Positions 1-64,000 of a DNA stretch of 64,000 bases are shown here, one piece after another (position 1 is the first letter of the stretch; the number at the start of each line of letters is the position of its first letter). Position numbers and translations under genes: made by a program. The DNA is from Acholoe squamosa (taxonomy: Eukaryota; Annelida; Polychaeta; Phyllodocida; Polynoidae), in the NCBI GenBank assembly GCA_949317995.1, contig OX439044.1:11751141-11815140 (forward strand), in the 5' to 3' direction. Under the pieces are notes generated by a model. The model was not told where the DNA came from. It saw nothing but the letters and a program-made list of their open reading frames with translations, and did not search any database.

Positions 1-115
1 CACCCCCGGAGGGTCGGCATGATGCACCAATGAAGTGCTGGCGAGCAGACTCGCCAGCACTTCATTGGTGCATCATGACGACCAAAACATTGGAGGCCCT
101 TAAAGGGTTATGGCA
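1..115. repeat. Double-hairpin MITE, copy 1 (cut by window edge)
   Basis: The right part of a palindromic element. Positions 18-45 and 50-77 form a perfect 28-bp stem with a 4-nt loop, built on the CTGGCGAG/CTCGCCAG core and closed by ATGATGCA/TGCATCAT. The right end reads CCCTTAAAGGGTTA, the family's terminal sequence. The left half lies outside the window. Confidence 0.85.
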
Positions 116-150
116 GCTGTGGGTGGTAGATTATTCAAATAATATTTGTC

Positions 151-204
151 TATCCCTCCTTTATTGCCGTTCATTCTTAGGAATGAACGGCTATAGGAGG
201 GGAC
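151..204. repeat. Short hairpin
   Basis: TCCCTCCTTTATTGCCGTTC is followed by the near-complementary GAATGAACGGCTATAGGAG across a 4-nt loop. It sits just outside the left terminal inverted repeat of the next element. No gene is seen here. Confidence 0.6.
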
Positions 205-207
205 CCA

Positions 208-360
208 TTCTTAAATACAAGCTCTCATAGTGGTGCTTCCTCGCTCTCCATGTATAATCCTCTCATAGGTACAGTATTGAGTATGCCTATACCTGGATTA
301 AAATCTGCAAATCAGTCAAGCATAGAAGTGGTGGCAGTGGTGGTGTTGGTGGACCTGTTA
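208..360. repeat. Left terminal inverted repeat of the satellite-bearing element
   Basis: Matches the reverse complement of 3797-3953 with scattered differences. The strongest block is 230-262. Confidence 0.65.
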
Positions 361-859
361 TTGTAGACCCTGGGGACAGAGTGGTGGTAGCCCTGGACAC
401 CTCAGGCAGAGCCATGGTATATAGTATATAGAGCCCCCCCCCCCCCACCCACCTCTGAATGGTGGTGGTGGCTGTGCTCCTGGGGTGGCCCTATATGGCC
501 TTAGCGTGTTCCTTAGTGGGCCGACCCTGCTGAAGCTGATACCTTGCGAGATAAGGACTGATAACAGCGAGCTGATGGGTACCAGGTGTTATGTAATGCA
601 CCCTGAAAAGTCTGCACTGGATGAAAGGAATTTTCTCATTGGTCAATAATGTATCCCGCTTGGTCGGAATACCTGCCTGGCACCACCTCTCCCAGCACCA
701 TGTGGTTCTCTTCTGCTGGTGGTGCGTTTCTCAGCACCACTGACTATTAACCCACTAAAGGCCACCTACATGTATATTTATGTATACATGTACACATAAG
801 TATGATGCACTTTTTTAGGAGTTTTAAGTGGCGTGGCATTGGATTATTTGGAGTCTTGG

Positions 860-3790
860 GACCGTTTTCCATGTGTGTCAGCCATCTTGGTTTTCGGAAA
901 CACAGGGATCCAGGCCATATATGGTCAATTTTGATCTTAAAAAGTTATCAGATGGATGTTAGTGACCATTGGGACACCTCAACTACCCAATTTTATTGTT
1001 TGCCATGTGTTTCGGCCATCTTGGTTTTAGGAAACACAGGGATCCAGGTCATTTGTGGTCAATTTTGATCTTCAAATGTTATCAGATGGATATAAGTGAC
1101 CATTGAAAGACCTCAACTACCTAATTCTATTGTTTTCCATATGTGTCGGCCATCTTTGTTTTAGGATACACAGGGATCCAGGCCATACATGGTCAATTTT
1201 GATCTTCAAAAATTATCAGATGGGTGTTAGTGACTATTGGGAGACCTCAACTAGCCTATTTTATTGTTTTCCATGTGTGTCGGCCATCTTTGTTTTAGGA
1301 AACACAGGGATCCAGCTCATATATTGTCAATTTTAATCTTCAAAAGTTATCAGATGGATGTTAGTGACCATTGGGACACCTCAACTAGCTAATTTTATTG
1401 TTCTCCATATATGTCGGCCATCTTTGTTTTAGGAAACACAGGGATCCAGGCCATATATGGTCAACTTCAATTTTCAAAAGTTATCAGATGGATGTTAGTG
1501 ACCATTGAAAGACCTCAACTACCTAATTCTATTTTTTTCAATATGTGTCGGCCATCTTTGTTTTAGAAAACACAGGGATCCAGGCCATATATGGTCAACT
1601 TTGATCTTCAAAAATTATCAGATGGATGTTAGTGACCATTGGGAGACCTCAACTAGCCTATTTTATTGTTTTCCATGTGTGTCGGCCATCTTTGTTTTAG
1701 GAAACACAGGGATCCAGCTCATATATTGTCAATTTTAATCTTCAAAAGTTATCAGATGGATGTTAGTGACCATTGGGACACCTCAACTAGCTAATTTTAT
1801 TGTTCTCCATATATGTCGGCCATCTTTGTTTTAGGAAACACAAGGATCCAAGCCATATATGGTCAACTTCGATCTTCAAAAGTTATCAGATGGATGTTAG
1901 TGACCATTGGGACACCTCAAGTACCTAATTTTATTGTTTTCCATGTGTATCGGCCATCTTGGTTTTCGGAAACACAGGGATCCAGGTCATATGTGGTCAA
2001 TTTTGATCTTCAAAAGTTATCAGATGGATGTTAGTGACCATTGGGAGACCTCAACTACCCAATTTTGTTGTTTTCCATGTGTGTTGGCCATCTTTCTTTT
2101 AATAAACACAGGGATCCAGGTCATATATGGTCAATTTTGATCTTTAAAAAAAGTTATAGATGGATGTTAGTGACCATTGGGACACCTCAACTACCCAATT
2201 TTATTGTTTTCCATGTGTGTTGGCCATCTTTGTTTTAGGAAACACAGGGATCCAGGTCATATGTGGTCAATTTTGATGTTCAAAAGTTATCAGCTGGATG
2301 TTAGTGACCATTGAAAGACCTCAACTACCTAATTCTATTTTTTTCAATATGTGTCAGCCATCTTTGTTTTAGAAAACACAGGGATCCAGGCCATATATGG
2401 TCAACTTTGATCTTCAAAAATTTTCAGATGGATGTTAGTGACCATTGGGAGACCTCAACTACCCAATTTTATTGTTTTCCATGTGTGTCGGCCATCTTGG
2501 TTTTAGGAAACACAGAGATCTAGGTCATATGTGGTCAATTTTGATCTTCAAAAGATATCAGATGGATGTTAGTGACCATTGGGACACCTCAACTACCTAA
2601 TTCTATTGTTTTCCTTGTGTGTCTGCCATCTTGGTTTTAGGAAACACAGGGATCCAGGTCATATGTGGTCAATTTCGATCTTCAAATGTTATCAGATGGA
2701 TGTTAGTGACCATTGAAAGACCTCAACTACCTAATTCTATTGTTCTCCATATGTGATCGGCCATCTTTGTTTTAGGAAACACAGGGATCCAGGTCATATA
2801 TGGTCAACTTCGATCTTCAAAAGTTATCAGATGGATGTTAGTGACCATTGGGACACCTCAAGTGCCTAATTTTATTGTTTTCCATGTGTGTCGGCCATCT
2901 TGGTTTTCAGAAACACAAGGATCCAGGTCATATGTGGTCAATTTTGATCTTCAAAAGTTATCAGATGGATGTTAGTGACCATTGGAAGACCTCAACTACC
3001 TAATTCTTTTGTTTTCCTTGTGTGTCAGCCATCTTGGTTTCAGGATCACAGGGATCCAGGTCATATGTGGTCAATTTTGATCTTCAAAATTTATGAGATG
3101 GATGTTAGTGACCATTGAAAGACCTCAACTACCTAATTCTATTGTTTTTCATATGTGTCGGCCATCTTTGTTTTAGAAAACACAGGGATCCAGCTCATAT
3201 ATGGTCAATTTTGATCTTTCAAAGTTATGAGGTGGATGTTAGTAGTCATTGGGATACCTCAACTACCTAATTCTATTGTTTTCCATATGTGTCGTCCATC
3301 TTGGTTTTCGGAAACACAGGGGTCCAGGTCATATATGGTCAATTTTGATCTTCAAAAGATATCAGATGGATGTTAGTGACCATTTGGACACCTCAACTAC
3401 CCAATTTTATTGTTTTCCATGTGTGTCGGCCATCTTGGTTTTAGGAAACACAGGGATCTAGGTCATATGTGGTCAATTTTGATCTTCAAAAGTTATCAGA
3501 TGGATGTTAGTGACCATTGGGACACCTCAACTACCTAATTCTTTTGTTTTCCTTGTGTGTCGGCCATCTTGGTTTCAGGAATCACAGGGATCCAGGTCAT
3601 ATGTGGTCAATTTTGATCTTCAAAAGTTATCAGATGGATGTTAGTGACCATTGGGACACCTCAACTATCTAATTCTTTTGTTTTCCTTGTGTGTCGGCCA
3701 TCTTGGTTTCAGGAATCACAGGGATCCAGGTCATATGTGGTCAATTTTGATCTTCAAAAGTTATCAAATGGATGTTAGTGACCATTGTGA
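860..3790. repeat. Tandem array, 134-bp unit, about 22 copies
   Basis: The anchor CACAGGGATCC recurs at 901, 1035, 1169, 1303 and 1437, exactly 134 bp apart, and the pattern holds to about 3790. Units differ by scattered substitutions, and some form higher-order pairs (for example 1103-1370 and 1505-1772 are nearly the same). Because 134 is not a multiple of three, the frame changes each unit. The short ORFs seen in every unit are side effects of the repeat and not genes. Confidence 0.95.
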
Positions 3791-3796
3791 CACCAC

Positions 3797-3953
3797 CACC
3801 ACCAATACCACCACCACACTACTCCCAACCCTCACACACATTCCTTATTTGCATATTTTAATCCAGGCATAGGTTTACTCCATACTATAGCAATGGGACA
3901 GGATTTTACATGGGGAGCGAGGAAGCACCACAATCAGAGCATATATTTAAGTA
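3797..3953. repeat. Right terminal inverted repeat of the satellite-bearing element
   Basis: Reverse complement of 208-360. It follows the last satellite unit directly, starting with a CCACCACCACC tract. Confidence 0.65.
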
Positions 3954-4690
3954 TAGGTATATTCCAAAGGCCATAGAGTTCATATATAATGATCTTTTTT
4001 CCTTGGATCATAATAGGAATATGCACGGCATTACAGCATTGCTGTGTTTACTTTCCTGAAAGTATGTTATAGATTAATAAATTGCAAAACACACAACATA
4101 TGAAGGGCTTTTAGATTCCGTATTAAAATAATATTTGTTCTGAAAATTTTGATCTAAGATCAAATTAAAAATGTTGTAAATCAATTCTATACTTCTTCGA
4201 ACATGATATGAATATGCACGGCATTACAGCTTTGCTGTGTTTACTTTGCCGAAAATATGGGATAAATTTCTAATCCGGGAAACGCACTGCAATTTAACTG
4301 CTTTTAGAATTGATATTAAACTCAGAATTGATCGTCAAATTTAAATATGAAATCCTAATATCTTGATCATAGATGACAGATCCTAAATTGAATCCTCTCA
4401 ATTGCATCCTTAACACGGGCCTCTTGATCATAGATCTTAGATCCTAAATTTTATATTGAATCCTTAATATAATCTTCTAACCATTGACCCCTTGTTATGC
4501 ATTTACAATGTGTTACTTTTTCTGTCCATGGACAGTGAGTGCTATAGAACCATTTCTTCCATTGGGAGTGTTAAGCAGGAAAATATCTGAATGACTTCTG
4601 ATATGTTTACAATTATATAATGAATATTGGGAATAGCATGTTTAACCACCCTGTATAGGCTGTAATTCAAAGCGGCCATACATGTAATGG
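3954..4690. other. AT-rich non-coding stretch with diverged duplications
   Basis: AATATGCACGGCATTACAGC occurs at about 4019 and again at about 4209, marking a diverged tandem duplication of about 190 bp. A second, shorter duplication (TTGATCATAGAT followed by GATCCTAAATT) lies at 4360-4480. No coding signal is seen. Confidence 0.5.
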
Positions 4691-4698
4691 TAACAGTC

Positions 4699-4874
4699 CA
4701 GGGATGTAAGTCTTCAAATTTTATCAGGATTTCCTGATTTCTGAAGATTTTGAATGACATGTATTTTCCTTATACAAGTGCTAAAGAGGGCTGTTTGGGG
4801 AAAATAAAGAAGACTTTTATATCAAGTAAATGTATGGCTTCCTGATTTTTGCCCATGCCTGACTTACATCTCTG
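4699..4874. mobile_element. Small MITE, 176 bp, with 14-bp inverted ends
   Basis: Ends CAGGGATGTAAGTC and GACTTACATCTCTG are inverted repeats with one mismatch. The element is flanked on both sides by ACAGTC (4693-4698 and 4875-4880), a likely 6-bp target duplication. A second copy lies at 37691-37870. It has no coding capacity. Confidence 0.75.
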
Positions 4875-4974
4875 ACAGTCTAATGGTAACCCCTTTGAAA
4901 AGTAACATAATGCCAAGTGCCTTTTAGAAAACATGATTCATAAGTCCAGGGGCAAGGTAAATTATAAAGGCTCA

Positions 4975-5093
4975 TTACTGCATCACGCCTCTCTACAGGT
5001 TTTAGAGCTTTATGCACAAATGCAGCACTGGCGAGTTACTCTCCAAGCCTGCATTGGTTTGATATAGTACCTTGAATATGACCTTAAACAGTT
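4975..5093. repeat. Decayed double-hairpin MITE copy
   Basis: CTGGCGAGTTACTC and the surrounding ATGCA..TGCA words match the dispersed palindrome family, but the stem is badly eroded. Confidence 0.4.
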
Positions 5094-5770
5094 AACATAG
5101 GCTTCAGCCGCCGTGCTCTCTATTTTCTATAACCAGGGTGTTTTGAAGTTTTCTACATGGTTTACTTTCTGAAATGTAGCTCTTTATATTCATCATGGCA
5201 TTCAGATTGTATGATGATAAAATATAGTTTCATGTTGCTCCCGGTATGAAATTCAGTTTGACATTTAAAAGTGAAAATGTGAGTAAAGTAAGAATTAATG
5301 ATTATGATTTCACGTGAACTAATATTGATGCAAATACGCGGTGAATATGGCACGTACTAATGGCATAGAATCATTTATATAGGTTTACTTAGAGTTAAAA
5401 AGGGGTCATTTGATAATGCATCACTGTGCCAAAATAACACAAGGCCTGCATTCACGACCTGTCTTCCTACATGTTCTATGCATTAGGCAAGCTAGTTTTA
5501 TACACCAATTTTAACTGTAATTTAATCATCATACATTGCCTGTCGCCCAATGCTAGACTTTTTACTGCCTATTTGCCCCAAGTCACCATCCTCTCCCCTC
5601 TGTAGAACCTGGAAATGATGCCTCCATGGATTCCCGCCACTTTTATCCAGCAACGGCCGAATTTCTAAATGTCGTCTGCTAAAATTGAAGAGCCTTAACC
5701 CTTGAAGATCCACGCCGTATTTTAGTGTTGTATGCCCTCATTTCGTCATGTATACATGGCTCGGAATACA
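5094..5770. other. Non-coding stretch
   Basis: AT-rich sequence with only short chance ORFs. No repeat or gene is recognised. Confidence 0.4.
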
Positions 5771-5771
5771 T

Positions 5772-5935
5772 TAAGCATCAGGCTGGAGTTATGTGGTTGA
5801 TACACTCCTAAAGGGTCGGTATGATGCACCGACACAATGCCGGCGAGTTACTCGCCAATTCTGCATTGATGCATCAAAGCAACAATAAAAGAACCTGAAG
5901 CCTTGTAAAACATGTCCTCCTTAAAGGGTTGGACA
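5772..5935. repeat. Double-hairpin MITE copy
   Basis: Contains GGTATGATGCACCGACACAA, a CCGGCGAG-TTA-CTCGCC core and the terminal CTTAAAGGGTT. One arm is partly eroded. Confidence 0.7.
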
Positions 5936-6205
5936 CACATCATAAGAACCACTGCCTTTGGGTTTTTAACCGCACTCACTTTTAGAGTTGTTAATTTTCA
6001 TTTAGAATCTATTTGCCTACGGAATGAAGGCAGAAAACTTAGTAAGATATCTCAGGTCATATGATACGCCTGCGCAGTGAGTTGGGAGAGAGGAGCATGG
6101 GAGTTTCACCGTGTTCATTATTTGGTTTATGCAATGCCATATTCTCCTGAGGAATCTAAATAACCAGTTTTCCTCTCACTGCCATGCCCCACTTTAAGCA
6201 GTAGT

Positions 6206-6426
6206 GTGTAAACCCTTTGAGATATTGCATATTATCTATTGGTTGTCATGATGCATGAATGCAAACCTGCTTAATCTGCATCCATGCATCATACCACCCC
6301 GACAGGCTTGATACAGTCCCAAATAGTTGGCATGATGCTCGAATGCAGTGCTGGTGAGTCGACTAACAACCTCAGCATTCTTGCATCATGACGCTAAAAA
6401 CACCTCATGCCGCTCTCAAAGGGTAG
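6206..6426. repeat. Double-hairpin MITE copy
   Basis: Starts AAACCCTTTGAG and ends CTCAAAGGGT. Two imperfect hairpins each contain ATGATGC...GCATCAT, separated by the family spacer with TTGATACA. Confidence 0.75.
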
Positions 6427-6624
6427 ATTAAACAGTAGTGTGTTAAAATATTCTACAGTCATAAAGTTGTGAAGGGAAGCCAGAGTGTAGGGTGACGGGC
6501 CTGCGCTGTATGGGGGCCAGAAATCATTACAAAGCCTCCATAGGAGGACAGGATCTTGGACTACTTGAAACCAGATAAAGAATTAGATCTACTACTAGGA
6601 TCATTCTTCCCAAATCTATATAAT

Positions 6625-7042
6625 TGTAGGGGTATGGTATTTTACACTTTAACGTTCATGCACCCGTGAGACTCAGACCTAGGTCCTTCGGGTGTGGTGG
6701 GGGAATCCGGATGGCAGGTGGCAGCACCTGCCTCTGGGTTCGTATCCACTACACCAGGGGGCCTACCACTCGTCCGCCACACGTCACGTGGCCGGTCTGA
6801 GTTTCGCGGGCTTTTCCCCTATATAAGGCTGGTCCTAGCCCTAGGTTCCTCAGTAGTGGTTTACCCACTGCTCAACCAGGTTGTTACCCGAAAGGGTAAC
6901 CGAATGCACTAGCAGCATGTAGTCCTCTGAGGCTGTGATCGTATGTAACGCAAGCTCTGAAATAAAAGCTCGGTTGCCTACCCGGAAACTTTTCTCTCTC
7001 TTCGTTATGATTTAATCTAACTTAACGAGACGAACCACTACA
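6625..7042 (+). repeat. 5' LTR
   Basis: 418 bp, TG...CA ended. It contains a TATA-like TATATAAG at 6820-6827 preceded by CACGTCACGTGG, and an AATAAA at 6961-6966, consistent with U3-R-U5 organisation. The short ORF inside it is not considered coding. Confidence 0.95.
6820..6827 (+). promoter_or_regulatory. TATA box of the 5' LTR
   Basis: TATATAAG lies in the middle of the LTR, 20-30 bp downstream of GC-rich sequence and about 130 bp upstream of the polyadenylation signal, which is the expected U3/R position. The same motif is at 19882-19889 in the 3' LTR. Confidence 0.6.
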
Positions 7043-7043
7043 C

Positions 7044-7061
7044 TGGTGCCGTGACCAGTTG
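7044..7061 (+). other. Primer-binding site
   Basis: TGGTGCCGTGACC starts one base after the 5' LTR. A TGG start complementary to a tRNA CCA end is standard for LTR elements. The tRNA species was not identified. Confidence 0.7.
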
Positions 7062-7085
7062 GTCTTCGGGTAAGCGCAGTCAGAA

Positions 7086-9827
7086 ATGACTGAGCTGAGC
7101 CCAGTTAGGGGAAATGGCTCAAATCGTGAGCTAGACTCCCCGATGGAGGATGGTGAAATCAAGTCACCACCCCAAGGTACGGAGTGGAGGGATCCACTAG
7201 AACACTACCCTGATGGGTTAGAAGATGTAAGAAGAAACTTACATCATGAACTGGATGAATTTGGAGACTCCTTATTCATGCCAGGAGGTACTTCGAAACC
7301 TGCACCAATGCATAAAAGTACTGCTCAATTTGGTAAATTACCATTTGAGGTACCAAAGCCTAGTGCAGGTATGTTTGAAACTCCATACAGTTCTCGAATT
7401 AAACACCAAAAATGTGGATTCGAAAAGAACAAAATGGACGAGCTTGAAGACATGAGAGCTGAATACGAGAAGATCCAGAAGGATCTTATTACACTGACCG
7501 GAACCCGAGACAAGATTCTGACTGAAAACAAACAGTTGATATCGGAACGTCTCGATTACGATCAGAGTTGTAGACGCCAACAACAATTGTTGTTGGATCA
7601 GATGGAGAAAGAAAAGCAAGATTTTCAACTCCAGCACGAACAGTATCGTGATGCACTATATACGGCGGATCTGGAATACAGAGCCTCGTATGATGAGTTG
7701 AATAGAACTAAACAAGAGTTAAATTCAACTCAATCGGCCTACGGCAAGTATCAAGAAGAGCTGAAGAAAATAGAATCAGCCTTCAAAGATGCTCGGGAAA
7801 CGTACCAAAAACAGACCGATGAGCATGAAAAACTCAAAGATCAATTGATACGCGAATCCACAGATTTGGCTGTTAAACAGACTAAAATGATGGATGATTA
7901 TTCCGAACTGGAGGCTAAAGCTATCCAGATGTCAAAGTATCTAGAAGATACTGGTCGTGCAGTAGGCACTCTTGAATCAGACTTCACTGTTTCAGGAATT
8001 GCCCTAAACACGACAAGTAACCAGATGTTCTCTTTGAGGGGCAATGACGGGGTAACAGAGACAACTGTACCTCGTTATGAAGGAGTAAAGAGTCATCAGG
8101 TTAGATTTACAGATAATACCTCTATACCTCTTGGTCTAGGTACGGGAAATAAAGGGGATAATTCTGCGAGTGGAGCTAAACAAAGCCGCTCGGCAGGAAG
8201 CTCCACCTTTGACGGCGGATGGCCACAACAGTCACCTTTAGGGGGACCAAATGGCCCGTATGCCCAGTATGGATGGAATCAGTCCCAAACAGGAACGAAT
8301 CCGTCCAATGGTAACACCCGGAACACGTCCGGAGGAACAACCGGACGAGCACCCGGAGGTTCCAGTACAGCTGGGGGGCAATCCGGATGTGATCAAGGAT
8401 CCGGACCCTCAAGCGATCGTTCCAGGAGCAGACCCTCTGCCAGTGGGACTGGTTTCAATAATGGAAATCAGTCGTATGGAACAGGAGGAAACACTAATCC
8501 CAATAGTGGTTTCTTTAGCTTTGGTGGAAATACACAACCCACCAATGGTCCAGGGCCGGCTCCCCAAACCAGTGGATACACCTTTTCACAGGTGCCTCCA
8601 TACGGAACAGGGGGATCAGGAGGTGGAGGAGGACCACCATCCGGAGGCTTTAGAAGTACTTATGGTACGAATCCTCCAAGGAAAAAGAGACTCAGTCGCC
8701 GAGTATCTCTTTCTCCAGGGTTACAAGCGCTGCATGATTCTAATGCAGCGATTGCTAACTTAGGTGTTGATTGTTACAATCAAGGTCTGGACGATACGGA
8801 GATCATGGAATGGAGTAAGGGTTTAACCCTTACTGGATCCACGAATCCGGCTCGTAGAGTAGCTAAGATACCTACCCCCTTTAATGCCAAGAACCCTTGG
8901 AAGGAGGAGTATCAAGGCTGCGCGGATGTCTTTAACTGCAATGGATGGGGTAAAGCGGAAGCTCTGCCTTATTTAGTATGCTGGTTAAAGGAAGGCGACG
9001 GAAAAGGAGCCGTGGAACAATGGAGAGATTCTCAAATAACAGGACTCTCAGCCCATATGAAGTATGATGAACTCATAGAGATTGCTTCATATTTATATGG
9101 GAATATAGTTAAAGAAGACCCTTGGCTGACGTTCACTAAAAGAACACAGAAGCCCAAGGAGTCTGCCAAAGTGTTCGGCTTAGAATGTCAACGACTGTTG
9201 CATAAAGCCAGACCTCAATGGAGACTAGATGATGAATGCTTCCTAGATGAGATGTTTAAACAATTCATTGAAGGATTGCGGAATCAAGAACACAGGACAG
9301 TAGCCTGTGAAGCTTGGAAGAATGATGCCTCTTTGACAGATTTGTTCCAGTCCCTAGATCATTATGATCGAAAGGCCCGTATCTTTGCCGGGAAGGTACC
9401 CCAACGGATGTCAGCAATGATAATCCCGGAGGGAATACCCGAAACCGATTCATCCGAATCAGGGGAACCTGACGAAGATGAAAACGTTGGGGCCATTGGC
9501 CAAGGGAACCCCCGGTACAACCGGAACTGGGGAAAGAAACCGGGTTACGTCAAGGAGAAAGTGATCACTTCTAAACCTCCTGTGACTCAACCCGATACCA
9601 AACCCACGACGGGTCCTTCTTTATCAGAGGACCTGGTTAACAATTTGGTAAAGAAGATTACTGAAAATCTTAGGAGGCCTAAGCCTGATAGGAGTGTTGT
9701 GACATGCTTCCGATGTCAGGAAACTGGGCATTATGCTGCCGAGTGTGAGGCAGATAAGCCAGTTTATAGAAACACTCGTTACCGGAGCAATCCGGGTAAG
9801 GAGGACTCAGTGAAGAAGGAAAACTGA
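7086..9827 (+). CDS. gag: Gag polyprotein of the LTR element (913 aa)
   Basis: Structural protein that would form the retrotransposon particle. It begins with the first ATG after the primer-binding site. By eye: an acidic N-terminus; a long heptad-like, charged region at about residues 115-290 (probable coiled coil); a Gly/Ser/Asn/Pro-rich linker at about 350-535; a folded-looking capsid region at about 590-780 with many Trp and Leu; and one CCHC zinc knuckle, CFRCQETGHYAAEC, at 874-887 for RNA binding. At 913 residues it is long for a Ty3/gypsy Gag, mainly because of the coiled coil and the linker. The pol frame follows in a different register, so a recoding step of the kind known in this family is likely (inference). 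Confidence 0.9.
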   Translation: MTELSPVRGNGSNRELDSPMEDGEIKSPPQGTEWRDPLEHYPDGLEDVRRNLHHELDEFGDSLFMPGGTSKPAPMHKSTAQFGKLPFEVPKPSAGMFETPYSSRIKHQKCGFEKNKMDELEDMRAEYEKIQKDLITLTGTRDKILTENKQLISERLDYDQSCRRQQQLLLDQMEKEKQDFQLQHEQYRDALYTADLEYRASYDELNRTKQELNSTQSAYGKYQEELKKIESAFKDARETYQKQTDEHEKLKDQLIRESTDLAVKQTKMMDDYSELEAKAIQMSKYLEDTGRAVGTLESDFTVSGIALNTTSNQMFSLRGNDGVTETTVPRYEGVKSHQVRFTDNTSIPLGLGTGNKGDNSASGAKQSRSAGSSTFDGGWPQQSPLGGPNGPYAQYGWNQSQTGTNPSNGNTRNTSGGTTGRAPGGSSTAGGQSGCDQGSGPSSDRSRSRPSASGTGFNNGNQSYGTGGNTNPNSGFFSFGGNTQPTNGPGPAPQTSGYTFSQVPPYGTGGSGGGGGPPSGGFRSTYGTNPPRKKRLSRRVSLSPGLQALHDSNAAIANLGVDCYNQGLDDTEIMEWSKGLTLTGSTNPARRVAKIPTPFNAKNPWKEEYQGCADVFNCNGWGKAEALPYLVCWLKEGDGKGAVEQWRDSQITGLSAHMKYDELIEIASYLYGNIVKEDPWLTFTKRTQKPKESAKVFGLECQRLLHKARPQWRLDDECFLDEMFKQFIEGLRNQEHRTVACEAWKNDASLTDLFQSLDHYDRKARIFAGKVPQRMSAMIIPEGIPETDSSESGEPDEDENVGAIGQGNPRYNRNWGKKPGYVKEKVITSKPPVTQPDTKPTTGPSLSEDLVNNLVKKITENLRRPKPDRSVVTCFRCQETGHYAAECEADKPVYRNTRYRSNPGKEDSVKKEN

Positions 9828-9865
9828 GAGGGGGTGTCCACAATGGCAACCGGATTACCCCCAGA

Positions 9866-12800
9866 GTGAGTGATTGCCATGACTGCCAGCCTATCGCAGC
9901 TTGCGGTACTGGCAAGAATCCTCTAGCGATTTCGCCCAGCAGTGAAGCTAAGGAGCCTGATCAGTTCCTTACTCATGAGGCTGGGGAGACTGATAGTACA
10001 CCAGGTGTCAAGAACCGGCAGAAGAACACAGAGGGGAAACCCGATATCAGTCCAGAGGGAGCGGCCAATGAGTTGGCCAGGGTGGGGTGTGCCCAGTTCC
10101 CCCCGGGTCATCCTTGTCTCGAATTCTTAAAGGGATGTGGATTTGACCTCGGCGCTAAGACGGAACTTGCTAAGTATGCAAGTAGTCCTACCTACTTGAA
10201 AGGTAGGAGGTGGTACGCAGTTGTATCTGTGAGTGGTAGATCCGCTGAGTTTCTTGTCGATACGGGTGCTAGCCACTCCTGTATTGCTAAGAGATTCTAC
10301 GATCTTTTGCCTACGAATCATGAAACTTTCACAACGGAAGGAAATGCTCGTACGGCCGACGGTAGCATGATACAAACGTTCGGTAGAACATGTATGAGGT
10401 TCAGTCTACAGGAAGATAAGGACTTCATCCTTACCCCTACTGTGGCGAACATCGCGGATGATGGTATACTCGGTCTGGATTTTGCTGCATTATATGGAGC
10501 AAGGTTAGATTCCCAGAGGGGAATATTGGAAGTGAGAGACCCGTACCATCTCGAAGTACAATGTGTACTTAGGCAAGTAAGCAGTGTAGCCAGTGTAGCC
10601 CAGACTGTTAAGATACCACCAGGCACAGCCTGTGATGTCTTATGTCGAGCGGACAGACAGTTTTCAGGAAAAACTGGAGTTGTAGAGCCAGACATGGCCA
10701 TGTTGTCAAGTATCGGATTGGAATCCGCTGATGTTCTAGTAGCTAACGCTGCTTGGACGGTGGTTCCTATATCCAATACCGGTAACAAGACTGTCTATGT
10801 ACAGAAGGATACGATCCTTGGATCGGTTGTCTTATCTGAATTGATAGAAGACTGTAAACATGTTTCGGCACCCGGAGCCCCTTCCTCACCCGAAAGGAGC
10901 CCGGAACTAGACACTCTAGTAGCCGAAAGCCATGTAGAAAGTGATGAACAACGTGAAGCTCTAACTGACTTGTTGTACAAGTACCGTAAAGCTTTTGCAG
11001 CACCGAGTGAACAATTGGGGCGTACCGATAAAGTACTGCATACGATTGACACTGGTGAGAATGAACCTTTTAAGATTCCTTATAGAAGACTCCCACTAGC
11101 CAAAAAAAGGGTAGCTGAGGAGGAGATAGCTAAAATGCTTGAACAGGATGTAATAATTCCATCAACCAGTCCTTGGTCTAGCCCTGTGTGCATGGTGACC
11201 AAGAAAGATGGTAGCATCCGTTTCTGCATAGATTACCGGAAATTGAATGGTATGACCAAGAAGAATTCATATCCCTTACCACGGATCGATGAGACTATAG
11301 ACTCCCTTGGAGGTAAGCAATGGTATTGCTCTCTAGACTTACAATCCGGGTACTGGCAAGTGGGTATGCATCCGAAAGATATGGAGAAGACGGCCTTTTC
11401 CAGTCATATTGGATTATTCCAGTATAATGTGATGCCGTTTGGATTGTGCAATGCACCGGCGACATTTGAAGCCATGATGGAAACTTTATTAAGTGACCTT
11501 TTATGGAAAAAATGTCTCGTCTATCTAGACGATGTGATTGTCTTTGGAAAGACATACGAAGAATGCTTGGAAAATTTAGGTATGGTCCTGGAAAGGATCA
11601 TAACTAATGGTTTGAAGCTGAAACCCAAGAAGTGCGATCTTTTCAAAAGATCTATTAATTACTTGGGGCGAATAATCTCGAATGAAGGGATTAAAGCCGA
11701 TCCGGAGAAACTGGATGCCGTGTCAAATTGGCAAGCACCCACGAATGCGAAAGAAGTTAGGTCCTTCCTCGGATTCTGTTCCTACTACCGGGACTTTATC
11801 CCAGGATATTCAAGGGTTGCCTTTCCTATCCAGAGTTTGTCCCACTGGACACCCGGGATCAGGAAGGAACGATTCCCTTGGGGACCCGAGCAAGACGAGG
11901 CCTTTATGAAAATAAAGGATTTGTTTGCTATCACACCTGTGTTGAGATACCCCACGGAGAATGATCATTTCATTCTAGATACTGATGCTAGTAATGAAAG
12001 CATAGGAGCCGCCCTTTCTCAGGTCCAGGATGGGGTCGAAGTTCCTATAGCCTTCGCTAGTAACACGTTGAGTAAATCTCAAAGAAACTATTGTACCACT
12101 AAACGTGAGTTGTTGGCTGTGGTGGTCTATACGAAGAAGTTCAAGCACTTTTTGTGGGGGAGTGATTTCACTCTACGGACTGATCACTCTTCCCTCAGAT
12201 GGTTATTGAACTTCAAAGATGCAGAGGGGATGATAGGTCGCTGGTTAGCGCACCTATCCGAATTCGGTCTAAATCACAGCCAGATTGAACACCGAGCCGG
12301 GGCAAAGCATTTGAATGCAGATGCTTTGTCTAGAATCCCAGTGAGGAAATGTGCAAATGCTGAGTGCACTGATTGTGGAGCACACAATGCTGTGTTGGCA
12401 GGGGTTCGAGTTCCATTCGAAACCCATCCGGAACATGTCTTGAATTGGTCCTTGGAGACCATCAGGCAGTTCCAGAAGTCTGATGCAGTCACATCACGTT
12501 TGATTAAATTCCTTAATCAGGGTATCTGTCCCCCAAGACCCGTAGTGTCATTGGAGAACAGAGAGATGAGACGATTCTTAGCTCAATGGGCCGAGCTAAA
12601 AGTCCGGGATGGTATTCTGTTTCGATGGAAGAACCATTCTAATAGGAACAAAACCTTGCAAGTTGTCATACCTAGTGCTATGCGACGAGATATTATGTAT
12701 TTCTGTCATGGACATAGAACTAGTGGGCACTTTGGAAAGAAAAGGTCTCTAGAACGTCTGACCAGACGATACTATTGGCCCGGCATGAGTACAGATCTCA

Positions 12801-14059
12801 CCCGATGGGTGGAGACCTGTCCCGAGTGCTGTAAGAACAAACCAGGACCCGGGTTAGGCAAGCTGCCATTATCCCAGGAACTGTTTGGTGTAAGGTTTGC
12901 TAGAATAGCTGTTGACATTATTAGTGGGATTCCCCCCACTCCTAGTGGCAACACGTGTATGATGGTCGTGTCTGATTATTATACCAAGTACACCCGAGTG
13001 TTCCCTTTACCGGATCATAAGGCTGTTACTTGTGCTATGGCCTTTGTAAAAGGGTGGGTGCTGCACCTAGGTGTCCCACTCATGTTACATAGTGACCAAG
13101 GCAGAGAATTTGAGTCTAGTCTGTGGCAGGAGATGTGTAATTGTCTGGCGATCTGCAAGACAAGAACTAATCCCTATAGACCACAGAGCGATGGACAAGT
13201 AGAGAGATTCAATAGGACTTTGATCCAAGTATTGAAATCTCTGGTAAATGAGCAGATGGATGATTGGGATGAACAATGTGAATTCGTGGTACATGCCTAT
13301 AATGGCACTGTGCATTCGAGCACAAACTGTTCTCCTAATCTCCTCGTTTTTGGAGAGGGTTTGATTATGCCAGCCGATTTGGTGTTCGGCGTAATAAGAA
13401 TGAATCCGGAAGCCCCTTGCCAGGTGATGTTTGTAGAATCCCTACGGGATAATTTCAAACAAGCCTATGAGAGGGTTAGAGACGAGTTGCAGAAAACTGC
13501 GCGTTGGCAGAAAGTTGGCTATGACACAGGTCTAAAAGCTAGATTTTTTAATCTAGGGGATAGAGTACTGCGTCTACACCAACCTCTAGCTAACCTGAAA
13601 TTAGCCAGTAATTGGGATGGACCTTTCACTATAACTCAGGTTATTAGTGATTGCACAGTGATTATTAAATCACAGCTTGGTAAATGTTACAAGTCAAATG
13701 TAGCGAGACTACGCCCATGGAGGGGGAGGGATACCTCCACCGAAATGTACGGCGATGGTCTATTGGAAGTAATGGAACAGAGTCGTGTTAAGCAACTCGA
13801 AGTGGTACCGACCCGAAAGCGAGGACCCGGGCGGCCACGGAAGGTTGCAGACCCGAAGAGGGTGGTGCCCCCTGTCGTAACATCCGGAAAGCAGGGGAAG
13901 ATACAAAAAGTCTCGGCAGGCGCAGGTAAAAATAAGAGGAAAGGTCCTTCTAAGGCTAAGAAGACCTTGGAAAAGGCTCTTATGGATACCAGGTCAATAA
14001 AAGAGGCCTCAAAACCTCTTAGACGCAGTCCAAGGTTGCTACGGACTGCCGTAACCTAG
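9866..14059 (+). CDS. pol: Pol polyprotein of the LTR element (1397 aa)
   Basis: Carries the enzymes of retrotransposition. Domains by motif: aspartic protease with FLVDTGASHSC (Asp-Thr-Gly at about residue 132) and ILGLDF; reverse transcriptase with SPWSSPVCMVTKKDGS, PFGLCNAPATFE and the catalytic YLDD at about 553; RNase H from about 700 (LDTDAS, then KRELLAVV and LRTDHSSL); integrase with an HHCC zinc site from about 947, the catalytic triad in AVDIISG, HSDQGREF and QVERFNRT, and a WDGPF motif near 1250; and a basic tail. No chromodomain was recognised. The annotated first codon is GTG and the frame is open a little further upstream, reaching into the end of gag, so this ORF probably has no start codon of its own and is reached from gag. 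Confidence 0.95.
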   Translation: MSDCHDCQPIAACGTGKNPLAISPSSEAKEPDQFLTHEAGETDSTPGVKNRQKNTEGKPDISPEGAANELARVGCAQFPPGHPCLEFLKGCGFDLGAKTELAKYASSPTYLKGRRWYAVVSVSGRSAEFLVDTGASHSCIAKRFYDLLPTNHETFTTEGNARTADGSMIQTFGRTCMRFSLQEDKDFILTPTVANIADDGILGLDFAALYGARLDSQRGILEVRDPYHLEVQCVLRQVSSVASVAQTVKIPPGTACDVLCRADRQFSGKTGVVEPDMAMLSSIGLESADVLVANAAWTVVPISNTGNKTVYVQKDTILGSVVLSELIEDCKHVSAPGAPSSPERSPELDTLVAESHVESDEQREALTDLLYKYRKAFAAPSEQLGRTDKVLHTIDTGENEPFKIPYRRLPLAKKRVAEEEIAKMLEQDVIIPSTSPWSSPVCMVTKKDGSIRFCIDYRKLNGMTKKNSYPLPRIDETIDSLGGKQWYCSLDLQSGYWQVGMHPKDMEKTAFSSHIGLFQYNVMPFGLCNAPATFEAMMETLLSDLLWKKCLVYLDDVIVFGKTYEECLENLGMVLERIITNGLKLKPKKCDLFKRSINYLGRIISNEGIKADPEKLDAVSNWQAPTNAKEVRSFLGFCSYYRDFIPGYSRVAFPIQSLSHWTPGIRKERFPWGPEQDEAFMKIKDLFAITPVLRYPTENDHFILDTDASNESIGAALSQVQDGVEVPIAFASNTLSKSQRNYCTTKRELLAVVVYTKKFKHFLWGSDFTLRTDHSSLRWLLNFKDAEGMIGRWLAHLSEFGLNHSQIEHRAGAKHLNADALSRIPVRKCANAECTDCGAHNAVLAGVRVPFETHPEHVLNWSLETIRQFQKSDAVTSRLIKFLNQGICPPRPVVSLENREMRRFLAQWAELKVRDGILFRWKNHSNRNKTLQVVIPSAMRRDIMYFCHGHRTSGHFGKKRSLERLTRRYYWPGMSTDLTRWVETCPECCKNKPGPGLGKLPLSQELFGVRFARIAVDIISGIPPTPSGNTCMMVVSDYYTKYTRVFPLPDHKAVTCAMAFVKGWVLHLGVPLMLHSDQGREFESSLWQEMCNCLAICKTRTNPYRPQSDGQVERFNRTLIQVLKSLVNEQMDDWDEQCEFVVHAYNGTVHSSTNCSPNLLVFGEGLIMPADLVFGVIRMNPEAPCQVMFVESLRDNFKQAYERVRDELQKTARWQKVGYDTGLKARFFNLGDRVLRLHQPLANLKLASNWDGPFTITQVISDCTVIIKSQLGKCYKSNVARLRPWRGRDTSTEMYGDGLLEVMEQSRVKQLEVVPTRKRGPGRPRKVADPKRVVPPVVTSGKQGKIQKVSAGAGKNKRKGPSKAKKTLEKALMDTRSIKEASKPLRRSPRLLRTAVT

Positions 14060-14613
14060 CCTGTTAACACAACGAGTGTGTTGTCCTGTACTGTGTACTG
14101 TTATATGTTGTAACCTAGTTCAATGTATATTTGAGCCGGTCAAGAGTCTCTGGAAAAGGTCCTATGACAATGAACCCATGGTTTTGGACGGATAATCCGG
14201 TGGATATGCTTATGCTATCCATAAACTCCAGAATACCTAGCGAATTGTCATAGTCGAACCCTGAGTACGGACGGACGACCGATCGGGTATTGTATTGTTT
14301 TTATGTAAGGGCGCGTGACCTAATTAAGGGCACGCGGGAAAGTTGTTGACCCATTTTCGAATGGTCACGTGAGGCGCCGGTTTGATCATGCGCAGCGATT
14401 CAAGTTCGAGTATCCCGCCATATTGTCTTATTCCTGCGAAGGAAGAAGACGTGGCCGAGGGTGGTCTTACTCTTGTTGGAGTCTGATAGCCCGTGACAGC
14501 CATATTCCGAGGTGTGCCCTCGTTAAAAGGCACCCGCCTTTCACTGGGTAAGCAGTACTCACTGCTTATCCGGTGGATTGGGATATTTTATCCCCGAACA
14601 GCCACTTCTGTCG
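14060..14613 (+). other. Spacer between pol and ORF3
   Basis: About 550 bp with no conserved ORF. It would serve as leader for ORF3 if that is expressed from its own or a spliced transcript (inference). Confidence 0.5.
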
Positions 14614-17600
14614 ATGGCAGAAGAGGCCGTCCGTCTTGGCGGCGGTGCCGGTGCCAGCACCCCGCCAGAGTATGGAAGTGGTTCTCCCAAGAGTCCCACT
14701 TATACATACGACGATCAGCAATACGATGCTGATTGTGATCAAATGGATCAACAAATGAATGTTGATCAGTACTTCTCTGGAGTAGACGATAGCGACGTAG
14801 AATCGTTCTACGACGCATCCGACAACTCCAGACAAGTTAGTCCTGAACGCCGAGGCGTTCAACAACAAATTGATGTAGGTGAGCCTTATGTAGCCCCTCC
14901 ATCCGAAGGTTTGAGTGGAGAACCGGCAGGAGCCCAGTCTCTTGACAGGGCTCTGATGCCACCTCCCCCTCAACTGCCGCCCCGTCTTGGTGGGAGTACC
15001 TCATTCGGTGCTTTGGGACCTGCTTCTCCGGTTGACAGGCCAATGCACCTAGAGCTGCCCTTCCCAGACAGTCCCGAATGGCATGATGTAGCCGGTCCAT
15101 ATGACGGACGGATGTTAGCAATTTCCGAGGAAATGCTGATACCCACCTGTTATGGGACGCCCAGAGAGGTTGACGAGCGTGTTGTCAACGCAATCTGGGA
15201 ATGTGCTCATCCGCAGTGGGCTAATACCTTTCCGGAGTCCTGGTTGATGGATTACCATCAGATGGCCAAAGGATTGGTAGTCCACTTATGGTTTCGTAAA
15301 GCCGTCTGGGACGCAGAAATGGCTTTCCGAAGGAATACCTCTTATAGGCCTTCCTATGTGTCTGACAAAACGGGTTACACCGGTGTCAAGGCAGATGAGG
15401 TCTCTAGATACATAGACAGAGACCAGATCCTACTGTTAAGCACAGCGGATGAGTATGAAGCAGCAGGTAACGCTGTTGTGGATTACTGTCCAGGGGTCCC
15501 TATTACGTCTCAAACCATTGAGGCAGAAGAGGCCCGTATTGGTGTGTCTCCACTAGACAGGCTCGGGGTAATACAAGACCTCGTAGTACGTCTATTGGAG
15601 AGACAATATGCACTGGCGCATCCGGAGTTAGTACCCGGACCAGCACCCGTGCAAGTAACAGCCAAGATGGCCGATCGGATGGACCGTCTCATGTCTCCTG
15701 CTGAAGCTCCCACCTTGGGAGGCGCAGCAGTAGTACCTGAGAAGGCCCTACCTGATGCAGATGTTTCCCTTAAAACTGCTCAGTCTACCCCTACGAAGAC
15801 TGAGCAAGTAAAGGAGAAAGCAGCTGGTGGAAAGGGTAAAACAACCCCCACCAAAGGTAAGGGTAAAGGGAAGCGGTCAGGAACCGAACCCTCTACCAGC
15901 ACGAGTGTGGACGACAGTACCCGAACCCGTCGGGTGTCTCCACGCTCGGCCAATAAGAAGGGCGCTAAGGCTTCGGATGTCTCCGGCAATGAGACGGACG
16001 CATCCGAGCCTGGCACTTCTACTAACGGCAGATCCCGCAGGAGGAATAAGAAGAAGGTTGACCAACGCAAACCTGAACCTATCGAGGTAGACGTTCAAGC
16101 TGATAATACAGAAGCTGAACCGGCTGTCCCAACCGTAAAAGTTGAGCTCGGTGTGCCAATCGTCAAGCTACACGACGTAATGGCCGATTTGAGTGGAGAC
16201 GCTCAAGATGCTGCAGCCCAGGTCCTCACGGGTCAACAACCCGTTGTGCAACCTGTGGATGTACCATCCGACCCGGAGGGAGAGGAGCCGGTTGACCCAG
16301 TTGTGGATGTCACTCCGACTGACGAGCAAGAGGCTGCTATCTGGGCTAACGCCAATAGCAACTTTGCCGACTTCATTCCTCTACACAGGGGACACCTGAA
16401 GGGGAGTAAATCCGTATGGAGACTGCCCCCTCGGATCACCTGTGAGAGGCAGGAAGATATGGAGGAGTGGCTTCGCAAGAAGCTCTCTGATAGAAAGCCG
16501 GCCAATATGTACTGGATCTATTGGGAATTCGTTAAGAATTCGCCCAATGGTCTGTACAATTATGACCAGAAGGGCAAGCTCAAGTTTGCTCTAGATGAGT
16601 ACTACGGGGAGGATCGTAAGGATTGTCCCTTCCAACGTTGTACTCAAAGTGAGGGTGAGGTTGAATTCTTCATCGAGAAAGACGCGTTCCTTCGTCATCT
16701 CGTGGAGGTTCATATGCACCAGAGGCCGGAATACGTCTGCGACCGAGAGGTTGGCAAGAAATGTGCTAAATGCACAGGATGTGTCACCCCCCGACGCGGA
16801 GACATGGTCCGGCACTATGTGACTTCGCATGGAGAGGGCCTGGAGGCAGCCATAGATCGGGTGATGAAAATTCACTCCGAACTCTATGGCAACCTTAGGG
16901 GCCTCAATGCAGAGAAGTTGGCTTCCCTCACACCGAGTACGAAGCAGTTTGCGCCTACGGTTCCTGGTACTAACCAGAAACTAAAGGCTCGGTTTGCCCA
17001 GACTCCCGGGTCCGGCAAACTAGAGTACGCTCAGGAGGAGTACGATCTGTTAAACGAATGGAGAAGCAACAAGGCCCGCCGTCGTGGTGGGGCTTATGTA
17101 ACTCCATCCGGAGAACAGGTCCGAAGCCGCAGGGATTACCGCCAGGGACCCTCTGCAGCAGATAGGAAGAGACAGGCGTCTGAATCTCCAAGCCGAGCCA
17201 GGTCACCACTGGAGGCGCTGGAGAGGCAGACAAATGGGGGAAGGAAGAAGCCACATCTTCCATCTCCTACTGGAACTCCTTCCCATTATGGGCGAGCACC
17301 AACTCCACGAGGTGCACAGAACCCGACATTCTTTGGTGTCAGTGGACCGAGTGGCCAGTCCGCCCGGAAACACGCGCCTTTGAATGTCAAAGACCCGAAG
17401 CAGTACCCTGCTATGGGCCCACCCGGACCAGAGATGCAAATCTTTGATCAGTACGGGAGGGTCAAGCAGGAACTGCCGACAGTAGGAGGTCAAGCTCCCC
17501 GACCTACAATGAGTGCTGTGGTGAGACAACGTCCACCCGCACCATTGTTGACGGCCAAAGACCTTAGAAGGGAATTGTCACGGTTGCCCCTGGTTCAGGG

Positions 17601-18291
17601 ATTACCAACTCAAGGCCCTTCTTCGACCACTGCTAGTGCGGTTACTACTGCGGTTGCTTCTTCGCACACGCAGGTAGCTGTCACTGCGAGTGGGTCTGGA
17701 GCACAGCCGAAGCCTCAGGGTCAGGTACCCCCACCTGGTGCTGTGGTTCATCGGCCTAAGCTGATCCAGACAGTGGAGACCTTCTTCAAGAAGGAGGACA
17801 AATTGTCTTGCAATATCCAGAGCAAGCAATTTGAGACGCTACAGCACCATCTGGAAAACCTCCACCTGGACATGTATCGTCGGACCGTGTCGAGCACTCT
17901 CCAGTGTATTGACGCGATCCAGAAGTCAGAGATCAACCGAATCTCGACTCAGATCAAAGCGGATGTTGCCAAAGATAAGCAGGAAGCTGCTAATCTGCGG
18001 CAGGAGGCCCTATCCGAGAAGGAAACAGCTTCTCAGATGCTCGACCTAGAACGAGCAACGAACATGAAGAACCAGCAAAAGTTCTTCAAGGTCTTCGGAG
18101 TTATCATGGATAACTGGGACGGTACACCTGAGCATGCTTTGAAGCTGTTCGAAGCACGCCAAAAGGTGAAACTTACACCTGCTGTCCCCGCATTGGCACC
18201 TACGGATGGAACTGGTATGAACCCCCCTGTTCAGCCACTGGCTCAACAACCGGGTCCAAACCAGCCACCCGAGGAGAACATGGAACAGTAA
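14614..18291 (+). CDS. ORF3 of the LTR element, zinc-cluster protein of unknown function (about 1225 aa)
   Basis: A long ORF on the same strand between pol and the 3' LTR. The open frame reaches back to 14578, but the first ATG is at 14614, which I take as the start. The position is where errantiviruses carry env, yet I see no signal peptide and no strong transmembrane segment, so an envelope is unlikely. Visible parts: a Pro-rich acidic N-terminus; a folded-looking region rich in Trp and Tyr (about residues 160-350); a Lys/Ser/Thr-rich linker; a conserved-looking block at about 570-660; a Cys/His cluster at about 669-742 with CPFQRC..HLVEVH and CAKCTGC..VRHYVTSH, resembling two C2H2-type fingers; a Pro/Arg-rich stretch; and a charged, probably helical C-terminus at about 1050-1180. 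It may bind nucleic acid (inference). Confidence 0.75.
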   Translation: MAEEAVRLGGGAGASTPPEYGSGSPKSPTYTYDDQQYDADCDQMDQQMNVDQYFSGVDDSDVESFYDASDNSRQVSPERRGVQQQIDVGEPYVAPPSEGLSGEPAGAQSLDRALMPPPPQLPPRLGGSTSFGALGPASPVDRPMHLELPFPDSPEWHDVAGPYDGRMLAISEEMLIPTCYGTPREVDERVVNAIWECAHPQWANTFPESWLMDYHQMAKGLVVHLWFRKAVWDAEMAFRRNTSYRPSYVSDKTGYTGVKADEVSRYIDRDQILLLSTADEYEAAGNAVVDYCPGVPITSQTIEAEEARIGVSPLDRLGVIQDLVVRLLERQYALAHPELVPGPAPVQVTAKMADRMDRLMSPAEAPTLGGAAVVPEKALPDADVSLKTAQSTPTKTEQVKEKAAGGKGKTTPTKGKGKGKRSGTEPSTSTSVDDSTRTRRVSPRSANKKGAKASDVSGNETDASEPGTSTNGRSRRRNKKKVDQRKPEPIEVDVQADNTEAEPAVPTVKVELGVPIVKLHDVMADLSGDAQDAAAQVLTGQQPVVQPVDVPSDPEGEEPVDPVVDVTPTDEQEAAIWANANSNFADFIPLHRGHLKGSKSVWRLPPRITCERQEDMEEWLRKKLSDRKPANMYWIYWEFVKNSPNGLYNYDQKGKLKFALDEYYGEDRKDCPFQRCTQSEGEVEFFIEKDAFLRHLVEVHMHQRPEYVCDREVGKKCAKCTGCVTPRRGDMVRHYVTSHGEGLEAAIDRVMKIHSELYGNLRGLNAEKLASLTPSTKQFAPTVPGTNQKLKARFAQTPGSGKLEYAQEEYDLLNEWRSNKARRRGGAYVTPSGEQVRSRRDYRQGPSAADRKRQASESPSRARSPLEALERQTNGGRKKPHLPSPTGTPSHYGRAPTPRGAQNPTFFGVSGPSGQSARKHAPLNVKDPKQYPAMGPPGPEMQIFDQYGRVKQELPTVGGQAPRPTMSAVVRQRPPAPLLTAKDLRRELSRLPLVQGLPTQGPSSTTASAVTTAVASSHTQVAVTASGSGAQPKPQGQVPPPGAVVHRPKLIQTVETFFKKEDKLSCNIQSKQFETLQHHLENLHLDMYRRTVSSTLQCIDAIQKSEINRISTQIKADVAKDKQEAANLRQEALSEKETASQMLDLERATNMKNQQKFFKVFGVIMDNWDGTPEHALKLFEARQKVKLTPAVPALAPTDGTGMNPPVQPLAQQPGPNQPPEENMEQ

Positions 18292-19675
18292 AAAACTGTT
18301 GCATGAAGATCGGACATAATTGTGTGTCCCGGGGTTCTATTACCCATGCATTGTTGGATAAGAAACCATTTTTTTATCCAACCCGTATTGATTCGGGTAC
18401 CAAACTGTACCCTAATCCGGAAACTGAAAACAGAAGGAGAAAACAAACAAGTCACTCTGGAGGAGGAGTACGAATGCTGTAAACACCATAATTGTACTGT
18501 GCCACAATGTAATGACTGTGCCTATTATAAAATCATGGACAATTTACACTAATATGGACTTTTGAACTACAAACCGGATTTACTACTACACCACTACTAT
18601 TTGTGAGCTAGCACTACAGGCATCAGGGTTTAGCTACGCCCATAGAGTCCATCAACAGTCTACAACTGGATCTACTATTACCTCCAGTTAGCTAGCACTA
18701 CAGGCATCAGGGTTTAGCTACGCCCATAGAGTCCATCAACAGTCTACAACTGGATCTACTATAACCTCCAGTTAGCTAGCACTACAGGCATCAGGGTTTA
18801 GCTACACCCACCAACAAGTTTTACTATAGCACTTCAGGCATCAGGGTTCAGCTCGCCCATACCAAGCCATCAACAGCATCCGACTCCTGTTACATCCTCC
18901 AATCATGAAAACAAGTAACTTTGTTGATATTATTATATTGTATGTAAAATTGTATTTATAACTATATAATGTCTTTTATAAAGATATATTATTATATAAG
19001 GGTACCTATAAATATACTGGATCTGCGAATCCTAAAAGTTATTTAAGGTAATCCTAGACCTATAACTGTCTATATAGGTCATTCCTGGTCTCAATATATT
19101 AAGAGACTATAATTCTTCTGTAACTTGTAAATATAAAACACTAAGGTATAAACTGAGCTGCGTCTCAAAAGTATAAATATTTTTCTATAAAATAAGAGAA
19201 GGTCCAACGGATTTCTCTAAACTTAGTATTGTATTACTCAGGTTAATACCTAATTGTGTTCATATAGTATCAGATTAATTGTCCATATCTGATCATTAAT
19301 ATTTAATTCACTCTGTAAAGTAGACAGAGCTGTTAATTTAAAAAGTCGAAAATTTTTTTTTCCGGGTTCAATAACCATAATACGATCATTGTTAACAACC
19401 ACCGGTCCTTTTCAGGACCCTACTGTTGTCAAAACGTTACTATAAATCTGTGATAATTGTATATTTATCATTTATGGTTGTTATAAGCTAGTGATGGAAA
19501 TAACATGAACGACACTCGATGCTATTATTGTATAATTTTTCAGAAATAGGATAGTCTTATACTATAGCCTATTTCACATCGAGCAAGTGTAATTAATACC
19601 CCTTTTTAGTATTGTAAACAATCACTTACTAGGTTATTAATACACTGCGGTTTAATTACCCCCAAGTTATTGTCT
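18292..19675 (+). other. 3' non-coding region of the LTR element
   Basis: About 1.4 kb, AT-rich downstream of 18900. It holds a tandem repeat (18607-18905) and a short Cys-rich open frame at about 18349-18552 (motif ECCKHHNCTVPQCNDC) that starts at an ATG but is too short to call a gene. Confidence 0.5.
18607..18905 (+). repeat. 84-bp tandem repeat in the retrotransposon 3' region
   Basis: GCTAGCACTACAGGCATCAG recurs at 18607, 18691 and 18775, with a fourth degenerate copy (GCACTTCAGGCATCAGGG) at about 18830. Units 1 and 2 are almost the same; unit 3 is shortened. Confidence 0.9.
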
Positions 19676-19686
19676 AAGGGGGGCAG
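19676..19686 (+). other. Polypurine tract
   Basis: AAGGGGGGCAG lies directly before the 3' LTR, the expected plus-strand primer site. Confidence 0.75.
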
Positions 19687-20104
19687 TGTAGGGGTATGGT
19701 ATTTTACACTTTAACGTTCATGCACCCGTGAGACTCAGACCTAGGTCCTTCGGGTGTGGTGGGGGAATCCGGATGGCAGGTGGCAGCACCTGCCTCTGGG
19801 TTCGTATCCACTACACCAGGGGGCCTACCACTCGTCCGCCACACGTCACGTGGCCGGTCTGAGTTTCGCGGGCTTTTCCCCTATATAAGGCTGGTCCTAG
19901 CCCTAGGTTCCTCAGTAGTGGTTTACCTACTGCTCAACCAGGTTGTTACCCGAAAGGGTAACCGAATGCACTAGCAGCATGTAGTCCTCTGAGGCTGTGA
20001 TCGTATGTAACGCAAGCTCTGAAATAAAAGCTCGGTTGCCTACCCGGAAACTTTTCTCTCTCTTCGTTATGATTTAATCTAACTTAACGAGACGAACCAC
20101 TACA
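19687..20104 (+). repeat. 3' LTR
   Basis: 418 bp, the same as the 5' LTR except for one C/T difference near position 19928 (left equivalent 6866). AATAAA is at 20023-20028. Confidence 0.95.
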
Positions 20105-20126
20105 TAATGTTGAATCTCTCAGATTG

Positions 20127-20508
20127 AAACCCTGTAAGGGCTGCAAAATGCTGCTTTAATCCTTCAAGTACCGGTAATGCATTAATGCATCATGCCCATT
20201 GGTCGTCATGATGCCTTGAAATGAAGCCCTGGCCAGTTGCATCCATGCAACATGCCAACCCTACAGGGCCAATACGCTCCCAGGGGGTAGGCACGATGCA
20301 CGAGTGATGTGCTGGTGAAGAGATTCGCCAGCGCTTCATCGGTGCATCATGATAACCAATGGGCATGATACACTCCTGTATATTGACCCATCATCGGCAT
20401 GATACGCCTGTACATTATTAGTGAATAGACTCACCAGCACTGCATTGGTGCATCATGACAACCGAGGAACTTCAAACTGGAGGCACCACATGGCCCTTCA
20501 AGAGTTAA
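20127..20508. repeat. Double-hairpin MITE copy, extended
   Basis: Starts AAACCCTGTAAGGGC and ends CCCTTCAAGAGTTAA. It has three ATGATGC-type palindromic blocks instead of two, so it is either a partial duplication or two overlapping insertions. It begins about 20 bp after the LTR element's target duplication. Confidence 0.8.
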
Positions 20509-21056
20509 TTGAAATGACGGAAGGTGGAGTATAATTAGAAGTAAGACTGAATTTGAGACAGAGTACAAAGATATATTACTTGCTGAAAGGTGTTTGTTAT
20601 TAGTTCATTTTACATGGATGTGATATTGAACAGGGAACAAACTTCTCATACAGTTTCCCTAATTCACAAACTTTTCCCACCACGCTTTAACATACATGTA
20701 TAAGATTTCTGCCGTGGATTTCATTTGCTTCAGATTTTGTATCATCTATAGCATCTCCTGTGTCGCTAACAATAACGTAGAGAGAGAGAGAGACAAAAAA
20801 GTTTCAGAACAATATCATATTGATAACCCTATTAGCATAGTCAAGATATTAGTTTCTGACTTGAATTTCAAGAAAGGTGTCCGTATACAAAGGCATATTG
20901 CACGAAATACAAGTTATGCAGTTTGAAAAAAAAGTTGTATTAGCGGCAAGTCCTTTGTCCTTTCTGAATGCTCCTAGATCTATAATACAATATGATGTAT
21001 TGAAAGTATGGCGAGCTGTCAGTTGAACGAAAATGCCTTCTTATGAGCAGATAAAA
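20509..21056. other. Non-coding stretch
   Basis: AT-rich; a short (GA)n at about 20780. No gene or repeat family is recognised. Confidence 0.4.
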
Positions 21057-21210
21057 TGGTAAAGGTGAACGATGAGCAGTTTGAGCTGACCGTTTCTTCA
21101 CGAGCGTGTCCTGCCCATTCCACACGAGGCCGGTGGGCCGAGTGCAGAGCGGGCAGGACAGGCTCGTGAAGAAACAGGAAGCTCAAACTGCTCAGAGTTC
21201 ATCTTTACAT
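21057..21210. repeat. Foldback element, about 60-bp arms
   Basis: 21057-21117 pairs with 21151-21210 (for example GTTTCTTCACGAGC with GCTCGTGAAGAAAC), leaving a GC-rich 33-nt loop. A few mismatches and small gaps occur. Confidence 0.8.
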
Positions 21211-21450
21211 TTATGTCAAGGTGTTTGGGTTGATAATTAATTAATATTTCATCAATAAGATTGAAATTAAACCCTTATTTACCCATCATATAAATCCTGA
21301 CCGCCGCCATTTTGAATGTTTACGTTTCAAAAGGGCTGCGCATGCGCGGTGGGCGTATGACGTCATCGTGCGGATTTGGCGCTGGTTAGGGATGCAATAC
21401 GTGGTCTCAGTGCTTTCTCTATGGAGCTTCGATATTCACCTTGACATAAA
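21211..21450. repeat. Possible 240-bp MITE with 14-bp inverted ends
   Basis: TTTATGTCAAGGTG at the left and CACCTTGACATAAA at the right form a perfect inverted pair. It abuts the foldback at 21057-21210. No duplicated target is clear. Confidence 0.5.
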
Positions 21451-21465
21451 GGCTCATTTTTCATC

Positions 21466-21690
21466 CCCTAAAGTTTGCTAATACAGGAGTGCATCATGCC
21501 CATTAGTCGGCATGATGCACCTATGAAGTGCTGTGATGTGAGAACTTCATTAGTGCATCGTGCCGACCCCGTGGGAGTGTGTCAAGTCTGTAGGGTCGGC
21601 GTGATGCATGAATGTATCCCTGGCGAGTTACTCGCCAGGGCTGGATACATGCATCATGACGACCAATGGGTATGATGCACTGATACACTA
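21466..21690. repeat. Double-hairpin MITE copy with both hairpin types
   Basis: The second hairpin has a near-perfect stem around CCCTGGCGAG-TTA-CTCGCCAGGG, closed by ATGATGCATGAATGTAT and ATACATGCATCATG. The first hairpin has lost its core. The spacer GTGGGAGTGTGTCAAG..GTAGGGTCGG is typical of the family. Confidence 0.85.
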
Positions 21691-21902
21691 GTGGTTTCAC
21701 TCTTCGCTGTCCAAACTCGATATCCATATATAATGACATTGCAACAGCCAAAGATATTTCCTTTCTTGTCGAGGAAATAGCTTGTCTTTAGAAAAATAAT
21801 CATGCTTCCCAAGTAAGATTATCAAGAAACTACTTTTGGGCTGTTCACTCAAAAGAAAAAGAAGAAAAAAACAAACCCTGAACCGGTGATTATTGATAAC
21901 TC

Positions 21903-22081
21903 TTATCAGATGCATGCTACCTTCCCCCAAGGGGCCCGCAGCACTTCATTCGAGCATCATGGCGACCCTATGGGGATGATGTATATATTCCCGAAGGATC
22001 GGCATGATGCACCAATGAAGTGCAGGCGAGCAGTCTCGCCAGCACTTCATTGGTGCATATCAGCGGCGCTTAGAGGGTTAA
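21903..22081. repeat. Double-hairpin MITE copy
   Basis: One good hairpin at about 22003-22056 (ACCAATGAAGTGC / GCACTTCATTGGT) and a right end GCTTAGAGGGTTAA. Confidence 0.8.
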
Positions 22082-22319
22082 TCTGTCAATGCAATCGGAT
22101 GTCATGAGAAAGCGTCAAGATGATCCGATTTAACAGCATGAAATTCTTCCTCCCCTCCCACCCCACCAGTCAGTCACTATTTGGAGGGGAGGGGGGTTGT
22201 ATATAAAGACTATGTAATAATACTCCATATCAATCGTGTGTGGGATCTCTGTGGGCGTTGGACCCAGCCCTTACACGTGATCATCTCAAATCACAACCCT
22301 CCCCCCTTTAAAACCCTTT

Positions 22320-22455
22320 GGTTTGAATAATGTCTCAATGTTCAAATCCCTTGGTTGTCATGATGCACCAATGCAGTGCTGTTGAGTCTACTCACCAGCA
22401 CTGCATCAGGGCATCGTGCTGACCCCTTCAGATTGTATCAGGTTTGAATGATGCA
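22320..22455. repeat. Double-hairpin MITE copy, partial
   Basis: One hairpin, CATGATGCACCAATGCAGTG pairing with CACTGCATCAGGGCATCGTG. The ends are eroded. Confidence 0.7.
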
Positions 22456-22465
22456 TTATTGCCAT

Positions 22466-22626
22466 TGGCGGATCCAAGATCTGGAAAAGGAGGGGATGCA
22501 GCCCAAAAAGAAGGGGACGCAAATTTTTATTTGGGGGGCCGCTATATTTTTATATAGGCTTATATAGGGAACCTCTTCATTATTGGGGGGCCCAGGCCCC
22601 CCTGGCCCCCTTTTCCTACACCCCTG
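22466..22626. repeat. GGGGGGCCCAGGCCCCCC-type dispersed repeat
   Basis: Begins GGCGGATCCAAGATCTGG and ends GGCCCCCTTTTCCTACACCC. Relatives lie at 58048-58395 and, more distantly, at 63558-63722. Confidence 0.65.
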
Positions 22627-22654
22627 ATTTTTAATGCAGACCCCAGCACTGTGA

Positions 22655-22881
22655 CTCTCTCAACGTAGGCATGATGCCTACACGCAAACCTGGCGAATAA
22701 CTCGCCATGGCTACATTCATGCATCATGCTGACTTTATAGAGTCCACAAAGGTTAGCCTGAAGTGTCAGCATGATGCTAGGATGCAGGACTGGCTAGTTT
22801 ATTTGCCAGTGCTGCATTCATGCATCATGACCATTAATGGTCCAGGTGCATTAAAGCACCATGGTACCTTTTAATGGTTAA
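22655..22881. repeat. Double-hairpin MITE copy
   Basis: Two hairpins with ATGATGC...GCATCATG closures; the second reads GGATGCAGGACTGGC / GCCAGTGCTGCATTC. The right end is CCTTTTAATGGTTAA. Confidence 0.75.
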
Positions 22882-23154
22882 GCCCCTGTACAGCAGCAGC
22901 AGTGGTTTGAGGTTTATGCAGATGAAGGTATTTGGTAATGTTGCTCTCGCATGATTGCCCGGTATGTAAAACTGATTACTGCCCCGACGGAAATGACAGC
23001 ACTGGGGGTTTTGATGGAATATTTCCACCTTTTTCAGGCGCTTTTCGCCGAATCCATCATTAACACCATATCTCGACCGAGAATGAAATTATCGAACGGG
23101 AATTGAGGGATTTTTCGCGCACGCCCTGCTTTTGCCCATTAATACATTAAAACT

Positions 23155-23305
23155 TGGTGGTAGGGTGGTGGTGTAGGGTGAATGGGTGGCGGTGTAGGTG
23201 GTGGTGGTGATGGTGGCTTCTATGATAACTAGTATATAGGAAGCAAGTGTAATGCATTATCAACCAGTCAGATAATTCCCTCCATTCACTGCAGAATCAT
23301 TTGGG

Positions 23306-23377
<72 letters not shown>

Positions 23378-23420
23378 TAACAGGTACCCATCAGGCTGGC
23401 TGTTATCAGTGCTTTTCTCG
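23155..23420 (-). repeat. Inverted partial relative of the satellite-bearing element
   Basis: GGTACCCATCAG..GGCTGTTATCAG on this strand matches the reverse complement of about 553-590, and the GGTGGT tract and TGTAATGCATTA also have counterparts near 600-640 and 330. It is interrupted by a (TA)n run. Confidence 0.55.
23306..23377. repeat. (TA)n microsatellite
   Basis: About 36 TA units, uninterrupted. Confidence 0.95.
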
Positions 23421-24230
23421 CCAGGTACCATATCTAGTCATTGCGACAGCCTGGTTTTCTGATCAAACTGTGACGTGGAAGAGGAATGCGCTGGTAATTT
23501 AAATGCTTTTGTCAAGTAGTATATAAGATCGGTATAGGGAATGTAGAAAGAATGTCTTCAGATCCTTGGATCATGAGGTCAGAAACTGTACGACATGTAT
23601 TAAGGTCCTTGGATAGGACTATATCCCACAGTAATGGATCTAGCTCTATTCACAAGAGATTAGATTTAGCTGCACAGTAAAATAAAAAATTAAGTGTTGA
23701 AAATTCTAGGGATGCTTGTAAAACTGAGCTGTGAACCACTGTAGTTATACAACAGGGAGCCAGTGTAGTTACAAGGAGCACTAAATGGCAGTATGGTAGC
23801 ACAAGGAATCTCTGTGAAAATAACAACTCATGTGTGGCAACTTTGGGACGGGGATTCCCTTGTTATTTAGACAACTTTTTTGTACAGTGTAGTGACCTTA
23901 CAGACCTACATTCATGAATACATTTTGACCAACCAGATTGGTCATTTCCTAAATGTTCTGCTCAGATTTCAGATAGTCTGTTATAGTACAAGTACGTTCA
24001 CTACCTGTGCTAAGTAACATACTTTAGGACTTTAAATATATTGATAGCAGTTTTAAGTTAACTCTAAGATCTTGCTATCTTAGGATCTTGAACCAGTCTT
24101 TTACATCTTTTATCAATTCTCTCTTGTTAATTTTATATGTAAATTTTGAATATTCTGCGCCATTTCAGATTCAAACAAGGTATTATAAAAATAATCATTA
24201 ATTCATGGAAGTAAGGCTTGGAAAATGTCT
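23421..24230. other. Non-coding stretch
   Basis: AT-rich, no gene or known repeat seen; ends in a C-rich and (CA)n run at 24230-24258. Confidence 0.4.
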
Positions 24231-24259
24231 ACCACCCCCCCCCCACACACACACACTCA

Positions 24260-24495
24260 AGAGTACTGTAAAACTCTACGTATAAGGCGCACCCACATGT
24301 AAGCCACACCTGACTTTGGGAGAATGACATTAGCCGCACCTTTGGCCTGGGAGTGTTGCTAATCCTTATCGCAGTCTATACATGATGTTACCTCGCGTAT
24401 TAGCCACACCCTGGGTTCAGGATTCTCATGTAAGCTGCATCAAGGGTCAGAATTGGTCTATAAGCCGCGGCTTATAGGCGGGGTTTTACGGCAGG
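24260..24495. repeat. TATAAGCCGC-type MITE
   Basis: Starts ACTGTAAAACTCTACGTATA and ends GGCGGGGTTTTACGGCAGGT, so the tips are inverted. Inside are repeated words such as TAAGGCGCACC, TAAGCCACACC and TATAAGCCGCGGCTTATA. Related copies lie at 37475-37908, 44190-44465 and 61690-61855. Confidence 0.65.
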
Positions 24496-24658
24496 TTGAA
24501 GGCAGTGGATGTAATACTATCTGTAGCTGGGGCTTACTGCGGGCAGACAGGCGGGCCGGCAGACGGAACGCTCTGCCAACATAACCAGACAGCTGGCAAC
24601 AACCACATGAGCAATGTAACACATGAGCAATGTATATTGTGAATTTTATATTGGGATC

Positions 24659-24735
24659 CCTTAACCCTATTAGGGCTGCTGATGCAGGGGTGCATCATAC
24701 CCATTTTGATACTGCGAGTTTTGATAGATGCCATC
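24659..24735. repeat. Double-hairpin MITE fragment
   Basis: Only the left end is present: TTAACCCTATTAGGGCTGCTG followed by GCATCATACCC. Confidence 0.6.
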
Positions 24736-24838
24736 TTTCAAACACAATAGTAAATGTTAAGTGTACACGGACATAGATTAGTAAGAAACCAGCCTTCTAC
24801 CTACTTCTACTTCCAGCATGCTACTGGGGTGGTTATTT

Positions 24839-24947
24839 TTTCAACCCTTTAAGGGCTGCTTATGCAGGAGTGCATCAAGGAGTGCATCATGCCCATTAGT
24901 CGTCATGATGCACCACTGAAGTGCCGGAAAGTCTGCTCCGCTGTGGG
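24839..24947. repeat. Double-hairpin MITE fragment next to a minisatellite
   Basis: Left end CAACCCTTTAAGGGCTGCTT, then TCGTCATGATGCACCACTGA. The hairpin stops at its loop, where the 40-bp minisatellite begins. Confidence 0.7.
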
Positions 24948-25580
24948 TGGGTTAGGGTAAGTAGTATAGGAAAGTGGGAACTGTGGGTGGGTGAGGGTAA
25001 GTAGTATAAGAAAATGGGAACTGTGGGTGGGTGAGGGTATGTAGTTTAGGAAAGTGGGAGCTGTGGTTGGGTGAGGGTAAGTAGTTTAGGAAAGTGGGAG
25101 CTGTGGTTGGGTGAGGGTAAGTAGTATAGGAAAATGGAAGCTGTTGGTGGGTGAGTGTAAGTGGTATAGGAAAATGGGAGCTTAGGGTGGGTGAGTGTAA
25201 GTAGTATAGGAAAATCGGAACTGTGGGTGGGTGAGGGTAAGTAGTTTAGGAAAGTGGGAGCTGTGGGTGGGTGAGGGTAAGTAGTATAGGAAAATGGGAG
25301 CTGTGGGTGGGTGAGGGTAAGTAGTGTAGGAAAGTGGGAGCTGTGGGTGGGTGAGGGTAAGTAGTATAGGAAAATGGGAGCTGTGGGTGGGTGAGGGTAA
25401 GTAGTATAGGAAAATGGGAGCTGTGGGTGGGTGAGGGTAAGTAGTATAGGAAAGTGGGAACTGTGGGTGGGTGAGGGTAAGTAGTATAGGAACATGGAAA
25501 CTGTGGGTGGGTGAGGGTATGTAGTATAGGAAAATGGGAACTGTGAGTGGGTGAGTGTAAGTAGTATAGGAAAATGGGTA
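24948..25580. repeat. G-rich minisatellite, 40-bp unit, about 16 copies
   Basis: The consensus starts CTGTGGGTGGGTGAGGGTAA and continues GTAGTATAGGAAAATGGGAG, exactly 40 bp. Units vary at a few positions, such as TATAGG/TTTAGG and GGGAG/GGGAA. Because 40 mod 3 is 1, all three minus-strand frames stay open and give Pro/Thr/Tyr-rich ORFs of up to 183 codons. I regard these as artefacts. Each unit holds four G-runs. Confidence 0.95.
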
Positions 25581-25599
25581 TTTGGAATCGGAGGCATTT

Positions 25600-26400
25600 T
25601 GAGCTCGTGGCCAATGTAGTGCTTTAGGGTTGGCAGCGTTTAACGTATGCTCTAGGATAATAGTCATACATATATTTTAATAGTGACTGTCCTCATGTTT
25701 TCATTATTTTATAGTTAGACGTTTTAAATACCACCATTCTTGACCTTTACCTTCAGGGATGGGAGATTTTTAAAGATTTTTTTTTTTATATAGGACTCAA
25801 TCCTATTGTCCTTTGTTTGCAGACATTACTGTAGCAGGTACATAGACTTGGGTACCAGTTAAGCCCATGAAGAATAAAGTAGATAAAGGGAATTATTTCA
25901 TTGGTACAAAATGTATCCCACCAGGATGCTATACATTCAAATCCCATATTGAAGGGCCATATTGTAGAGCATCTCAGCGATTTTGTTCTCAGTTATTTTC
26001 ATCTTATACATATTGTTATCGTGTGCCTGATAGTCCTAAAGAAATGCCGCTTATCCCCAAGCCATATAGATTGCAAGATTAATACAACTACATGGGTTAC
26101 TCCAACAAGTTTCTCACGGACATTTCAGTGTCTAATTAGACCGCCTCGTGGTGGCCAGCTTTACCGGGCCTCCCCTGCTCCCTGTCCGGCCACGTCCCGG
26201 ACTCTCACAGCATCCTCAGCTCTCCCTGCCCCTCACACTAATCTACACACAATTCTTATCTCTCATATAGACCTCATCTACAGGTACCTGGCACACAGGT
26301 GAGATTAGATAAAAAGGATAGTAGAGATGAGCCATTGTGGACAGGTAGGGATCCATCTATAGGTGAGGGTATGTATGCGTGCTGGAGTTGTTGATGGAGA
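25600..26400. other. Non-coding stretch with one exon-like patch
   Basis: Mostly AT-rich. 26127-26300 is GC-rich, follows CATTTCAG, ends CACAG before GTGAGA, and is open for about 57 codons in one frame. The translation is low-complexity (Pro, Ala, Ser, Thr) and not recognised, so it is not called a gene. Confidence 0.3.
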
Positions 26401-26409
26401 GATGGGTGT

Positions 26410-26730
26410 TGGGTGAGACGCGTCTAACGCGCGCGGTAAGTTTTACACGGCGCGTTTGTGCCGCGCGCGGCAAGACGCGGGGTCTAAGGATGAGGCCCTG
26501 TGCACAGTGTCCATGAAGAGGGACATCATTGTGACCTTCACAAACCTCCAAAAACACCAACTACACTCATCATCTACACCCCCTTCCCCCACACCCCAGG
26601 CCACCCTCCCCCCTCCCAACCTCCCAGCAAGGGTTTAATTTAAAGCGCCCAAGTAAAAATATATAACACGGCAAAAATAAGCTTGTTTACCGCCCGCGAT
26701 CGTAGCGCCGCCACCGGCAACGACGTGAAT
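26410..26730. promoter_or_regulatory. CpG-dense patch, possible promoter or exon
   Basis: Clusters of CG dinucleotides (GACGCGTCTAACGCGCGCGG, GCCGCGCGCGGC, then CGCCCGCGATCGTAGCGCCG) stand out from CpG-poor flanks. Between them, 26478-26560 reads as ordinary-looking protein on both strands (plus: DEALCTVSMKRDIIVTF), but no family was recognised. A regulatory or exonic role is an inference from composition. Confidence 0.3.
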
Positions 26731-28900
26731 TAAGCTATAGAGAGGTGGTGGGAATGGGGGTAGGTAGGCGAATGCGAGTGTGTGTGTGTGTGGGGGGGGG
26801 GGTTCTGGTAGAGGTTGTGTGAGAGGATGAGGGGTGGTGGATTGAGGATTGTTTGGGAATGAGGTGAATGAACTAGAATTGCTGTTTCTGTTTGTTGCTA
26901 CATCAATTAATTCTAAAAATGTCCCTCCTCCCTGTGCCTTTAGTAGTTGGCACCTAGGTTCACGCCCACCCTGATCTGCCTTATCTCTGAACCTTTTTCC
27001 CTCCCATCCCTCTCTCTTACTTTATCATTCCATCTCATATCATTTGTATTCTATGCTATCCTTAACTAATCATCCCTGTCCCACATCTTTGTCATAACCT
27101 ATCCCACTTTACAAATCTTTAACATGGAAAAGTACATTATAAAGTACATCTCTTTACCTTAATTAGCGTCACCTATATAATTTTTTATTGCTCTTCGCTT
27201 ATCTCTTAACCTTAAGTTAAGCACCATGCTCTATCTCTTGACTCCCCCCCCCACCATTACTATCACTAAACCTTGGCCTTATGAACATATTCTAGCACAA
27301 ATCCTTCAGCCAACCCACAACTAATTGGACTCCCAATTTCCAACCCCTAGAGAATCTCTCTACCTTACACCACACTCTGCTTTTCTCCCCTTAGTTTCGC
27401 CCCTCAGTTTCTCCCCTCAGTCTACCACCACCGCCCCCTCCTTGTAGAAGATAAAACTACCTAAGGAGGGATGGTTCTGGGTGTGTGTTGGGGGTTGATT
27501 GGTACGACACGACCCTGGCATCATTACAAGCTTGGTAGGCGGGTTGGTAGCTACTCTGGGCGGAGTGGGGTGGGAAGATGTGTGTGTGTATGTGTTTGGG
27601 GAGGGGGGGGGGCAGCTCGGGGGAGCAGCTCACAGTAATGATGACTGGTTTTCACACCAACCATATGAAACCAGTCCAAAACTTTTGGAGGCGAAACTCC
27701 CTGGAAACTTTCCACGCGTTTTGATTGAAATCTGCTTGCTTACTCCGCCGCGAGTACGCGGGCTTAAGATCTTGAAAGCATTATTTATCAGAAGCCAATA
27801 TTTGAGGGAAATTAGAATTGAGCATTTGGATCGTGATTTTAGGACAATTTCATCAAGGGAGCGCGTGTAGGTTTTGAAAGAGCAATTGTCAAAGTTTCCC
27901 ATTTTACTCATCCACGGCTACATTTCAAGACTTGACAAGTTCAGATGATGAAAGATTTGAAGATTTAGCCAGAATCCAATTCTTTTTGACGAATCTTTTG
28001 ATTTTTCAGCCTTTTCAAATATTTCCAGAATTGCGCTGTCGCACAGACTAGTCTTCCAATCTCGGCGGATTTGGTAAATACCTCTAGACGCCCTGACATT
28101 TCTAATTTATGCAAATGAGTACCAATTTTAGTGTGTTTCCGTGTGCTCTGCCAACATAGTTTGGGTGATATTGCTGTAGAATCTGGGTACTTTTCCATCA
28201 GGTATTATTTATCTTCAGCCACTCTTGGTGTTTCTATAGAGTTAGGATTTTAACTACTTTAGACTTGCTTCGAGTTATATAGCCTATAGTATTTCCCAAA
28301 TTATATGATATAAATCTATTGACCACTACCTGGGATTTGTGAGGTATTGAGCAAGAGTTTGATTCACTACAAAGAATAGAACTAAATTATTTCCACAATG
28401 ATTACAGGGTGTGCAATATGTAACAAGAATATCTAGGATCCGTGCTATATACCCTAGACTATATCCATTTAAAGATCTTTTTATTCTATAGAGAATACAT
28501 AAATAAAGCTTGCTTGCTTTAAGTTATATAGAACTATTCACACCACACCAGAAAAAGAAAGAGCAGAAATTATTTTTGATCGTTGACCTGTTAACCTTCA
28601 GCATTAAGGTTTAATCAGAATTAGTTCAATTGTTAACAAATTATAACTTTGTGTGTTGAGGAGTGATGCTTATTCGGCATATGACGCACCATTTTAAGGA
28701 CAAGTCCCCTTTTACTATTCATTACAACTTGTCACCATAGCAACGGCTCAAATCACACTCTAATGCTCACCTACCTCTCACCCAGAAATGGTCAAATTTC
28801 AGCAATTACTACAAGAAATGTTAATGCACAATTCTATCCAGGATAATACCTGAGCATATTTGTACTCCAGGACCGAGACTAAAATCATAATACTCAATCA
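26731..28900. other. Non-coding stretch
   Basis: A (GT)n/G-run at about 26775-26805 and pyrimidine-rich sequence to 27440. Chance ORFs of up to 123 codons at 27499-27870 (+) and 77 codons at 27965-28198 (-) show no recognisable domain. Confidence 0.35.
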
Positions 28901-29049
28901 ACATGCAAAGACATGATATGCTAGGTGGATATGCACTTGCAAGAAGAAGAAATTCCCCTTATTTTTATTTGTATGAGATAGAATTATCACGTATCCTGTG
29001 CAGTTATTTTCCTTGTTTCCCTTTCTGGATATGTGGTGGTCTATTTGTT

Positions 29050-29735
29050 TCATATTCAACTCGTAAAGAGTTATTAGCATGGGGGTAGCTAGGTCCCTAG
29101 TAAGAGTTTTTTTTGGGGTGTTGGAGGCTGAGGTGATGGTCAAGTTTAGGGTCGAAAAAAAAGAGTGAGTGATAATAGGTGAAAAAAGACGCTTTTTGGC
29201 TCAGTGCTGAAGGTATAGGGAGGTGGGCCAAAATATCAACATTGATCAATTTTTCCCGCCCTTTTTGCAAGTGTGGTGCGAATATGGCAGTTTTGGTGGG
29301 AGTTATGCAAATAGTGGCTTCGTGGTGCAAATAACCTGGGTGAGTAGCATCAGGTCCTCCAAGCAGATGTCTTGTGAAATTATGAGACTATAACACTACT
29401 TAACATCTGCTTGGAAGTGGTGAATGGGAGTGCTGATGTCAGACCACAAGCTAGACTTGCTCAAGGCTATTGATTTTAATTCTGGAGAAACAATGTAATG
29501 GAAAAGACTATCAAGTATAAAGGGGCCAGAGCTTTGGGACAGCAGAGAGTCTAACTAACTGCAATTCCCTTAAATTCATTACTGACCTTGCAATAAATTA
29601 CACTTTTGATTCAATTCAAATATGATCTAAACCTCTAATCAAAGAATTTATAGTACATAACATCTGCCGAAAAAATGAAAGTTTTATTTCATTTCGAGTT
29701 ACGAGCAATGCACATTGCTGCTCTATATTTATCTA
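29050..29735. repeat. Dispersed repeat, copy 1 (relative at 38920-39535)
   Basis: Shares with the second copy an AACTCG..GAGTTAT start, a CCCGCCCTTTTTG-like block, GGTGCAAATA words and the end GAGTTACGAGCAATGCACATTGCT. Similarity is patchy. No coding capacity is seen. Confidence 0.5.
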
Positions 29736-30059
29736 TTTTCCAAATGTGTCCCAGGTTCTTTCTCTGTCATGGGAAGCACAGTTGAGTTTCTTAAGCACTG
29801 CGATCTGCCTCCCCACTGTGAAAACCTCCCAGCCCAGCTGAGTGCAGCCATATTTTCCTTTTTTTGACACAGGCCTGAGAATCTAGGCCGCCCAAGCGAA
29901 AGAGTAAAAACAAAAATGGGAATAAAATGGAAGTTGAAAAACCAAAACAAACCTCCCTGCTGGAAATTGACACCCGCTAAAACGGTGGGCCAGACGTCGT
30001 ACGATGAATGTTAATTGGAGGTAGAGGAGGCCGAGCACCCTGGGATAGGTGTGGGGGAG

Positions 30060-30735
30060 AGAGACATGGGTATTAGTATGTGTTTAAGATACATGGTTAG
30101 GAAGGTATGAGTATTGTTATATATGGGTGTAAGATACAGGGTTAGGAAGGTATAAGTATTGTTAAATATGGGTGTAAGATACAGATTTGGAATGTATGGG
30201 TATTGTTATGGATACAGGGTTAGGAAGGTACATGGGTATTGTTATGGATACAGGGTTAGGAAGGTACATGGGTATTGTTAATATGGGGGTAAGATACAGG
30301 ATAGAGGAATATGGGTATTGTTAGGGGTGGGAGAGAGGTATTGTTATGGGTGGGGGAGAGAGGTATTGTTATGGGTGGGAGAGAGAGATATTGTTATGGT
30401 TGGGGGAAATATATTCTTATGGGTGGGAGAGAGAGATATTGTTATGGGTGGGAGAGAGATATTGTTATGGTTGGGGGAGAGATATTGTTATGGGTTGGAG
30501 AGAGGTATTGTTATGGGTGGGAGAGAGAGGTATTGATCAGGATGGGAGAGAGGTATTGTTAGGGGTGGGAGAGAGGTATTGTTAGGGGTGGGAGAGAGAG
30601 GTATTGTTATAGGTGGGAGAGAGATATTGTTATGTTTGGGGGAGATATATTGTTATGGGTGGGGGAGAGAGATATTGTTATGGGTGGGAGGGAGAGGTAT
30701 TGTTATTGGTGGGAGAGAGATGTATTGTTATGGGT

Positions 30736-30785
<50 letters not shown>

Positions 30786-31200
30786 TGGGTGGGAGAGAGG
30801 TATTGTTACGGGTGGAAGAGAGAGAGGTATTGTTATGGGTGGGTAGCAGCCATGGGGTAGGAGGTATGCCCGTATTGCCATGGGCGTAAAAATGAAGGTT
30901 AGGGAAGTACATGTATAGGCATTGCTATGGGTGTTAGATACAGGGTAGGGGGTGTATGGGTGTCGTATAATATTGGCGTTCAGTAAAGGTTAGGCAAGGT
31001 ATAGGTATTGTTAGAGAGGTAAGGGGCAGGGTAGGGAAGGTATTGCCATGGGTGTAAAATACAGGGTAAGGGAAAGTGGGAATAGTTATGGGTGTGTGAC
31101 ATATGGGCTAGGACGGTGTGGGCATTGTTAGAGGCGTGAGAGAGATATGAGGGAGGGGAATATGGACGTTGTTATCGGTGTGAGGATGAGATTCTTAGGT
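30060..31200. repeat. Purine-rich minisatellite complex
   Basis: The flanks (30060-30310 and 30860-31200) carry a loose unit around GGGTATTGTTATGGATACAG. The core (30310-30860) is a tighter 23-26-bp unit, TATTGTTATGGGTGGGAGAG, with a pure (GA)n run at 30738-30779. The many short ORFs in three frames follow from the repeat. Confidence 0.9.
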
Positions 31201-33440
31201 AAGCGAAAGGTGCCCATGGCGGGGTGGATGGGTGTGACATACTGAATGGGTATAGGGCTGGCTGTTGTAGGCATGGGATTCTTTGGGAAATATCCAAAAT
31301 ATTGGATATTTGGAAGTGGAATAGGTCATTCGTGTAATTTGCACAGATGCATTAAGAAAACATTTTAATATTCAGGTAGGGGTGGTGGTCTTCGACTCTT
31401 GGAGAGAACCATTCTCATAGATTTAATCTCAAATACTATCCAGAGGAGGGAATTAGGAGCCAGCTTGGATATTTCTTCAACCCCCCAGTCCTATGCCTGT
31501 TGCTGGGTGTACGTGTATAAGGGAGTGGTCAAACACCAGGCATTGAACACGTACATATTGAGTAACACTCAAGAATCACAATATTGCATTAGGTGAATAT
31601 AAAAAAAAACATCCTGGCAAAGATTTTATAGAATTCTGTTCAAGAAAAAATGCCTAGATGATTGTCGGTTACGAGACCTTTTCAAAGCAGGGTTCCCTTG
31701 TGTCCAGCCCTCACTATAACAATAAGTTTAAGATGACGACGCGTACGGCAACTTGGGCCAGCAGTACCTCTACATGCCTTACACATAGAGATATCTTCAA
31801 CTCGCCAATATCGAGTCTAACTTCTAACGTCCTATGTATCATTTCGATACCTGGAGAGTGCAAAAAGGTTGTAACTGTTTTTTTTTTCAGTTTTATAGTA
31901 GAGACATAATAAGTGTTCCAAACAATTACTAAAAATATCACTGATTTGCTACAACTATAACGCACTGGGGCTTGTAAGCACACAAATCATAGACAAAACG
32001 TTGGTAATTTCATATTAAGTGAATAAGGATCAACAGATGTTAAAAGAGAAGAAAACTCAATTTTGCCAAATTGTCAATTACCTCCCTCTTGCACTGAGGC
32101 GACGATTTGCTCAACGTACAAGATCCAGTTCACATTAAACTCACTCTCACTGATTAAACCGACAGCTTCCCAAGCCCCTTGAATTGAAGTAACATAGCGG
32201 TGTCAACGCAGAGATGGACGGACGGACAGAGGGACTGGACCTTCAGCTAGGGTTGGGAGGGTAATTGAAATGTCGGTACGGAGCAGTGCCCAGGCCGGGA
32301 GGAGTGAGAGAGCGGCCGGTAGGAGCACGGCAGGGGCCGGCAGCAGCACGGCGTGTGGGGAGATGGGCACCGGCAGGTACATTAGACGGACTTGGATGAT
32401 GATTAGAGTATGGTGAGGGGGAGGGAAGGGGTAAGGTTAGGGGGAAGATTCAAATATCAACAAGAGTCAGATTTCAACAAGTCACTGAAAAAATAAGATT
32501 TCAACGTAAACACAAAACCTGTCAAATTTAACTTGTCAGCCCGGCACACACTCTTCATCTTGACAACTTTAGGGACTGTCACTGAAGGCTCACTGGGTAG
32601 AAGAACACCCTGGGACCCAAGTAAACGTTATCAATATGTAGACTCTATATCTATGATAACAAGATAGAGTTGACAAGTTTATATCTTTATCTTATGGGGC
32701 TTACTAATAAGACGCTAGCGATCCTACGTTTTCTGCCAGGGCAGGGGTAATGAGAATTGGAATATTCAGAATTCATGATAACAGTTGGTCTAATCTCATA
32801 ATAAAGTAAACTGGTCCCTTGGCCATTTCTTAAGTGAAGTTCTGTTATCCACATTATAGTTCTGAGAAATTTAAGGCTACAAATTCGTCCATTGAAGCAA
32901 TGGTGTTGGTTGACATACCTCGAACGTCATACAACAATTTATTCTTCATTTCTTAGTTCACCAAAAACACCACCTTGGTGTTTGATAGAAGCCACAAACT
33001 TCTCAGACAAAAGAAATAAGTAAGATATTTTGAGTGAAAAGACGTCTATCCTTCATCAGAAAATAACTCCTTTTAGATAAATAACTGTTTTTTTTAATTG
33101 ATCTTTATTGATCTTTGACCTTCAGCCTTGGACACCTGTAACTGCGACCAGTAATTAGATATGAAAATTCTGAAAAGGCTAAAAGTAAATATCCTTACCA
33201 TTTTCCTGATTTGAAACCTGTGGCACGTCAAGGTCTATTTTCTCCTTGCTTCTTGAAATGTCAAAAATCTTGTTAACCCATTTTTACTTAGCTAATGAGG
33301 ATCAAGGAGGATGGTTTATGAAATTTCTGGGCCCTATTTTGTAACTGATATGGTGAGGTGTATCTGGGTTATCCAGAGAGGTGAATATACAAAATAGTGA
33401 AGAAAAACACCCCCCCCCCAAAAAAAAAAAGAAATACTCA
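31201..33440. other. Non-coding stretch
   Basis: No recognised gene. 32215-32390 is GC-rich (GGACGGACGGACAG, then GCCGGTAGGAGCACGG) but does not give a recognised protein. Chance ORFs of up to 89 codons occur. Confidence 0.35.
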
Positions 33441-33645
33441 TTACCCTGATTAAGGGACCCTTTATGGTTGTCATGATGCACCAATAAAGTGCTGGCGAAT
33501 TTTACTCGCCAGCACTTCATTAGAGCATCATGCCGACCCTGTGGGAGTGTATCAACCCTGTAGGGTCGACATGATGCATGAATGCAGCCCTGGCAAATAA
33601 CTCGCCAGGGCTGCATTCATGCATCATAACGACCAATGAGTTTGA
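33441..33645. repeat. Double-hairpin MITE copy with both hairpins well kept
   Basis: Type A hairpin at about 33473-33531 (ACCAATAAAGTGCTGGCGA / TCGCCAGCACTTCATTAG...) and type B at about 33568-33628 (GCATGAATGCAGCCCTGGC / GCCAGGGCTGCATTCATGC), joined by the spacer with GTGGGAGTGTATCAACCC. Confidence 0.9.
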
Positions 33646-34320
33646 AGCATGTATATTTTTTCTTTATATTTCGATACTCAAATATGTCCCACATACTATG
33701 ACAACACCATATCTAGGTGCTTGTGGACCATCAAATCTAGTTCATAAAAGAAGGAAAACGCTGTGTCATGGACTTTAAGTCTATTTTCATATTCTATCTA
33801 TGTATTAAAAACTTTATAGCCAGTGACCGGTTTATATATTAGAACACACTTGTTTTTGTTTTCTTTTACAGATTTAGGCATACATAAACGGTGCAGCTAA
33901 TATTGAAATAATTCCATCGCCAAGACAATATTGTATATCACATTGTTCCAACTGAAGTGGGCCAACATTGCAGTTTCATAAAGAGAATGTATTAGAAATA
34001 AATCATTTGTATGCTAAAATATATAATTATTCTTAATCAATGTAATTGTCTCCCCATAGCATCATGGACCGTATGGCGCAGACAATCTCAAGCATCTGGC
34101 TGCAGTTGCTCAAATTGTGACATTTTGAACCATAATTTAGACACTGTGAAATTAATTAGCTAATATTGTTCTTAAGGCTGGGCACAAAATACAGACGAGG
34201 CTGGAAAACTTGACACACTGACGGCAGAGAGAAAAAGAAACGCCACAGTTGGAGAAACTAGGAGGATGACTGGAGAGGCTGGGTAGGGAGGGAGAGGGTG
34301 GTGGTTCCCAAGATGGGGAA
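33646..34320. other. Non-coding stretch
   Basis: AT-rich; no gene or repeat recognised. Confidence 0.4.
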
Positions 34321-34535
34321 AACCCTTTAAGGACTATATGATAACTTTTTCGTCATGATGCACCAATGCAGTTCTGGTTATGTATCATGACGACACTCTA
34401 GGAGTGTATCAACCCCGTATGGTCGACATGATGCGTGAATGCAGCTCTGGCGAGTCACTCGCCAGGGCTGCATTCATGCATCATGTCGACAAATGGAATA
34501 AACTATTATGCACCTTTTTGCCCATGACGGGTTAA
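34321..34535. repeat. Double-hairpin MITE copy
   Basis: Left end AACCCTTTAAGGA, right end GACGGGTTAA. The type B hairpin is intact (GAATGCAGCTCTGGCGAG / CTCGCCAGGGCTGCATTC); the first hairpin has lost its centre. Confidence 0.85.
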
Positions 34536-35209
34536 AATCTAAAAAGGGCTGAGGTTGGATGGAGCTGGTTGCGAGGGACAAAAACAACCACAGTAGAACG
34601 GGCACTGGCAGGGGGAGGCTGAAAGAAGAAGTGTCTGCCTTTGAAAATGAACAGACCTGGAGAATTTACTCAGAATTATTGCCAGAAGAATATTGAAATA
34701 TAAACAGCTGTCTTTCTGAATTTTGTTCATTTCAAAATAGAATTTGCATTTTCCTTCAGAATTCTCCCTCTCCCCAGTATATCTATACATGTATTATCTA
34801 TTGATAACTATGGTACATTCTCTTTCTCATAAATAGAAGTTAACACTCATTTTCTTGCCAACAGTAAGGATCTGATTGGCTAAGCGCAGGGATCTCAAAT
34901 GAGCGCAGGTCTTAATTTAGCACAGGTTTAGGGTCCCTCGTGAAACCTAAAATCCCTCTTTGAAAACCTCAAATGAACGCAGGTCCTGTATTACCGCAGG
35001 TGATAACATGTTACCATAGCGCTAGACTTAAGCTTCTAAATGCCCTCCATACCACTCTGTCTACACTGAGGAAGTACTCTTTAAGTTGTGTCCTCTATCA
35101 GGGAAAAACTATTGATATTTCAAACTTATGATAAAACACATAACAGATAAAGGAAAATAGTGAGTACTAACATATATATAGGGAAAGGGACGAGGAGCGC
35201 TATTCAGAG
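34536..35209. other. Non-coding stretch
   Basis: AT-rich; GAGCGCAGGT and GAACGCAGGT recur at 34900-35000, a weak repeat. No gene is seen. Confidence 0.35.
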
Positions 35210-35494
35210 GAGACCCTCGTCCGAATAAGGTGCTTATTCAGAGATTTTCTAAGAAATGGGGCATATAAGAAACAGGACACACTGTAGTATATTATCTTTG
35301 TCTAAGCCGTTCAGTAGTATACTACTCATACTGTCCCGTGTCTTAGATACTCTGCACAGTCCGACGTCTTAGAATCTCTCATTTGGTCCCGTGTCTTATA
35401 CTCTGCACAGTCCTGTGTCTTAGGATTTCCCAAATGGTCCCGTTTCTTAGATAATCTCGTCCGTATAAGATCCTTATGCGGACGAGACCCTCGT
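35210..35494. repeat. MITE-like element, 271 bp, with inverted ends
   Basis: CTCGTCCGAATAAGGTGCTT (35216) pairs imperfectly with AAGATCCTTATGCGGACGAG (ending 35486), and the similarity runs about 45 bp inwards to TTTCTTAGA. The direct repeat GAGACCCTCGT flanks it (35210-35220 and 35484-35494). Inside, TCCCGTGTCTTA-like words repeat. Confidence 0.65.
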
Positions 35495-37470
35495 GCTGAT
35501 ATCATTAGCAGAAAGGGCTCTTGTGATTAAGCACAAAGAACGCTACATGGAAAAGTATTACAGGAACCTGATAAAAGGAAAACTTGACATACAGTGATTA
35601 CATAAAAAAAAACACAATCTGTTGTACTTCATTTATTATTAGCTGCTATACATTCGCGACAAATGACAATCCTTCTACGCCATAATTAAGAGAACCATAC
35701 GTCTGCACTAGAGTGACCCTGTTTACGCACGTGGAGCGTCTGCCCTGTCTAAGGTAAATGACTGGGAAAATGAGGGAATTAAAATTCTAAATTTGAAAGG
35801 GGACACTTTATGTGTTTTGAAGGAAAGGGACCTTAGTTGAGAGGAGGATGATAAGAGGGCCTTATCTTACTGCTAAATGTTTATACATGGCACATACATT
35901 TGGGCATATATTTGGGAGTCTTACCTTAGTATGAAATATGTAATAGAGAATGACTAACTATTGAAAAGCCAAAGGCCACAACATACGCTATGTACAAAAA
36001 TGCCAAATGTTGAAATTCTGTAACCTATAATGGCAAAATATGTGGCCAAGTTTCTATCAATAAACGCTAATAACTTATCGTTAATAGTTGTGTTACAAAT
36101 CCCTGAAGGCTCAACTTGTGTAGAGTAGGATATTTGAAGCATGGATGGTTGAATTGAGAGATACTGAAAGACATACTATATGTAATCGAATCTGAATTCA
36201 TAGCCGTGGTAAGTTGAATTGTGGGATACTACAGGTTATGTATGATACGATTCAATCTTATTTCCATGGTTAGTTGAGATATGAGGTACGACACTGAAAG
36301 GGCAATAAGGGTACTATGTGTAATGAAAAAAACTTTTTTAACGATGGGATAGGTTTAAATGAGATTATAAAAGGCATGATATTAGTAAGGATTTAAACCA
36401 ATAATCAGTTCATTATGAGATATGTAATAGTACAGGGCTTGTAATAATCTAAATCTATAACCATAAGACCCATTGAATTGTGAAAAATTAAAACACATAA
36501 CATGTGTGAGAATTCAAATCTAAAAGCATTGAAAGTTGAAGAGTTTGACCGTAAGAGGCGTACAATGATAGAATTAGTACAGCCCATCGCCTCCCACACA
36601 TCCAGTATCAGTTTCAACGACCGCTCGGCACAACCTGCCCTGACGCTCGGCTGGCATTTGGGCCCAACTTTTTGAGAAGGAAGGAGCTAAAAATTTGAAT
36701 TCTCGTCTCCGCACGAGACTGTGATTTTGATGGATTAGACCAGGCATGGAAAGGTTAGGTTTCCGATGGCGGGACAGCTGCCCTCCCCACAGCAACCCTA
36801 AAGTATGAAAACAGCTGTAATTTGATGTATCGTGTAAATAGTGAAAGTTTAATATGATACTTTATTAGAAACGTGGCTAGGATTTTCGATATTGTAGTTT
36901 GGTACAAAAAGATAACCTTGGATATTTTACATGAATTATACTTTTCAAGCTACATGTACATGTATATCATTTCATGACCATCTTCGAAATCAGTCACACA
37001 TAATGTCATAGGTCCACAGCTTTGCTATGAAAATATGGATATTGGGCACTTTTTAGCTTGGAAAGTAACAAATTATATCCACGAAATGAGCTGAATGTTT
37101 ATAATATCTGAAATATTTACACTAGTTCTTAAATTATTATATACTGGTTCTTAAATTCTGATGCTAGAAATATTTCCTTTTTATAGACGATATTTAATCC
37201 AATCTCATTACAATAGGTTGCCTCTCAAACAGTGAAAACTGAAATATTTCAATTCAAATCTGACGAATAGCGTGTTTTCTAGACTAGAACCCGTTAGGGA
37301 TTGGTGGGAGGGTTTCCGCGTATCGTGGGAAATGCTGCGATCAGATTTCAACTCGAGTAAAAAATACAACTGAGATGAAACCTGAACGTTCAGCCTTGAG
37401 AGTGCTTAGAAACCCGAGAATAAAGGGCGGGGGAGGGGGGGGGGCTATCCCCCCCCCACACACATATTGT
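35495..37470. other. Non-coding stretch
   Basis: AT-rich. 36140-36560 contains loose repeats around GGTTGAATTGAGAGATAC. A GC-richer patch at 36580-36680 does not give a recognised protein. A G-run/C-run inverted pair lies at 37428-37458. Confidence 0.35.
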
Positions 37471-37474
37471 CTTT

Positions 37475-37908
37475 ACTTTAGAAGTACCATAAAACCCTTG
37501 CGTATTTATACGCCGATATCCTTGTATAACCCAGACCCCTGTAATCTGGAAATAAGCTATAGGCGGCAGCTACATTGAGGCTGGAAAACCCCAAGTTTAG
37601 TACTGTTCTATAGTGTTTTAACCCCGCCTCTATGCCGCACACTGGGTTTAGATAAATTGTATAAGCCGCAGTAGGCCTCTGAAATGGTCACAGGGATTTA
37701 AGTCTTCAGGTTTTATCAGGATTTCCTCATTTCTGAAAATTTTGAATGACATGTATATTCCTTATATGAGTGGTAAGGAGGGCTGCTTGGAAAAAATAGA
37801 AGGCTTTTATATCAAGTACATGTAGGCCTATGGCTTCCTTAATTTTGCCCATGCCTGACTTATATCACTGGTCTTTAAGCCGCGTCTTGTATGCGGGGTT
37901 ATCCGGTA
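37475..37908. mobile_element. TATAAGCCGC-type MITE with a nested small MITE
   Basis: The outer element starts AGTACCATAAAACCCTTGCG and ends TATGCGGGGTTATCCGGTA. Its centre is interrupted at 37691-37870 by the second copy of the MITE seen at 4699-4874. The insertion order is therefore clear. Confidence 0.6.
37691..37870. mobile_element. Small MITE, second copy (nested)
   Basis: Ends CAGGGATTTAAGTC and GACTTATATCACTG. The body is about 85% like 4699-4874 by eye (ATCAGGATTTCCT, GAATGACATGTAT, GCCCATGCCTGACTT). Confidence 0.75.
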
Positions 37909-38919
37909 GGGATAATAGTGAGGAAAGAGAGGGGGGTGGGGTCCTCATCTTAAAAAGGCATCAAATCGAGACCTGTAGGCAACATTTTGCACATTAAGCA
38001 TCTCAACAACAGTAAAGTATTGGCAACAGTTTTTGACCAAAGAGGGCAAACAGAAAGCCGGAGGTAGAGCATGGAAGGGGAAAGGGGGGGGGGAGTGGAG
38101 GCATCGTGAGGGAAAGCTGGAGGATTTTGCGAAAACCGATAGCAATAGCGCCAAAAAGTTAACAATCTCATCGATTTTCGCAGCGCTGTTAGATTTAAAG
38201 AGATTTCCTACAACTGACACTGAGGGATTTAGTTTATTTACTTTTATCCCATTCTATTCCCCTTTTATTGTGCTTGAAGGCCGGGTTGTGATGGGGTGGG
38301 TGATGGCTCGGCTTACACGGGGACTTCTCAATCTCTCCTCCTCCTGCCCCTTCCCACTCATGTGCACATCTTCGTGCCCCTGCTCTAATACCTCGCGTAT
38401 AAGGCGCGGCTCATACGTGAGAATGGAGCCCATCTGCTCCTAATAGACAGAAAGTAGCTTAAGTCTGAGTGTACCTTATAAGCAGGGATATTTTACTTAA
38501 GAACAACACTGAACTGTGCCTCAGATGAGACTACCTGGTCACCACATCTAACCTGTCTCCCAACCTGTCTGTCTATAGATGTGTCCACCTGCCTACTACA
38601 CAACATACCTGCATGCTAGACCAAACTTCCTGTCATGGCTGATACGAACGTCTCTAAGGATTAGTACTAGAACCACCGTATTCAATGGGGGGCATTGAAT
38701 ATAATGTCTCCTTGTTCAATGGCTAATCATCATGTGACTCATGTATGATAAAACAAATTGATTTGTCTATTTGCTTATATCTTTCTATTTGCTTGGCTTC
38801 CTCCCTGCCTGCCTTTCCTTCTCTATGTCTACGTTTCTGACTACCTTCCTTCCTTCTTCTCATATTCCTGCCAACTAACTTCCTTCAACCTCCCTTCTTG
38901 TCCACTTGCCTGCCTCCTG
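37909..38919. other. Non-coding stretch
   Basis: A chance plus-strand ORF of 136 codons (38033-38443) has no recognisable domain, and its end overlaps a TATAAGGCGC-type repeat fragment (38385-38500). Pyrimidine-rich sequence follows. Confidence 0.35.
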
Positions 38920-39535
38920 TATATTTAACTCGAAAAGCGAGTTATAAGAGCCAGGTAAAAAAAAAAACTTTTTCAGTGCCTCTGGTTGGAGGCAGATAGG
39001 GGACAGGAAGTGGAAATAAATGTCTGAAATAAAGCATGAAAAGAAGTAAAAAATTGCAAAAGATGTACATGGTGTTTGAGGTTAGAATGTTTTCTTTAAG
39101 GTATTGAAAGATTCAAGTTTTTCTGTTTTATGGTTTTGGAGATATTGATTGGAACAACGAAAGTAGTCACATTTTCAGAGGAGTAGAGTTAAGACACTTT
39201 TGGGCCCAATGCTAAGCCTATGGGATGTTGATCCATGGATCAACATTCCCACCCTTTTTGACTGAGGTGGTGCAAATAGGCTAAGGTGGTGCAAATACAT
39301 GCAAATGAGGGCCCACATTGAGGCAGGTGGTGCAAACAGGAGGAAGAGGAGGGATGGTGGTGGGGATGACATCAGCATACAGGCAGGAACGAGCTCTAAG
39401 CAGATATCAATTAGTGAAACCTGGTTATAATGTAGTTCTAATACGACAACACATCTGCGTGGAGAGCCAGTTAATTTTGCACATCGGCTTTTTGAGTTAC
39501 CTGAAATGCACATTGCTCTCCTATATTTGGCTGCC
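38920..39535. repeat. Dispersed repeat, copy 2 (relative at 29050-29735)
   Basis: AACTCGAAAAGCGAGTTAT start, paired GGTGGTGCAAATA words in the middle, and a GAGTTACCTGAAATGCACAT end followed by TGCTCTCCTATATTTGG, as in copy 1. Confidence 0.5.
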
Positions 39536-39563
39536 GCTCTCCCTATTTAAAACTACTCTCCCT

Positions 39564-39680
39564 GACAGTCTGTCTGTCAGTCTGTCTGTCTGTCTGTCCG
39601 TCTGTCAGCTTGTATGTCTGTCAGCCTCTAAGCCTGTACATGTCTGCCTTCTTATCTGTCTGCATGTCAGATAAGAAGAC
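39564..39680. repeat. (CTGT)n-rich tract with a small hairpin
   Basis: CTGTCTGTCAGTCTGTCTGT and similar, followed by CTTCTTATCTG..CAGATAAGAAG. Confidence 0.8.
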
Positions 39681-40287
39681 AGAATCAGACCGGGTTCTAT
39701 GTAGGGGTTCTATGTAGGGACAATGACGGTCACTACTACAGCCGCTACTTTGTGCTTACTCAGCAGTTTAAGCCCTCGACCTGCCATGCCAAGAATGTCA
39801 TCTGTGTAAAGATTACAATTAGCCTAATGACGGACGTTACGTCCACATCTTTATAGTGGCTGAAAATAGGATCCGGGAGGGAGGGATGAGTGGAGAGGAA
39901 TGGGGCAGGGGGGACAAGGTGTGAGACAATGGAGGATAGAGTGAGAAATGTAATTCAATTTAAATGTTTATTTTACTGAACACATTGTCTATGAATTTAT
40001 CATTAACATTTTCAGATTGGAATGCTCAGAGAATGGAGATGGATGGAGGGGCAGTTGCTGGATAGTTTTCTAACCGATGAAATCATTGGCTGATATCGAC
40101 TGCAAATTTCTGATAGTCAATGATACCCATACTCAATGATACCCATCAGTTTTATCTTACCTGTACCAGCTTACTCAATGGCCGCGCAGGGTAGGCATTT
40201 CGGGAGAGGGGAGTATAGATAGAAGAGGGGACACAAAGAGAGGAAGATACGTGGGGGAAGAAATTTACATATAAGACGGGATATAAG

Positions 40288-40328
<41 letters not shown>

Positions 40329-40860
40329 CAGAGAGAGAGAGACAGAGACAGAGAGAGAGACTGGGAGAGCTAGAGAGAGCTAGAGAGATAAAGAAATTAT
40401 AAGATATTAACACTAAGAAAGAGCTGAAATTAATAATAAGAGAATAACCGAGACGTACATGGTGCACCAGCATCATCGTCAGCAGCAGCAGCCGGAATAG
40501 ACAGACCAGTAAAAACAGACACAGATTGAGATGGAAAGACAAGAGCAACAGGATCTGGACTTGGCACTTGTAATAAGCTCATTGGGTAACAATGGGGCGG
40601 GTCCCCTATACCAAGAGTTGCTCCTAGTTGGCCCTGCCTGACAGACAAAGGCAGAATGAGCAGCTCAACATGGGAGCAGCTCAGCGGCAGCTAATAATAA
40701 GGCCCTCAGGGAAGGCCCCTTATTTTGCATTTCAATTGTTTCAATTCCAATTTTCAGAGTAAGGTTATATGATCGGCATCTAGGGATGCTGCCACTGCTA
40801 CTGGCGCTGCTATGGGTGGGTGGATGGATGGGAGGGGGGGGGGAGGCTTGAGTTGCACAT
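39681..40860. other. Non-coding stretch
   Basis: Holds a (GA)n-rich tract at about 40293-40375 and a 72-codon minus-strand ORF (40430-40648) of Ser/Pro/Val-rich sequence with no recognised domain. A G-run lies at 40832-40845. Confidence 0.35.
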
Positions 40861-41084
40861 TAGCCCTTTGATTATCATCATGATGCCTTCATCCACTTTT
40901 TTTTAACTTCTACTCACTAGGGCTTGCCTTAAAGCATCATCCTGAACCTGTGCGGTTGATACGAGACCGGGAGGGTCGGCATGATGCCCCAATGCAGTGC
41001 TCGCGAGTAGTCCCGCCAGCACTGCATTGATGCATCATGCCGACCAAGATGCATGAATGCATCATGCCGACCTTAAAGGGTTAG
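40861..41084. repeat. Double-hairpin MITE copy
   Basis: Good second hairpin at about 40978-41041 (CCAATGCAGTGCT / AGCACTGCATTG); right end CCTTAAAGGGTTA. Confidence 0.8.
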
Positions 41085-41193
41085 TTAGCCTTATTGTTAG
41101 GAATATCTGAGATTATTACTCCAGGAGTCTGATAAAGCCTGGGGAGCTGCTCGTCCTGTTTCAGGTCACCATGGGCTGCCTTTGATGATCCCT

Positions 41194-41392
41194 TTAACCC
41201 TTCAAGGGCCGCTGATGCATTAATGCATCATGCCCTTTTGTCAACATGATGCACCAATGAAGTGCTGGCGAGACTACTCGCCAGCACTTCATTGGAGCAT
41301 CATGCCGACCCTGTGGGAATGTATCAACCTTTTAAGGTTGGTATGATGCGTAAATATAGCCCTGGCGAGTTACTCGCCAGGGTTACATTCAC
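41194..41392. repeat. Double-hairpin MITE copy
   Basis: Left end TTAACCCTTCAAGGGCCGC, then GATGCATTAATGCATC. The type A hairpin is near-perfect (ACCAATGAAGTGCTGGCGAG / CTCGCCAGCACTTCATTGG); the type B hairpin has lost its 3' end. Confidence 0.9.
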
Positions 41393-41399
41393 TCTGATT

Positions 41400-42457
41400 T
41401 CAGAATTTTGACTTTGCCTTTAGATTAGTCTAAATATACCTTCTTAGTTCAAAGTTTCGTAGTATTTTACATTTTATTTAAGAATTTCCAGACTCCTTCA
41501 TAAAACTGACTCTTATCCCTGCGTCATGGTGCACCGAAGCATTATTTGACCTACGAACACTGCTTTGATTGGAACCTAGATAATGTGAGGGACATAAATA
41601 TTAATCATTTAAACGAATGAATGCTGAAAACTTCCAGATGTAGATATACCATTCATATGGTCATTCAGGGCCTAAATAGGTATGAGCATGCCAAAATGAC
41701 CTCATTTTGCTGAATAAAGATTTATAATAACCCATATGCGCAGGGACATGTCCAACGGACTCATTTACAATGGGGTCAACTTAAATATAAAGCCCTATGC
41801 TATATATAACGGGTTAGGTTAAGATGAGCACCTCAGAGAGCAGTACAACCTGCTCACAGGTTGTCAGAGAGGAGCAGCTCACAAAACCCCACCACCAAAT
41901 ATAGCTACTCCTCTCACACAGCTTCCTCCAAGCTGCTCCATCAATGTACGGAATGTTGTACAATAGGCATTATCACAACATCAAAAAGGTCCAACGTCCA
42001 TACGAGGAGTAAGTACTAATTTAGAAGTTGATTTCTGATGAGTTCATCTGAAAAGGTTGCGTTGCAGAGTTCTGTATTACCCCTCTGATAGAGAATAATA
42101 ATCCAGCAACCAGAGCTAGCCATGATCAAGGCCATGTAATAAGTTTCCATGTGAGTGTAATGAAATTAATAAAGGTCTAAGATTCCACGTTACGTGCACT
42201 AGAATACAGTGTGAGACCTCTCCTGGAGAAGGTCATAAAGTAGAACGCGTCTTGGGAGTCTCTTGAGAATCCAGATAGGGTACTCTTTGTTTTCATGATG
42301 CAAAGGTGTTTTTGATTCGTATTTTGATTCATACAATGGATTTCGGACCTTGTTGTATATTACATACAACCTCTAGTTATAAGCTGGTTATCATACTTGG
42401 ACAGGGATGAAAGCAATCTATAAGGCTGTCTGTGCTATAACACGAAGAATGCTAAAA
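41400..42457. other. Non-coding stretch
   Basis: AT-rich; short inverted pairs near 41840-41930 (GAGCAGCTC). No gene is seen. Confidence 0.35.
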
Positions 42458-42628
42458 GTAATAGATGTTTAACGCCATTTCGACAGCTAAGGTCATATTC
42501 ATGGCAAGAACGACATTACACAATTTCACAGGGGAATGTGTCAGTGCCCGCGCATATGTGCACCACACACATCTTGAGGGGATAGGAAAGATGAGAGGTA
42601 GACCCTTTTTAGTGGGCTAGGGAAGCCC
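42458..42628 (-). repeat. SINE-like repeat, reverse copy of 47255-47448
   Basis: On the minus strand it runs from GGGCTTCCCTAGCCCAC through GTGTGTGGTGCACATATGCG to GGCGTTAAACATCTATTACT, about 90% like the copy at 47255. No clear (ACTC)n tail remains. Confidence 0.75.
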
Positions 42629-44095
42629 CCCCAAAAAAGGTAATATGAAGTTTTATTACCAATCATATAGACCTGACAGAATGATCAACCAAATATTGTC
42701 ATCATATAATCAAAACGATCATAAAATTAAAATAAACAAGATATAATGACGAATACCTAACTTATAAGGGGCGTCTTATACACAAAGATAGGCACTTAGT
42801 GTACCTTGTAGCATTGGGCATAGTTTGGAGTGCGCGGTATAGTGGAGGATATCATACTTTAAAACATTACCGGTTGAATATGACAGCTCCATAGGTTTAA
42901 CCAAGAACCTCCATATCACCCTCCAGTGGGATAACCCAACCCCATATCACACGACCAAGTAGAACATCACAAATAGTCACATAACTGGTGATAAAATCAT
43001 GTCTGATGCCAAATAAATGAAATATTAAAGACATCTGACTAAAATTAACTTGAGAATAGTACAAAGCGGCACTCGGATTGGTCACCACTTAGGGTTATCA
43101 CAGTCACCGTCTCCTCGTGTGTTAACCCTCAATAGTGACCAATTCTCGTACACCTTTATCTATAATATTAAACTGCCTGAAATCAAGTCCTAGGTGCGCC
43201 TTATACCATCTCACAGCATCACATAACACCAGTCAGTCCGTCCTCCAAGTATACACCAACAGACAAAGGCTTTCAGGTTAGCTTCAAAGATTTCAAATAC
43301 TACTAAAACACTCCCTCACTGCCTCTGACGTTCACTCAGCTCGGAGAAGATAATGAAATTAATCCTATTCACATTCTCAAATCGAGGCTCTCCCTATTCC
43401 TAACCCTCTCTTCCCTGAGAGCCAAAAAGAGATTTGAGAGGTTAACCCTTTGTTTGCCAAGCCCTTCTAAGAAAAAAAATTAACAATACAGCGTATGAAT
43501 TTTGAAATGCGTTTTCGCTCGGCATCACTCGATTGTTCCCTTATGAGACGGCGAGGACTAGGAATAATGTATCGGTGCCGCTGGATGATGGATTCTAGGC
43601 TTTTCAAATTTGGAAGGGATTTTTGTCAGGGAATATTCTGAAGTACACGCGGGCACCGGATGATGTGGATGTTTGCATATCATTTTGGCAGACAGGTTTG
43701 AATTATTGTTGCCATCACACGAAATGCCAAGATTTAATTAAAACTATAATGGGTGTAAATCATGTAGTTTAGTTATTTCTAGGACGATGGTGGTAGCCTG
43801 GATGGGGATTTGAAGGGGGAGGTTGAATTTAGTGTGTGTGTGGTCTTGATTGGAATTTTCCAGTGATTGAAGTTGGGCGCAGTTTTGATGGAGTTTGTAT
43901 AGGAAAAATATCATACATAGTTAGGGCGCAGCGAGGGAAGTCATGAATATTTGTAACTTTTCATCCAACTCATTTCTCATTTTCTACATTTGGTAATACT
44001 GCCGCTGCCTGTTCTAATGGTATTATTATAAAGCTGGCTGTGTGGCTCTGTCAGCCTCTTTGGTTTATGATTTAAAGGCGGCATTACAACTCATT
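42629..44095. other. Non-coding stretch
   Basis: CTTATAAGGGGCGTCTTATA at about 42760 and GGTGCGCCTTATACC at about 43193 may be ends of another TATAAGGCGC-type repeat. Otherwise nothing is recognised. Confidence 0.35.
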
Positions 44096-44190
44096 TGTTT
44101 GTTGTCATGATGCATAAATGCAGCACTGCTGATTCACATGAGAGAACTGCATTGGTGTATCATGTAATCATTCAGTGTGCTAAAACCTAA
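44096..44190. repeat. Double-hairpin MITE fragment
   Basis: CATGATGCATAAATGCAGC..ACTGCATTGGTGTATCATG, with one eroded hairpin. Confidence 0.65.
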
Positions 44191-44465
44191 CTACCTTGCA
44201 TATAAGGGGCACCCCACATATAAGCCATCCTCAACTTCAGGGAATCCCATAGGGAGATCTGTGGCTTAGCTTGACCAGATAAATACTGGTATAATGCATG
44301 ATATCCTCGCCTATAAGACACACCCCCAACTCTTGCTGATTCTATAAGCCAAGCTCACTAAATTAGTGTTAAATGTATATAGGCTGCTCTTTGAGTGTAG
44401 CAAGATTCTATAAGCTCTCCAGAAGGTTCATAAGCACCGGCTTATATGCAGGTCTCATGGTACTT
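44190..44465. repeat. TATAAGCCGC-type MITE
   Basis: AACTACCTTGCATATAAGGG at the left and ACCGGCTTATATGCAGGTC at the right are inverted; internal TATAAGCC words repeat. Confidence 0.55.
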
Positions 44466-45400
44466 ACCGACTTTCCATTCACTGTTTACAGACTGTACTT
44501 TCCATATACTGACTGTACTTTCCATATACTACTTACTGACTGCACTTTCCATATAGTACTTAAGGTGGCTCACTCCCATGGTCCAAGAGTAACTAAATAT
44601 TTACCAATCTTTCACCATGTGGCCTTCATTACATGCTTATTTGACTGATGAAAAGAAAAGAGGGGGGTCCCAAGCTAGTTTCAGAGTTATTTCATCTTGA
44701 AGATTGAGTGACCTTGTCATAGGATTACATGGTGTTGGCACAAATGTTTAGAGAAAAATATCTTAGAGTAACTAAAGATGTCTATAAATCACCCAGAATA
44801 TAGCTTATGATGTTAATTGTCCAAAAAGGATATTTTGAACATATGGTCCCTGGCATGTTTTAAAGGTTTTTGGCATTTTAAATAAAAAGGTAATGAATAG
44901 TGTTGAGTGGTCTATATGTAGAACCTTTAACACTGAACTCCTACAAGTGGCTGGGTGGTGTAGTGGTAAGCTGTTCGTCTCCTCATCTGAAGGTTGGGCG
45001 TTCAAGACTCGGCCAGGTCCAGGGTTTACTTGCCTGGACTTAGCATATCATTCTGGGGACACTAACATCAACAGGCAGCTCCTAGTGGTTTGTAAATGTA
45101 CCACAAAATGCATATATATGCTCAGAAACCTGTGCATTGGGCCTACCTTGCAAGGAAGGGAGGCACCTTATTGACTGCACTTTCCATATACTACTTACTG
45201 ACTGTACTTTCCATATACTACTTACTAACAACACTTTGCATATACTACTTAGAGACTGCTCTTATGAACTATTCACTGACTACTATCCACATACTTGTTA
45301 CTAATGGTACTTTCCACATAATACTTACTGACGACACCTTTCATATGCTGGGTATTACCTACTGATTGCACGTTCCATACTATCCATTGACTGCACATTC
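44455..45400. repeat. 27-bp minisatellite split by a SINE-containing insert
   Basis: Units of ACTGTACTTTCCATATACTA with a CTTACTG link occur at 44455-44565 and again, increasingly diverged, at 45170-45400. The 44566-45170 interval between them lacks the unit and contains the SINE. Confidence 0.75.
44949..45170 (+). mobile_element. tRNA-derived SINE
   Basis: The head resembles a tRNA: A box TGGTGTAGTGG at 44956-44966 and B box CGTTCAAGACTC at 44999-45010, 33 bp apart, as for internal pol III promoters. A tRNA-unrelated body follows. Its exact 3' end and any target duplication are unclear. It is not a functional tRNA gene, since the acceptor stem does not pair well. Confidence 0.7.
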
Positions 45401-45523
45401 TGTAGATAGAATTGTCTCTTTTTGGAATTCCCACTACAATACCTTACACTAGGCACATGAAACATATTAAAATGAGAGTCAGGACATGAAAGATATCAAA
45501 GTGGCTACGGTAGAGAATGGCAT

Positions 45524-45747
45524 TTTACACTTTAAGGACCATTAACACATTAATGTATCAAGCCCATTGGTCGGCATGATGCATAAATGCAGCCCTGGCA
45601 AATAACTCATGAAGGCGATATTCATACATCATGCCAACCTTACAGGGCTGATGCACTCCCGGAGGGTCGTCATGATGCACCAATGAAGTTCTGGCGAGCA
45701 CTATGGGCATGATGCACTCCTGCATTAGCAGACACTTAAAATGTTAA
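45524..45747. repeat. Double-hairpin MITE copy
   Basis: Left CACTTTAAGGACC, right CACTTAAAATGTTAA. Both hairpins are damaged but the spacer TGATGCACTCCCGGAGGG is kept. Confidence 0.75.
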
Positions 45748-46778
45748 CCACCCTCCCTGTGCCTGACATAGGCCTTTATCATTACAATCCATCACCAGTA
45801 GCCACATGCACTGTCCATGTCTAAGAGTAGTAAGTATGGCAGTAATAGTAGACCACAGGGCTATAGACGTAGCGTGCCTATGTCAAACTGAACATATCAA
45901 GCCTCTCAGGGATATAAAGTGAGATTGGTTGGAAGAAAAGAGGCCCCTCTTAGCACGAAGGCAGCTCTTTTAAAAGTCCTAAGTTGTTCACTTGAACGTA
46001 TGTCACGAGATGGTACTGTGTGTGGGGAGGTGGAGGAAGGTAGGGGTTTAATAGTGGGATGCCTATACCACAGGGAAGGGTGGGGGGGGGGTAAGGGATA
46101 TCAGGGATACATGGAAGAAAGAGGGGATCTGAAGTGAAATTGATATGACATGACAGACAGATAGTGTGAGTACATGTATGTAAGTCTGCTGCTGAATAAT
46201 TGACTATTGATAAGATATAAGAAGAAAGATAAAAAATAAAAAAAAAAAAAGAAAGAAAATGATATCGGCCCTGCAAAGCAAAACATCGTGTACACGAAAG
46301 AAAGCGGAAGTCAGATATATACAGAATATGGAATGTCCAGCATGGAAATTGTCTGCTTTTGATCTTTTTACTTTTTTTTGTAGAACATTATGGAAGCTTA
46401 ATTATCTGAGGGACAACAAGGGAAGATACTTATAGGAGTATGATGATGAATTTTCTTTTATCATTCAGGTTCTTTTTGCCTCAGATAAGGCTACACTGCA
46501 AAAAAAAAATGTCGAATAACAGCAAAATCGCTGTCCTAAAGTTGCCAGAGATCCATTGTTTTTTTCAGAGATTCCTTGTACCACTGTTCTGCCCCCCCCC
46601 CCCCGGGGGGCTTCTTGTCACAAAAGAACTACCCCGGTTCCCTAAAATAGGATTAAGGTAGTTCACTGTTCAGTTTTACTAGGACCCCTGGTAGATTCAA
46701 CTGTTATTCTTTACAGTGTACCTCTGTCATGGCATGGCTGTACATGCCCTGTACAAGCTCCGTGCTGGGAATAACTAA
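45748..46778. other. Non-coding stretch
   Basis: Poly(A)-rich at 46225-46255; a C14G6 run at 46590-46610. Short chance ORFs only. Confidence 0.35.
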
Positions 46779-46965
46779 TTAACCCTTTAAGTACATGGTC
46801 ATGCATAAATGTAATCCTGGCGAATATCTCACTATTGCTGCATTCAAGCATCATGCAGAATCTACAGGGTTGATACACTCCCAAATTGTTGCCATGATGC
46901 ATGATTGCAGTGCATCCGTGTACCTTACCAGCGCTGCACTGGTGTATCAAGACAAATTAGTGCAC
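46779..46965. repeat. Double-hairpin MITE copy
   Basis: Starts TTAACCCTTTAAGTACATG; both hairpins are eroded (GATGCATGATTGCAGTGC / GCGCTGCACTGGTGTATC). Confidence 0.75.
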
Positions 46966-47009
46966 ACAATTACAAGACAAGCAATTCTAAAACAGTTCAC
47001 CTCTTTAGC

Positions 47010-47201
47010 TGGTTTATGCAGTTGTGCATCATGATTATTTATTGTCATGATGCACCAATGAGCATCATGCCAATCCCCAGGAGTGTATCATGCCGCAGGG
47101 TCGCCATGATGCAGAGTTTTGGCCCTGGTGCGTTACTCACCCCGGCTGCCTCATGTATCATGATTGTTGACATGATACACTTATCCATTAGCGGCCATTA
47201 A
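47010..47201. repeat. Double-hairpin MITE copy sharing a TTAA with the next
   Basis: Ends GCGGCCATTAA. That TTAA (47198-47201) is also the first base group of the next copy, so the two are head-to-tail on one target site. Confidence 0.65.
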
Positions 47202-47637
47202 AATGCTGCCGATGCAGGAGTGCATCATGCCCATTGGTCGTCATGCACCAATGATGGGCTTCCCTAGCCCACTTAAAAGGGTCTATTTCTCCTCTTTCCT
47301 ATCCCCTCGGGATGTGTGTGGTGCACATATGCGCGGGCACCAACACATTCCTCTGTGAAATTGCGTAATATAGTTCTCGCCATGAATATGACCTTAGCTG
47401 TCGTAATGGCGTTAAACATCTATTACTCACTCACTCACTCACTCACTGATGCACCAATGAAGTGCTGGTGAGAGCATCATGCCGACCCTATGGGTTTGAT
47501 ACATATACATACTCCTGGAGGGTGGGCATGATGCTCCAATGAAGTGCTGGCGAGGAGTCTCACCAGCACATCATTGGTGTATCATGACGACCAATGGGCA
47601 TGATGCATTCCTGCATCAGAGGCCCTTAAAGGGTTAA
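47198..47637. repeat. Double-hairpin MITE copy split by a SINE-like insert
   Basis: Left part 47198-47254 (TTAA, GCTGCCGATGCAGGAGTGC), right part 47449-47637 ending CCCTTAAAGGGTTAA. The insertion lies within the stem of the first hairpin. Confidence 0.9.
47255..47448 (+). mobile_element. SINE-like retroposon with 12-bp target duplication
   Basis: Inserted into a MITE hairpin: ATGCACCAATGA occurs at 47243-47254 and again at 47449-47460. The body starts GGGCTTCCCTAGCCCAC and ends GGCGTTAAACATCTATT followed by an (ACTC)n tail. The long duplication and simple-repeat tail fit LINE-driven retroposition. No pol III boxes are visible, so it may be a 5'-truncated LINE or SINE end. Confidence 0.85.
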
Positions 47638-47880
47638 AGTGTTTACACCACCACTCACAGGCGACATATATATCCTATATTATGGTGATTGATGGTATTC
47701 TCCTTTAATGAGTATGATCAAGGATGACGTGCTCAAACGCAACATATGTAATTAAATCTTTTTTACTCTACACACCAACCCACACTCACCCCCTTAGGCT
47801 GTATATCTGAATGTTAGTACACCCCCACCTCCCCCCAGCCCAGCCTCATACCCACCACTAATTGATTCATCCTTTAAGAA
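47638..47880. other. Non-coding stretch
   Basis: No gene or repeat recognised. Confidence 0.35.
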
Positions 47881-48040
47881 CCACAAAGTACATAAGTACA
47901 TCATGCCTTTTTGCGGTCGTGATGCATAAATGCAGCGATGGTGAGTAACTCGCCCGTGCCACATTTCATGCATCATGCTAGCCCCAATGGGCTTATACAC
48001 CTCTAGTGGGTCGGCATGATGCTCCAATGAGGTGCATCAT
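47881..48040. repeat. Double-hairpin MITE copy, partial
   Basis: GTGATGCATAAATGCAGCGA..CATTTCATGCATCATG hairpin, then GGGTCGGCATGATGCTCCAA; the second hairpin is cut short where the next foldback starts. Confidence 0.7.
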
Positions 48041-48043
48041 TTA

Positions 48044-48165
48044 GAGAATAGACAACGATGTTCTTCACATCAAGACTGTCTGTTGTCCTATAATGCACGA
48101 ATGCATCTGAGTGCATTATAGGACAACAGACAGTCGAGATGTGAAGAAGGAGTTGTCTATTGTCT
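48044..48165. repeat. Foldback element, about 50-bp arms
   Basis: GACTGTCTGTTGTCCTATAA..TGCAC pairs with GTGCATTATAGGACAACAGA..CAGTC across a 12-nt loop, and the outer parts pair through ACATC..GATGT and GACAAC/GTTGTC with a few mismatches. Confidence 0.85.
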
Positions 48166-48329
48166 TTATAAAACGTTGTACATTTCATTCCAATCACTTA
48201 AGTACCCAATTAAGGTATGTCTAGACCAATTAATGATACTTGACTTGTTTACAGCTATGGTGACCTTGCTCAGGTGAGCACTACACTCCTATAATGCACT
48301 CAAGGTCACTTCTATCGTGCAGCAAAGCA

Positions 48330-48536
48330 CTGCCAGCCATTTTATAATGATGCATCATGCCGACCTATGGGTATGAGGCACTTCTGCATTATAGGCAGGT
48401 TAGGGGTCGCGCAGTGTACTGGTGTATCATTTTCACGATACAGGAATGCAGAACTGTTTAATAGCTTGCCAGGGCTGCATTCATGCATCATGTAGACTCC
48501 ATGGGCCTGACACAACCTTAAGGGTTGTTAATTAGA
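48330..48536. repeat. Double-hairpin MITE copy, decayed
   Basis: Contains ATGATGCATCATGCCGACC and a GCCAGGGCTGCATTCATGC half-stem; right side CCTTAAGGGTTG. Confidence 0.65.
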
Positions 48537-48626
48537 CTTTGTATCCAATACATTGCTGGCAAGTGCATTCCCCGGCACTGTATTGGTGACAACAAAGAAA
48601 CCTCAGCTTAGAGGCATCCTAAATCT

Positions 48627-48808
48627 TTAACCCTTTAAGGGCTGCTAATGCAGGAGTGCGCCATGCACACTGGTCGCCATGATACACCAATGAAGTGCTG
48701 ATGCGTCTGCTCGCCATCACTTCATTGGAGCATCATGCTGTCCGTCCGGGGTCATATTCACTCTACATTGTCGTCATGCATTACACATTTATGCCCCTAG
48801 AGGATTAA
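48627..48808. repeat. Double-hairpin MITE copy with TTAA at both ends
   Basis: TTAACCCTTTAAGGGCTGC at the left, CCTAGAGGATTAA at the right. The first hairpin is kept (CCAATGAAGTGCTGATG / CATCACTTCATTGG), the second is lost. Confidence 0.85.
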
Positions 48809-48847
48809 AGGATTTTGAATGCACCCCAGATCTATAACACTACATTA

Positions 48848-49213
48848 TAGTCCAAGAGGCCAGACACTTTTATTTTTGTTTTGGGTACCAAAAGGTCTGA
48901 TGGCAGATTCTTATGTAAAAAAGTCTCACGAATTCAGATCTGCAATTCTTAAAAAAATCCGACGCTGCGTTTTCGCACAATCGGGGCTTAAAGTAGGTCA
49001 CCGTCAATTCTCAACATGGTAAATATATGTCATTTGGACTTTCAGATAAGTCCTATCTCCATTTAATAGGGTAATCTACACCCATATTATCAAGAGTTAG
49101 GGTTCTCCTCTTAATGTTCTGCTTTTAATAAAACAGTTCCCAACATCATTTTCAAGATGGCCGCCAATATTTTACCGATTTTGACGATTTATAAGTAAAC
49201 AACCACTATAAAA
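48848..49213. repeat. Left TIR of the Academ-like transposon
   Basis: Starts TAGTCCAAGAGGCCAGAC; matches the reverse complement of 55222-55588 with about 17 differences. A short ORF inside both TIRs is a by-product of the duplication. Confidence 0.95.
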
Positions 49214-49621
49214 CATATCATCGTTTATTAATGCACACATACCCAATCCCTACTATGTTTTCATGCAAGTCAAATTATGCAGAAGGTTCTGTGTAACATA
49301 TCAGATCAAATTTACAGCTCTTTGTCAGCTTTGATGACCATTTGCGAACAGAAAAAATCAATTAAACATCATCCTAAATGCTTACATACGTGAAGAACAG
49401 ACAAAACACTTTAAGCTTTCCTCTATGTACCTAACTTACAATGTGATTTTTTGGGCTATGACTATTAGTTATCAAGCAATTTGTTTATCAGGGATGAACA
49501 CTTTATCAGAAATATATGGATGCTCTATTTATATTAGAAATATAATCAGCAGGACTGTGCGTTCCACATATTTTGATTTTGCTTCATATTTGACAGTGAA
49601 GCTCTCAAGATATATTCACCA

Positions 49622-52147
49622 TCATTCTTCATCTGCCTCTCCATCTGATTCATCCCTTCCATATCTGTTCTCCCCATATGCCATCTCTTCTTCTTCCTCA
49701 AGGTCTTCATCCTCAAGTGGGGTTTTCAGAAGGATGTCCTTGATTGATTTGGGGAATTGAGCACAATCAAACCAGTTTATATCATAGTGACCATCATTCA
49801 ATTCCCATCCATTTTGTGCTGGGTCCAGTATTAGAGGATTTGGATGCCAGGCTCTTTTCCATGTTGAAGCTACAAGATTGGCCCTTTCGACCTGTTTCTC
49901 CAATGTTGCTTTACTTGATGGAAAATTACTCGGATTTGCCCCTTTTGCGAGTTGAAGGAGGTCACCTTTGTTTTTGGGTGCATACTTTGTTTCAAATATC
50001 GCTAGTCTTGCCTTGTTTACAGACTGGAACTTTGGTTTTCCATACAATGCACAGACCCATGGCTCAAGTTCAGGTGTGAGATCTACAAGATTTACATTAT
50101 CTTCCCCAAGCTTTGAGAATGTGTCAGTGTGTGCTTTGTTTTTCATCATAAGGTTCAGTGGCCTCACTTTCCCTTTGTGACTGAATGCTGGAGTGTAGTC
50201 ACTTCCCGTCATGGCATGCAACCCTGGTAGTGCACTTATGACATCACCATCAAGTTTATCTACCATTTCTGTGATGCTGATGCACCTTCTTGTGTTATTG
50301 CTAGATAATCCCACATCTAGCCAGACTTTGGCCTTTATAGCATGTGTCTTGTAGATGTGGTACAAATGATATAGCAGCAAAACAAATATGTCTGTATCAT
50401 TTGCTCTAACCACAATTTCTGCCTGTCCATTGTGCCCAATGCAATGTGTCATATGAAACATTATCCTTGTATCTGCCTCTATGTGAGAGCATTCTAGCTC
50501 AATTATTCTTTCCCTGATGATGGCTCCATCTTTGACACTGAACTTGAAGCATTCATTCTGACAAGTCAAATACACAGAGTGTCCATCCAGGATTTGTAGA
50601 TAGGATTCTTTTGCCCACTCCTTGAGCAGGAACTTAACAAATGATGTTTTGAAGGCACCAGATTTGATTACTGACTTCCATTCCTTTGTCTGCTGCTTTG
50701 GGCCAGTTATTTGAACAGATGTGCTAGATTGCTTCTCATTCTGATGTCTCTTTGCTCGAGTAGTGTCTTTGATAGTGGGTACAACTTCATACTGATCTGT
50801 GATGAAATGCACAGTGGGAGACATTTGGCACAACCTTGTGAGAATATCCTTTGCAACCTCCCCATAAGTGATAGGTGGATTTACAATTTGGTAAAGAAAG
50901 AATGATGCATCAACCAGCATGACATCACTCTCTCCAAATCTTGATATACCAGGAGCAATTTCCTCAATCCTGTGCTGCAACATAGCTTTGTTTGTTGCAT
51001 TCATAGTGCCATCTACAGAACCAAGTGAAAGTGGAACAGGAGTTAGAGGATACTCAAACACTTTCTCAAGATCAAGATCCTCTTTGCTGCTGAGGTACAG
51101 TAGGTTGCCAAACAGGTCCCTTGTTCATGCCAGTTCTTTTATCTTGGCATCCTTGGAAGTGACCTTTACTTTAACCGCTGCACTCGCAAAATTTTTGATT
51201 TTTTTACTAGGGATTGGTTTCTCAAATCTCTCAGGGTCACTAAAGCACCCTTCCCGAAAATCTTCCAGCCACTTTTTGCCCTTCTGGTTCCACTCCATGA
51301 GATCCTGCCTTATATCCTCTGGTACTTCTTTACCTGTGGACAGACTGTAGAGGGCAGGTTCGGTGGAAGTGCAAAAGGGTTCATAGAATCACAAATCTGT
51401 GTAATGAGCCTTTGCAGGTCCTCATTGTCTTTTGCTATCCTCTGTGGCTTTAGCTCGGATGTAATATCCTCATGCTTAAGCAATCCAGCTCCAGATAAGA
51501 GACAGCCAACTATTGCACTGCGTGCTGTCTTGGTCACAGTCCATTTGGTGCGTGTAGAAGGTGACAGAGAAAAGGCTGAAATCCCAGTGAGCCTTGAGGC
51601 TGCATCTTTATTCACTGTCTGCTCTAGTGTCATGTCCACTGCTGTCCTGGAGAAGTGCTTTTCAGTCCTCCTGATTGACAGTGCTCCATTTTCAAGCATC
51701 TCTCGGGCCTCTGAATGGCTTTCATCAATGTTCAGAAGATTTAGATGATAGCGGACCATCCACCTTGCGTAATTTGGTCAGTTACCAGCAAAGAAATGCT
51801 GGCACATTTCTCCTAGTCCATGTACAAACAAGTTGTAGTCGTTTGTGCGGCAGGCTCGGCTGAATACAAGGTATGTGTGAACTAACTGAATGTAGATCAT
51901 CCAATACTTCACCGTGCTCCCATGCACACCATCGAGTGTCTGGGAAGCATACTGCTCATAATCATTCATGAACATTATGTAGACCTCATCATTCTCTAGT
52001 TTTTCTAATGTCTCAGGGCTTCCATTGTCATTTAACTCATGGATGATGTCTACTAACCTCGGTGGAAGAGTCCCTTTCTCAGTCAGAAACTGCTTGAAAT
52101 GCAGAGTCTGCATTGCTGCTGCCAGGAGTGGATGGATCCTTTTACAC
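49622..52147 (-). pseudogene. Transposase-like protein, C-terminal exon with XPG/FEN nuclease domain (interrupted)
   Basis: Read right to left, the exon probably starts at 52147 after TTCCAG. The frame is open through a region ending HFFAGN, meets TGA at 51780-51778, continues in the same frame (PNYARWMVRYHL), changes frame in a T-run near 51375, continues (STGKEVPEDIRQ), meets a second TGA at 51127-51125, then stays open to 49622. The last uninterrupted block (from 51061, 479 codons; its first codon is GTG, so not a true start) carries the nuclease motifs: VDASFFLYQI (Asp51), FITDQYEVVPTIKDTTRAKR (Asp89), HIEADTR (193-199), ANDTDIFVLLLYH (Asp222 and Asp224) and LHAMTGSDYT (Asp288). These match the metal-binding acidic residues and helical clamp of FEN1/XPG nucleases. 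An acidic tail follows. Confidence 0.75.
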
Positions 52148-52342
52148 CTGGAAGGAACCATACCTGTATTAGATATGTGGATATTGGTAAAATACATATT
52201 TGTGGGTGTTTATTCTTCGAAAATTGAAATATAAGAACTTTCTACAAGTGAAATTTATCAATTATATCTCATTTTATGATATGGTCATGTGCAAATATCT
52301 TCAGCACTAATATTATATATATAGTCAAAAGAAAGCACCTAC
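52148..52342 (-). other. Predicted intron of the transposase-like gene
   Basis: Donor AACCG|GTAGGT (52342) and acceptor TTCCAG|GTGTAAA (52148) keep the frame and give KHYNR-CKRIHPLL across the junction. The ORFs on the two sides otherwise end and begin here. 195 bp, AT-rich. Confidence 0.55.
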
Positions 52343-54405
52343 CGGTTGTAGTGCTTGCCTTTAAGGAATCCCTGTAGAGAGCCATTGGCCAGTACCTCTG
52401 CTTCTACCAGAATGTCCTCTCCCCCTGAACCATCCAAGTAATAGCCCAATGCACCAAAGTAGGCCAGGAGTATATGGAAAGGACCAAAGCAGATGAATAA
52501 ATTATCATACTTTGGTGTTTCAGAAGCTTGGATCTGCATGGCTGGTTTAGCGATGGCGAGGTCATAGTGGACAACAGCAATGTTCTGTCCACATTCCACT
52601 GCTACCTTTTGGGATATTTTCATTGTTTCCAAAACAACATCTAACCTTGTGGGTGGTAATGTGATGTTTTCCATGTAGGCTATGGTGTGAAGTGGGAGAC
52701 TGTCAATAGCAAGTCTAGAATTCCACCCAACCCACATGGGGGCCTTTGCCACTAGAGTTGACAATACCCATAGATGGTCAAGGTACTTTATCCTTGTGAT
52801 ATTTGGAGGAGGTGGCAGATACTTCACATTATACTGAAATGTTTTTATCTTTGGTTTCTTTTTGTATGGCTCCAAATGTTTCTCCTTGAAATGGAATGTT
52901 CTCTTTGAAACCTTGATATCACTGTTCGATGAGGGGGAAGGTGTATGCAGAGATTGACTTTGTGTGTCTGTGTCCTGTGGTTCTGTTTGTTTTTCATCTT
53001 GATCATTGCAGATATTCTGATAGCATATCCCAACTGTGTCATGCAGGGTGTTTTTCCCTGAGAGTGTTTGATTCATTTCGTCATAGTTGTCCCATGCTAA
53101 AGATGTACTCTTTCCTCCCTTCCTTTTAATTCCATCTGGAGTTACTAGTTTTCTCTCCATTATCTCGGTAGCTATCTCTGTTTCTTTCTCCTCTACCAAA
53201 TGATAGCTGATACTATGTCCATATCGATTCAGAATTTCAACTACCTTTCTTGAACCTGTAATGCTCTTCATACCAAGTCCCATTATTACATGTTTCATGG
53301 GTTTGACTCGCCCTCCTGTTGCACAGTATATGACATCATCACAGACTGATTTCACCAGCCTGACAGATTTCTCATGACCAGGAAGTGTTGCCTTACCTGT
53401 GTAGAGAATTGTGAAAAAGCTTTCAAGATCTTTTGGAATAGTTTCCCTATTTCTTTCAAGAGCCTCTTCAGAGAATTCATTCATGTGTTCTTTGCCGCAC
53501 TCCTTCATATTAAGTATCTGTCTACGGAGAAATACAGCTGTCTCAAACAGAGAGCTGTGGTCAAAAAACACTAGTTTCTTTGCCTCATCAGCAGTCAGTT
53601 TTGAACTATACAATATAACACCTTTCTTTTGGCCTACTGTGTGCTTTTGTATTTCATCCCCATACTCTTTTAATATCTTAGCACAGAGGCTGTCAGCAGA
53701 ATATGTTGACTCCCCTAACATTGTGATGTACTTTTCATGAATGGTGGTTAGTAGCATGCTACTAGGACTATCAATGATTTCTGCCTGAATGTATGTTTTG
53801 AGTTCGCTAAAAGCATTTTCATGATTGATCATTTTTTCAGACTTCTTTTTGCCATCCTGTGCTTTATTCAGAAAATCTCGCTTGCAAGAATGGTGATATT
53901 TCACCTCTTTTGATTTCATATCAATGCCACTAATCTTAGATGATATATCAAGATGACTAAGCTTGAGAGCAGCACTTTTTATTGTTTTTTCAGCTGTATC
54001 AGTTTCACAACTCCCAGGATATTCAACATTACCCTTCTTAGTTTTCCTGTAATGGTTACAGAATATGCAAACAGGTCTAAACACACCAGAGCTATTTTGA
54101 GTAGTATGTGTCACATTTGACCTTAATTTTGGTTTCTGTTGTACATTTTTCTTAATTCTCTTGTCACCTCCATCTTTTAGAATAGCAGTGAAGTCTTTAA
54201 GGCATTTGACATGGTATCCCATATTTTCATCTAAGTACTCTGGTAATTTGATACTAAAATACTTTGATTGCTTCAAGTAAGACCTTCTCTTCTGATCAGC
54301 CAACTTGATTTTTTCAAAGGTTTGTTGGTCACATGCTTTTATAAGCCCTTGTCTATCAGCATTGTTCTTGGATGGAAAATGCAGTATGCAGTATCTAGTA
54401 GACAT
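52343..54405 (-). CDS. Transposase-like protein, N-terminal exon (about 687 aa)
   Basis: Begins at an ATG in good context (AACAATGT) and is uninterrupted to a splice-like donor, CCG|GTAGGT. Cys/His motifs that look metal-binding: YHVKCLKDF (His65, Cys68), CIFCNHYRK (Cys113, Cys116) and YHHSCKRDF (His171/172, Cys174). The middle has helical, charged sequence; then a Ser/Thr/Gln-rich linker at about 480-500; then a conserved-looking C-terminal part (YLPPPPNITRIKYLDHLW, MWVGWNSRLAI, LFICFGPFHILLAYFGALGYY). I know this arrangement from many unannotated invertebrate proteins, but its biochemistry is not established. It is transcribed with the nuclease part to its left. Confidence 0.7.
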
Positions 54406-55221
54406 TGTTCAGTTTAGAGCTATTGCCTGAAACAAAAAAGATAGGTTAGTACCCACCACCAAACCATCACCAAGAGCACTAGCAAGCCAAGCATATTAGT
54501 TGAAACTACTCTACAAGTTTTGCATTATATTGAAAGATAGCAACAAAACAATCCTACTCTCCTAGTCTGCATGTCAATGGAAGTATTTATTCCAGTTTCT
54601 GTCTTCCACATCTGACATATGAACACCATAATGATAGTCACAAATCATCAGTTTGATCATGTATGCATTTGAACAACCCCCTCCTTCCTATGCATACAGA
54701 CCCAAACCATACGGACCCCCCCCCTCTTCAATGTGTGCATGGGACATTCCTGTGCACTATAGCAAATATGAAATGATATGCAAAATATTGTATACCCCTT
54801 ATTTCTTACCTTTGTGAACTCTTTGTTGGGGGTGGGGGTCAGTAGAGTGATCGATTCTCCGGCCAAGTTCAGTGGGCATAAGCATACTATAGGAAAGCCA
54901 TCTTTAGTGGTAAAAAGCATTCTCAAGATTAGTTGAACATTCTTATGTTATGTGTGAGAAAATGAATACAGAAAAAATGATGATGTGCATTAGGAATTCA
55001 CAAATTAAAAGTGCATCTGCTTTGTAGGCTCTAAATGACACTTCAGTCGGTAAATGTATTTTATGCACATATAATACAAATTATCATAAATCCGTATCTA
55101 TTGATTGATGAGGAATATACTTATTTTGTCTCTTAACTGTTAAAGCTGAGGCAACATTAATCTTACCACTGTTACACTGAAAAACATGTCCATTGTCATG
55201 TTACATTATATAGATAGGCAA
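54406..55221. other. Transposon 5' non-coding region
   Basis: Between the transposase start codon and the right TIR, probably promoter and 5' UTR of the minus-strand gene. A short minus-strand ORF (54657-54926) has no recognised domain. Confidence 0.4.
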
Positions 55222-55588
55222 GGTTTACAGTGGCTGTATGCTTATAAATTGTCAAAATCGGCAAAATATTGGTGGCCATCTTGAAAATGATGATGGGAAC
55301 TATTTTATTAAAAGCAGAACATTAAGAGGAGAACCCTAACCCTTGATAATATGGGTGTAGATTACCCTATTAAACAGAGATAGGACTTAACTGAAAGTCC
55401 AAATGACATAAAATTATCATGTTGAGAATTGACGGTGACCTACTTTAAGCCCCGATTGTGCAAAAACGCAGCGTCGGATTTTTTTAAGAATTGCAGATCT
55501 GAATTCGTGAGACTTTTTTACATAAGAATCTGCCATCAGACCTTTTGGTACCCAAAACAAAAATAAAAGTGTCTGGCCTCTTGGACTA
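55222..55588. repeat. Right TIR of the Academ-like transposon
   Basis: Reverse complement of 48848-49213, ending GGCCTCTTGGACTA; ATTA follows. Confidence 0.95.
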
Positions 55589-55592
55589 ATTA

Positions 55593-56640
55593 CCCAGACA
55601 TATTTTATTCTATATGGTGGATTTACTGTCAACGTGCGAGCGATATTAATTAGATTTTCGCCCATAAATTGGCTGATAATTGAGTTAGAAAATAGCACTT
55701 TACATAAGGTGTATCGGTGCATTTAATGCAATTTACTGCCTATTTATCATTTAAAATTGAATCACGTCGGATATAATGACATCTCGTTGATGATATGATA
55801 TTGCATGTGGTTTTTGTCCTTAATTATAACTATTACACACCTCTGTAGCTTGGATCCGGCGACCAGTAGAGTTTTCTTTTAACAGTGGAGATTGAAATTT
55901 GCAGTGATTGTCGGCTCATACATGTATGGGGATCTTAATTGGAAACTAGAGTAGGCCTAAGTTTCTAAAGTGGTGTCGTTTTAGAAAAGTAGTAAAATAC
56001 TGAGCAAATAACGATATATAGAGGAACTGGTAAATCAGGAGATGTGAAACTTTCAGTACAAAATATGTATTGGATTCCTGTTCCTTTTGTATATCTGCTG
56101 TATTAACAAAGTAAGCGGCTAAATTATGCAGAATGGGAGAAGCCGGTTGGCCTGTAGCACCTAGTGTGCCAGCCTGTATAAGTGCCAGGGCGCTGATTGA
56201 TTTAATCCAGGCTCTACCCCCGGCCCTCATTCAAGACCGGCACTTATTCAAGATTTAAATTATAATGTTTTTTTCAAAATTCAACATCCCTGTAACCCCG
56301 GCGCTTATTCAAGAGCGGCGCTTACTCAAATACCCGGCCCTTATACAGGCCAATATGGTAATTTAATTTTGATATAAGCTACCACAGCGTTTAAGCGGCA
56401 GATTTTTAAATAAGCGCCGATCTTACAGATGCACTGGGCCATATCATGTCTCCAAATTTACGAGTGCCAGACCCTTGTCGGGAATGCTTAAATGAATTCC
56501 CGTGCCTTCAAGTGCACTACCTCTCTGCAACAATCCACCATTCCTTACATTTTCTGCACACCCTAACAAACCCCACCCATGTCTTCTCCCTTAATGTCCA
56601 CTCCCCTCTCCCCCCCCCCACCACCACCTGTCCCATCATG
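55593..56640. other. Non-coding stretch upstream of the FUZ exon
   Basis: Probably intron. 56215-56350 holds repeated words GGCGCTTATTCAAGA, GGCACTTATTCAAG and GGCGCTTACTCAAA, which look like a dispersed repeat fragment. Pyrimidine-rich sequence precedes the splice acceptor. Confidence 0.4.
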
Positions 56641-56677
56641 TGTACTAGCCTACTGACTCTACTTCCTGTTGTTGCAG

Positions 56678-56799
56678 CTTCCGTTTCCGGTGATCGGGTC
56701 GCTGAATGGCGTTCATATGTTCGCGGCTACACACGGTAGTGAGCTGCTGAGCACCGTCTCCGACACGGCCAAGGTCGTCTGGAAGGTCTACCACAGCAG
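56678..56799 (+). CDS. FUZ: Host exon of FUZ (Fuzzy), planar cell polarity/ciliogenesis protein (partial)
   Basis: The exon encodes 40 residues plus two bases: it starts LPFPVIGSLNGVHMF, then a variable segment, and ends with KVVWKVYHS. Vertebrate FUZ has LPFSVIGSLNGVHMF near its N-terminus followed at the same spacing by TTVVWKSFHDS. Splice sites are strong: pyrimidine-rich TTCCTGTTGTTGCAG before 56678 and AG|GTAAGC after 56799. The upstream intron is phase 0 and the downstream intron phase 2. FUZ, with Inturned and WDPCP, forms the CPLANE complex, which acts at the ciliary base and as a Rab23 exchange factor. The preceding exon (residues before LPF) was searched for by eye and not found; the next exon (vertebrate ITLIVLSSE) was also not found before 64000. 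The introns are therefore long and full of transposons. Confidence 0.85.
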
Positions 56800-56864
56800 G
56801 TAAGCTGCTCCTGGGTACAGGACTAGTCTTTTACATCCCCCACCCTCTGCCCCCTAAAGACAAC

Positions 56865-57110
56865 ACTAGCCCATTAGGGGCCGCTGATGCATTAACGCAT
56901 CACACCCATTGATCTTCATGATGCACCAATGAAGCATGATTGGAGCATCATGACGACCCTCCGGGAGTATATATATATATATCAACTCCGTAGGGTCGGC
57001 ATGATGCTCCAATGAAGTGCTGGCGAGCAGTCTCGCCAGCACTTCATTGGTGCATCATGCCGACCTATGGGCATCATGCACTCCTGCATCAGCAGCCTTT
57101 AAAGGGTTAG
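56865..57110. repeat. Double-hairpin MITE copy in FUZ intron
   Basis: GGGGCCGCTGATGCATTAAC at the left, CAGCAGCCTTTAAAGGGTTA at the right. The second hairpin (56999-57061) has a perfect CAATGAAGTGCTGGCGAG / CTCGCCAGCACTTCATTG stem; the first lacks its centre. Confidence 0.9.
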
Positions 57111-57829
57111 TGGTAAACCTTTGTAGGCAGCATGATGTTATAAGTGTGTACATTTGTACATAAGGTTTTTGAGTAAGTTTTATCATTATTCATTTAAGAT
57201 TAAGGAATACCGTATCTCTAGTGCATATTTGATAAATTTAGGATACCGGCAGCTTGAGAAATATACGGCAATGGGGTAGTGAATTTCTTTTCTTTTATTT
57301 TGGAAAAGAAATGAGGCAATATTGATGACGATTGATAAAATACATTTAATGGAGGGATTCTCTTACAATCTACACACAGATAAAATAACCTCCACTCAAC
57401 CCACTGGAGGGTTGACAAGTAGAAAGGATCACCAAGATATCTGAGATATCTATATATAGATGCCAGCTTTTTTCTCTGTTGTGTGAGGATGTTATTTCAT
57501 AATAGAGAGACCATTGAAAAAAATATTTTGAATTTTGGTTACTTTTGAAATCTTATACTATGTAATTTACATTGAGAGGTTTTTGTTTGGATACATAGGT
57601 TGTAATCCCCTTAACAATTATCAAAAATACCCTTTATATTTCTACCTTTACTCATGTGATAATACATTAGCAACGCATAATCTCTGAATCACCCTCCTGT
57701 AACTCATCTTTGATTATCATTGTTCATGTCCTTAAAGCAAATACTCCCAAATCGTAGTCCAACGGTTTTCCCAAAAGAAAATATTTGCCCCTCTGAGTAT
57801 CACTCTTGCCTCTGGATCTTACTCCACCA
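57111..57829. other. Non-coding stretch, probably FUZ intron
   Basis: AT-rich, no exon matching FUZ found. Confidence 0.4.
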
Positions 57830-58046
57830 TTAACATTTTACGGGCCGTCAATTCATGAGTGCATCATGCCCATTGGTCGTCGTCATGATGCACTAATAAA
57901 GTGTTGGTGAGTCTGCTCGCTAACACTTCATAGGTGCATCATGCTGACTCCCTGGGAGTGTATCAACCCTGTAGAGTAGGCATGATACATGAATGCAAAC
58001 AAATGAGCACGGTGCATTGATGCATCAACGGCCCTTAAAGGTTTAA
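57830..58046. repeat. Double-hairpin MITE copy with TTAA at both ends
   Basis: TTAACATTTTACGGGCCG at the left, CGGCCCTTAAAGGTTTAA at the right. The first hairpin is CTAATAAAGTGTTGGTGAG / CTCGCTAACACTTCATAG; the second is truncated. Confidence 0.85.
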
Positions 58047-58047
58047 T

Positions 58048-58395
58048 CTTAGTTCACCAGAGGCGTAGGAAGCAAATCTTCATTGGGGGGGGGGCCCGGC
58101 GAGGGCACCATCGCGACTACCTTGAATTGTAGGCTGATGCGTGATGGCGTCTATATATATGCGTATTTAGAATTCATATAGAAAAGTGATTTTTGGTAAA
58201 TTTGGTACTGACTTTAGGCTCAGACCCCCATTCTCCCTATGACATCACCATAATAATCTAATTTTTAGCTTCTTTTCCATTGTGTTTATGAGTTCTTGGA
58301 AAATATTGGGGGGCCCAGACATACTCAGGCCCCACCTCCTTCATGATTGGGGGGGGCCCAGGCCCCCCTGGCCCCCCCTTTTCCTACGCCCCTGT
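58048..58395. repeat. GGGGGGCCCAGGCCCCCC-type dispersed repeat
   Basis: Starts CCAGAGGCGTAGGAAGCAAA and ends CCCTTTTCCTACGCCCCTG, so the tips are inverted. It shares the GGCCCAGGCCCCCCTGGCCC block with 22466-22626. Confidence 0.7.
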
Positions 58396-58497
58396 TCACC
58401 TGTCCACTTCGCCCAAATCACAGCATCATACACGTTGGCCCTGTACCCTCACCGTGCTGCCAGTTTATGTACAGGTTATTGCATGCCACTTCACTCC

Positions 58498-58727
58498 AGT
58501 AACCCTTCAAGGACCATGACTTAATGTCCTTTATACTTTTCATGATGCACCATTGATGTTCTCGCGAGTAACTCGCCAGGTCTACATTTGGTGCACCAAA
58601 TGGGAGTGTATCAGGGTAAGCCTGATGCATGATAGCAGTGGCGAGTTACTCACCAGTGCTGCAATCATGCATCATTTTGACCGAAGGGCGTAGTTGATTT
58701 TGGACTATTTAGCCACTACAGGGTTAC
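58498..58727. repeat. Double-hairpin MITE copy
   Basis: TAACCCTTCAAGGACC at the left, CTACAGGGTTA at the right. Second hairpin GATGCATGATAGCAGTGGCG.. pairs with ..CTGCAATCATGCATC. Confidence 0.8.
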
Positions 58728-58797
58728 ACAGAAGTAGTGTGTAGGGTAACAAATATGATGGTCGTGTCAGAACTCTACACAGGAAAGTGTAGTGTAG

Positions 58798-58994
58798 TTA
58801 ACCCTTTAAGGGCCGCTGATGCATTAATGCATCATGCCCATTGGTCGACATGATGCATGAATGTAGCCCTGGCGAGTTACTCGCCAGGGCTACATTCATG
58901 CATCATGCCGATCCTACGGGGTCGATACACCCACAAAGGGTCGGTATGATGCCCCAGTGTATATGATGCACTCCTACTTTAGCGGCCCTTATAT
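58798..58994. repeat. Double-hairpin MITE copy with a perfect type B hairpin
   Basis: TTAACCCTTTAAGGGCCGC, then GATGCATTAATGCATC. The hairpin at 58850-58909 pairs GATGCATGAATGTAGCCCTG with its exact complement around GGCGAG-TTA-CTCGCC. Confidence 0.9.
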
Positions 58995-58998
58995 AGTC

Positions 58999-59270
58999 AC
59001 ACCTCTTACAGCATCCCCTTTACTTCATATGACAGAGGATTCAAACTTATGATGATAAACGTCAAACTTTAATTAAAAGCTTTTGTAAACCTCCTATGAT
59101 TTGAAGAGGTAACAGTGTCCGTCGTAGCTGCTTCTTCCCCTCAGCCACCTCGCCCCCCGATATTCCTGTGACAGGTCTGAGGACTTTAATTATCAGCAGT
59201 ATTTTAGGACTTTGTAAGTACTGGCGGCTTATATGACAGGATACCCTCTCTGTCCTTCTAAATGTTAAGC
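58999..59270. other. Non-coding stretch
   Basis: Short minus-strand open frame with ordinary-looking residues but no recognised domain. No repeat seen. Confidence 0.35.
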
Positions 59271-59492
59271 TTAACCATCCTATGGCCGCATAGATAAGTA
59301 ATGCATCATTCCCATTAGGCGCCATGATGCATAAATGAATCACACTGATTCTATGTGGTTGATACACTCTCGTAGGGTCGGCATGATGCACCAATGCAGT
59401 GCTGGCGAGTAGACTCGCCAGCACTGCATTGGTGCATCATGACGACCTAAAACCTTGAGGCAGTTTGGACCGTGGGGTCCTGAAATGGTTAA
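59271..59492. repeat. Double-hairpin MITE copy with a perfect type A hairpin
   Basis: TTAA at both ends (59271-59274, 59489-59492). The hairpin at about 59381-59440 pairs GATGCACCAATGCAGTGCTG with its complement; here the variable stem pair is GCAG/CTGC, where other copies have GAAG/CTTC. Confidence 0.9.
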
Positions 59493-60540
59493 CGATAGTA
59501 GATGGAAGGTAGAGGAGAGGTAGAGGGGAGGTAAAGTTGCCATTTTACTTTAATTGAAGTTCCTGATTCGGTTTTATATGATAACGTTCTAACCTTTAGT
59601 TAACTCACGTGAGAGCTTTCCCTCTTCTCATGCAACAGATTTTGAGCCACGTTCTTGGGAAATTTGATACCAAACTAAATATCGATTATGTGTGGCCGAT
59701 GGTTACTGCATGCATAATTCTAGTTATTTGCAGTTTATTTCGTATTTTCATGTAAAAACACGCTCAAGTTGATTAAATTCCTGCCAGCTGTCAAAACTAC
59801 GCTCCTGAGTTGACGTTCAAATTAAATGCGTGTTCAGCATGTAATCGTCTCTATCTCTTTTTAACTCCTCTCCCAGTTCTACAGCATGTGTATAGTACAC
59901 GACATGTATTGTATTTACTTTTAGTTATATTGATGTGAAGATAATTAAAGAGATTAGCTGTGCAATCATGACACATTGGCAGACGAGTTCTATTCAGGAG
60001 AGTAATAAGATTTCTTAGGTATAGTTATAGATGGCCTTATCTTGACGTCACTGTAGATATAACCTAAATTCTCTGATGTCATCTTTTGATATCTGTATCA
60101 TGCTAGAACATAGGCCTAATAAACATCAAATTGATAGATTCAAATACAAAAGGTTAATTATAATGTATTGCCTATTCGCCCATGACCAAAGTAGGCTACA
60201 GAATATATCTTTGGAATAGCACATCCATTTACGTATATAATTCATTTTGAATGACACATATAATTGGTAAGTATAAGGATAACGATTAGGTTTTCTTATA
60301 GTGGGCATAATATAATTTCCTCCTGATAGACAAGATAACCCAGACCATATACGTTAGCGGTAGAATGTATTGAAAGATGAGTGATGAAACAATAGGTCTA
60401 AGCTCGTTATGTGTGAATCATCTGGACATCCAGACTGCAGATAAGAAATGTAAAAAAAAAACACCAGAAAATCTAGACATACTTGTATGGACTAGATATG
60501 CTATCTTAAAACAGACTGAAGTAGTCTATTAAGCTAATAG
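59493..60540. other. Non-coding stretch, probably FUZ intron
   Basis: AT-rich with no recognised gene or repeat. Confidence 0.4.
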
Positions 60541-60542
60541 AT

Positions 60543-60645
60543 CATGGATGTTGGAGCCCTAGGGGAGTCTATGCTGGATATACCCGAGCCGCGGAGCGGC
60601 GAGGGTATATCCAGCATAGACTCCCCGTGGGCTCCAACATCCATG
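60543..60645. repeat. Strong hairpin, 43-bp arms
   Basis: 60543-60585 (CATGGATGTTGGAGCCC..) pairs with 60603-60645 at 41 of 43 positions, with a GC-rich 17-nt loop. Confidence 0.95.
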
Positions 60646-60810
60646 AACTAATAGGTTTATACCACGATTTCCTCCATTTTGTATTAATTTCTTACCTGAT
60701 ATCCAAAGATTATAGCCAGGAGAATACATTTTGTAAGTGCAAGCGACACGGCCCGTGTCCGCTCTGCGAGAAGCCATTGTTTTTGTTCCTTGCCGGGACA
60801 GGTACCGCCG
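60646..60810 (-). other. Gap between two foldbacks with a possible minus-strand first exon
   Basis: On the minus strand an ATG at 60777 (AACAATGGCTTCTCGC) opens a short frame, MASRRADTGRVACTYK.., that reaches a good donor, ATCAG|GTAAGA, near 60695. The protein is not recognised and the patch lies between two mobile-looking inverted repeats, so this is weak. Confidence 0.2.
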
Positions 60811-61228
60811 TGTTTACAGTCACTTTTCGTATGGAATCCAGCCATGACTTGTTATAATATTAAAATCCCAAGAAGTATTCGATCCATAGACAAGGAATGC
60901 GTGCTAATTTTCTCCATTTTCTTCGATATATATAAGAATCCATTGATTTTCCCAAAGTAAGCGAGTCGCGGTCCGGCCATTCCCACCCGCCTCCTTGTTC
61001 GGCGAAAGTGTGTCAGTGGCCCGGATGTGGATATAGGTCATCCGCTCGCCGTACGAGGAAGACGCCGAAAATTTCGGACCGGTTTGGAAAATCAATGGAT
61101 TCTTATTTATATTGAAGAAAATGGAGACAATTAGCACGCATTCCTCGTCTATGGATCGAATACTTCTTGGGATTTTAATATTATAGCATGTCATGGTTGG
61201 ATTCCATACGAAAACTGACTGGAAACAT
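60811..61228. repeat. Large foldback element, about 143-bp arms
   Basis: 60811-60953 pairs with 61086-61228 almost throughout (for example AAGAAGTATTCGATCCATAG with its complement at 61150-61169). The 132-nt centre is GC- and CpG-rich. The minus-strand ORF at 60904-61194 is produced by the palindrome. Confidence 0.95.
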
Positions 61229-61275
61229 AGCAGGTTAGAACTTATTTACCTTCGCATTGGATTTCATCACCGTTC

Positions 61276-61345
61276 AGTGTGGCGCTATGGCTAAGGCCTT
61301 CGCCTACCACCACTGCGGTCGGGGTTCAATCCTCATACGAGTTTG
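61276..61345 (+). repeat. tRNA-like SINE head
   Basis: A box TGGCGCTATGG at about 61280-61290 and B box GGTTCAATCCT at about 61323-61333 sit at tRNA-like spacing. A full tRNA fold is doubtful and the sequence runs on into unrelated DNA, so a SINE or tRNA pseudogene is likelier than a working tRNA. Confidence 0.6.
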
Positions 61346-61689
61346 GACGATTTTTCACCTTGAAACAATGGCGAGGCTAAATTTCTATGTCCGCCAACGT
61401 CTCCAAAAATATTCTAAGTCCAACTTGACCCCGAAAAAGTATATACCAAAAATTCTAAAAACGCACAAGGGTGGTATATGCAGAATATACCACGTATATA
61501 TCGCATATAAAACCACCGGAAGTGCCAAAATAGTGGTATAAAGGCCAAGGCTGTTCCTGGCATATCTAAGAACTCCCAGCGTTGTCCAGTTCCAATCCAG
61601 TACCTCATGGGTGAGGAAATCGCCAGTCATGTATCAAATTTACTATACGCATTTAATTCCCTCCATAAAGGTCGATATGGTGAGTTTTT
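61346..61689. other. Non-coding stretch downstream of the SINE head
   Basis: Probably SINE body or intron. Short inverted pair TGGTATATGCAGAATATACCA at about 61472. No gene is seen. Confidence 0.35.
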
Positions 61690-61855
61690 AGCTTGCCTAT
61701 AAGCCGCACTGAGGGTACTTAAAAAATGCCATTCCTAACTTTAGCCCACATATATGTGAAACCCTGCATATAAGCCGCATATTGAATTCCTGGAGCCGCA
61801 GTAAACCTCTGATAGGGTCTCTCAACTGCGGCTTATACCCAAGGATTTACAGTAA
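61690..61855. repeat. TATAAGCCGC-type MITE
   Basis: TTGCCTATAAGCCGCACTGA at the left, CTGCGGCTTATACCCAAGG at the right, with CATATAAGCCGCAT inside. Confidence 0.65.
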
Positions 61856-62003
61856 GGTGGACAAAACACGGCAGGTCTAGGCTGCAGGAGGGGCAGGTGG
61901 GGGGGGGGTGAGTAGGGGGTCGGTGACGTAACACGGGAGAAGGAGGAGGATGAGGAGGTACCTGACGCGTCGTTAGCAGACCCCAGATACAGCCTCCAGG
62001 GCA

Positions 62004-62256
62004 TTAACCCTTTAAGGGCGCTGATGCATTAATCCTTTATGCCCATTGGTCGTCATGATGCACCATTGAAGTGCTGGCGAGACTGCTCACCAGCACTTCA
62101 TTGGAGCATCATGCTTACCCTCCGGGAGTATATGTATCAACCGTGTAGGTTGGCATGATGCTCCAATGAGCAGTCTCGCCAGCACTTCATTGGTGCATCA
62201 TGATGACCAATGGGCATGATGCATGCACTCCTGCATCAGCGTTGATTCCTTAAGGA
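62004..62256. repeat. Double-hairpin MITE copy
   Basis: Left TTAACCCTTTAAGGGCGC. The first hairpin is kept (ACCATTGAAGTGCTGGCGAG / CTCACCAGCACTTCATTGG); the second has lost most of its left arm. It ends CCTTAAGG. Confidence 0.9.
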
Positions 62257-62266
62257 CCGAATAGTG

Positions 62267-62417
62267 GTTAAATGCATCATGTATCATGACCACCCTCCAT
62301 GGTTGATACACTCCCAGAAGGCTCAGCATGATGCGGTGATACAGTGCTATTCAGTAGAGCATCATGGTGATCAAGGTACATGGATCTGGAGGCATCTTTG
62401 GCTACTTAAAGGGTTAA
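62267..62417. repeat. Double-hairpin MITE copy, reduced
   Basis: TTAAATGCATCATG at the left, CTTAAAGGGTTAA at the right. The spacer GGTTGATACACTCCC is kept; stems are reduced. Confidence 0.75.
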
Positions 62418-62457
62418 TGCTCCTGTCGACCCTTGATTGCTCACTGTGCGATCAAGG

Positions 62458-62458
62458 T

Positions 62459-62541
<83 letters not shown>
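62458..62541. repeat. (GT)n microsatellite
   Basis: About 40 GT units with one interruption near the start. Confidence 0.95.
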
Positions 62542-62542
<1 letters not shown>

Positions 62543-62601
62543 TGGGGTAGGTTACTAGCTACTGACATCCCAGCCCTGCACTTACCTTAGCTGACCTTAA
62601 G

Positions 62602-62802
62602 TTAACCCTTAAGGGCCACTGATGCAGGAGTGTATCATGCCCATCGGGCATCATGATGCATGGATGCAGCCCTGGGGAGTAACTCACCAGGGCTATATAT
62701 TCATGTATCATGCCGACCCTATGGGGTTGATACAGACCCAGATGGTCGGCATGATGCACCAATCGGCATTACACTCTCCTGCATCAGCGGCCCCTAACGG
62801 TC
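62602..62802. repeat. Double-hairpin MITE copy
   Basis: TTAACCCTTAAGGGCCACTG at the left, CATCAGCGGCCCCTAACGG at the right. First hairpin GATGCATGGATGCAGCCCTG / CAGGGCTATATATTCATG. Confidence 0.85.
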
Positions 62803-63557
62803 CCCGCACCCAACATCCCACATCCCACACTCCAATCCACATCTACACCCCAGGCCATCCCACTGGTGATCAAAATTATAGGCTGAACGTGATACCCCAT
62901 TTAAAGAATCAAAAATCAACAAAAACAAAAACACCAGTACAGCATCAGGCGCAACAAGAGGGAAGTGGGAGGTGTGGCTGGAGGTGGAGGTTGGGGGTTG
63001 GGTGGGAGGTTGGGATCGGGTTGCTCTAGTTCTCAGCAAAATGTAAAGGGAAAGATGAAACCTAGTTCGTGAAGATAGACGAGCCGTGGACGGGCAGCTA
63101 CAGCAGCCCATCGATCGTAGAGATGAAAGTTTGGGGGAGAAACTTGTGTAAATTTTCCACTTTTCCAGATCTTTTAAAAGATTGGCGGTAATTCCAGCGA
63201 GGCAATTAATGCATTGCATCATCTCGTGGCATGGGGTGAGAGTGGGGTACTGGGGGATGGTGTAGCCTTGATCCAATCTGGGGCTTTCAGGTTGAGCAGC
63301 TTTTGAACTGGTCTACTCTGCTGTTTGTGCTGTATGCTGTAAGGGGCAACTCACTAGAGCTTCTGAGAGATATCTTCAAATGACTGCTAAGAGAACTGCT
63401 CTCAAATCTGTTTTAAAGAGTTGCTCATGGAAATACTTAGTGAGGTGTATGGAAGGAAATCGAGGAAACCTCGCACCCATAGATCTCTTTATGGTACTGA
63501 TCAAGGAGCCTCACTTAGGTGTGTTTCAATAATTGCTTATAAGGAGATGTATAACGC
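62803..63557. other. Non-coding stretch
   Basis: A minus-strand open frame of 160 codons (62794-63276) overlaps MITE and Pro/Thr-rich low-complexity sequence and has no recognised domain. Confidence 0.35.
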
Positions 63558-63722
63558 AGGGTCGGATCTAGGATTTTGAAAGGGGGGGGGCGCCCCTCAT
63601 TTAGCCCCTAATTTTGGCTATATTCTAGCCTTTCTAGGGTAAAAACAATTAGGTAAACTCTTAAGTACAGGGGAAAAGGGGGGCGCATGCCCCGCGCCCC
63701 CCTCTAAACCCGCCACTGTAAA
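63558..63722. repeat. G-run/C-run dispersed repeat
   Basis: GGGTCGGATCTAGGATTTTG at the left and GCGCCCCCCTCTAAACCCGC at the right. It resembles the 22466 and 58048 repeats in having a long G-run and C-run near its ends. Confidence 0.6.
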
Positions 63723-64000
63723 GGGGTCGGTAATCCGTTCACTTGATAGACAGAGGCTGTATAAGAGTTCATTGCCATCAAGAATTCCCAGTGGGACACA
63801 GCATCGTGGGGAATTAGTTTCTTTAATACCTCCTCCAGGAAGAACAATTCTCCCTATTATTAACTATAGACAGCCTGGTTCTTCACCTGAACTAAAAATG
63901 AGCTCCAGATATAGTTCAACTGAGCTGCTCCAGCTACAGCACACAGCTGCTCCCAAACATCCACCCACCTCCATTTTCCAGGGCATTCGACTGGAAATTG
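63723..64000. other. Non-coding end of window
   Basis: No gene recognised; the window ends shortly after a pyrimidine-rich TTTTCCAG. Confidence 0.35.

Follow-up and report, generated by a model that had tools for sequence, protein, structure and literature searches.

The window analyzed here, a stretch of 64,000 nucleotides from the genome of Acholoe squamosa, carries many copies of one short mobile element family. A blastn search with a 258-base consensus, drafted by eye from copies in the window, finds 30 clusters totaling 4,905 bases between positions 1 and 62800, and none in any of 30 dinucleotide shuffles of the window, which bears out the count of about 28 copies made in an earlier sequence-only reading. 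The shared tip and spacer by which that reading had defined the family also held: allowing up to 3 mismatches, the tip TTAACCCTTTAAGGGCCGC is matched 12 times where 0.01 matches are expected, and the spacer 16-mer 16 times where 0.55 are. The family reaches past the interval 41194..62802, across the whole window and into the rest of the genome. Many of the window copies, given below, are truncated or internally deleted.

1..110, minus strand: MITE copy with tip and hairpin 1, cut by the window start
4933..5055, minus: MITE fragment
5732..5930, minus: MITE copy, worn, 23% diverged
6211..6424, minus: MITE copy, two-ended, flanks TCTA/TTTA
20156..20398, minus: MITE copy; similarity runs on to 20463
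21460..21694, plus: MITE copy
21939..22081, minus: MITE fragment with tip and TTAA
22348..22470, plus: MITE fragment
22665..22881, plus: MITE copy, worn
24661..24705, plus: MITE end fragment with TTAA tip
24843..24938, plus: MITE fragment
33443..33650, plus: MITE copy, hairpins A and B, exact spacer 16-mer
34321..34535, plus: MITE copy, hairpin 1 partially deleted
40855..41083, minus: MITE copy; two alignments disagree on orientation
41194..41391, plus: MITE copy from left end to hairpin 2; hairpin 1 at 41245-41304
44071..44211, minus: MITE fragment, worn
45524..45747, minus: MITE copy, two-ended, hairpin 1 with partial deletion
46779..46953, minus: MITE fragment with TTAA tip
46996..47193, plus: MITE fragment
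47195..47274, plus: MITE fragment
47443..47637, minus: MITE copy with left end (TTAA tip), hairpin 1 and spacer; hairpin 2 partially deleted
47866..48107, minus: MITE copy, worn, 26% diverged
48627..48807, plus: MITE copy, left TTAA tip, hairpin 1 at 48678-48737, worn right end; remnant similarity starts at 48348
56867..57109, minus: MITE copy, two-ended, flanks CTAA/CTAG, near-perfect hairpin at 56994-57065; alignments disagree on orientation
57830..58046, plus: MITE copy, TTAA at both ends, most of hairpin 2 deleted
58500..58726, plus: MITE copy, two-ended, flanks GTAA/TTAC
58798..58991, minus: MITE copy, exact TTAACCCTTTAAGGGCCGC tip, most of hairpin 1 deleted, hairpin 2 at 58845-58911
59271..59492, minus: MITE copy, TTAA at both ends, hairpin A' at 59376-59447
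62004..62271, plus: MITE copy, top score in the window, TTAA at both ends
62602..62800, minus: MITE copy, most of hairpin 1 deleted

Beyond the copy at 62004..62271, similarity to a second, partial copy continues up to 62334, with a tip seen by eye near 62424.

The consensus reads, in order, TTAA, the tip CCCTTTAAGGGCCGC, a palindrome, hairpin 1, spacer, hairpin 2, palindrome, tip and TTAA. Its terminal repeats are about 60 bases long in a total of 258, and the palindrome behind the tip at both ends is TGATGCA-N4-TGCATCA. The two hairpins of the body have 59-60 bases each, with 28-bp stems. Since the bases of both hairpins repeat the half-site of the palindrome, the consensus holds eight copies of the core TGATGCA. 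Folded as a single strand, it is predicted to adopt a cloverleaf (z -28), in which three hairpins, not two, stand on the stem formed by the terminal repeats. The window has 172 frames of at least 70 aa; 145 of them were scanned and none has a piggyBac domain, nor was one found in seven frames of a separate scan. An element that is short and abundant, has terminal inverted repeats and, as far as its frames in the window were scanned, encodes no transposase domain is a MITE. With a median difference of 14% from the consensus of their type, its copies are probably old relics.

The edges of the element were read at 114 outward tips (at most 4 mismatches in 15, with a half-site behind the tip). The four bases outside are T in 79, T in 84, A in 86 and A in 86 cases, with an exact TTAA in 47, and the fifth base shows no clear preference, so that conservation stops at TTAA. 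TTAA flanks both sides of 9 of the 29 two-ended copies in 288 kb; the others deviate on one or both sides. Deviant letters common to both ends number 4 in direct register, where shuffles give 1.0 (179 of 20,000 reaching that number), and 2 in inverted register, where they give 1.06 (5,711 of 20,000); letters shared between the ends are what a 4-bp target duplication predicts. The sequence-only reading had placed TTAA at both ends of three copies. Two of them, at 57830-58046 and 59271-59492, have it; in the third, at 48627, the left TTAA is clear and the right end is too worn to be located reliably, the alignment covering only consensus positions 1-179. The copy at 62004-62271, which had not been named, has TTAA at both outer edges as well. 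The empty sites with a single TTAA that had been proposed as a check were found neither among 21 joined-flank sets compared with the window nor among 42 compared with the 288 kb, and two genome-wide searches gave no match extending more than a few bases across the joint (40 of 2,255 candidates being scored in one of them). Matches did cross the joint in a few sets, whose own flank was MITE sequence or which overlapped themselves, and we read them as probable neighboring MITE copies.

TTAA duplication is common to the piggyBac and Kolobok superfamilies, and the tip holds an inner TTAA followed by GGG. The family could thus be of Kolobok type, similar to T2-MITE and moved by a transposase of that other superfamily, with its true edge at the inner TTAA (TTTAA-GGGCC) and a 5'-RR terminus. 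Kolobok termini are given as 5'-RR in PMC9587614, and the terminus of the Xenopus T2-MITE as AGGRR in PMC6004289. Here, the terminus at the outer TTAA is 5'-CC. The outer bases TTAACCCT recur in copies at scattered positions and conservation does not reach past the outer TTAA, which implies that the mobile unit starts with CCC and not with RR, and makes a Kolobok origin very improbable. The consensus tip begins with CCCTT, described as the most conserved 5' motif of piggyBac elements, for which the edges TTAG, CTAA, TCAA and GTAA are also on record (PMC10813416). Judged by these motifs, TTAA followed by CCCTT fits piggyBac and not the 5'-RR of Kolobok.

We compared 107 aligned copies (score of at least 120, drawn from the 162 clusters that the window and 28 loci of the same genome yield together), and the two hairpins are usually unequal: 76 of the 107 are best fitted by type A on the left and type B on the right. 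One hairpin has been lost in 17 of 76 spanning copies. Stem differences between the types are paired, with 41 cells showing two-sided changes against 19.7 when shuffled (0 of 500). Within types, the two arms agree slightly more than shuffled arms, both in type A (470 against 450.8, 10 of 5,000; without position 16, 451 against 440.6, 183 of 5,000) and in type B (333 against 324.0, 292 of 5,000; without position 16, 323 against 314.5, 257 of 5,000). This excess is small and may be real, and is at most weak. Correction of the arms in place, as judged by identical changes in both, is unsupported in type B (6 against 6.1 expected) and weak in type A (15 against 9.3, 51 of 2,000 shuffles). In local alignments, half-sites as a class change less than non-CpG stem positions (0.108 versus 0.146), and some positions at the hairpin bases look nearly free of change; in a larger set of aligned copies, the four hairpin bases range over 0.054-0.123 and the stems over 0.113-0.143. 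The strong conservation of half-sites that this would imply is reduced to a hint when copies are anchored on the stems alone, leaving the half-site unused for alignment: 0.074 versus 0.108, about 1.5 times better conserved, with 64 of 80 anchored arms in register, 16 dropped as out of register and a few chance matches in both groups. The tips are not better conserved than the stems (0.151-0.172 versus 0.113-0.143). Both the small advantage of the half-sites and the conservation of the tips count against the piggyBac-like reading.

These observations bear on whether the element is foldback-like, spread or retained through its hairpins by way of an intermediate that is single-stranded or cruciform, the TTAA tips being of lesser importance. 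The cloverleaf fold, the paired differences between types, the slight agreement of arms that persists without position 16 and a tandem expansion of the hairpin module inside one copy (see below) would all suit such an element. Against this, identical changes in both arms are no commoner than in shuffles in type B and only modestly so in type A, copies lacking one hairpin exist, although their losses are undated, and an ordinary transposase accounts for the tips and the TTAA edges. We find a foldback-like mode of spread very improbable.

The 1.48-Gb genome of A. squamosa contains 6,600 exact tip 16-mers (TTAACCCTTTAAGGGC) and 1,245 exact spacer 16-mers, and none of either reversed control. Parts of the element also occur in arrays. 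In one copy (L039) the hairpin module is expanded in tandem, 71 bases by 7.2, and a 38-base satellite with TTAACCCTTTA and a half-site lies beside transposase loci at L066 and L067. Three spacer copies on C1 are spaced by exactly 4,844 bases, and duplicated flanks were seen for one left flank (L036/L037) and once in L059. That the copies are satellite pieces spread by duplication and not mobile in themselves, as the two kinds of array and the regular C1 spacing might suggest, is nevertheless the most remote of the alternatives, given the 29 copies with both ends readable in 288 kb and the 42 joined-flank sets in which no flank pair recurs together elsewhere, except in neighboring MITE sequence.

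A more ambitious reading, to which we give a small chance, sees the hairpins as working parts. Their arms would be renewed together during the copying of active elements, by template switching or selection for pairing, so that types A, A' and B would all derive from a single ancestral hairpin. The modules would also seed new satellites (the 71-base hairpin arrays and the 38-base arrays of tip and half-site), and structured satellite DNA would in this way arise from a piggyBac-like element in the chromosome arms.

The genome does encode piggyBac transposases. The domain PF13843 (DDE_Tnp_1_7) has 90 matches, counted exon by exon and so representing fewer genes, and none in 14 control genomes; at three loci (L065, L072 and L068), TTAA-CCC lies on either side of the transposase gene. 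The MITE tip followed by the half-site was not found as an element end at any of 14 transposase loci, each read for about 1-3 kb beyond the matched domain, a distance at which some ends may be missed, and the locus with the same 15-20-bp tips called for by the sequence-only reading was not among them. The 38-base satellite was considered as the end of an autonomous partner and is rejected for now on its differing tips: the gene copy at L066 has another tip, TTAACCCTCTGAGCCC, at its other end, a tip found on both sides of the gene in L068, and at L067 a different tip, TTAACCCTTTCCCCC, stands between gene and array. One long tip-to-tip candidate on C1 (L076, 2.07 kb) is a MITE that other sequence breaks up, and it has no long frame.

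Relatives were also sought outside this genome. In viral contigs, the 17-base tip matched once and a 15-base word from a stem 32 times, all of which we take as chance; blastn of these 33 loci had as its top match, among the best 30 rows, 38 bases at 82% (E 4e-4), the tip match not being among them. The pattern of spacer and half-site gave no match in databases of genome contigs and viral contigs, from which records close to this genome were possibly left out. In literature text consisting mostly of papers outside subscription, neither TTAACCCTTTAAGG nor the joint mention of MITE, cruciform and TTAA was found.

Taken together, we conclude that this is very probably a family of non-autonomous DNA transposons that act in the manner of the piggyBac superfamily and are most likely members of it. 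The proposal of a non-autonomous piggyBac-like family with TTAA is partly supported: the tip, the TTAA edges, the lack of a transposase domain in the frames scanned and the presence of piggyBac elements with TTAA-CCC ends in the genome speak for it, while the matching transposase (14 loci read) and the empty site were not found. Binding sites of piggyBac and piggyBat consist of a core-bound motif and, behind it, a palindrome to which two cysteine-rich domains bind (PMC11707139). A transposase of piggyBac type, supplied from another locus of the genome, would recognize the tip CCCTTTAAGGGCCGC and the palindrome TGATGCA-N4-TGCATCA at each end, cut the MITE out at TTAA, seamlessly as expected of the superfamily, and insert it into another TTAA, mobilizing it in trans. 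The half-sites would be the parts bound, by the C-terminal domains of the transposase, and the extra ones may have given the element an advantage in competing for it.

Neither the superfamily nor MITE families with TTAA ends are new. What is unusual is the architecture, a double-hairpin body in a large and old piggyBac-like MITE family. With two fixed internal hairpins, eight half-site cores and thousands of tips, one genome supplies a naturally occurring set of palindromes that all began in the same state. Such a set could be used to quantify how hairpins decay and disappear in an animal genome and how far their arms are corrected, and to test if extra palindromes improve hitch-hiking on a transposase.

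Among known systems, foldback-type elements resemble this MITE in having long inverted repeats through which a single strand can fold. The predicted fold of the MITE has discrete hairpins on a terminal-repeat stem, and its edges are TTAA-CCC. MITEs of the piggyBac superfamily include mPok1 and mPok2 of Pokey. Kolobok elements and the Xenopus T2-MITE have a TTAA target duplication, which is likely in this family too, share with it an abundance of short non-autonomous elements, and differ in the 5'-RR terminus (AGGRR in T2-MITE) where CCC is found here (PMC6004289 and PMC9587614). The closest likeness is to the piggyBac superfamily and its MITEs, in the TTAA edges, the CCCTT tip and the lack of a visible transposase frame (PMC10813416). 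The order of tip and palindrome is also that of the piggyBac and piggyBat sites; however, the palindromes of piggyBac itself are asymmetric between its two ends, whereas those of the MITE are symmetric (PMC11707139), a difference that counts against the piggyBac-like reading. The family further departs from the superfamily in its body of two long hairpins and the eight half-site cores of its consensus.

The MITE, a TTAA-ended mini-transposon with two internal hairpins, has a consensus of 258 bases. TTAA and the tip CCCTTTAAGGGCCGC are followed by a palindrome, TGATGCA-N4-TGCATCA(TG), whose N4 is frequently GGAG or TTAA, then by a 12-base linker and hairpin 1, which is of type A with the 28-bp stem CATGATGCACCAATGAAGTGCTGGCGAG. 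A 37-base spacer containing GGGAGTGTATCAACCC separates it from hairpin 2, of type B with the 28-bp stem CATGATGCATGAATGCAGCCCTGGCGAG; the linker, palindrome and tip to the right mirror the left side. The window and 28 further loci of the same genome together yielded 162 clusters, of which 107 aligned at a score of at least 120; in these copies, the best-fit hairpin order was A then B in 76, A-A in 23 and B-B in 8. As a single strand, the consensus is predicted to fold into a cloverleaf (z -28.4), with the terminal repeats as its stem and hairpin 1, hairpin 2 and the spacer as its three hairpins. This predicted fold is weaker evidence than the folds of real copies, because the consensus is our own draft. 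Two real copies, at 62004 (z -17.2) and at 57830 (z -6.9, most of hairpin 2 gone), also beat their shuffles by far in predicted folds, without a perfect cloverleaf.

A search of the 64-kb window (C10:11751141-11815140) with a consensus drafted from its own copies gave 30 clusters totalling 4,905 bases, and none in 30 dinucleotide-preserving shuffles. Allowing up to three mismatches, the tip matched 12 times (0.01 expected) and the 16-mer of the spacer 16 times (0.55 expected). Counts across the genome (1.48 Gb, 63 contigs) are 6,600 for the tip 16-mer TTAACCCTTTAAGGGC and 1,245 for the spacer 16-mer, and 0 for the reversed control of each. The size of this genome and its gypsy-type elements identify the source as a eukaryote, probably an animal. 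Copies differ from the consensus of their type by 7.0-26.5% (median 14.3%, n=107), so the family is probably old. Its distribution was counted from the spacer on contig C1 alone (127 Mb), where the listing is complete: of the 90 exact copies, 86 are in the outer parts of the contig (38 in the first 16 Mb, 48 in the 27 Mb past 100 Mb) and 4 in the middle 84 Mb (16-100 Mb). On this contig, the family is concentrated towards the ends. Three spacer copies there (C1:15634238, 15639082 and 15643926) are spaced by exactly 4,844 bases, probably as a tandem segmental repeat.

The window holds other features. A 6.7-kb element at 48848-55588 has 365-nt inverted arms (95% complementary) and tips TAGTCC/GGACTA, with ATTA or TA possibly duplicated; there are 76 homologues, most of them unnamed. 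Its minus-strand ORFs between the arms (49622-51124 and 52339-54408) have no Pfam match at E 0.01; the model of its 500-aa frame (pLDDT 86) resembles XRN1/XRN2 and FEN1 nucleases in Foldseek, with E from 1.4e-5 to 3e-3 and TM-scores of about 0.2-0.45. At 7074-18291 lies a gypsy-type LTR retrotransposon with a zinc-knuckle gag frame and a pol frame (protease, RT, RNase H, integrase); after it comes a third open frame, of 1,254 aa, with no Pfam or NCBIfam match. Further long near-perfect hairpins, which do not resemble those of the MITE, occur at 60527-60661, 21059-21208 and 48061-48148, the last adjoining a MITE cluster. GC skew is strong at 24001-26000 (0.32) and 30001-32000 (0.55), and at 25.0-25.7 kb a short peptide recurs in overlapping open frames, suggesting tandem repeats.

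Several parts of the MITE share a motif. The window contains the half-site CATGATGC 81 times, counting both strands. The half-site characterises the bases of the hairpins and the inner arm of each end palindrome, and has just TGATGCA in common with the outer arms. In an alignment made independently of the half-site, its mismatch rate was 0.074, against 0.108 at non-CpG stem positions, at most a hint that it is under constraint. The tips are no better conserved than the stems, which does not favour simply equating conservation with function.

MITE parts also recur as satellites. One copy in L039 holds 7.2 tandem units of 71 bases (865-1374), every unit consisting of one full type B hairpin and a linker. 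Arrays of 38-base units like TTAACCCTTTATGGATGGCATGATGCATTGATGCACA, which combine the start of the tip, TTAACCCTTTA, with the half-site CATGATGCA, adjoin piggyBac transposase loci in L066 (1-282, 7.5 units) and L067 (3084-3474, 10.2 units), and in L067 MITE-like hairpins follow at 3489-3698. Because the tips nearer the genes differ, we provisionally rejected the reading of these arrays as ends of the adjoining transposase elements.

How did the two hairpin types arise? Their stems differ at 5 of 28 positions, and at each the consensus partner has changed too. In 21 aligned window hairpins, hand-picked for complete stems, 88.4% of cells are paired. Two-sided changes fall in 41 cells, compared with 19.7 after shuffling (0 of 500 as high) and 3-9 with slid partners. 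Two of five measures did not exceed shuffles, namely how many pairs have two-sided changes and how many further pair types there are. At stem position 16, 19 of 22 type A hairpins have the same letter in both arms (10.2 expected), namely A in 11 (an A-T pair) and C in 8 (C-G). Identical two-arm changes are in modest excess within type A and show no excess within type B, and all agreeing arm positions together show a small excess in both. We read the paired changes as stemming mainly from the founding of subfamilies, with correction of inserted copies weak at most. Long palindromes are expected to be lost preferentially. In 76 spanning copies, at least half of hairpin 1 was deleted in 6 and of hairpin 2 in 11, against 1, 4 and 0 for control blocks of the same length; in these small numbers, loss tends to strike the hairpins more than the rest of the element.

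Insertion edges were surveyed in 288 kb, comprising the window and 28 loci (L034-L061) chosen for holding the spacer. At the 114 outward-facing tips readable at a fixed offset, the edge bases were T in 79, T in 84, A in 86 and A in 86, with exact TTAA in 47 and no clear preference at the fifth base outwards. TTAA stands on both sides of 9 of 29 two-ended copies, and at least one side deviates in 20. A deviant left letter recurred at the corresponding position of the right edge in 4 cases, against 1.0 after shuffling (179 of 20,000 as high), and in the mirrored register in 2, against 1.06 (5,711 of 20,000). The counts are small, and the shared letters fit what a 4-bp target duplication predicts. 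No true empty site was found among 42 joined-flank sets compared within the 288 kb, and neither of two genome-wide searches gave a match across the joint, one of them on the basis of 40 scored candidates out of 2,255.

The piggyBac transposase profile PF13843 matched the genome 90 times, exon by exon, some matches lying within long open frames. Fourteen stretches around such matches (L062-L075) reach about 1-3 kb past the matched domain, and three hold genes between TTAA-CCC tips.

piggyBac genes with TTAA-CCC tips on both sides
L065, 672-3742 (C3:84.10 Mb): transposase frame open over 486 aa
L072, 675-3945
L068, 714-3454

The MITE tip with half-site was an element end in 0 of the 14 stretches, within the 1-3 kb or so covered beyond the domain. 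From this survey of transposase loci, a source transposase for the MITE is therefore likely.

TTAA duplications are made by both piggyBac and Kolobok. Kolobok termini are given as 5'-RR in PMC9587614 and PMC6004289, whereas the MITE has C directly after TTAA. As the sequence-only reading proposed, the MITE is very probably a non-autonomous family of the piggyBac superfamily. Its kind, a piggyBac-like MITE, is known; the double-hairpin body is unusual and the copy number very high. PMC10813416 describes CCCTT as the most conserved 5' motif of piggyBac and includes TTAG, CTAA, TCAA and GTAA among its edges. In the piggyBac and piggyBat sites, as portrayed in PMC11707139, the catalytic core of the transposase holds a motif and two cysteine-rich domains hold a palindrome. 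Both ends of the MITE repeat this order, with the tip first and then the palindrome, and by analogy these could be bound as in piggyBac and piggyBat.
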